In this document: positions 1-24,684 of the stretch, piece by piece | Layout: each line of letters starts with the position of its first letter | How positions within the stretch are numbered: position 1 is the first letter of the stretch | Virus record (IMG/VR): IMGVR_UViG_3300043420_000962 | Span: 1 to 24,684 of that record | Reading direction: 5' to 3' (one strand) | Length of the DNA: 24,684 nucleotides | DNA from: a virus | Made by a program: the position numbers and the translations under genes | The notes under the pieces: model-generated | What the model was told of the DNA's origin: nothing | The model's database searches: none | Seen by the model: only the letters and a program-made list of their open reading frames with translations

Positions 1-347
1 AGTGCATTGATTCTGGGCTCTGCCTGCACCATCTGGCCAAACTTCAGCCAGCGCGGGGGGTGCGTAGCGGCGTAATAGGCGGCTTGCTCCTCAGCGGTGA
101 GTGGAACCAACTCCCACTGCTGCACCAATTTGCCGTCGATTTCAGAAGGAGCGGCTTGGATTACCTTCTCCAGCGCCGGATCCGCGACAGGTGGATCGCT
201 GGGCTCAACGCGATGCACGCCGTAATGCGCCAGCTCTGCATCGCTCGGCGCCCAGGAGAACGATTGCGCCGGCTCATCCAGCCTGAGTTGTCCCAGTGAG
301 TAGGGCCAGATCATCGCCCCATCAATAATCCGAACAAGGTTGGCCAT
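1..347 (-). CDS. Hypothetical protein after the tail fibre gene, partial (3' end cut by the window edge)
   Basis: An open frame of about 115 codons runs from ATG at 347 to the window edge with no stop. It begins MANLVRIIDGAMIWPYSLGQ. A second ATG directly upstream (348-350) overlaps the TGA of the collagen-like fibre gene, so translation is probably coupled to the fibre. Further in it reads EIDGKLVQQWELVPLTAEEQA, the style of small proteins that often follow tail-fibre genes in aquatic phages. A fibre-assembly or fibre-associated role is inferred from position only. No enzymatic motif, signal peptide or membrane segment is visible. The C-terminus is unknown. Confidence 0.8.
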   Translation of the reverse strand, partial: MANLVRIIDGAMIWPYSLGQLRLDEPAQSFSWAPSDAELAHYGVHRVEPSDPPVADPALEKVIQAAPSEIDGKLVQQWELVPLTAEEQAAYYAATHPPRWLKFGQMVQAEPRINA

Positions 348-1963
348 CATCCCTGCACCCCCCAAGCTGCAACGCAGTCAGAATCAAGACTACCGAAGAA
401 TGTAAGACTCAGCACGCCGGTCTTGGATGCAGCGATATTCGCTGGTTTCGTGCCAAGGAATTTCCAATCAGCCGGGAACGTAAGCGTTCGCTGTGACGCA
501 TCGGCGATAATTTGGATCACCACAGTTCGGCCAGTGGCGAGATTGCTGGTGGTGAGTGTCAGATCGCCAGTGAGGCTGATCGTGCGGTACTGACCGTCAA
601 GAGCTGCCAGATCAAGCGCAACGCTTGCGGCATATGTAATTGCCGCATAGCTGGTTGCTGGAAGCGTACCCGCTGCGGTGGTTGTTCGCGTTGGAAGATC
701 ACCCCAGTCGTCGTCGTAGTCAGTGCCACTTACCTTGCGGAGAAACTGTCCAGTAGTGCCGCCTGCGGGGACGCCTACGCCGGGGGCGCCATCTACGCCA
801 TCCGCTCCCGGGGCACCGTCGACTCCATCTGCGCCGGCCGGGCCAACCAGCGACGCCAGCCATTCCGCCTCTGTGCCGACGAAGCCGCCTGCGACCGCCA
901 ACTGATAAGCGCTGGCGCCGTCTGCTCCATCAGCCCCGGGGCTTCCATCCGCACCGTCGGCGCCTGGCGCTCCGTCAGCTCCGGCTAGGCCTATCAATGA
1001 GGCGAGCCATTCAGCTTCAGTTCCAACGAAGCCTGCTGCAACCGCTACTTCGTATGCGCTCGCTCCGTCGGCGCCGGGGCTGCCATCTGTGCCGTCAGCT
1101 CCGGCCGGACCGACGAGTGTGGCCAACCACTCGGCCTCGGTTCCTGTGAAGCCGTTGGCTACAGCGACCTGATACGCACTCGCGCCGTCGGCTCCGTCAG
1201 CGCCTGGGCTTCCGTCTGCGCCGGCAAGGCCAGCGGGGCCCTGGATCGGGCCGGCATTCACCCAGCCGGTCCCATTCCAGACATGTAAATCGCCGGTGAG
1301 CTCGACGATGTAGCCGTAACCAACGGTCGACGTGCTCGGGAGATCGGCCACGGTGGGGACGGTGCCCTGGAGAGCGAGGCCGGCTCCGTCAGCCCCATCA
1401 ACTCCATCGGCGCCCGCAGGACCGACGAGCGATGCGAGCCACTGCGACTCAGTCCCTGAGAAGCCCGCTGCGACAGCAATCTCATAGGCGCTGGCGCCGT
1501 CTGCTCCATCGGCGCCTGGAGCCCCATCAGCGCCAGGACTGCCGTCTGCCCCTGCGGGACCTTGCGGACCGATCAGGGAAGTTGAGGACCCCCAGGTACC
1601 AGCGGTTTTAGGGCCGTAGATGGCAGTGGTGCTGGTATCAAGGTAAAAGTCACCATCGCTACCCAGGCCCGAGCCTGGGGCTCCGGCGCCATTGAGAATC
1701 GTCTTACCGTCAGCCCCGTTGGTGCCATCCGCGCCATTGGCTCCGCTTGCGCCAGCCGGGCCTTGCAGAGTGCCCAGGTCGTCCCAGGCTACACCGTCCC
1801 AGACGTAGAAGTGTGCATCGACCTGAACCAGATACACATCGCCGGTCGCTGCACCAGCGGGCAGGGAGGCAACATCAGCGACCGAACCCTTGACATTCAG
1901 CGCCGAGATCGGCTGACCGACGCTGTCAAAATTTCCCGTGAAAGGGTTAAATTTGTAAGCCAT
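347..1963 (-). CDS. Collagen-like tail fibre protein
   Basis: 538 aa. The N-terminus MAYKFNPFTG is typical of tail-fibre attachment ends in aquatic phages. Two similar modules ending in VWDGVAWDDLG (about residues 27-65) and VWNGTGWVNAG (about 200-240) are separated by Gly-X-Y collagen-like runs rich in GPAGADG. A roughly 30-residue unit (ASAY.-AVA-GF-GTEAEWLASLVG) occurs four times, near residues 156, 261, 301 and 350. A beta-rich C-terminal part (about 420-538) would be the receptor-facing or trimer-capping domain. Collagen-like phage fibres form trimers that bind the host surface. The start is supported by AGGAG seven bases before the ATG. It follows the 64-aa gene by two bases, and its stop overlaps the next gene. 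Receptor specificity cannot be read. Confidence 0.9.
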   Translation of the reverse strand: MAYKFNPFTGNFDSVGQPISALNVKGSVADVASLPAGAATGDVYLVQVDAHFYVWDGVAWDDLGTLQGPAGASGANGADGTNGADGKTILNGAGAPGSGLGSDGDFYLDTSTTAIYGPKTAGTWGSSTSLIGPQGPAGADGSPGADGAPGADGADGASAYEIAVAAGFSGTESQWLASLVGPAGADGVDGADGAGLALQGTVPTVADLPSTSTVGYGYIVELTGDLHVWNGTGWVNAGPIQGPAGLAGADGSPGADGADGASAYQVAVANGFTGTEAEWLATLVGPAGADGTDGSPGADGASAYEVAVAAGFVGTEAEWLASLIGLAGADGAPGADGADGSPGADGADGASAYQLAVAGGFVGTEAEWLASLVGPAGADGVDGAPGADGVDGAPGVGVPAGGTTGQFLRKVSGTDYDDDWGDLPTRTTTAAGTLPATSYAAITYAASVALDLAALDGQYRTISLTGDLTLTTSNLATGRTVVIQIIADASQRTLTFPADWKFLGTKPANIAASKTGVLSLTFFGSLDSDCVAAWGVQG

Positions 1964-1965
1964 CT

Positions 1966-2160
1966 TTAGCTCCTGGCAACCGCAGAAACCTCGCCACCAA
2001 CATAGGTAACGGTCAGCGTGGCAACCACGTCTCCGCTTGCGCCGCCTCTGCGGTAGGTGATAATCTGGTCGCTATCAGTAGGTGCCGCTGCCGGAGAAAC
2101 AGAAATATAATCATGCGCTGGAAGATTCAACCCACGTGTAGCCAAAGTTGTTCCAGACAT
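1966..2160 (-). CDS. Small virion-associated protein, 64 aa
   Basis: Begins MSGTTLATRGLNLPAHDYIS and ends in a beta-strand-like segment (GDVVATLTVTYVGGEVSAVARS). It has one of the best Shine-Dalgarno sequences in the window (AGGAGG, about seven bases before ATG) and its own motif copy at 2192-2200, just after the capsid gene terminator. It is followed two bases later by the collagen-like fibre, so the two form one transcription unit. Similar short proteins with a PTDSDQI.TYRRGG-like core lie near fibre genes in aquatic phages. A fibre adaptor or minor virion role is an inference; no enzyme motif is present. Confidence 0.85.
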   Translation of the reverse strand: MSGTTLATRGLNLPAHDYISVSPAAAPTDSDQIITYRRGGASGDVVATLTVTYVGGEVSAVARS

Positions 2161-2191
2161 AGATTCACCCTCCTGCGGTGATCCGTTAACT

Positions 2192-2200
2192 TAGTATGCC
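2192..2200 (-). promoter_or_regulatory. GGCATACTA motif (putative -10-like promoter element)
   Basis: GGCATACTA on the minus strand, 31 bases before the 64-aa gene. It sits just past the terminator of the capsid gene, so it must start, not continue, a transcript if it is a promoter. It contains the -10-like hexamer CATACT; no convincing -35 element is visible. The same nonamer occurs upstream of the scaffold gene and of the 306-aa gene. Confidence 0.65.
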
Positions 2201-2203
2201 AAC

Positions 2204-2226
2204 AAAAAAAAGGCCCCGAAGGGCCT
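2204..2226 (-). terminator. Rho-independent terminator after the major capsid gene
   Basis: On the minus strand GGCCC-TTCG-GGGCC forms a GC stem with a stable tetraloop and is followed by an unbroken run of about nine T. It starts about 20 bases after the capsid protein stop and would end the capsid transcript before the next motif copy. Confidence 0.92.
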
Positions 2227-2247
2227 CAGGAGTCAGTGGTAGACTGA

Positions 2248-3138
2248 TTAGACGGCTGCGGTGGCGTCGATACCAGCCAGGCGAGCGGCAGCACGGCCAT
2301 TGATCAGCGCGAGCCCGCAATACCATTCGACGCGGGTGATCAGTTGGGGTTGAGCATGGCTCTCACCCAGTTCACGCACGTTCACGCCGCCGTTCTGGAT
2401 GCCAGTCAGCAGATCGTTGCCGAAGGCTACAACATACAGGTCCTGGGCAGAAGGGGTGCCGTCAAGGATAGCAACGTTCTTGTGGTCGCGATCCAGTTCG
2501 AGCACAGGGATGCCAGCGTAGGAGAGCTGTTGGTAGCCGAACTCGTTGCGGGTGATGTCGATCTGGCCGTTGGCACGAGCGTGCTTGCTCAGGTGACGAC
2601 GCAGGGACTTGGAGCACACAATGTACTTGCTGCCACCCTGGGCGTCCACGTTGTCAACTGCCTCGTCCAGCTTGCCCAGATCCAGAGCACCACCGCCGTT
2701 GGCGAAATACTGGCTGGAGCCGTTCTGGATACGAGCGGCCAGGCCGTCGAACTCAGAGGGGGACTGGTTGGAGTCGCCGTTGATGAACAGAGCTTCCCAA
2801 GCCATGCGCATTGCGCGGACACGGGACTGGATTTGATAAGCCTTGGCCTCAGCACCCTCGAGGTCGACGATAGCGCGATCGACCTTGATGTCGCCGCCGA
2901 AAAGTTTCAGGCTCTCGGACTGGGAGCTGACTTCAGCATAGCTCTCAGCCAGGGCGCCGTTGTAGTTTCTGAACCCGACATCGGGCAGAGCTTCCTCCCT
3001 CTTCCAAAATAATCCGTTGCCTTCAATGTTGCGGAAAGGGAGAGCAGACATGAGCTGGCCAGCAGCAAGCTCGGTCACCACCGCCAGTTCCTGGGGGGTG
3101 CGGGCGTGCTTCTGGGCCTGGAGTAGCGTCAGGGCCAT
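2248..3138 (-). CDS. Major capsid protein (HK97-like fold expected)
   Basis: 296 aa, no Cys clusters and no signal peptide. The N-terminal helix-rich stretch (MALTLLQAQKHARTPQELAV) and the central segment SYAEVSSQSESLKLFGGDIKVDRA resemble the E-loop and spine region of siphophage HK97-type capsid proteins. SEFDGLAARI and the LYVVAFGNDLLTGIQNGG region are also typical. The product would form the icosahedral shell on the scaffold encoded upstream. It has a good SD (AGGAG, nine bases before ATG), a long leader of about 127 bases from the motif at 3266-3274, and a strong terminator after the stop, all fitting high single-gene expression. An HNH gene separates it from the scaffold gene. It lies downstream of the tail module, an unusual position. 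Confidence 0.88.
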   Translation of the reverse strand: MALTLLQAQKHARTPQELAVVTELAAGQLMSALPFRNIEGNGLFWKREEALPDVGFRNYNGALAESYAEVSSQSESLKLFGGDIKVDRAIVDLEGAEAKAYQIQSRVRAMRMAWEALFINGDSNQSPSEFDGLAARIQNGSSQYFANGGGALDLGKLDEAVDNVDAQGGSKYIVCSKSLRRHLSKHARANGQIDITRNEFGYQQLSYAGIPVLELDRDHKNVAILDGTPSAQDLYVVAFGNDLLTGIQNGGVNVRELGESHAQPQLITRVEWYCGLALINGRAAARLAGIDATAAV

Positions 3139-3274
3139 GATTAAAATCTCCTAAGTGGATGAACAAAGATTTGGGTGAATTGCCTACGCAAGCATCGCGC
3201 AAGCGTCAGCATGACACCCTCCAGTCCACTCCATCTCGGAGAAGCCCTTCTGGGTGATCTATAGCTAGAATACC
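3139..3274 (-). promoter_or_regulatory. Capsid gene leader with GGTATTCTA motif and hairpin
   Basis: GGTATTCTA (3274-3266) starts just after the HNH gene stop and is followed by a 127-base leader, far longer than the usual 18-24 bases. The leader holds a CTCC-GAGAT-GGAG hairpin (3229-3241) and ends in AGGAG before the ATG. The bases just before the motif read TATAAATAGG, which resembles a T4-type late promoter, but this overlaps the end of the HNH gene and may be chance. Confidence 0.5.
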
Positions 3275-3277
3275 TAT

Positions 3278-3802
3278 TTATATTTTCGCGCCTTTGGACA
3301 GGTTTTCGTCTTTGGTAATAACCCGAAGATTCCACGGAAGGTGTGGCCCGCCCTTACTGAGAGGCCAGATGTGATCTACCTCGTGCTTGATTTCGGTTTC
3401 TTTTGTTAGTTGACGAGCATCCTCGTACCGATACTTGACCATGAGCTTTTCAATCTTAGAACAAGGCACCGGGGCGCCCCGCTCTAGGGCTCTTCTACGG
3501 GATCCTTTTAGCCTGTGCTTGACCGGGTTCTCCTTGGCCCAGTGAAGAGATCTTGACCTAGCCTTTCTCCTCTGCTCTTCGGCATTGGCTGCATAGTAAG
3601 CCCTTGAGACCGCGTTTCGAGCCTTTTTGTTGCGTGCATGGTCAGCGCTTTTCCATTCCTTGCGCTTCTCGGCGAATCCTGGCGAGTAACCAAGAACAAC
3701 CGTCCTGGATACGGAAAAGGCCCGAGCCACTTGTCGACCGCTTACCCCCATAGCGAGGGCAAGCTCGATCGACGTCTTGGTGGCTACGGGCAGTCGAGTC
3801 AT
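3278..3802 (-). CDS. HNH homing endonuclease between scaffold and capsid genes
   Basis: 174 aa. The C-terminal half holds an HNH core, HEVDHIWPLSKGG followed by WNLRVITKDENLSKGAK, the metal-binding beta-beta-alpha fold that nicks or cuts DNA. The N-terminal 40 residues (SIELALAMGVSGRQVARAFS) look like a helix-turn-helix that could guide site recognition. The middle is strongly basic. It starts ATG 12 bases after the scaffold stop and lacks the GGNANNCT(A/G) motif of its neighbours; a TATAAT-like sequence (GTATAATGAG) lies just before the start. Free-standing HNH genes of this kind are mobile and often sit beside conserved phage genes. No intron signature is evident. Confidence 0.88.
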   Translation of the reverse strand: MTRLPVATKTSIELALAMGVSGRQVARAFSVSRTVVLGYSPGFAEKRKEWKSADHARNKKARNAVSRAYYAANAEEQRRKARSRSLHWAKENPVKHRLKGSRRRALERGAPVPCSKIEKLMVKYRYEDARQLTKETEIKHEVDHIWPLSKGGPHLPWNLRVITKDENLSKGAKI

Positions 3803-3814
3803 AGACTCATTATA

Positions 3815-4555
3815 CTACTTAAACGCGACCTTAAACAGCTCGTCAGGCGACAGGCTCGAGAGATCCTGAACCGGCATGCCGTTAGTGTCAGTGCCACCGT
3901 AGCCGATACCAGCGCCAGCACCTTTAGCGCCCTTGAAGAAAGTACCGTATATGGGGTGCACTTTGTACGAAGAAACAAAGTCCTCGGGAGTAATGCGCTT
4001 GCCGGACTCCTTGTCAAGCAGCGGATCGCCTTGAGGGTCGACGACAGTCAGAGAGCCATCAGCTTCTTGGCGGAAGCGGGACTGCATCTGCTGAGCGAAC
4101 ATGTCATAGAACGACACGCCGTCTGCGGCATCGGAGCGGCCACCAGCAGCGAAGAAGACCTTCTCCATTGCAGTGCGCTTCTTGTACTCGGCCAATGCAG
4201 CCTTGGCGGCATCCGCCTCGCGCATGGCTTCTTGAGCCTGCTGAGAGTACTTGTTTTCGATGGCGTCACGAGCTTCGCCCCACTGAGCCTGCAGGCGGGC
4301 AGCCTCTGCGGCTTCCTGTTGCAGCTTATGATACTCGTCAGGGTTGATCTCGGCGAATTTCTCGAGATGAGTTTTGCTCTCCTTGAGTTCTCGCTCGTAC
4401 TGTTTACGAGCATCGCGTTCGGCTTTGAGAGCCTTGAGAAGGTTTTCAGCCTCGGAGCGGGGCATCATGTCGTCGCCACCAGTGGCAGCGGCTTCTTTAG
4501 CCTCGGGAGCAGAAACCTGGGCTTCCATCTCGGTAGCTTTGTTCTCTTCGGACAT
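3815..4555 (-). CDS. Capsid scaffolding protein
   Basis: 246 aa. Acidic N-terminus with MSEENKATEMEAQVS, then a long charged helical or coiled-coil region (about residues 35-135, rich in E, A, K and Q), then a less charged C-terminal part with SFYDMFAQQMQ and a Gly-rich linker before SLSPDELFKVAFK. This is the usual layout of siphophage scaffolds, where the helical core templates the shell and the C-terminus binds the capsid protein. It is directly upstream of the capsid gene apart from the inserted HNH gene. No protease motif is seen. No clear SD precedes the ATG; a hairpin at 4558-4580 lies there instead. Confidence 0.82.
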   Translation of the reverse strand: MSEENKATEMEAQVSAPEAKEAAATGGDDMMPRSEAENLLKALKAERDARKQYERELKESKTHLEKFAEINPDEYHKLQQEAAEAARLQAQWGEARDAIENKYSQQAQEAMREADAAKAALAEYKKRTAMEKVFFAAGGRSDAADGVSFYDMFAQQMQSRFRQEADGSLTVVDPQGDPLLDKESGKRITPEDFVSSYKVHPIYGTFFKGAKGAGAGIGYGGTDTNGMPVQDLSSLSPDELFKVAFK

Positions 4556-4557
4556 GT

Positions 4558-4580
4558 AACTGCGGGTATCTCACCCGTTG
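4558..4580 (-). promoter_or_regulatory. Leader hairpin immediately before the scaffold start codon
   Basis: On the minus strand CGGGT-GAGAT-ACCCG forms a perfect five-base-pair hairpin, with partial extension through AAC and GTT. It ends seven bases before the scaffold ATG, where a Shine-Dalgarno sequence would normally be. It could stabilise the mRNA end or control translation. Confidence 0.5.
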
Positions 4581-4591
4581 ATTGGTCGAAG

Positions 4592-4600
4592 TAGTATGCC
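4592..4600 (-). promoter_or_regulatory. GGCATACTA motif upstream of the scaffold gene
   Basis: Exact GGCATACTA starting three bases after the TAA of the 223-aa gene and 36 bases before the scaffold ATG. The longer spacing is taken up by the leader hairpin. Confidence 0.65.
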
Positions 4601-4602
4601 TA

Positions 4603-5274
4603 TTAGTCTGGAGTGAACGTCCATGTGCCCGACACGCTAAAGCCAGTTCCAGCGCATAGATCGTTATTGTTGGATGGAGTATTTTGGATACAAGGCGCCG
4701 CCCCAGAAAAGAAGGCAGAATTCAAGGTGCCCGCAAAGACCACCGCTCCGCCTTTCCATCCAAGCACTTGATAGCCGCCAACACTGCCTCCTCCGCCAGT
4801 GCACGAACTCGGATTGTTGCGGGTGGACGTCATCGACCCTCCCAGCGGGCTGGTCTGCGGATCCGAGTCAGTACTAGATCCACTGACGCCATTGTTGAAA
4901 AGCGATGGTAAATAATATATCAAATCCGAACCATCAATCGCAGGAGCTGATGTATGGATTGAAAAACTTCCAGAGCATGACGACGCCCCCTCGGCGCATT
5001 GAGTATTGATGTTTGCATCTGGTTCCTGATAAATAGCATACCCAGGGCCTGACACTTCTAAACATGTGGGTTCAATGATATCTGTAATAGTTCCTGTCCA
5101 AGTCCATGTGCCAGCGACAGTCGGATAGACAGAATTGCATTCGCAGTTTACAAAATCAAACTCTTGGTCATCCTGGCATGGATCATCGCACTCGTAGGCC
5201 TCTCCTATATTCGGCCCATTCAGGCACTTACATTTCGGGCTGCACGATTCCATATCAGCAGGCTTAATTGCCAT
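4603..5274 (-). CDS. Cysteine-containing putative virion protein, 223 aa
   Basis: Seven Cys fall in the first 47 residues (CSPKCKC, CDDPC, NCEC), a spacing like small disulfide-knot or EGF-like modules. A beta-rich domain follows (VAGTWTWTGTITDII near residue 53, GTWTFTPD at the C-terminus) with six more Cys. No signal peptide or membrane helix is seen, so disulfides would form only outside the cell or in the released virion. The start is fixed by tight coupling: the TGA of the zinc-ribbon gene is followed one base later by ATG. It belongs to the distal tail/fibre module and shares Cys richness with the 529-aa protein. Function unknown; a tail decoration or host-contact role is inferred. Confidence 0.8.
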   Translation of the reverse strand: MAIKPADMESCSPKCKCLNGPNIGEAYECDDPCQDDQEFDFVNCECNSVYPTVAGTWTWTGTITDIIEPTCLEVSGPGYAIYQEPDANINTQCAEGASSCSGSFSIHTSAPAIDGSDLIYYLPSLFNNGVSGSSTDSDPQTSPLGGSMTSTRNNPSSCTGGGGSVGGYQVLGWKGGAVVFAGTLNSAFFSGAAPCIQNTPSNNNDLCAGTGFSVSGTWTFTPD

Positions 5275-5275
5275 A

Positions 5276-5641
5276 TCAGCGACTCCACTTCTTCTGAGGG
5301 CAGAGAGAGTCGGGGTCGCCGCCGATCCAGGCCTTCGCCTCCATGAAACAACCGCACTCAGAGCAGCGCTTGCTGTCCTCGATAAAGAAAGGGCAGTTCT
5401 TGCAGGTCTCGTAGCGCTCGTTGTAGACCTCCTCTGTCACCCGTCCATTCCTGACGGCCTGGGCCGCATTCCTGACCAATCCTTTAGCCATCTTGCCGAT
5501 GCCGGCACTCACCTTGGTCGCATGCTTAGGCTGATTCTTGACAGACTCTTTTATTATGGCATTATGGCGCTCCTGCGGCCATGCCGAAACAGGACCAGTC
5601 GGAGGAACCCCATTGCAACTGAGCTCTGCTACGATGTCCAT
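5276..5641 (-). CDS. Zinc-ribbon-like protein, about 121 aa
   Basis: The C-terminal part carries CKNCPFF, then CSECGCFM, then LCPQKKW, a Cys-rich zinc-ribbon pattern seen in many small phage proteins of unknown role. The middle is basic and helical (KVSAGIGKMAKGLVRNAAQA). Two starts are possible: TTG at 5650, or ATG at 5641 that reads MDIVAELSCNG. The ATG is preferred because it stands 19 bases after the motif GGCATTCTA, the spacing seen at two neighbouring genes. It is coupled to the next gene by a stop and start one base apart. Nucleic-acid or protein binding is possible; no catalytic residues are recognised. Confidence 0.8.
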   Translation of the reverse strand: MDIVAELSCNGVPPTGPVSAWPQERHNAIIKESVKNQPKHATKVSAGIGKMAKGLVRNAAQAVRNGRVTEEVYNERYETCKNCPFFIEDSKRCSECGCFMEAKAWIGGDPDSLCPQKKWSR

Positions 5642-5660
5642 CTGAATCAAGCGACTGGGA

Positions 5661-5669
5661 TAGAATGCC
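5661..5669 (-). promoter_or_regulatory. GGCATTCTA motif upstream of the zinc-ribbon gene
   Basis: GGCATTCTA 19 bases before ATG 5641. About 30 bases further upstream, just after the 391-aa gene stop, a near-copy reads GAAACCCTAGTCCAGC, which matches the motif plus downstream bases at 8516-8524, suggesting a duplicated element. Confidence 0.6.
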
Positions 5670-5703
5670 TATCCGCATCAGCAGCGAGGCTGGACTAGGG
5701 TTT

Positions 5704-6879
5704 CTAGGCTTCGGCTGGCACGACGGTCAGGCCAACCTGAACAGTGCTGGTAACTCCAGACTTGTTCACAACCTTGGCATACAGTTCAGAGGCCAAAACG
5801 GTCTCGTCATTGAAGTAGCCGACCACTGGCGTGAGCTTAATCGTTTCAGCGCCCGTTGTAAAGACCTCCGCAAGCACTCCAGACCCAGGAGAAGGATCAG
5901 TGCCTATGCCGCGCCCAGCATCGGCCGTACGGGCTGCCGTAGACGCATACAAAATGACCCATGCTGCTCTGTCGGTCTCGATTGCAATGAATCGCCCAGA
6001 CTTGCCAGTCCCTGTAAAAGTCAGGCTATCAGCTGCGTCGTTCGCCAGACTTGTGGTAGTAGCTGTCAGCGTGGTGCGATAGCCGATAACGCCGTCGGCG
6101 GCATAGCACTCGAGTGTGACTTCGGAGTTAACGCTGGTACCAGCCTGGTTCCTGACGGCCGCGTAGACTGCGTTAACTTTGGTGGCGTCGTTATTGAAGT
6201 ACACCGTACCAGGGGTGGCTAATACAGTGCCGCCAGCGGTGATATAGAACTCCGCCAAGACGCCAGATCCAGGAGAAGGATCAGTACCAAAGGCACGACC
6301 AGCATCGGCCGTGCGGGCAGCCGCAGTGGGATAGAGAACGATCCAGGCGTCCAGGCTTGAAGTAACCTGAACGAGCTGTCCAGACTTGCCAATGCCAACA
6401 AAAGTAGCAGCACCACCAGAGGCTGTCTGAGCCTCCGTGACGAAAGCGGTCTGTACGGCACCGCCACCGCCAGTCTGGTCTCCAGGTACCCAGTTGATGC
6501 CATCCCACTCGAGCACCTGGCCGTTAGTCGGTGCAACAGTGGAAGTGTCGACGTCAGTTAGACCGTCCAGAGAACCGACAGTGCTCGCCGTGCCAGGAAC
6601 CCATTCTGTGCCGTTATAGAGAAGTACGTTACCGTTAACTGGCGGAGTGGTGGAGAGGTCGACATCTGTTAGACCGTCAAGCGCTGCGGCTTCGCCGCCA
6701 ATAACGACGACAGCGCCAGTTGAGTCAAGAGTGTAAAGTTTTACTCCTCCAGACTCCCTGCCAATAACGATCTCGCCATATACAATAGCATCTGTGCCAC
6801 CGCTACCAATAGCCGACTCAATAGCTGCCTGAGCGTCCGTGGAGTTCTTGAGGATGACTCTGTCGGGATAAACCGCCAC
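5704..6879 (-). CDS. Repeat-containing tail fibre/virion protein, 391 aa
   Basis: Two internal duplications are visible. LDGLTDVD...VL.W/YNG..WVPG occurs at about residues 67-96 and 104-133; this repeat is common in phage fibre proteins. A larger unit holding AAARTADAGR and GTDPSPGSGVLAE occurs at about 175-225 and again at about 305-355. The composition is Gly/Ala/Thr/Val rich and beta-like, without Cys clusters or a signal peptide. The start is GTG (reading MAVYPDRVIL), 19 bases after the motif; no clear SD is present. It lies directly after the Cys-rich gene, whose stop overlaps the motif. A fibre or baseplate-spike role is inferred. Confidence 0.82.
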   Translation of the reverse strand: MAVYPDRVILKNSTDAQAAIESAIGSGGTDAIVYGEIVIGRESGGVKLYTLDSTGAVVVIGGEAAALDGLTDVDLSTTPPVNGNVLLYNGTEWVPGTASTVGSLDGLTDVDTSTVAPTNGQVLEWDGINWVPGDQTGGGGAVQTAFVTEAQTASGGAATFVGIGKSGQLVQVTSSLDAWIVLYPTAAARTADAGRAFGTDPSPGSGVLAEFYITAGGTVLATPGTVYFNNDATKVNAVYAAVRNQAGTSVNSEVTLECYAADGVIGYRTTLTATTTSLANDAADSLTFTGTGKSGRFIAIETDRAAWVILYASTAARTADAGRGIGTDPSPGSGVLAEVFTTGAETIKLTPVVGYFNDETVLASELYAKVVNKSGVTSTVQVGLTVVPAEA

Positions 6880-6898
6880 GGCCGCAAATCAACTAGAC

Positions 6899-6907
6899 TA
6901 GGATGCC
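6899..6907 (-). promoter_or_regulatory. GGCATCCTA motif upstream of the 391-aa gene
   Basis: The motif overlaps the last base of the TAG stop of the Cys-rich gene and lies 19 bases before the GTG. The following bases (GTCTAGTTGATTTGC) are nearly the same as those after the copy at 8516-8524. Confidence 0.65.
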
Positions 6908-8496
6908 TAGCACTTAATAGTCTCAATGAGCGACGGCTCCCTTCCTGGGTCTGGCCCACCGCACCACGTACCACTCACACCGCCACTCAGGAATTCACCC
7001 GAAATCCAGTTGCCATTGCCATCCTTGATGCGCCAACCTCGTCTACTGCTACCGGTCACGCACGGACCGTATGGATTCAGGACGGCCTCGGTCGTGAGAA
7101 CAAGCGAGTGCGGTAGTGGGCCGCAGTCCGACGTTACGTTAACGGTACCTGTAGCTCCAGTACTCGGGTAGACACAGCCGCCGCCATAGTCAGGGGAATA
7201 GGCGCATCCATAGTAGGTAAAAGGTGCACCAGCCAGATACCACCGACTCTTGAAATTTCCACTGCAATTCGGATCCGGGTAACAGGTTCCATCAGCGCCG
7301 CACAACTGGCAGCTGGGGCAATCGTTGTGGCAGTTGCAGTCGCATTCCTTGCAGCTTTCTGGCACGTTGGTCATATCGCAACGCTTGAAAAGTATGCTGG
7401 CCTGATCACCAACCTTGATCCAGCCCGTGACAACATTTTTGTAACCGTCTGGCGCGTTAGGGTGATCAGGTAGCGGGTTTCCAGGGGTTGGGGTAAAAGT
7501 GCCGCAGTCTGGCGTTGGATTGCCATAGCTGTCCGTGCCGCCACAGGGGGCCGTAATATCTTCGCAGTCCCCCTGGCACGGATCCAGCCTTGGTTTCGAG
7601 CCTGGTTTGTCGCAAATCTCATCGCACCTATTGGCGATTTCGGCCTGACAACGGTTAACTGGACTCGGTCCACTCTCCCATTGATCAAGCGTGTAGCAGC
7701 ATGTCTGGTTGACTACGGTGGCGTCGCAGCCAGGACACTCTGTATTGGTAATCGTAACGCACCTCTGGCACGACGTCGGGTCGAAAGACCTTGTTCCGTT
7801 TTCGTTGCACCTCGTGCACTCCGGTCCACCAAATAAGTCGCAGTGACACGGAGCAGAGCCATTTGTTAGTGGCCTGCAGTTGCCACTTACGGAGACAAAG
7901 ATCTCTTCACAGAACGAGCACTCGTCACATGCCAGTCCACTGCAGCCAGCCGCCTCGCCGCCGAACGACTGAGAATATGACGTGCAGAAGGAGCTACAGC
8001 CCTGTTGCTGAGGCTCGCCGCAGAAGCAGTTGATCGTACCATACGCATCGTATCGGCAGGAGCGTGTACCAGGGCAATCCACGGCTCCCTCGCTGCCGCA
8101 CTTCTCCAGCGAGCATCCAGCGATCGTGCAGCCGTCCGCCGCGTATACTGGCACCCACTGATAGCTTGACATGCTGCCATCGCTGTGGTAGCGAATGACG
8201 TCGCCATACGCAGTCTCGCCAGTGGTGCGATTGGTGGCCGAATGGTTAGTGGTCGTCAGCGAGTTACAGGGGCCGCCACCACTGCCTTCACCGCATCCAC
8301 TGGTAGAGCCGTCACTGGACTGCTGGCTCACCTTCGGGACACAACGTCCACCGGCACAGGTATAACCAGATCCGCAGTCCCCACTACTGAAGCACTGTGA
8401 TCCACCGAAAATGGTATTTATATTGCCAGTTCTAAGAAACAGGTCAGCGGCTTGCTGGCGCTGGCCACTTCCAAATGTCCAGTTACCCCAGCTCAC
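6907..8496 (-). CDS. Extremely cysteine-rich putative virion protein, 529 aa
   Basis: About 53 Cys in 529 residues (10%), spread over most of the chain. Early residues carry CFSSGDCGSGYTCAGGRC (about 35-52), a spacing like small disulfide modules in secreted eukaryotic proteins. Later clusters include CDECSFC, CSSFC, CPGC, CDEICDKPG and a dense CKECDCNCHNDCPSCQLC run near residues 395-415. The C-terminal 100 residues are less Cys-rich and beta-like. There is no signal peptide or membrane helix. The start is GTG (reading MSWGNWTFGSG) 19 bases after the motif. It sits in the distal tail module between a small virion protein and a repeat fibre. It may be a disulfide-stabilised tail spike or adhesin; zinc binding by some clusters is the alternative. 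Function not recognised. Confidence 0.85.
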   Translation of the reverse strand: MSWGNWTFGSGQRQQAADLFLRTGNINTIFGGSQCFSSGDCGSGYTCAGGRCVPKVSQQSSDGSTSGCGEGSGGGPCNSLTTTNHSATNRTTGETAYGDVIRYHSDGSMSSYQWVPVYAADGCTIAGCSLEKCGSEGAVDCPGTRSCRYDAYGTINCFCGEPQQQGCSSFCTSYSQSFGGEAAGCSGLACDECSFCEEIFVSVSGNCRPLTNGSAPCHCDLFGGPECTRCNENGTRSFDPTSCQRCVTITNTECPGCDATVVNQTCCYTLDQWESGPSPVNRCQAEIANRCDEICDKPGSKPRLDPCQGDCEDITAPCGGTDSYGNPTPDCGTFTPTPGNPLPDHPNAPDGYKNVVTGWIKVGDQASILFKRCDMTNVPESCKECDCNCHNDCPSCQLCGADGTCYPDPNCSGNFKSRWYLAGAPFTYYGCAYSPDYGGGCVYPSTGATGTVNVTSDCGPLPHSLVLTTEAVLNPYGPCVTGSSRRGWRIKDGNGNWISGEFLSGGVSGTWCGGPDPGREPSLIETIKC

Positions 8497-8514
8497 GTCG
8501 GCAAATCAGCTGGA

Positions 8515-8898
8515 CTAGGTTGCCAAGGGGTTATAGAATCCGGCGTTAGCGTCGTAGGCTTTGCCGGTTTGCGAATCTGTGGCGCCGGAGGACGGCTTAA
8601 TAGGGACATACTCGTAATAGAAGAGCGGGACCCCGGTTCCAGGAACCTGACCAGTCGGCAGCCAGACCCCGAGGGTGGCAATCGAGCCATCCGTGCTGGA
8701 GGTGGCTCCGGCTAACTGTGGCACGTTACCTGGGTTTGCCGGAGGATTGAAGTAGGTAACAGTTGTCCCGCTGGAAAAGTCAGGCACGCTGGCCCCAATC
8801 GTGTCCGTACTAAGGAACACGCAACGAGGCGGAGCGTCGCCATGTAATCCCTCTGCAGAGACGGAGCGACTGGCTATAATGTTTGGTTCAATGGCCAT
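8515..8898 (-). CDS. Small putative virion protein, 127 aa
   Basis: Begins MAIEPNIIASRSVSAEG, closely similar to the N-terminus of the gene just upstream (MAINPSAIASRTIADP). The rest is Pro/Gly/Ser/Thr rich and likely beta-structured, with GVWLPTGQVPGTGVPLFYYE in the second half. Its ATG overlaps the TGA of the preceding gene, so it is translationally coupled as the last of a four-gene string. Its stop codon lies inside the motif that precedes the Cys-rich gene. A tail-tip or fibre-adaptor role is inferred from context. Confidence 0.8.
   Translation of the reverse strand: MAIEPNIIASRSVSAEGLHGDAPPRCVFLSTDTIGASVPDFSSGTTVTYFNPPANPGNVPQLAGATSSTDGSIATLGVWLPTGQVPGTGVPLFYYEYVPIKPSSGATDSQTGKAYDANAGFYNPLAT
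8516..8524 (-). promoter_or_regulatory. GGCAACCTA motif upstream of the Cys-rich gene
   Basis: Codes for the last residues of the 127-aa protein and includes part of its TAG stop; 19 bases before the GTG at 8496. The downstream bases (GTCCAGCTGATTTGC) repeat those after the copy at 6899-6907. Confidence 0.65.
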
Positions 8899-9113
8899 CA
8901 GACAACCCTCAACCAGCGGTTACCAGCACGGTTAACAACGTATAACTCTACTCCGTTGATAGCGCCGTTGAAGAAACCCGCCAGCTGTCCGGGCGGGCGA
9001 AGCGGCGTGAACACTTGCCCCGCGACTGGTTGAGTGCTTAGCATTTCAATGACAACCGGAACGACCGGGTCGGCAATGGTCCGTGAGGCGATAGCGGAAG
9101 GATTGATTGCCAT
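8898..9113 (-). CDS. Small putative virion protein, 71 aa
   Basis: Begins MAINPSAIASRTIADPVVPV; the first 11 residues match the next gene's N-terminus at most positions. The C-terminal part (ELYVVNRAGNRWLRVV) looks like one beta-hairpin. An in-frame upstream start at 9146 would overlap the previous gene heavily; ATG 9113 is chosen because it follows that gene's TAA by one base. It is coupled upstream and downstream (TGATG overlap). No motif precedes it, in keeping with an internal operon position. Function unknown. Confidence 0.78.
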   Translation of the reverse strand: MAINPSAIASRTIADPVVPVVIEMLSTQPVAGQVFTPLRPPGQLAGFFNGAINGVELYVVNRAGNRWLRVV

Positions 9114-9114
9114 G

Positions 9115-9378
9115 TTACCACTTGCTATAATAGATGCCGTTGGCAAATGTCATCTCGACGGCCGTACCAGCTGGCACAGACGTAAACCCGATCGGCTTTG
9201 TATGATACTGCTTGGAGTTGTACTCCACAATACCACCACCAGTCTCGTCGAGCTTGACCCATCTGCCAGTAACACTGCCCTCAAAGTCCCCAGTAACGGT
9301 CTGGTCCGTTGTAAGGCGCTCCAGGTCTGCGAGGCGCTCTGCCTGACTGATCTGAAGTAGGTCGTTAAGGAGTGCCAT
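9115..9378 (-). CDS. Small protein with N-terminal helix, 87 aa
   Basis: Begins MALLNDLLQISQAERLADLERL, a Leu-rich amphipathic helix that may form a coiled coil, followed by a beta-rich half ending in ANGIYYSKW. The ATG at 9378 overlaps the TGA of the 242-aa gene, which favours it over the upstream in-frame ATG at 9414. It is the second gene of a coupled four-gene string. A short helix plus a small beta domain would fit a tail-tip or fibre-connecting subunit; this is inference. Confidence 0.78.
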   Translation of the reverse strand: MALLNDLLQISQAERLADLERLTTDQTVTGDFEGSVTGRWVKLDETGGGIVEYNSKQYHTKPIGFTSVPAGTAVEMTFANGIYYSKW

Positions 9379-10106
9379 CAGACTGAGTAGAAGCCGAATT
9401 GCTTGAGGTTCCAATAGAAGATGGTCTCGTTGCCACCGTTCAGGGTCACGGTGCTGGTTGTCTGTGCGACGGCCAGCAACTGGTTCGAGCTGGTGTTAAC
9501 TGTAGCCACGCTTGTAGTAAGTCCGCCAGCGCCCCCTGAGACAGCCCCAGCAGCCACGAGAACGGCCTCAGTGATCTGAATGCTATCGGAGGCGGCGTAC
9601 CCGGTTCCGGCGTTCTGGACGGTCACCACGTAATCACCCAGAGCCGCTCCGAGATTGGTAATCGTCAGATTGACACGCAGGCCGCGACCGCTGCCGCCTG
9701 TAATGACAGGAAGGTCGGTGTAAGTGCCGTTTACGGCAGCAGTGGGCTTGCTCGCATTGGCGTTGAAGGTTTTCACGTTACCGTCGCCCTCGACCAGCGC
9801 CGCGTGCGAGAACTGGATAGAGGTGCCGCTTCCGTCGTGAGTAAACACGGATACCTTGGTGGCTAAGGCAACGCCGTCATCGCTGTAGGCGGACACGTCA
9901 GGAGCCGAGTAGTTGATAACCTGACGCTCATAGCCGCCAGTGCCCTGAGCCACCTCATTGGCCAGGAAGGTAGCATCTACGGTAGTGCCAGGAATATAGC
10001 TCGTGCCAGGAGCGTAGATCAGGCGAGCCTCGTAGTACTTGCCGACAAAGCGATTGGTCACCTGAGCGGTCAGCTCGGCGGGTGAGATTTTCGCAGCAAT
10101 CGCCAT
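9378..10106 (-). CDS. Virion structural protein, 242 aa
   Basis: Begins MAIAAKISPAELTAQVTNRF. The middle has GGSGRGLRVNLTITNLG..GDYVVTVQNAGTGY, a Gly-rich beta module found repeatedly in aquatic phage structural proteins. The C-terminus (ETIFYWNLKQFGFYSV) is aromatic. There is no Cys cluster or membrane helix. It is the first gene of a coupled four-gene string and has its own motif 22 bases before the ATG. Placement after the 739-aa tail protein suggests a baseplate or tail-tip component; the exact role is not recognised. Confidence 0.82.
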   Translation of the reverse strand: MAIAAKISPAELTAQVTNRFVGKYYEARLIYAPGTSYIPGTTVDATFLANEVAQGTGGYERQVINYSAPDVSAYSDDGVALATKVSVFTHDGSGTSIQFSHAALVEGDGNVKTFNANASKPTAAVNGTYTDLPVITGGSGRGLRVNLTITNLGAALGDYVVTVQNAGTGYAASDSIQITEAVLVAAGAVSGGAGGLTTSVATVNTSSNQLLAVAQTTSTVTLNGGNETIFYWNLKQFGFYSV

Positions 10107-10128
10107 GACTAAACCGATGAATCGCCTG

Positions 10129-10137
10129 TAGTCTTCC
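10129..10137 (-). promoter_or_regulatory. GGAAGACTA motif upstream of the 242-aa gene
   Basis: Three bases after the stop of the 739-aa gene and 22 bases before the ATG at 10106. No good SD is seen between motif and start. Confidence 0.6.
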
Positions 10138-10139
10138 TA

Positions 10140-12359
10140 TCAGGCGAAGAGGTCTGCGTTTACGACGGTCGCGTTAGCCGTCACGAGACTGCCCAGGTAA
10201 TCAACAGGAATTGTTCCGTTAGATCCCACGTCGAGGACGTCTCCACCAGTTACCGTTAGACCGCCGCACCAGACGGTGAAAGTCAAGTGCGGCTGAACCA
10301 CGTAGCTCGCATCGGCGGGGTACGACGGAGCAACCCATGTCGCCAGGTCCTGCAGCATGAAGTGAACGTCTACCTCGAACGCATAAGACCCGGAGTCAAC
10401 CACCGTCTCTCCACTAACCGATGGCGCATTGCCGGGCCCCACAGGAGGCACGATACCGCCGCCCATATCGGGTCGCGAATCGCCAACAAGGTTATGGTCG
10501 ACGGTCACGGTCCCGTTAGAGTAGCCAATCCAGATGCCGTTTGTTACCAGGGCCGAGCCATCATCGTTGACACCCCAGGCGGTGGCGTCCATGCGCATGG
10601 CCATCAGCTTGTTCTTGCTGCTGTCATAGTAGCGGAACGGCATGCCAGGGTGCCAGTTGGTGGCGATTTCTTGTCGGAGGGACTCGCCGATCTGCATGCC
10701 GTACGCATCGCCCTTAACGAAGCGCTCAAGGTGATTCGAGTAGGCGGCAACGGCTGCGTTGATTTCCGCAGGGTTGTCGAACAACAGCGGCACGGGAATC
10801 TGCTCTTTAAGCACGTATGGGCCAGACTCGGTAGGGGGAGTCGTGTAGCGGCCAGTGTAGAGGCGCAGACGGGTGCTCTTATCGACAGTACTGGTCGTGG
10901 AGTTGTTGACGATGTCGGGGATCAGTGGGTTGGCGCTAATCGTTGTCGAGATCCTGCGCTGGAACGTCTTGATGCCAGACAGTGCATCAATTACGCCAGT
11001 AATGCCAGACTGGCGGCTGGTGATACTCGTGTAGGTGGTGGTCTCTTGCTTGTTAGCGTTGGTGTCGTAGAAGTAATCAACAATGACGCTAGAGACGCGG
11101 TACATATCAGTGGTTGACAGCGTCTGGAATCCCTGGGGAACGCCGTTAACATTGCCCGAACGCCAGTTGAAGGGCTGCGCTGCGGAGAGCACAGTGTTGT
11201 ACGTGTCGGTAACGGTTTTCACTAGCTCGTTGGCAGAGCCGTAGTAGTTGAGTTGCTCCTGGTAAGAGAGGAGGATCTCCTCTTCGCCGTCGGTGGGGCA
11301 GGCGCCATTGGGCTGACAGGCAGTCGCCCAAGTGTAGCGGCAGTATGCGAACTTGTCGGAAAAGTACTGACCGTTCGCCTCCAGCGCGGGGCCGCGAACC
11401 TCGTTGTACACTCGCGACAGCTGGCCACCGGGGCCGTTGTACTCGCTGCGACGGGTCTCGATCCGCTTAGCAGGCAGAATTAGCGGGGTCTGAACCGTCT
11501 CATAGCCTTCGTTACAGGAGGGGGTCCCGTTGTCCGCAGGCTTGGCAGGGGTATTGCCGCAGGCGGAGGCTTGCCCAGTAGACGCCGTGGCGGTGGCTGT
11601 TCCGCCAATGTCATTCAATGTGCCGCCAACCCGCTGATACATAACAGCGGGATAGGTGACATAGTAGTACGACTCGGTCGTTTCAATGTCGATCTTGCCC
11701 TTCTGATCGTTTGCGACGCTATCGCTGGGAATACGATACGAAAGCTCGATCTCATCGGGGACGGGAGAAGAGCCGGCTAGGGGCTGAGCGCTGAGTGCGG
11801 TAACGCCAAGAACTGATGTCCAGTTGCCAGCGGCCACGGACTCCGTGCTGTCGCCGTCGAAGAAGGTCCCAGAGACGAGGTTGCCCTGGTTGTTTTGATA
11901 CAGGTACTGGCCAGCGGATACAAACGCAGCCGAGACGTTAGAATAGCTGCGCTGAGTTGGATCAAGGTAGATCGGAGACAGAGAAACAAGCACATCTGTG
12001 TCGTCGGTCAGTTTTGCAAGGGCGAGCCGACAGCCTAACTCAATCGTCAGCTGGTTGTTTTCTGGACTGTATGAAGTAGTCATAACATACAGCAGACCAC
12101 GGGGGTGGCGAGCCGTAGTACCACCTGGATAGGTGACCTGGAGAATGACCTCGGTTCCACGCTTGAAATTGTCGCGGTCGTAGTCTTCTACGTCATATCC
12201 GCCAGGTTTCTGGCCCAGGACTAGAGTGCCGTTGGTGGCGATTAAGCCAGCCTTGTTACTGGAGCCGTCGGACGCGGTCCAGGAGATCAGTGATTCAGTG
12301 TAATCGACACCGTTGATCGTCAGACTGTGCAGACGAGTTTGGTTAACGAGATATGCCAT
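10140..12359 (-). CDS. Large minor tail protein (tail tip/hub candidate), 739 aa
   Basis: The N-terminal part, LTINGVDYTESLISWTASDG followed by LVLGQKPGGYDVEDYDRDNF, has the look of a tail-hub domain. The segment up to about residue 130 is beta-rich (LTIELGCRLALAKL). The centre has a few Cys (near residues 265-280 and 340-360) and Ser/Thr-rich stretches; the C-terminal 100 residues form another beta domain (GSYAFEVDVHFMLQDLATW). It lies third after the tape measure, where siphophages place tail-tip and hub proteins. The ATG follows the previous gene's TGA by three bases, so it is probably coupled to the 133-aa protein. No peptidase or lytic motif is recognised. The identification rests on size, order and style. 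Confidence 0.8.
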   Translation of the reverse strand: MAYLVNQTRLHSLTINGVDYTESLISWTASDGSSNKAGLIATNGTLVLGQKPGGYDVEDYDRDNFKRGTEVILQVTYPGGTTARHPRGLLYVMTTSYSPENNQLTIELGCRLALAKLTDDTDVLVSLSPIYLDPTQRSYSNVSAAFVSAGQYLYQNNQGNLVSGTFFDGDSTESVAAGNWTSVLGVTALSAQPLAGSSPVPDEIELSYRIPSDSVANDQKGKIDIETTESYYYVTYPAVMYQRVGGTLNDIGGTATATASTGQASACGNTPAKPADNGTPSCNEGYETVQTPLILPAKRIETRRSEYNGPGGQLSRVYNEVRGPALEANGQYFSDKFAYCRYTWATACQPNGACPTDGEEEILLSYQEQLNYYGSANELVKTVTDTYNTVLSAAQPFNWRSGNVNGVPQGFQTLSTTDMYRVSSVIVDYFYDTNANKQETTTYTSITSRQSGITGVIDALSGIKTFQRRISTTISANPLIPDIVNNSTTSTVDKSTRLRLYTGRYTTPPTESGPYVLKEQIPVPLLFDNPAEINAAVAAYSNHLERFVKGDAYGMQIGESLRQEIATNWHPGMPFRYYDSSKNKLMAMRMDATAWGVNDDGSALVTNGIWIGYSNGTVTVDHNLVGDSRPDMGGGIVPPVGPGNAPSVSGETVVDSGSYAFEVDVHFMLQDLATWVAPSYPADASYVVQPHLTFTVWCGGLTVTGGDVLDVGSNGTIPVDYLGSLVTANATVVNADLFA

Positions 12360-12362
12360 TGA

Positions 12363-12764
12363 TCAAACCTCCGTCAGGCCGAAGGCGACCATCATGTGAG
12401 TGGGGCTCATGCGGATGTAGGTCGGGGAAGTGCTAATCACTGCACTTGTGTTTACGGTTGCCCCGAATGTCTGGTCGATCACGCCGACTGCAGCTGGCAG
12501 TCCGGCAGAGCGGTCGGTGTCCCACGCCCGGAACATGGCGTCAAAGCTGGCGGCCTCGGCGGTGGTCATGGGTGCCGAGACTGCCCAGATATACTTTTGG
12601 CGGTAGGGAGCGCCAGTAATAATAGACGTACCGTTGGCCGACTGTTTAAACGTAGCGGTTGACTGGTAAGTCCTGGGTAGATCGGCGCCAGAGAATTGAG
12701 AAAAGGTGAAGCTATAAACAGGCGACCCTGCGTTAGGGGTGAAGGAGACTCCTATCTGGGACAT
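12363..12764 (-). CDS. Minor tail protein, 133 aa
   Basis: Begins MSQIGVSFTPNAGSPVYSFTFSQ and contains YIWAVSAPMTTAEAASFDAMFRAWD, the layout of small distal tail-tip proteins that form a ring at the end of the tube. GTG at 12770 is an alternative start; ATG 12764 is preferred because it lies 22 bases after the motif. It is followed three bases later by the 739-aa protein. Assignment as a distal-tail type protein is inferred from position and size. Confidence 0.78.
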   Translation of the reverse strand: MSQIGVSFTPNAGSPVYSFTFSQFSGADLPRTYQSTATFKQSANGTSIITGAPYRQKYIWAVSAPMTTAEAASFDAMFRAWDTDRSAGLPAAVGVIDQTFGATVNTSAVISTSPTYIRMSPTHMMVAFGLTEV

Positions 12765-12785
12765 TTGCACAGAGCCGTGGCTGGA

Positions 12786-13142
12786 TTAGTTTGCCGATGC
12801 CAGGTTTTGATATTTGGCAATGTTGTTCGGATCATATCCGCCGAGCCACGCGGGTTGCCTACCGCGCTTGGTCCCTAGTACCCGCCCTTTGAAGTCGTCG
12901 TCAATGCTCGCCAGATACGCGAATACGGCGTCGTGACGCTCGAGAAGTACGTCCAGGGTATCAGAGGGCGCCCCATCTTCTCTGGCGGCCTCGTAAGCCA
13001 TCCTAGCGTAAGCTAGTGCATGCCGGACGTCCTGAAGATCCATCTCGTCCAGGTGCACGGATGGCATCTGAGGGCCCAGTTTGTCCAGGGCCCCGCGCCA
13101 GTACATTGTCGCTTGGTCGTCAGGGGATCCGAAGTGGAACAT
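12786..13142 (-). CDS. Hypothetical tail-module protein, 118 aa
   Basis: Begins MFHFGSPDDQATMYWRGALD; mostly alpha-helical with HLDEMDLQDVRHALAYARMA and a second helix ending in a basic loop (GTKRGRQPAWLGGYD). Its ATG overlaps the TGA of the tape measure gene, so translation is coupled to it. No Cys, signal or membrane segment. In siphophages the gene right after the tape measure is usually a tail-tip component, but this helical protein is not one I recognise. Confidence 0.78.
   Translation of the reverse strand: MFHFGSPDDQATMYWRGALDKLGPQMPSVHLDEMDLQDVRHALAYARMAYEAAREDGAPSDTLDVLLERHDAVFAYLASIDDDFKGRVLGTKRGRQPAWLGGYDPNNIAKYQNLASAN
12787..12795 (-). promoter_or_regulatory. GGCAAACTA motif upstream of the 133-aa gene
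   Basis: Codes for the last residues of the 118-aa protein and includes part of its TAA stop; 22 bases before ATG 12764. Confidence 0.6.
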
Positions 13143-16033
13143 CAGCTGTAGCGACGGCGCTTGATCTTAGTCAAGGATACCAGCATGTCCGAAGCGGCCT
13201 GCGTGGTATTAGCTGCCTGGATGGTGACATTGTTCTGAATACTGTCGCCCCGAGCCATGCTTTGAATGGCACTAATTAGTCGAGAACTGTTGCCAGCCAT
13301 CGATGTATTCGACACAGCAGTCGAGACTCCACCAGCGCCAGACGTCGCCTGAATCGTAGCAAAGATGTCTGCTGGAATAACGGTACCAGCACCAGGCGCT
13401 CTCCACTGCCCCCATGCAGGAGCATTGATCGCGCTGAGCTTGCCGCTAGCGGACAGGAAGCCCTCTCTGCCAAGCTCGTTGACAGTATAGGTCGATCCAC
13501 CCGTAACAAGGCCACCAGCAAACCTTTGCGGCGCACTTGCGGGAGTATTGGCTCTTGCACGATTTGCACGTTCGATGGCATCGGCAACGGCATTTGCGGC
13601 CTTTGCTTGCTCCCAATAAGCGTCACGGGCCTTTTGGGCCTGGGTGACTTGCTGTGCAATCAATCCAGGAATATCATCAATCGAGTCAATGATATCATCA
13701 TTCAAGCGAACCGATTCATCGAGCTGTGCGTTGTACTCTGCTTGTTTCTGTTCGTTGGTTTTCAGGGTTTTAGTCAGCTCCTTGATGGCTTCTTCAATTC
13801 CTCTCTGGCGAGAAAGGGAAGCTTCTTCTGCAGCTTTTCTGTCTTCTTCGTATTGCCTCTTTTCTTCGGCTGCCCTCTTCTCTAACTCCTTTAGTTCCGC
13901 CGCCTTTCTGGCACGAACCTCAGCAGACCTCTCTTGTTGCAACATTGTGTCTAGAGAAGCCTTCGCAGCAACTCTTTCTTCGTAACTCGCCTTAGCGCTA
14001 TTGATTGTAGCCTGCAGTTTTTCCTTGCGCAAGCGAACTTGTTCTTGCTGTGCCGGCGTTTGCGCGTTGATTGAATCAAGTTCAGCATCGTAGCGATCCT
14101 TTATGGCCTGTTTTTCGTCGTCAATCAGCTGCTTCCTTTGGTCGTATGAATCCTTAAGCGCGTCCAGAACAGTCTTTAGATCCTCTTTTTCCTGACTGAG
14201 TGCTTCTTTTTTGTCGTCAATTTGAGCCTTGATTAGCTGTTCTTCCTGCTTGAACTTTTCGTTGATCGCGGTTTGCAACTCTTTGACTGCCGCTTGCTCG
14301 GTTTCGTAGGCTTGCAGGAGAGCTTTGGAGCCTTCAGTGGCCTTTTGATAAAGGGTTTCCAGCGAATTCTTGTATTCCTGTTGGGTAATTTTGCCGTTTT
14401 CAAATTTGGCAGTAAGCTCCGCTACGCCAGACTGCAGCTCCGTAAACTTGCCTTTGGCAGTATTGACACTGTCGCCAAGTGCCAGGATTGCATCGGTGCC
14501 CTCTCTGAAGTTTTGCCTAAAGGTTCCCCCTAGCGCCTCAGAAACTTGTCTAACGGTCTCGAATGGACCGATAATAAGATTGGCTAGTCCAGGTATGCCG
14601 TCTATGATTTCTCTCAAGCGGTAGAAGCCCTGAACCAGGAGGTCGACCGCTTTCAGTATGAGGGTAATGCCATTTATGAAACCTACCACAACTAACTCAA
14701 GAGTGGCACCAAGGCCATCAAAAAGCTCTGTAAAAAGCTGCTTGATGCCTGGAAGATTCGTGGTTATGGCTGAAAAAAACTGTGCGAACGCATTTTGAAT
14801 TACTTGCATAGATTCGCCAAATCCACTGAACGTCTCATTCAGCGACTCGAGAGATATTGTATTAAGAGTGTTGCGAATGTTTTCAAGCTGCTGAATGTTC
14901 AGCTCACCAATGCGACCATTGAGTTCACCTATAGCACCAGCAAGCTGATCTCGCGCACTAGAGGCGGCGTCAATGAAAGCCTCGCGGAACAAGCCAGCGG
15001 TCACTTCTCCTTTTTTCATTGCCTCATTGAGGTCGGTAATGCCGTAACGAGTCTCGAGATATAGTGCAATCTGAGAGCGAAGTGCGCCATCAAGTTCCGA
15101 AAACTGTTGGTTAAGTTCTTCCGACTGAAGCTTGCCTTTACCCATGACCTGAGCGAAGGCTTCGATATAACGGCCTGACTGCTCGGTGTTTAAACCAAGT
15201 TGCGTAGTCTTGGCTACTAGAGATTCAATGACAGCCTCTACGTCCTCAAGACTTCCGCCAGAAGCCAAAATTGCAGGAGCAAGACGCTTGTAGGCGCGTT
15301 CGATCTGAGTCAGAGAGCCACCGTACTCAAGAGCAATGCCCTTAGCCGAAGACAAAACGCCGCTGACATTACTTTGATCTGTAACAAAAGCCGACAAGGA
15401 TAATTTGAGTGCCTGAATTTGCTTTTCTCGCTGAATCAGCGGCTGAATAGCGGCATCTATAGCCTGGAAAACCTGAGCCACTGAGCTGGCAATAAAGGTG
15501 ATCTCAGTTAAAGCATTGCCGATTTTTAGGAACGACTCAAAACCGCCAAACCTTGCTTTTGCAATACGAAGAACCCCACCCTCAGCTTGCGCCAACGAGA
15601 GGTTGATCCTCTTGACCTCAGCATCCGCTGCGGCCCATGCGGGGTTCAGTTTACCCCTGACAATACCGGCGGCTTCGTCTGTTGAGGTTGCAATTTTAGC
15701 AATGCCATCCCTAACCTGCTTGGCCGTGTTCAGCTGTTGACGCAGTCTGGTGACCGACCCTTCTTGAGTCTTATTGAGCTTGTCTGCCTCTTTCTGTATC
15801 TTATCGTATGCCGTTAGGATCTCTTTGTAAACAGGTTGAAACCTTTTTATTCCACGGTCGTCGACGCGAACTTCCAAGTCTAGAACGGTCTCAATGCTAC
15901 CACCAAGTGCCTTATTTGCCGCTCTCTTGGCTGCTAGCGAACCATCCTGAGCATATTGCAATAGCTCGTCAATCTCCTGTAGGGCCTGCGAATTGTCAAC
16001 AGTTACGTTGTACCTAAGCGTATTGTTGGCCAT
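13142..16033 (-). CDS. Tape measure protein
   Basis: 963 aa from ATG 16033 (reading MANNTLRYNVTVDNSQAL), chosen over an upstream TTG because it lies 20 bases after the motif. Residues about 200-400 match the tape-measure N-terminal domain style (QALKLSLSAFV, GGSLEDVEAVIESL, MGKGKLQSEELNQQFSELDG). A hydrophobic stretch lies at about 440-465 (LELVVVGFINGITLILKAV). A long coiled coil rich in E, K, Q and A runs from about 530 to 830. The C-terminus is Ser/Asn/Thr rich. The protein sets tail length and is ejected with DNA. At roughly 0.15 nm per residue, the general tape-measure relation, the tail would be near 145 nm. It is preceded by the major tail protein and its terminator. Confidence 0.95.
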   Translation of the reverse strand: MANNTLRYNVTVDNSQALQEIDELLQYAQDGSLAAKRAANKALGGSIETVLDLEVRVDDRGIKRFQPVYKEILTAYDKIQKEADKLNKTQEGSVTRLRQQLNTAKQVRDGIAKIATSTDEAAGIVRGKLNPAWAAADAEVKRINLSLAQAEGGVLRIAKARFGGFESFLKIGNALTEITFIASSVAQVFQAIDAAIQPLIQREKQIQALKLSLSAFVTDQSNVSGVLSSAKGIALEYGGSLTQIERAYKRLAPAILASGGSLEDVEAVIESLVAKTTQLGLNTEQSGRYIEAFAQVMGKGKLQSEELNQQFSELDGALRSQIALYLETRYGITDLNEAMKKGEVTAGLFREAFIDAASSARDQLAGAIGELNGRIGELNIQQLENIRNTLNTISLESLNETFSGFGESMQVIQNAFAQFFSAITTNLPGIKQLFTELFDGLGATLELVVVGFINGITLILKAVDLLVQGFYRLREIIDGIPGLANLIIGPFETVRQVSEALGGTFRQNFREGTDAILALGDSVNTAKGKFTELQSGVAELTAKFENGKITQQEYKNSLETLYQKATEGSKALLQAYETEQAAVKELQTAINEKFKQEEQLIKAQIDDKKEALSQEKEDLKTVLDALKDSYDQRKQLIDDEKQAIKDRYDAELDSINAQTPAQQEQVRLRKEKLQATINSAKASYEERVAAKASLDTMLQQERSAEVRARKAAELKELEKRAAEEKRQYEEDRKAAEEASLSRQRGIEEAIKELTKTLKTNEQKQAEYNAQLDESVRLNDDIIDSIDDIPGLIAQQVTQAQKARDAYWEQAKAANAVADAIERANRARANTPASAPQRFAGGLVTGGSTYTVNELGREGFLSASGKLSAINAPAWGQWRAPGAGTVIPADIFATIQATSGAGGVSTAVSNTSMAGNSSRLISAIQSMARGDSIQNNVTIQAANTTQAASDMLVSLTKIKRRRYS

Positions 16034-16053
16034 TGCAAGCAACCAGGTCTGCC

Positions 16054-16062
16054 TAGGTTTCC
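16054..16062 (-). promoter_or_regulatory. GGAAACCTA motif upstream of the tape measure gene
   Basis: Directly after the terminator of the major tail gene (four bases from its T-run) and 20 bases before ATG 16033. This is the second place where a strong terminator is followed at once by the motif. Confidence 0.68.
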
Positions 16063-16065
16063 ATT

Positions 16066-16086
16066 AAAAAGCCCCCTCTCGGGGGC
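16066..16086 (-). terminator. Rho-independent terminator after the major tail gene
   Basis: On the minus strand GCCCCC-GAGA-GGGGGC is a perfect six-base-pair GC stem with a GNRA-type loop and is followed by TTTTT. It starts about 20 bases after the major tail protein stop. Confidence 0.92.
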
Positions 16087-16104
16087 CTGGTCTATGTAGC
16101 TGGA

Positions 16105-16719
16105 TCAGTTGCCAGCGTTCTCGTCCAGCTCGATCACATAGGGACCGTAGCCAGTCAGGGAGCACTCCCAGGACACAATCGAGCCAGCCTCGATGGACTC
16201 GGTGTAGCCAGTCAGGGTGCCGTAGCCGTAGACGGTCTCAACAGTGCCTGTAGGACCCACGCGGGCGAACTTCACACGCAGGCTGTCAGCCACGGTGTTT
16301 TGCTCGGTGATACGAAGGATCTGATAGGCAGCATCCTTGAAGTCAGCCACGCCAGCCAGGCTCACGCTCCAGGACTTAGAGGTAGCGATGGAGGTGTTGA
16401 AACCCTTGGTCGTGTCATCATAGGTGATTACGTCCTCAGAGTTGGTGTCGGTTTCCAGGGAAGCGTTGGTCAGGCCAAGTAGCTTAGCGGGATCCATGGT
16501 GCCGTCGGTCGGCTGAGCCACGGGAGTGGCGCCCAGGGAAAACACACCAGCAGCATAAGTGACCTTTTCGTTGGCGGCGACGATGGTCGTGGTATCAATG
16601 AAGTTACCCGCACCGGCACCCACACCACCAGTCACACCAGCAAAGGTGGTGTCAACGGAAGCGGAAGCCAGCGGGACGATGTAGCAATTATACCCGAAGG
16701 CAGCAGAATAATTTGCCAT
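16105..16719 (-). CDS. Major tail (tube) protein
   Basis: 204 aa, beta-rich, beginning MANYSAAFGYNCYIVPLASA. The C-terminal half has ITEQNTVADSLRVKF, VYGYGTLTGYTESIEAGSIVSWECSLTGYG, the typical hairpin-rich end of siphophage tube subunits. Hexameric rings of this protein would stack on the tape measure. Position is classical: after the tail-completion protein and before the tape measure. It has its own motif, a leader hairpin and a strong terminator, the same single-gene arrangement as the capsid gene and consistent with high copy number. No clear SD precedes the ATG. No sheath gene is seen, supporting a non-contractile tail. Confidence 0.88.
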   Translation of the reverse strand: MANYSAAFGYNCYIVPLASASVDTTFAGVTGGVGAGAGNFIDTTTIVAANEKVTYAAGVFSLGATPVAQPTDGTMDPAKLLGLTNASLETDTNSEDVITYDDTTKGFNTSIATSKSWSVSLAGVADFKDAAYQILRITEQNTVADSLRVKFARVGPTGTVETVYGYGTLTGYTESIEAGSIVSWECSLTGYGPYVIELDENAGN

Positions 16720-16749
16720 GGTAATTTTTCGCGAAAGGGGACTGCAGTC

Positions 16750-16766
16750 GAGAGGTAGCCCCTCTC
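16750..16766 (-). promoter_or_regulatory. Leader hairpin in the major tail gene 5' UTR
   Basis: GAGAGG-GGCTA-CCTCTC forms a perfect six-base-pair hairpin between the motif (16772-16780) and the ATG at 16719. It may protect the 5' end of an abundant mRNA. Confidence 0.5.
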
Positions 16767-16771
16767 AATCT

Positions 16772-16780
16772 CAGGATACC
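16772..16780 (-). promoter_or_regulatory. GGTATCCTG motif upstream of the major tail gene
   Basis: Just after the stop of the tail-completion gene and 52 bases before the ATG; the long spacing holds the leader hairpin. The last base is G instead of A. Confidence 0.6.
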
Positions 16781-16782
16781 GA

Positions 16783-17220
16783 TTAGTTTAAAATCGGCCT
16801 GTCGGAAGGGATCAGAACTCTCGTTTGAACCAATGCTCCTAACCCATCCGAAACGGCCACCGTCTCGGTTGAGGTGGCACCAGAAAACCTTTGAACAATC
16901 TTCGTAGAGGCAGCCGTCATGTCATTGCCGTTCGAGCCATCCCAACAGATCAGGAAAAGCTGCCAAACGTAAACTGGAGTCGAATATCCAGTTATGTAGT
17001 CTTTCCTGGTAACGTTGGCAGCATCGTGTATCACGCACTCTAGACCAGTTACGCCACGAAGATTTGGCAGACTTTCCCCAGGCGATACGATCGATATGGC
17101 TGGACTCGTTGCGCCGCCGTTGCCCTCGAACTTGTAAGTACCGAGCAGGGCCACGAATGCGGCATCACCGACCAGGGCGTCGTATATCACAGTAGAAGAG
17201 GTCGGAAAAACTTGTGACAT
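16783..17220 (-). CDS. Tail completion/terminator-like protein, 145 aa
   Basis: Begins MSQVFPTSSTVIYDALVGDAAFVALLG, the small helix-first layout of siphophage tail terminator proteins (VIYDALVGDAA then GVTGLECVIHDA). The middle has YSTPVYVWQLFLICWDGSNG and the end an alternating beta pattern. Such proteins cap the tail tube and join it to the head. Directly upstream of the major tail gene, the usual place. ATG 17220 is 19 bases after the motif. No competing function is suggested by motifs. Confidence 0.8.
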   Translation of the reverse strand: MSQVFPTSSTVIYDALVGDAAFVALLGTYKFEGNGGATSPAISIVSPGESLPNLRGVTGLECVIHDAANVTRKDYITGYSTPVYVWQLFLICWDGSNGNDMTAASTKIVQRFSGATSTETVAVSDGLGALVQTRVLIPSDRPILN

Positions 17221-17239
17221 GACCTGGAGCGAGCTGCTC

Positions 17240-17248
17240 TAGTGTTCC
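17240..17248 (-). promoter_or_regulatory. GGAACACTA motif upstream of the tail-completion gene
   Basis: 19 bases before ATG 17220. It sits in the intergenic stretch between this gene and the plus-strand HNH gene. Confidence 0.6.
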
Positions 17249-17263
17249 GTGTCGGTAAACTGT

Positions 17264-17331
17264 AGGTAACAACGCAGGAACGCTTATGGCACCGCTTCAG
17301 AAAAGCCTTCGCTTCTCCGTTGTTGTCACCT
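17264..17331. repeat. Imperfect inverted repeat upstream of the plus-strand HNH gene
   Basis: AGGTAACAACG at 17264-17274 faces CGTTGTT-gtc-ACCT at 17318-17331, eleven pairs with a three-base bulge around a loop of about 43 bases. Without other support it could be a structured leader, a remnant of the HNH insertion, or chance. Confidence 0.3.
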
Positions 17332-17401
17332 GGTAACTCGGATGCCTCCATGCAGGGCTCCCTTTCCCCTATACGAAAGGATCTCCGACTACCTTTTCAA
17401 C

Positions 17402-17806
17402 ATGTCTGCACTGACTCGGCGTGAGGCCCGTCAGCAGTGGCGGGATTCCATCAAAACAGCTTGGAACAACCGCTGCGCTTACTGTGGCCGCCCCCCTATC
17501 GACGACAATAGCCTCACCGAACTGACCATTGACCACGTTCGCCCTAAGTCACGGGGAGGAGAGGATCGCACTAGCAATGTGATTCCAGCATGTGCGTCAT
17601 GTAATCAGGCCAAGTCATCCCAGGAATGGGTCGCCTGGTACCGCATGCAGCCCTTCTATAGTATTGAAGGTGAACTACATATTCGTCAATGGCTTAGCCA
17701 TGGTACAACCAACTTTGGCCCCTGGGATGAAGAGGACGCCAAGGTAGTCGAAGAATACGCAAATCAGCTTGCTGATGGCGAATGGCCTATCGGCCACGCA
17801 GCATAA
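17402..17806 (+). CDS. HNH endonuclease on the opposite strand
   Basis: 134 aa from ATG 17402 (reading MSALTRREARQQWRDSIK). Core residues: NNRCAYCGRPP, then LTIDHVRPKSRGG, then NVIPACASCNQAKSSQ, giving two CxxC zinc pairs around a complete HNH catalytic unit. The C-terminal 40 residues probably contact DNA. It is inserted against the direction of the neighbouring tail genes and overlaps the 3' end of the chaperone gene by 20 bases. It lacks the motif that precedes most phage genes here. An upstream ATG at 17342 would add 20 residues without motif support. Likely a mobile free-standing homing endonuclease. Confidence 0.9.
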   Translation: MSALTRREARQQWRDSIKTAWNNRCAYCGRPPIDDNSLTELTIDHVRPKSRGGEDRTSNVIPACASCNQAKSSQEWVAWYRMQPFYSIEGELHIRQWLSHGTTNFGPWDEEDAKVVEEYANQLADGEWPIGHAA

Positions 17807-18955
17807 CGTTGTCCTGAGCAACAAACTTAGTTGGGACCTCGGGGACATATAGCTCCCTGGTGGTCCCATCTGGAGTGTCAAACACGATCCATTGGTCGCT
17901 GGCCTTCTCAGTAGCGATAAGCATGCCACTATAGCCGCCAGTAGTCTTACTTGGTGCCAGAAGAATGGCATTGTCGCTAGTAAAGGCCAAAAGAGCGGGC
18001 GGCTCTCGGTCTGATGCCGACAAGGCCAGTTCTTTGTAGCAGAACAAGGCCCACGAGGGAAACTGTTTCAGCCTGATAAGCTCCATTGCCGCAGCTGCAG
18101 CACGACCTGCTGGCAGTGATTGCTCGTCCTTTGGCTGATACAGGTAATAATCCTCTGGGGTGTACGGCTTCTTGCGCTTCTTGGCGTCTCTGTTCAAATT
18201 GGCGTGTAAAGCCGTCTGAACTGCTATTGGTCGTTCATGGGCGAACAGCTCGTACTGGTACATCTTGACGCACCGCCGATAGGCTTCGATGACATACTCA
18301 TAAGGCAACTCGCTAAAGTTGCTATACGAGAATTCTGCATCCCCTGGAAAGAAGCGTTTCAGTTGCCAGTAGTACGTTTCAAAATCGTAAACAGATTCGC
18401 CCGATCCTACTTTTTTGCAACGTCCTCCACTAGATCGCTTTTTTCGTCTTTTACCGACTCCAGCAAGCGCTCAGTGCTGCGTGCTTCCTCTTCGTCATAA
18501 AGCTCTGCAAGCCCCTCCAGGAGGTCTGGATGCAGTTGCATGACATCTTCTGCCGTACAGGTCGCATCAACGCGATACAAGACCATGCAGAAGGCTTTGG
18601 TGAACTTCATGCGCTCGAGCGACGTGCTTGCTGACATCGCAATTTCTCCGAGCTCGCTGGTGAAATCCTTCTGAATCTTCTCGACCAAGCTTCCACTTTC
18701 AGAGCCAGTAATGGTTCCGGTCACAAGCTGGTAAGCCTCTTGGGCATCGATCTTGTATTTAGAAGCAACCTTCCTGACAGTTGACAAGATCAATTCAGAC
18801 GTCTTGTCCGAACTGTTTGCATTTGAAATGAAGGCTTTCTCGCCAGTGGTCAAATACCCACGGCGCTCGATGTCGACCTGACCAGACTCCTCGCTGCCAA
18901 TCCTCTCGGTGATAGGCTTTAAGCGAGGCTCTACGACAAAGGGAAGTTTGGACAT
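17787..18955 (-). CDS. Tail assembly chaperone G-T fusion made by -1 frameshift
   Basis: After the slip the -1 frame reads GTA GGA TCG from 18410 and stays open to TAG at 17787-17789, adding 207 residues to the 182 of the short form (389 aa in all). The T part opens VGSGESVYDFETYYWQLKRF and continues LPYEYVIEAYRRCVKMYQYE. The T part has no ATG near its beginning; the only nearby start, TTG 18308, leaves 33 open codons unused. This argues for frameshift expression over a separate gene. The last 20 bases overlap the convergent HNH gene. The T half normally recruits tube subunits to the tape measure complex. Confidence 0.75.
18407..18955 (-). CDS. Tail assembly chaperone, short (G-type) product
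   Basis: 182 aa, beginning MSKLPFVVEPRLKPITERIG, mostly helical and acidic toward the end (DLVEDVAKK then TAG). The last three sense codons read GCA AAA AAG, containing the slippery heptamer A AAA AAG in frame. Lambda-like siphophages make a short G protein and a rare G-T fusion by -1 frameshifting; both coat the tape measure before tube polymerisation. Size, acidic helical composition and slip site all fit. ATG 18955 is 20 bases after the motif. Its position upstream of the tail-completion and major tail genes, instead of between tube and tape measure, is unusual. Confidence 0.78.
   Translation of the reverse strand: MSKLPFVVEPRLKPITERIGSEESGQVDIERRGYLTTGEKAFISNANSSDKTSELILSTVRKVASKYKIDAQEAYQLVTGTITGSESGSLVEKIQKDFTSELGEIAMSASTSLERMKFTKAFCMVLYRVDATCTAEDVMQLHPDLLEGLAELYDEEEARSTERLLESVKDEKSDLVEDVAKK
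18410..18428 (-). other. Programmed -1 ribosomal frameshift site (A AAA AAG)
   Basis: The heptamer A AAA AAG (18416-18410) is in the 0 frame directly before TAG. It is the same slippery sequence used in Escherichia coli dnaX. A Shine-Dalgarno-like GGAGG (18428-18424) lies seven bases upstream; an upstream SD-like element also stimulates dnaX frameshifting. No strong downstream hairpin was found by eye. Confidence 0.78.
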
Positions 18956-18975
18956 AGCTGGTCTCGAAAGCCAGC

Positions 18976-18984
18976 TAGTCTACC
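18976..18984 (-). promoter_or_regulatory. GGTAGACTA motif upstream of the chaperone gene
   Basis: Overlaps the stop codon of the gp10-like gene and lies 20 bases before ATG 18955. Confidence 0.6.
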
Positions 18985-19528
18985 TAAGCCTTGAATCGAT
19001 AGCGCCACCGATGATTTCGTCCAAGTTAACCGAAGGAACAGGGCCATTGCCATATAGTGTGGCGTCGATCCAGGGTCTCCCTGGTAGGTATACAGCATCT
19101 ATTCTCTGGTTGCCGTATGGCTGGATGTAGCCACCATTATGGACGAAGGAAGCATACGGAGTATTGTACGAAATGTCAACAGTATCGCCGTTGATGGCCA
19201 CCGACAGGCTAGCCTTTAGCTCGCCAGTGTCTACGATGTCCCTGGCCCCACCCGTGTTCCATGCCCACACACTAGAGCTAACAGCTGTGTCTAGGGCTTC
19301 TCTGATGGCCTGAGAAACGACTTGAACTGCGTATGATGTTGCCTCATCGAATATCTCTGCGGCAGCCGCTACGTCGCTCTTGGAGGGGCCTTTGATGTCA
19401 ATCTTTCCAAAAGGTAGGCTCTTGGCGGTCCATGTTTTTTTGATACCCTCAACCTCTTTAACTGCTTGATCTAGCCTTTTGTACAACTCTTGAATTGGGT
19501 CGTTGCTAACCCTAACACCTCGAGCCAT
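18980..19528 (-). CDS. Head-tail connector, HK97 gp10-like, 182 aa
   Basis: Begins MARGVRVSNDPIQELYKRLDQ. The first half is helical (AAEIFDEATSYAVQVVSQAI). The second half has GELKASLSV, ISYNTPYASFVHNGGYIQPYG and YLPGRPWIDATL, matching the pattern of HK97 gp10-type neck proteins (a Y-x-PYA-x-x-VHNGG turn followed by a PGRPW segment). These proteins join the completed head to the tail. Its ATG overlaps the TAA of the previous gene (TAATG), so the two are coupled. The stop lies inside the chaperone gene's motif. Confidence 0.8.
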   Translation of the reverse strand: MARGVRVSNDPIQELYKRLDQAVKEVEGIKKTWTAKSLPFGKIDIKGPSKSDVAAAAEIFDEATSYAVQVVSQAIREALDTAVSSSVWAWNTGGARDIVDTGELKASLSVAINGDTVDISYNTPYASFVHNGGYIQPYGNQRIDAVYLPGRPWIDATLYGNGPVPSVNLDEIIGGAIDSRLR

Positions 19529-20031
19529 TAGAACTGCAGCTCCCCACCCGTAATTTGCAGCTGCACACCGCCCATTTCCCTGTAGATAATCTCGTCAATA
19601 CCTTGGCCGCCAAAGATGCCACTAGAGCGCTCGACACGGCCAATGAGAGGCTTGTCGTCTCCGAACACAAACTGAACCTGCTTTCCTGGAGCTAGAAACA
19701 ACGGTTGGCTTGTAATTTGCGTCCAGACCAGCAGGTTTTCGGAATCCCCGATCTTGAAGTCACTGGCAACTGCGGCCTGCTCGAGGGCATATCCACGATA
19801 GTAGAACGAATCACCAGATGCGCCTGGCATCATCGCCCCATCCAGTTGGCTCTCGAGAGGAATTTTCTTTGATCCAGAGGAAACACCAGTGTACTGGGCC
19901 CTTTTCATGAAGCACTTGACTAGATAGTTTTGGCCATTGGCCGCAACGTATCGTCCATTAACATTGGTCACAGCTCCCTCTACGGCAGCCATTACCCGTG
20001 CGTTGTTATACGGAAGCAGGGGACTTGCCAT
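19528..20031 (-). CDS. Head-tail connector/head closure-like protein, 167 aa
   Basis: Begins MASPLLPYNNARVMAAVEGA from ATG 20031; GTG 20037 is possible but would stand only 12 bases from the motif. The body is beta-rich (NYLVKCFMKRAQY, LLVWTQITSQPLFLAPGKQVQFVFG, IIYREMGGVQLQI), as expected for a small head-closure ring protein. It is coupled to the gp10-like gene. Identification rests on size, context and beta pattern; no diagnostic motif is present. Confidence 0.75.
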   Translation of the reverse strand: MASPLLPYNNARVMAAVEGAVTNVNGRYVAANGQNYLVKCFMKRAQYTGVSSGSKKIPLESQLDGAMMPGASGDSFYYRGYALEQAAVASDFKIGDSENLLVWTQITSQPLFLAPGKQVQFVFGDDKPLIGRVERSSGIFGGQGIDEIIYREMGGVQLQITGGELQF

Positions 20032-20049
20032 GGGCACCTCGAATCAGCT

Positions 20050-20058
20050 TAGGATTCC
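20050..20058 (-). promoter_or_regulatory. GGAATCCTA motif upstream of the head-closure candidate
   Basis: 18 bases before ATG 20031 and just after the terminator at 20064-20084. Confidence 0.62.
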
Positions 20059-20063
20059 AGCAG

Positions 20064-20084
20064 AAAGGGGGCATATTACCCCCC
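20064..20084 (-). terminator. Terminator after the HNH/AP2-like gene
   Basis: On the minus strand GGGGG-TAATATG-CCCCC is followed by TTTCT. The stem is strong and the T tract short. It lies 36 bases after the endonuclease stop, and the next motif copy begins six bases beyond it. A second small hairpin (CCGACGGAGTCGG) lies just upstream at 20090-20102. Confidence 0.7.
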
Positions 20085-20119
20085 AGCTTCCGACTCCGTC
20101 GGCCACTCGTTCGCTGCGC

Positions 20120-20707
20120 TCACTCCTTAAGCTTCAAACCGCGACACTTGGCGCAGGAGCACAGAAAAGGCGTCCAGTCTCGCGTTTCAATGAATTGCTT
20201 TTGATACCTTAGCGCCTGTTCTATGTCTTTCCAGCTGCCATGATACTCTCCATTCATGCGGAAAGTCCAGCTTCCTCTGTCAAATCCCACGCAACCCCTG
20301 TAGTGAGTAGTTGTGCCGTTAGCCAAAAGTTGCTGCTTGCCGTCAATAGCTTCCTTCTCCGTCTCGAATACCTGGACTAACCTGTCCTTGATCCGAAGTT
20401 CCCACCGTCCCCTAAGGTTGTAGATGCGTGGCTCGAAGTGTCGCAGTCGAGTGTTGTTACGCTGTTCCAAGCGCGATGCCCATTTACAGTTCCACGGAGC
20501 GTAGGGGCCATCGTTGTCAATCCTTTCTATTGAAAAGCCTTCTGGGCGCTCGCCCATGTCGGCAACGAACGTCCAGAAATCATTCCAGGCAGGGTCAAGG
20601 TAGATCCCCCTGCCGCCGTAATTCTTAAACGCTTTGCAGCTTGGATTGCAACAACGCTGTCGAATCGCTTTCCATGTATCGTAGAGGTAGTGATCTGTCC
20701 TCTTCAT
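20120..20707 (-). CDS. HNH endonuclease with AP2-like C-terminal region, 195 aa
   Basis: The N-terminal half follows the pattern of a well-known mobile phage nuclease family: [16 protein letters not shown], then [24 protein letters not shown], then [20 protein letters not shown] and EQRNN. The second half has [22 protein letters not shown], an AP2-type DNA-binding region expected to bind the target. Basic residues are spread throughout. It lies between a zinc-finger-like gene and the head-closure candidate, with a terminator after it. The upstream element is a degenerate GGTAGAATA 21 bases before ATG. Probably a free-standing homing endonuclease. Confidence 0.85.
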
Positions 20708-20728
20708 TTAGCACAGGTTAACTACCCC

Positions 20729-20737
20729 TATTCTACC
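20729..20737 (-). promoter_or_regulatory. Degenerate GGTAGAATA element upstream of the HNH/AP2-like gene
   Basis: Keeps GG and A at position 4 but has AT in place of CT; 21 bases before ATG 20707. TAGAAT is itself a plausible -10 hexamer. Confidence 0.4.
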
Positions 20738-20739
20738 GA

Positions 20740-20943
20740 CTACCGAAGCCTGTCTTCACGGAAACGCTTCAGTTTGTCAGAACAGCGGCTGCAGCTAGCT
20801 ATTTCGCCATTCAGGTGCTTAGCGAAGACGGCATTCATCTTACGGAAGGCGCCACAGCCGTTGCACCAGACGTCTACAAGTTCTTGATTACTGAATTCGG
20901 CTAGCGCTTCGCCCAGTGGGCCATTAACTTCAGGGTGTTGCAC
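20740..20943 (-). CDS. Small zinc-finger-like protein, 67 aa
   Basis: Begins at GTG (reading MQHPEVNGPLGEALAEFSNQ). WCNGCGAFRKMNAVF and CSRCSDKLKRFREDR supply two CxxC pairs about 22 residues apart, a single zinc-finger layout, with a basic C-terminus suited to nucleic-acid binding. The motif GGTAGACTG stands 23 bases before the GTG. No clear SD. Role unknown. Confidence 0.72.
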   Translation of the reverse strand: MQHPEVNGPLGEALAEFSNQELVDVWCNGCGAFRKMNAVFAKHLNGEIASCSRCSDKLKRFREDRLR

Positions 20944-20966
20944 GGTTTGAAGGCGGTTATCCCAAC

Positions 20967-20975
20967 CAGTCTACC
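20967..20975 (-). promoter_or_regulatory. GGTAGACTG motif upstream of the zinc-finger-like gene
   Basis: Last base G instead of A; 23 bases before the GTG at 20943. It begins three bases after the stop of the 135-aa gene. Confidence 0.55.
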
Positions 20976-20977
20976 GA

Positions 20978-21385
20978 TCAAGACCGAATCAGGGGCGTTG
21001 TATAGGTGTCGTTGCCGACAAAACCACCCAAACAACTACAGAAGGCGAAGATTGACTGCAGGTGCATTCTGTCGCTCATCATTTGCTTCTGGGGGCCACT
21101 GGGCTTGTCGGCTCCATCGGGAGACCAAGCAAGCACATCTGCTTTTATCAGCGTTTTGCCCTCAGTATCGGCCAAATTTGCGGCTTCCTGTGCCGTTTCG
21201 GCGGTTTCGTAGCTCGTCAGCAGGTTCAGGACATCCTGTTGAGCGACTGTCGACATCACTTGGAGGTCGTTCATACACCCCGCAACGCAGGAAAGTGCAT
21301 ACGATCCAAATGGGACCTGTAGCGCCTTGATCAGGCGGTAGTCATCGCCAGTAGACCAAAGGCCAGAGGTATCGAGAACTGCCAT
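20978..21385 (-). CDS. Hypothetical virion-module protein, 135 aa
   Basis: ATG 21385 (reading MAVLDTSGLWSTGDDYRLIK) is preferred over GTG 21394 because its distance to the motif (24 bases) is closer to the norm. The middle is helical (MSTVAQQDVLNLLTSYETAETAQEA); four Cys are scattered (SCVAGC, FCSC). It lies between the 306-aa protein and the connector genes, so a portal-proximal or connector role is possible. No family recognised. Confidence 0.7.
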   Translation of the reverse strand: MAVLDTSGLWSTGDDYRLIKALQVPFGSYALSCVAGCMNDLQVMSTVAQQDVLNLLTSYETAETAQEAANLADTEGKTLIKADVLAWSPDGADKPSGPQKQMMSDRMHLQSIFAFCSCLGGFVGNDTYTTPLIRS

Positions 21386-21409
21386 GATCGGCACACTATT
21401 CAGTCTAAC

Positions 21410-21418
21410 TAGGGTTCC
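21410..21418 (-). promoter_or_regulatory. GGAACCCTA motif upstream of the 135-aa gene
   Basis: 24 bases before ATG 21385. It lies nearly back to back with the plus-strand motif at 21424-21432, forming a compact divergent promoter region. Confidence 0.6.
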
Positions 21419-21423
21419 AGGCT

Positions 21424-21443
21424 GGTATACTGTGTGCTATAAT
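21424..21443 (+). promoter_or_regulatory. Plus-strand promoter: GGTATACTG motif and extended -10 TATAAT
   Basis: GGTATACTG (21424-21432) stands 23 bases before the ATG at 21456. Seven bases further on, TGCTATAAT (21435-21443) is a textbook extended -10 element. This is the only plus-strand copy assigned to a gene, and its spacing equals that of the minus-strand copies. Confidence 0.65.
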
Positions 21444-21455
21444 GAGTCCAGAACC

Positions 21456-21635
21456 ATGCTGCGTGACGCCCTAGCCCTTCTATTGGCAGTAAGATGCCGC
21501 CAGGAAGACGCCGTACGTCAGCTGCTGGCCTCATACTACCACAAGATGGACGAAACCAAGGCAAAGACCCTCATGATGAAGACCATCTACCTGATGTCGC
21601 CCAAGGAAAGAGACTGGATGAAGGGCTTGGCTTAA
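21456..21635 (+). CDS. Small plus-strand protein, 59 aa
   Basis: Begins MLRDALALLLAVRCRQEDAV and ends SPKERDWMKGLA; helical, Leu-rich at the N-terminus, then Lys/Met-rich. It runs against all surrounding phage genes and has both the motif and an extended -10 promoter at the right distance. Its TAA overlaps the TAA of the convergent minus-strand gene (TTAA shared). A role in regulation or host takeover is conceivable; no family is recognised. An in-frame ATG at 21384 would place the start upstream of both promoter elements and is rejected. Confidence 0.72.
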   Translation: MLRDALALLLAVRCRQEDAVRQLLASYYHKMDETKAKTLMMKTIYLMSPKERDWMKGLA

Positions 21636-21814
21636 CCCAGCCCTCGAGGATAAAGGAATCCACTTGTTGGGCGAGTTGAACCACCTCCGCCACCTCCTGT
21701 CCCAAACCCGACATCGATTTTGGTAGCAACCATTTTAACGATGGGTACGCTCGTAACAGTAGTAAGGGGAGCGCTGACGTCAATAATTCCGCTAACGGTA
21801 ACTGGAGTAGCCAT
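21632..21814 (-). CDS. Small putative virion protein, 60 aa
   Basis: Begins MATPVTVSGIIDVSAPLTTV: alternating beta-strand residues, then a Gly run (GTGGGGGGST) and the tail PTSGFLYPRGLG. ATG 21814 overlaps the TGA of the 306-aa gene, so it is coupled to it; no motif precedes it, as expected. Probably a small accessory of the upstream structural protein. Confidence 0.72.
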   Translation of the reverse strand: MATPVTVSGIIDVSAPLTTVTSVPIVKMVATKIDVGFGTGGGGGGSTRPTSGFLYPRGLG

Positions 21815-22734
21815 CACGCAATACCGGGGTCATTGGTTCCAAAGTCAAAAAGTATTGCCTGCCGGCCGAGATCGGTACCGGCGTACCACCAATAATTCGA
21901 TCCGATCAACAGTGTTGTTCCATCGCCCTGCGGGAATGGCCGACGTGCATCAGCACTAGCAAAGAAACCAGATCCAGGTACCCAGATACCCGTATCCGTG
22001 TGGCCGCCATTTGTGAACGCTACCTGCGAAGCACTGTCCAGCGACATCGTCGTCGTAGACTGGGAATACAACCAGTTGAAATTAGTGCCAATCCAGTTTC
22101 CGGTGTTACTTGGGATTACATTGGTAGTGCTGTTATATGTGTAACCTACACTTGGCATCATGAATTGCTCTGTAGAACTAGTGCCGGTATTGATAGGAGC
22201 GTTTAAGTTAGCCAACGATCCATAAGTAAAGCCGACATGAGGTATAATACAGGTCCTCAACGAGTCTACGGTTCCATCCCATGAGGTATCCTCAAAAAAC
22301 AACCCCTCAGTAATACCAGGCCAGTAGAAGTAGGGCCTGTTTCCTTGAAGCACCAGCATGCTCTGGTCGTTTTCAGAACTCTGGCAGAAGTACCACGTAG
22401 TAGAGGCCGTGGCAAACGCTGTAGAGTTGCCAACGCTGTTAGTAGTATCGTTACAGAGATCCCCAGGTACCGTTGTATAAGTAGCATCCTCGTACCAGCT
22501 CCAAAGGGTAGGGGTCGTGTTGCTCCAGCTAACCCAGTAGTACATAGTATAGGTACCACCAAACTTATTGTTTAGTGTACACTTGGCCTTACGCTGATAA
22601 GCCAGAGCACTCGGGTGAGCCTCAACGGTCCATGCCGTCTTACCATTCAGGTAGGTATCCATCAGGTACGTTAAGGCAGTATGATTATCCGCCGACGATG
22701 TCACGGGTATCGAATGGACAATCGACCAGGTCAT
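21814..22734 (-). CDS. Aromatic-rich putative virion protein, 306 aa
   Basis: Begins MTWSIVHSIPVTSSADNHTA. Very rich in Trp, Tyr, Thr, Asn and Ser, with repeated aromatic turns (TMYYWVSWSNTTPTLWSWYE, NRPYFYWPG, GNWIGTNFNWLYSQS, IGSNYWWYAGTDLGRQ). This beta-like composition suits an exposed fibre, spike or carbohydrate-binding head protein. No catalytic motif, signal peptide or coiled coil. ATG 22734 is 21 bases after GGCATACTA. It lies upstream of the connector genes, away from the fibre genes, so a head-associated fibre is possible. Confidence 0.8.
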   Translation of the reverse strand: MTWSIVHSIPVTSSADNHTALTYLMDTYLNGKTAWTVEAHPSALAYQRKAKCTLNNKFGGTYTMYYWVSWSNTTPTLWSWYEDATYTTVPGDLCNDTTNSVGNSTAFATASTTWYFCQSSENDQSMLVLQGNRPYFYWPGITEGLFFEDTSWDGTVDSLRTCIIPHVGFTYGSLANLNAPINTGTSSTEQFMMPSVGYTYNSTTNVIPSNTGNWIGTNFNWLYSQSTTTMSLDSASQVAFTNGGHTDTGIWVPGSGFFASADARRPFPQGDGTTLLIGSNYWWYAGTDLGRQAILFDFGTNDPGIA

Positions 22735-22749
22735 GGCATACCGCTCAAA

Positions 22750-22836
22750 TCATTGTAGTATGCCGAGGGACCCAAACCCGGTTTCGATTTTTTTTTCAGA
22801 TTTTTTAAGGGCCCCTCTCGTTGGCGCCTTTTTCAT
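22750..22836 (-). CDS. Possible small basic peptide, 28 aa
   Basis: An open frame begins at ATG 22836 (MKKAPTRGALKKSEKKIE) and ends at TGA overlapping the motif region before the 306-aa gene. It is Lys-rich and fills most of the gap after the endonuclease. Only a weak GGTGG lies near the start. It may be chance. Confidence 0.28.
   Translation of the reverse strand: MKKAPTRGALKKSEKKIETGFGSLGILQ
22756..22764 (-). promoter_or_regulatory. GGCATACTA motif upstream of the 306-aa gene
   Basis: Exact GGCATACTA, 21 bases before ATG 22734. Confidence 0.65.
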
Positions 22837-22852
22837 ATGCCACCGTTTTCTG

Positions 22853-23505
22853 TCAAGGCTGATGCTTCCTCAGGTATTCAACGGCCGCCATCAAACAAGA
22901 TTGGTCGTTCTTGAAATTACCAAGGCCATGATTACAATTCGAGCACAGAAGCCCTCTTACGGCCCCACTGCCATGGTCGTGGTCAATATGAAGCCTCTCC
23001 CCGCTACCGCAGATCTTACAACGGTTCCCTGACCTTAGAACCATCTCAGAAAAGCCCTCTTCAGATAGATTGTACGTCTGTAGTCTCGCTCTGTGCGCAA
23101 GCCTTTCTCTGCGGGCATTTGTCACTACACAGTTTTTGAGGACCCAATAGGCTTGAACTCCTGGCCACAATGCACACAGTTCCTCCTTTTCGCCTCCTGT
23201 CGCTCCTGGTAACGCTTCTTGGCATTCTCTCGACCTCGCGCCTTAGTCTCCTCATAGCCAATAGCCCTGCACTCCTGGGAACAGTAACAGCTGTTGTTGT
23301 TGATTCGCTCAAATACAGTACTACAAATCTTGCACCGAGACTCCCCAGGCATTAACCCCGTCTCCGTAAGGCGTTTCTCTCGGACCGCATGAAGCTTCTT
23401 GCGCTTCCAACGCCTCTTCTCAGTCCTCTTGCGACACTCCTCACTACAAAACCTCTTAACGCGAAGCGTTGTCTCGAAAACCTTGCCGCAATCCTCGCAC
23501 TGCAT
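22853..23505 (-). pseudogene. Zinc-finger/endonuclease VII-like nuclease gene broken by two +1 frameshifts
   Basis: The first segment starts at ATG 23505 (MQCEDCGKVFETTLRVKRF) and holds two zinc fingers (CEDC...FCSEEC and CKIC...YCSQEC) plus the first half of a third (CVHCGQEF). It then stops at TAG. Removing one A from the A5 run (23133-23137) and one C from the CCC run (23113-23115) restores the third finger (KLCSDKC) and joins RRERLAHRARL to an endonuclease VII domain: NRCKICGSGE, then LHIDHDHGSGAVRGLLCSNCNHGLGN. Both errors are in homopolymers, so decay, sequencing error or recoding are all possible. The 23505 start lies 22 bases after the motif; an alternative ATG at 23772 would add 89 low-complexity residues. 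Endonuclease VII-type genes in phages are often mobile. Confidence 0.8.
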
Positions 23506-23527
23506 CCCGGAAAGACTATTCTTTTTC

Positions 23528-23536
23528 CAGTATACC
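23528..23536 (-). promoter_or_regulatory. GGTATACTG motif upstream of the endonuclease VII-like gene
   Basis: 22 bases before ATG 23505, which supports that start. Identical to the plus-strand copy at 21424-21432. Confidence 0.6.
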
Positions 23537-23812
23537 AGGTGGGGGGTTTTTATTTCAGTTTGGGCGCGGCGGGCTGAGGAGGGGTAGTCTGACGCGGGAG
23601 CGCGGGGAATCGGGGTGGGGGGAGTAGTTCTTGCCCCTTCCCTTCCTGCCAAGGTGCTAGAATGCGTAACTACGTTCGGCTTCTCTTGTATTGACGCTCG
23701 TTCGCGGCATGGGTGCGTGCCGGTGACACAGCAAGCAGTGCGACTCTGTCCTTGCGGCCCGTGCGTACACATAGAGAATTGGCTGAATAGAATCTATAAG
23801 TACAATGAGTTT
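23537..23812. other. Gene-poor stretch, pyrimidine-rich on the minus strand
   Basis: Between the small basic protein and the zinc-finger/nuclease gene. The minus strand is C/T-rich over about 23537-23640 and has a small hairpin CGGCA-CGCACCCA-TGCCG near 23708-23725. An open frame crosses it (alternative N-terminus of the nuclease), but its Pro/Thr/Arg composition looks non-coding. A half-match to the motif (TAGATTCTA) lies near 23790. No tRNA or terminator is visible. Confidence 0.45.
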
Positions 23813-24058
23813 CTACTTCTTGATACGACGTCCGCCCTCCCCATTGCGGGCCCTGTTTCTACTGCGCTTCTCCAGTACCAGCTTACCATCGCGTGTGTGC
23901 GACACGTCCCTGTTCCCCATCTTGCCCTCGAGTCCATGCTTGCGCTTGAAACGTCTTCTCTCGTTGAACTTGCGCTTCTGCTTTGCCGTCTTGGCACGCT
24001 TAGCTTCATATTCTTTTTTCTTCTTGTAAGCTTCAGGGTTGGCCCTGTAGTACGCCAT
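23813..24058 (-). CDS. Small basic phage protein (RD-x-SH / RNRAR family), 81 aa
   Basis: Starts MAYYRANPEAYKKKKEYEAK at ATG 24058. The C-terminal part, GNRDVSHTRDGKLVLEKRSRNRARNG, matches a small phage protein family with an RD-x-SH core and a closing NRAR stretch. That family is common near packaging and head genes and is distantly HNH-like. The N-terminus is a Lys/Arg-rich helix suited to DNA or RNA binding. A TTG at 24112 would lengthen it by 18 residues but stands only three bases from the -10-like element. Its exact role is unknown. Confidence 0.75.
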   Translation of the reverse strand: MAYYRANPEAYKKKKEYEAKRAKTAKQKRKFNERRRFKRKHGLEGKMGNRDVSHTRDGKLVLEKRSRNRARNGEGGRRIKK

Positions 24059-24115
24059 TGTACCATTTTTGTGCGGGTTCTTGGTCTTACGCGCAGCTAT
24101 CGAGTCGCCCAAAGC

Positions 24116-24122
24116 TAGTATA
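24116..24122 (-). promoter_or_regulatory. TATACTA element upstream of the small basic gene
   Basis: CCTATACTAG on the minus strand has the TATACTA core but lacks the leading GG; 57 bases before ATG 24058. Confidence 0.4.
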
Positions 24123-24156
24123 GGGTATCCTCTCTACCCCACCCCTTACTGCACTG

Positions 24157-24208
24157 AAAAAAAATGGCAGCTGCGATCCGGCCCGTTGGTCGAATTATCG
24201 CAACTGCC
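24157..24208 (-). terminator. Hairpin 1: minus-strand terminator with shared loop
   Basis: GGCAGTTGCGAT pairs with ATCGCAGCTGCC (12 pairs including one G-U on the minus strand) around a 19-base loop containing ACCAACGGGCC. It is followed by A and then eight T. On the plus strand the same stem has a C-A mismatch, so the minus strand is the better fold. Confidence 0.78.
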
Positions 24209-24254
24209 CGCCGTTTTTAATTTCCTGTTGCCCTCAACGCCCGCCGCAAAACAA

Positions 24255-24295
24255 ATCGTGATCGAGAGCGGCTCGTTGGTCGAGCTGTTCACGAT
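24255..24295 (-). repeat. Hairpin 2 with the shared loop sequence
   Basis: Outer stem ATCGTGA/TCACGAT (7 pairs) and inner stem GCTCG-ACCAA-CGAGC (5 pairs), followed on the minus strand by TTTGTTTT. The bases CGACCAACGAGCCG match the loop of hairpin 1, while the stems are unrelated. May act as a weaker terminator. Confidence 0.62.
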
Positions 24296-24526
24296 CTCGT
24301 TCTCGGTCTCCGCCGATTATGCCCTGTCTGGCCCCTGGAACGGCCACCGGCTAGCGGCGGTAGTTAGGATTCACGTTGCACAGCTTTCCTATGCGGGCGA
24401 TCCGAGCGGCCTTAATTCCGTCGGCGCTGCTGGCCCTCTAGTTGCCGACTACGTTGACAGCGATGGCGGCGGCTGACAAATAAAGAACTAGAGCTTTTAT
24501 TGGGTTAATTCCTCTTGGACTCTTTG

Positions 24527-24555
24527 AGTATGGCTTGAGATCAATCCGCTGTCAA
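24527..24555 (-). promoter_or_regulatory. Sigma70-like promoter TTGACA-17-CATACT
   Basis: TTGACA (24555-24550), a 17-base spacer and CATACT (24532-24527). The -10 hexamer is the same as in three GGCATACTA motif copies, which supports reading those motifs as -10 elements. The leading bases here are GC, not GG. No clear start codon follows. Confidence 0.6.
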
Positions 24556-24557
24556 GC

Positions 24558-24602
24558 GTGATCGTGAGCGGCCCGTTGGTCAGTTGTTCACGCTCAGATC
24601 AC
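24558..24602 (-). repeat. Hairpin 3 with the shared loop sequence
   Basis: GTGATC-TGAGCG pairs with CGCTCA-C-GATCAC (12 pairs, one bulged C) around a 20-base loop containing TGACCAACGGGC. It begins within the stop codon of the partial gene at the right edge. It lacks a T tract. Confidence 0.65.
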
Positions 24603-24684
24603 CATTCCCGTTGATCTGCACGGTGGCCCATTGCGGCATGCAGCTGTTGAGCCCAGTTGGCCTGTGCAGTGTTGGTGGGGCGCT
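24599..24684 (-). CDS. C-terminal end of an upstream gene (partial, 5' end outside the window)
   Basis: 27 codons then TGA: the visible residues include NTAQANWAQQLHAAMG and end ADQREW. Helical and protein-like, directly followed by hairpin 3 as expected for a gene end. One other minus-strand frame is also open here, so the frame is not certain. Product unknown. Confidence 0.42.
   Translation of the reverse strand, partial: RPTNTAQANWAQQLHAAMGHRADQREW

Follow-up and report, generated by a model that had tools for sequence, protein, structure and literature searches.

In Nostoc punctiforme, SigJ promoters carry the J-box GGGaAtacT together with a weak or absent -35 element (PMC6495340). Synechocystis SigF promoters contain GGTAA at -12, and SigF is autoregulated (PMC2758279). 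In Bacillus phage SPO1, the phage sigma factors gp28 and gp33/34 turn the host polymerase to phage genes, and sporulation-like phage sigma factors proved non-essential for infection under test conditions (PMC9429907). In T4, the late sigma factor gp55 has a sigma-2 domain joined through a variable linker to a clamp-binding motif at the C-terminus (PMC2988020, PMC7892883). The bacterial pentapeptide that binds the beta clamp is QL(S/D)LF, and is often located C-terminally (PMC9690074). A group 3 sigma factor was noted for P-SS2 in a 2009 paper that predicted only sigma-70 promoters and left the target motif unnamed (PMC2784084).

The window analyzed here is a complete IMG/VR record of 24,684 bases and represents a partial genome of a cyanosiphovirus, which is kin to the Synechococcus phages S-CRES3, S-CBS2 and S-CRES1. 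Its minus strand harbors head and tail genes, among which those for capsid, scaffold, tape measure and major tail protein were assigned by PHROG matches. A motif recurring on this strand, GGNANNCT(A/G), is very probably the late promoter of the particle-building genes of this marine cyanobacterial virus, read by a pared-down phage sigma factor of its relatives. All 18 copies listed by the sequence-only reading are present, 17 of them as exact minus-strand matches to GGNANNCTR and one as GGTAGAATA at 20737-20729. The predicted promoters and one structured leader RNA are:

2192-2200, minus strand: predicted late promoter GGCATACTA of gene 1966-2160; predicted +1 at 2186; directly after the terminator 2227-2210
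3139-3260, minus strand: 122-nt structured RNA forming the leader of the capsid mRNA, with two GNGAY-loop hairpins
3266-3274, minus strand: predicted late promoter GGTATTCTA, major capsid gene 2248-3138; predicted +1 at 3260; conserved at 62/62 orthologous positions
4592-4600, minus strand: predicted late promoter GGCATACTA, scaffold gene 3815-4555; distance to the start 36 nt, with hairpin CGGGTGAGATACCCG in the leader
5661-5669, minus strand: predicted late promoter GGCATTCTA of gene 5276-5650
6899-6907, minus strand: predicted late promoter GGCATCCTA of gene 5704-6879
8516-8524, minus strand: predicted late promoter GGCAACCTA of gene 6907-8496
10129-10137, minus strand: predicted late promoter GGAAGACTA of gene 9378-10106; identical sequence and spacing in S-CRES3
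12787-12795, minus strand: predicted late promoter GGCAAACTA of gene 12363-12764; identical sequence and spacing in S-CRES3
16054-16062, minus strand: predicted late promoter GGAAACCTA, tape measure gene; a terminator-like hairpin immediately precedes it
16772-16780, minus strand: predicted late promoter GGTATCCTG, major tail gene 16105-16719; distance to the start 52 nt, with a structured leader
17240-17248, minus strand: predicted late promoter GGAACACTA of gene 16783-17220
18976-18984, minus strand: predicted late promoter GGTAGACTA of gene 18407-18955
20050-20058, minus strand: predicted late promoter GGAATCCTA of gene 19528-20031
20729-20737, minus strand: variant GGTAGAATA with A at -8, located 21 nt upstream of the HNH gene 20120-20707
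20967-20975, minus strand: predicted late promoter GGTAGACTG of gene 20740-20943
21410-21418, minus strand: predicted late promoter GGAACCCTA of gene 20978-21385
22756-22764, minus strand: predicted late promoter GGCATACTA of gene 21814-22734
23528-23536, minus strand: predicted promoter GGTATACTG, 22 nt before the in-frame ATG at 23505 of an HNH-type gene ending at 23125

On both strands of the window the motif matches 35 times, 27 times on the minus and eight times on the plus strand, compared with 24.9 matches expected from shuffled sequences (35 reached in 3/100 shuffles). The shuffles give about 12 matches per strand, not the approximately six that had been assumed before, and the raw count by itself is weak evidence. 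The position relative to gene starts was therefore used instead. Within the slot 15-26 nt ahead of starts, the motif is 80 times more common than inside genes, with 11 matches in 336 nt (32.7 per kb) compared with 0.41 per kb in genes (p = 6e-18). None of 59 letter-permuted control patterns, which have the same five letters in the same places, reached more than two genes, compared with 11 for the real motif. The remaining ten minus-strand matches are located inside genes, which is roughly the number expected by chance.

Because several gene starts in the window were picked by eye, isolates with deposited starts served as an independent test. Slot densities were 15.7 per kb in S-CRES3 (0.61 in genes), 17.2 in S-CBS2 (0.49), 15.8 in S-CRES1 (0.36) and 13.3 in P-SS2 (0.19). 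The enrichment upstream of starts on which the earlier reading depended is thus found in the window and in four isolates. In 121 metagenomic relatives with 1,900 ORFs the slot contains 14.6 matches per kb compared with 0.98 in genes, and the box is most frequent 18-24 nt ahead of starts. A de novo search by home-written expectation-maximisation, applied to 60-nt stretches upstream of every gene in S-CRES3, S-CBS2 and S-CRES1 with the window held out, yielded aTH-GG-H-A-t-(A/C)-C-T-A as best motif. A separate search in P-SS2, a Prochlorococcus siphovirus, gave GG-A-A-n-n-C-T-R at equal spacing. Motif discovery was controlled with stretches inside genes and with letter-permuted patterns; a reverse-complement control was dropped as it merely mirrors the same motif. 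Three cyanophages without a close SigF-type sigma factor, S-CBS4, S-CBS3 and S-CBWM1, were included as negative controls. S-CBS4 and S-CBWM1 have no motif sites in the slot 15-26 nt before starts, and S-CBS3, which lacks the SigF type, has two (2/46 genes, p = 0.019), far fewer than the others. The motif occurs in phages with a SigF-type sigma factor, and no comparable enrichment is found in the three cyanophages without a close one.

The arrangement of the genes follows the same pattern. Late genes preceded by a gap of at least 18 nt carry the box in 23/30, 28/33 and 23/31 cases (74-85%), whereas those abutting their predecessor carry it in 0/16, 0/11 and 1/12. This agrees with the earlier observation that genes without the motif adjoin the previous stop. 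Some first genes outside the late module also carry the motif. Terminator-like hairpins are located just upstream of 47/266 metagenomic sites, compared with none after shuffling, and the commonest distance between their T-run and the GG is 6-8 nt.

Numbered from T-7, the bases G-14, G-13, A-11 and T-7 are invariant, T is favoured at -16, and G is avoided at -15, -12 and -9. At position -8, C is strongly preferred in the metagenomic slot (14.6 per kb), A is tolerated (2.5 per kb), and G or T are not enriched. The variant with A at -8, represented in the window by GGTAGAATA, is itself enriched in the slot. No position from -64 to -28 of the metagenomic sites holds more than 0.06 bit of information, and hence there is no -35 element. 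The earlier description of a -10-like box without a clear -35 is thereby upheld: GG lies directly upstream of a -10 with near-invariant A-11 and T-7, as in promoters of the SigJ/SigF type, for which a weak or absent -35 is likewise characteristic. The predicted +1, 7 nt after T-7, is a purine at 81% of the metagenomic sites. Among 62 distinct regions upstream of capsid genes, the box is kept in all 62, with a leader of about 125 nt. At 7 nt after T-7 these regions show T-1 in 59/62, A+1 in 59/62 and G+2 in 61/62, and a T-run is located within 35 nt upstream of the box in 43/62.

S-CRES3, S-CBS2 and S-CRES1 harbor two sigma factor genes each, one of the SigF type and one RpoD-like. All 32 SigF-type homologues compared (32/32) match the cyanobacterial SigF model PRK07408 best, but only over regions 2-3 and below its curated cut-off. 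The assignment to the group 3 SigF-type class thus rests on the best match to SigF models, and region 4 is not recognizable by sequence. Sigma70_r4 has no match anywhere in the three phage genomes, whereas control genomes do match. The predicted structure contains a sigma-2 domain (best Z 12.5, 77 residues at 1.8 A); for the C-terminal part, Foldseek candidates among solved folds all have Z < 2, which still permits a relationship. The group 3 sigma factor of P-SS2 (ORF003) falls into the same PHROG family, phrog_36098. A scan of genome contigs for the sigma factor found a single contig. As the window record, a 24.7-kb fragment, contains no sigma gene, the link between motif and sigma factor rests on the relatives.

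In S-CRES3 and S-CBS2, TGGTAGACTG lies 21-22 nt ahead of the sigma gene, and many relatives have TGGTAGACTG or TGGTAGAATG-like forms there; the late box at this place is exact in only 17/35 metagenomic copies. Its presence in S-CRES3 and S-CBS2 parallels the autoregulation of SigF (PMC2758279). The promoter of the sigma gene, TGGTAGACT, fits the extended -10 (TGnTAnnnT) and the late box GGnAnnCT alike, so that this gene could be turned on by a host-type polymerase through a composite promoter and its own product could then reinforce expression by self-amplification.

From these observations we infer, with high confidence, that the late promoters are -10 elements without a -35, read by the host polymerase together with the phage SigF-type sigma factor. 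Each copy would represent a -10 region of the form T-16 n G-14 G-13 H-12 A-11 t-10 (a/c)-9 C-8 T-7 A-6. Transcription would begin at the purine 7 nt after T-7, leaving a leader of about 14-17 nt for most genes. The host RNA polymerase would carry a phage-encoded group 3 sigma factor reduced to regions 2 and 3, of which region 2 is predicted to contact A-11 and T-7, and regions 2.4-3.0 the GG. The phage-encoded polymerase specificity considered earlier gains support from the SigJ/SigF register, from the co-occurrence of motif and SigF-type sigma factor, and from the purine at the predicted +1.

The boxes could instead be -10 elements of an RpoD-like sigma factor, whether SigA of the host or the second one of the phage, with the GG as an unusual extended -10. 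The phages encode such an RpoD-like protein, A-11 and T-7 are found in -10 boxes universally, and position -8 of capsid promoters is often A (GGTATAAT-like). This is nevertheless unlikely, since S-CBS3 possesses an RpoD4-type sigma factor without the SigF type and yet carries the motif at only those 2/46 genes. Moreover, the GG register belongs to SigJ/SigF promoters, and genes outside the late module show TGnTAtacT-like boxes instead. A motif search among genes without the box found no strong second motif at widths 6-10 and only a TGnTATAcT-like one at width 29; TATAAT before non-late genes is near chance (27/70 compared with 22.7).

Reading by the host's own SigF or SigJ instead of a phage sigma factor is still less probable, although the motif fits the register of the cyanobacterial J-box. 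S-CBS4, a Synechococcus siphophage without this phage sigma factor, has no slot sites, and group 3 sigma factors are rare in Prochlorococcus according to the P-SS2 authors (PMC2784084). In addition, the G at -15 that is fixed in the J-box, the third G of GGG, is depleted here and occurs at 4% of the metagenomic sites.

The hairpins that had been noted in three long leaders were confirmed to differing degrees: the capsid leader covaries strongly, and those of scaffold and major tail gene fold better than most shuffles. The capsid leader contains three covarying helices, with a score of 0.614 compared with 0.282 (sd 0.018) for shuffled versions and no more than 0.170 for slid pairings. No Rfam family matches this leader. 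In each related phage, its covariance model matches solely upstream of the capsid gene, the match in P-SS2 being weak (E 0.035). The conserved RNA starts only at the predicted +1. The window and three isolates also have a hairpin with a G-N-G-A-Y loop immediately ahead of the scaffold start. As a guess, the capsid leader might serve feedback control of head proteins. The earlier alternative of an RNA-level role, in which the motif would guide processing or ribosome loading 20 nt upstream of starts, would suit the fixed spacing to start codons and the few Shine-Dalgarno-like words in motif-bearing genes (14/75 compared with 90/211), but is the least probable of all, as terminators 6-8 nt before a minority of sites would stop many upstream transcripts short of the motif, conserved leaders of 36-130 nt alter the spacing while the motif is retained, the capsid leader RNA begins at the predicted +1 and not at the motif, and no pairing is possible between motif and anti-Shine-Dalgarno.

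The SigF-type sigma factor preferred here ends with QxxLF after a variable stretch in 31/34 distinct homologues, an ending that is unique to it among the proteins of S-CRES3 and S-CRES1. A search for the beta-clamp domain DNA_pol3_beta_2 gave no match in the three phages, so that the host clamp would be the partner. The tail suggests late transcription coupled to replication as in T4, with the holoenzyme tethered to the host beta clamp. One protein might thus combine SigF-type regions 2-3, reading the -35-less GGnAnnCT, with a tag for the host beta clamp, and couple late transcription to replication without a phage clamp or gp33-like coactivator, convergently with T4. This proposal is tentative and more doubtful than not; as P-SS2 has no such tail, nor do two of the metagenomic homologues, and a frameshift affects this spot of the S-CBS2 record, clamp coupling is a hypothesis for one clade, outside the main claim.

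The P-SS2 group 3 sigma factor, whose target is unnamed in the literature searched, now has a candidate target sequence together with a regulon and a predicted transcription start, which makes late operons callable from sequence. The same assignment extends to the abundant S-CBS2-like cyanophages. Should the clamp tail be functional, coupling of late transcription to replication would have arisen a second time, outside the T4 group. Promoters so short and lacking a -35 would, moreover, be of use as orthogonal parts in cyanobacteria.

Compared with T4 late transcription by gp55, gp33 and gp45, the phages share late promoters consisting of a -10 only, and a putative C-terminal clamp tail after a variable linker. 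They differ in the box GGnAnnCT, in a SigF-type sigma factor with region 3 and in a bacterial-type QxxLF; homology to gp55 was not found, the sigma homologues matching SigF. A phage clamp gene was not found with DNA_pol3_beta_2, no gp33 equivalent was identified, and P-SS2 lacks the tail. From the late and middle sigma factors of SPO1 and the sporulation-like phage sigma factors, the system differs in sigma subfamily and promoter. With the SigJ J-box and SigF promoters it shares the register G-14, G-13, A-11, C-8, T-7, a group 3 sigma factor and, with the J-box, a weak or absent -35. Unlike these, the phage boxes avoid G at -15 and prefer T at -16, have no -32 TAGGC element and serve phage late genes. 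The closest counterpart is the P-SS2 group 3 sigma factor (ORF003), with which the PHROG family is common and in whose genome the late motif was found here.

The leaders of the major capsid and scaffold genes of this cyanosiphovirus fragment share a hairpin loop of the form GNGAY.

Window 3260-3139, minus strand: conserved RNA leader on the major capsid transcript, about 120 nt, with strong covariation
Window 4579-4565, minus strand: hairpin CGGGT-GAGAT-ACCCG, immediately upstream of the scaffold start

Two hairpins with such loops are present in the capsid leader RNA, for which comparison with Rfam gave no matching family. In related phages this RNA is located before capsid genes only, with a weak match in the Prochlorococcus siphovirus P-SS2. 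The GNGAY loop at the equivalent scaffold position also occurs in the Synechococcus phages S-CRES3, S-CBS2 and S-CRES1. This recurrence suggests a single RNA-binding partner for the scaffold and capsid leaders.

Further genes lie among or near those for head and tail.

Window 3278-3802, 20120-20707 and 23125-23505: insertions between head and tail genes, each an HNH or endonuclease VII-like gene
Window 6907-8496: 529-residue protein of the tail region, very rich in cysteine, GTG start

At least two of these three inserted genes are preceded by their own predicted late promoter box. The cysteine-rich protein had no match in PHROG.

Two types of phage sigma factor are encoded in relatives.

L001:5004-5801 and L004 (S-CBS2):11804-12589: RpoD-like sigma genes
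L004:20832-21452: gp77 of S-CBS2, SigF-type sigma gene, with a frameshift in the S-CBS2 record
L010:8542-9273, in a relative: SigF-type sigma with a QxxLF end, as in 30 other distinct homologues

Region 4 was sought in the RpoD-like sigma without a match, as for the SigF-type sigma. Boxes resembling TGnTAtacT, found at genes outside the late module, may be targets of the RpoD-like phage sigma or of the host. Past the frameshift, the rest of gp77 reads on in a different frame and reaches the same C-terminal end; the frameshift may be either a sequencing error or a real break. The sigma homologues of P-SS2 and of the metagenomic loci L043 and L045 lack the QxxLF end. In the L010 sigma and the 30 other homologues, this C-terminus corresponds by sequence to the bacterial beta-clamp-binding pentapeptide.

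Follow-up and report, generated by a model that had tools for sequence, protein, structure and literature searches.

Integron arrays consist of small open reading frames (ORFs), and behind each stands an imperfect palindrome that folds, the attC site; some units are reversed, and whole units are reordered. Short repeats also stand at the gene borders of mosaic phage genomes, among them the boundary sequences of lambdoid phages and the start-associated sequences of cluster K mycobacteriophages. The hairpins described here are likewise repeats at gene borders, but to our knowledge the boundary and start-associated sequences are not hairpins in which a fixed core is combined with swapped stems. 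The known system that appears closest, and most alike in its working, is that of the promoter early stem-loops (PeSLs; Arbiol 2010, Comeau 2014), mobile regulatory cassettes of T4-like phages (PMC4503421). As far as the accessible part of that account goes, PeSLs are stem-loops between the small ORFs of a hyperplastic region and mediate gene shuffling among related phages. The hairpin arrays that concern us are best classed as a variant of such phage gene-border elements mediating cassette shuffling. They differ from PeSLs in their conserved core with swapped stems and in being gathered, up to 17 units at a time, into one dense array at a fixed locus.

The window (the whole 24,684-nucleotide stretch of viral DNA that was analysed) is, to judge by its major capsid and major tail proteins, a fragment of a Synechococcus siphovirus of the S-CBS2/S-CRES type, in contrast to the T4-like myovirus genomes that harbor PeSLs. 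An earlier note on this DNA had pointed to three hairpins with a shared core, and all three are found where it placed them:

24167..24208, plus strand: hairpin 1, a member at the array edge, with a different stem (GGCAGCTGCGAT / ATCGCAACTGCC) and an identical 12-base core
24258..24298, plus strand: hairpin 2, a divergent member with inner arm GGCT (E 5.9e-4 with the window-free model R2, below)
24558..24602, plus strand: hairpin 3, a typical family member with arms GTGATCGTGA / TCACGCTCA and core GC-GGCC-CGTT-GGTC-AGTTGT
24299..24557, no strand: the interval between hairpins 2 and 3, which fits no ORF of at least 30 aa, in contrast to nearly all intervals of related arrays
23813..24112, minus strand: a gene of the phrog_6437 family, adjoining hairpin 1
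24603..24684, no strand: the contig end, 87 bp past the last hairpin match

The hairpins are not isolated, as had been thought, and form the end of a cassette array that probably continues beyond the contig end. The 12-mer GGCYCGTTGGTC occurs exactly three times on the plus strand of the window, at 24180, 24270 and 24570; there is no occurrence on the other strand and none of the backwards-read pattern. A looser core search, allowing up to two mismatches, yields six matches in the window, which is not above chance (mean 4.1). Relative to shuffled sequences, the fold-energy z-scores are -3.0 (minus strand) and -3.5 (plus strand) for hairpin 1, -1.75 and -3.05 for hairpin 2, and -1.29 and -1.17 for hairpin 3, for which this support is weak: by energy alone, hairpin 3 is not unusual. 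For none of the three does the plus strand fold less well than the minus strand (-24.4 versus -24.0, -28.1 versus -23.4 and -20.5 versus -20.3 kcal/mol, respectively).

Comparative evidence for the window hairpins is stronger than the folding evidence. Over 48 bp, hairpin 3 is 87.5% identical to a copy in Synechococcus phages S-CRES1 and S-CRES2. Covariance model R2, from which all window sequences were kept out, recovers hairpin 3 at E 2.6e-11 and hairpin 2 at the E value listed above, both scoring best on the plus strand, and misses hairpin 1 at E up to 1. Assignment of hairpin 1 to the family is accordingly a putative one, drawn from its identical core, its adjacency to the other two hairpins and its TGCGA/TCGCA stem, which resembles the first hairpins of two other arrays.

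The family was defined with a model, R1, built from 21 copies and specifying an outer stem of 10-11 pairs, a mismatch, a single C-G pair, a 4-pair stem GGYC/GGYC, a loop CNNN(N) and a 3' bulge RATT. Additional viral contigs with multiple copies were gathered by stem and core patterns, and R1, run on 12 stretches, gives 65 matches at E<=2e-4, 63 of them distinct. Many further copies exist in related phages, which is in favour of the earlier note. The conserved core is [AG]C-GGYC-CNNN-GGYC-RATTG, and it is kept while whole stems are swapped. Among the 63 distinct copies, 91.5% of cells pair, with shuffles at 87.4% (sd 0.5). Both sides have changed in 45 cells, where shuffles give 13.2 (sd 3.0), a figure that counts sequences and not events. 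The claim that a fixed core goes with stems that change and yet stay paired therefore holds over the family. Pair 5/45, however, is unpaired in 21 of the 63 copies and never places a left G opposite a right C; pairing is not kept there, which counts against a strict pairing constraint. Double changes are seen in 7 pairs, against 5.7 in shuffles, which is no excess, 107 of 500 being equally high; nor is there one in further pair types (18, against 19.0). Double changes are mainly due to one switch to a second stem class, in which TGCGA/TCGCA replaces CGTGA/TCACG; this class is seen in 8 of the 63 copies and, in the window and two other arrays (L103 and L104), occupies the array end closest to the structural genes. 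Stems are thus replaced as blocks around a constant core.

The earlier note knew of no named RNA family with this loop, and searches with the Rfam family models agree: the window has no match, weak hits falling far below the gathering cut-offs. Candidate members were also discarded. The pattern GAGCGGCYCGTTGGTC matched 32 viral stretches, with the hairpin present in one of them (L021) only and the others due to chance; single matches that lack the core were dropped as chance after reading of the sequences; five records (G008, G009, G011, G012 and G013) were chance pattern hits with no model match; and L334 (21.7 bits) and L335 (26.5 bits), whose cores differ, are not counted as members.

Copies number from 1 to 17 per related phage record and are clustered in one array in each: 17 in G004, 11 in G005, 10 in G001, 7 each in G007 and G002, 6 in G034, 4 in G006, 3 in the window, 2 each in S-CRES1 and S-CRES2, and 1 or 2 in other fragments (counts that include weak matches, down to ~18 bits). 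At loci whose flanks were read, the array lies upstream of or adjoins structural genes. The major tail protein is common to all 17 records examined (4 complete phage genomes, 2 of them with hairpins, and 13 contigs that are possibly fragments), and the hairpins are oriented opposite to its gene in 15 of 15 hairpin-bearing records. In 10 of the 13 array-bearing IMG/VR records, the window included, the nearest array hairpin is less than 600 bp from a contig end, which fits assembly breakage by repeats or population variation.

The hairpins are not universal in this phage group. Relatives were collected by capsid protein (the best 80 of 137 loci, leaving out L162, the S-CBS2 copy). R1 found hairpins in 4 of 45 sequences (41 of these relatives and 4 named phages) and R2 in none of 38 further short relatives, many of them fragments that possibly do not reach the locus; the corresponding locus of S-CBS2 and of S-CRES3 is without similar hairpins. 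A short BLAST search of phages and plasmids gave nothing convincing beyond S-CRES1 and S-CRES2. The hairpin pattern also matched at least 119 stretches of host-genome contigs, with no cyanobacterium named in the titles of the matches listed. At E<=0.01 the model matched none of the 80 stretches taken (best 0.043), so these are chance matches, which double as a negative control. We found no account of these arrays in the accessible literature, mostly open-access, on S-CRES phages, PeSLs, cyanophage integrons, intergenic hairpins and boundary sequences.

Each array unit combines a hairpin with a short leader and a small ORF, and nearly every interval holds one ORF that ends at a hairpin. In 56 intervals of 8 arrays (the window being left out; its own two intervals contain no ORF), the longest ORF runs forward in 37 and in reverse in 19, and averages 87.9 aa against 60.2 (sd 2.3) after shuffling. 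It stops at the adjoining hairpin in 33 of the 37 forward and 15 of the 19 reverse cases, often on the arm's TGA, although the TGA codons of the arms make some of these stop positions built-in. The arm TGATCGTGA, found in all arrays, contains a pair of in-frame TGA codons, and the arm opposite offers the equivalent on the other strand; a single arm thus stops translation in one frame whichever side it is entered from. Where homologous cassettes differ, the changes lean towards synonymous ones when read in the ORF frame (for example 20 versus 8, 18 versus 14, and 39 versus 39). The synonymous excess is greater in that frame than in most others; the complementary frame of the opposite strand scores alike, as expected, but has stops.

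What the cassettes encode is mostly unfamiliar. When 67 ORFs (both strands of some intervals, taken from 103 candidates, and one window gene) were compared with PHROGs, Pfam and PADLOC, only 11 PHROGs and 4 Pfam families were matched, most products matching nothing, and no clear anti-defence signal emerged. The two S-CRES1 hairpins delimit gp61 and gp62; the depositors annotated gp62 as an S-adenosyl-L-methionine hydrolase, and here it matches DUF3574. A 15-bp perfect AT palindrome lies ~100 bp from the first S-CRES1 hairpin (L064:32142-32175), and a PcfJ-like protein of 605 aa is encoded directly after the array of 17 hairpins (L103:12014-13831). Beyond the arrays there is a second type of hairpin, with the same outer arms and a different inside (L103:14239-14275, L021:11246-11282, L103:13878-13915, and L105:10017-10056 and 10698-10736). 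Two of its copies have a common loop, AAAAGGCAG, and differing inner stems (ACAAC/GTTGT and TTAAG/CTTAA); a scan of the collection gave no further clear copy.

The strand on which the element acts had been taken to be the minus strand, on the strength of one G-U pair in hairpin 1. The family speaks otherwise. Read on the window's plus strand, the inner GGYC/GGYC stems of the 63 distinct copies have 62 G.U pairs against 3 A.C, and the outer stems, with 14 G.U against 18 A.C, show no strand bias; the core therefore points to the plus strand and the outer stem to neither. Nearly all copies have exactly one inner-stem G.U pair, at either 15/27 or 16/26 of alignment A6. A role in termination had also been proposed. 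T-rich tails, on either strand, accompany 5 of 68 copies, and window hairpins 1 and 2 are among these five (T8 on the minus strand, where ATTTTTTTT follows, for hairpin 1; 7 T of 12 for hairpin 2). Hairpin 1 resembles an intrinsic terminator of the minus strand (a G+C-rich hairpin after a stop codon), and could well be where leftward transcripts end at the edge of the array. Most copies, in contrast, are devoid of a T tract, and termination, plausible for hairpin 1, is not borne out as a family-wide function. An extended -10-like motif, chosen after the leaders had been viewed, is found within 90 nt downstream of 5 of the 68 hairpins (0.83/kb, against 0.11/kb elsewhere); thus the promoter that goes with each PeSL is not a general feature here.

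Direct evidence of reordering comes from one pair of arrays, L021 and L107, which share three full cassettes, hairpin to hairpin (L021 c3, c4 and c7 correspond end to end to L107 c1, c4 and c2, with 93.6, 93.6 and 90.4% identity), in a different order and with another cassette inserted. Hairpin 2 of L107 has the left flank of hairpin 4 and the right flank of hairpin 7 of L021, which places a junction inside the hairpin. Other shared cassettes are more distant (32-82% protein identity) and out of order. A family of 75-78 aa proteins is found in 8 cassettes of 6 arrays, once reversed, and homologues of the window gene at 23813-24112 (70-74% aa identity) lie within cassettes of two other arrays (L103_c5 and L104_c4) in the same reverse orientation. 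Neighbouring hairpins are also alike: their summed distance is 242, against 429 (sd 26.5) on permutation, and none of 5000 permutations equals this for the whole hairpin, the core or the loop. That is the pattern expected from exchange or duplication between adjacent hairpins.

These observations bear on the notion that the hairpins, set after each gene, serve transcription or RNA processing alone, as terminators, RNase III sites or stabilisers of 3' ends, amid gene turnover that is ordinary phage mosaicism. Placement directly after stop codons, inner-stem G.U pairs on the strand of most cassette ORFs and the T8 tail of hairpin 1 are all in keeping with it. We consider it unlikely nonetheless, because it leaves the similarity of neighbours and the chimeric hairpin unexplained, and because so few copies have T-rich tails and reversed ORFs lie beside hairpins of unchanged orientation. 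The S-CRES1 gene annotated as an RNase III endonuclease (gp1, L064:70-504), moreover, is matched by neither Pfam nor PHROGs at E<=0.01.

A site-specific system might be envisaged instead, in which the hairpins are attC-like sites folded from single strands and the recombinase is of host origin, belongs to a co-infecting element or is encoded by a phage gene that has gone unrecognised. The anatomy is integron-like (an ORF and then an imperfect hairpin, mostly in one orientation and at times reversed, the units moving whole and the locus being fixed); the RATT bulge is unpaired and conserved, and one strand has a single fixed G.T pair; and one junction falls inside a hairpin. Against this, Phage_integrase (PF00589, the tyrosine integrase of integrons), Resolvase and Y1_Tnp (PF01797) are each found in none of the 17 records, the GTTRRRY R box of the attC core sites (RYYYAAC...GTTRRRY) in none of 65 hairpins, and neighbouring sites are alike, as local homologous exchange would make them; we regard such a system as quite improbable. 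Least credible, and indeed very improbable, is a small mobile palindromic element of the REP/MITE type inserting after genes. Many near-identical palindromic copies per genome would suit it, but they occupy only one locus in each, cassettes move whole between hairpins, and the Y1 transposase of REP/IS200-like hairpins is the one just noted as missing.

On this evidence from sequence comparison, we think it probable that the hairpins are repeated boundary elements of an accessory-gene cassette array at a fixed locus of S-CBS2/S-CRES-type cyanosiphoviruses, gene-end hairpins that double as recombination joints. The arms would offer a TGA stop codon to reading from both sides, and the mRNA would probably carry the hairpin as its 3' end, where the fixed core may have a role as RNA. 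Since it is nearly the same between neighbours, the ~40-bp hairpin could also be used as a short homology patch for recombination, with strand annealing between hairpins gaining, losing, duplicating and reordering cassettes. The annealing would most likely be done by the phage's own Sak protein, with an exonuclease and the RusA resolvase. Genes for Sak, a single-strand annealing protein, for a nuclease like exonuclease VIII, for RusA and for SSB are present in S-CRES1, and annealing proteins of the Sak kind recombine short or diverged sequences, according to the accessible parts of two accounts (PMC5499656, PMC8093625). Sak is present in 5 of the 17 records and the exonuclease in 6; the array-bearing records in which a recombination module is present, G004, G005, S-CRES1 and S-CRES2, have both, and in the 11 other array-bearing records (contigs of 12-42 kb) neither was found. 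S-CRES3 has Sak and the exonuclease without hairpins, so the enzyme is not specific to arrays.

A bolder version of the joint hypothesis would make these arrays an integrase-free phage platform for cassette capture, a fixed slot in which the ~40-bp joint collects, inverts and reorders anti-host and accessory genes in integron fashion, a dedicated factor recognizing the GGYC-CNNN-GGYC-RATT core as folded single-stranded DNA or as RNA. We offer it as a speculation that is unlikely to be right in full. The hairpin joint bears on the question of how phages come by their many unknown small genes, cleanly bordered as these are: a countable, sequence-defined joint at each border makes exchange measurable by PCR or long reads. 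The cassettes themselves, with their mostly unknown proteins, point to a pool of candidate host-takeover and counter-defence genes of marine Synechococcus phages.
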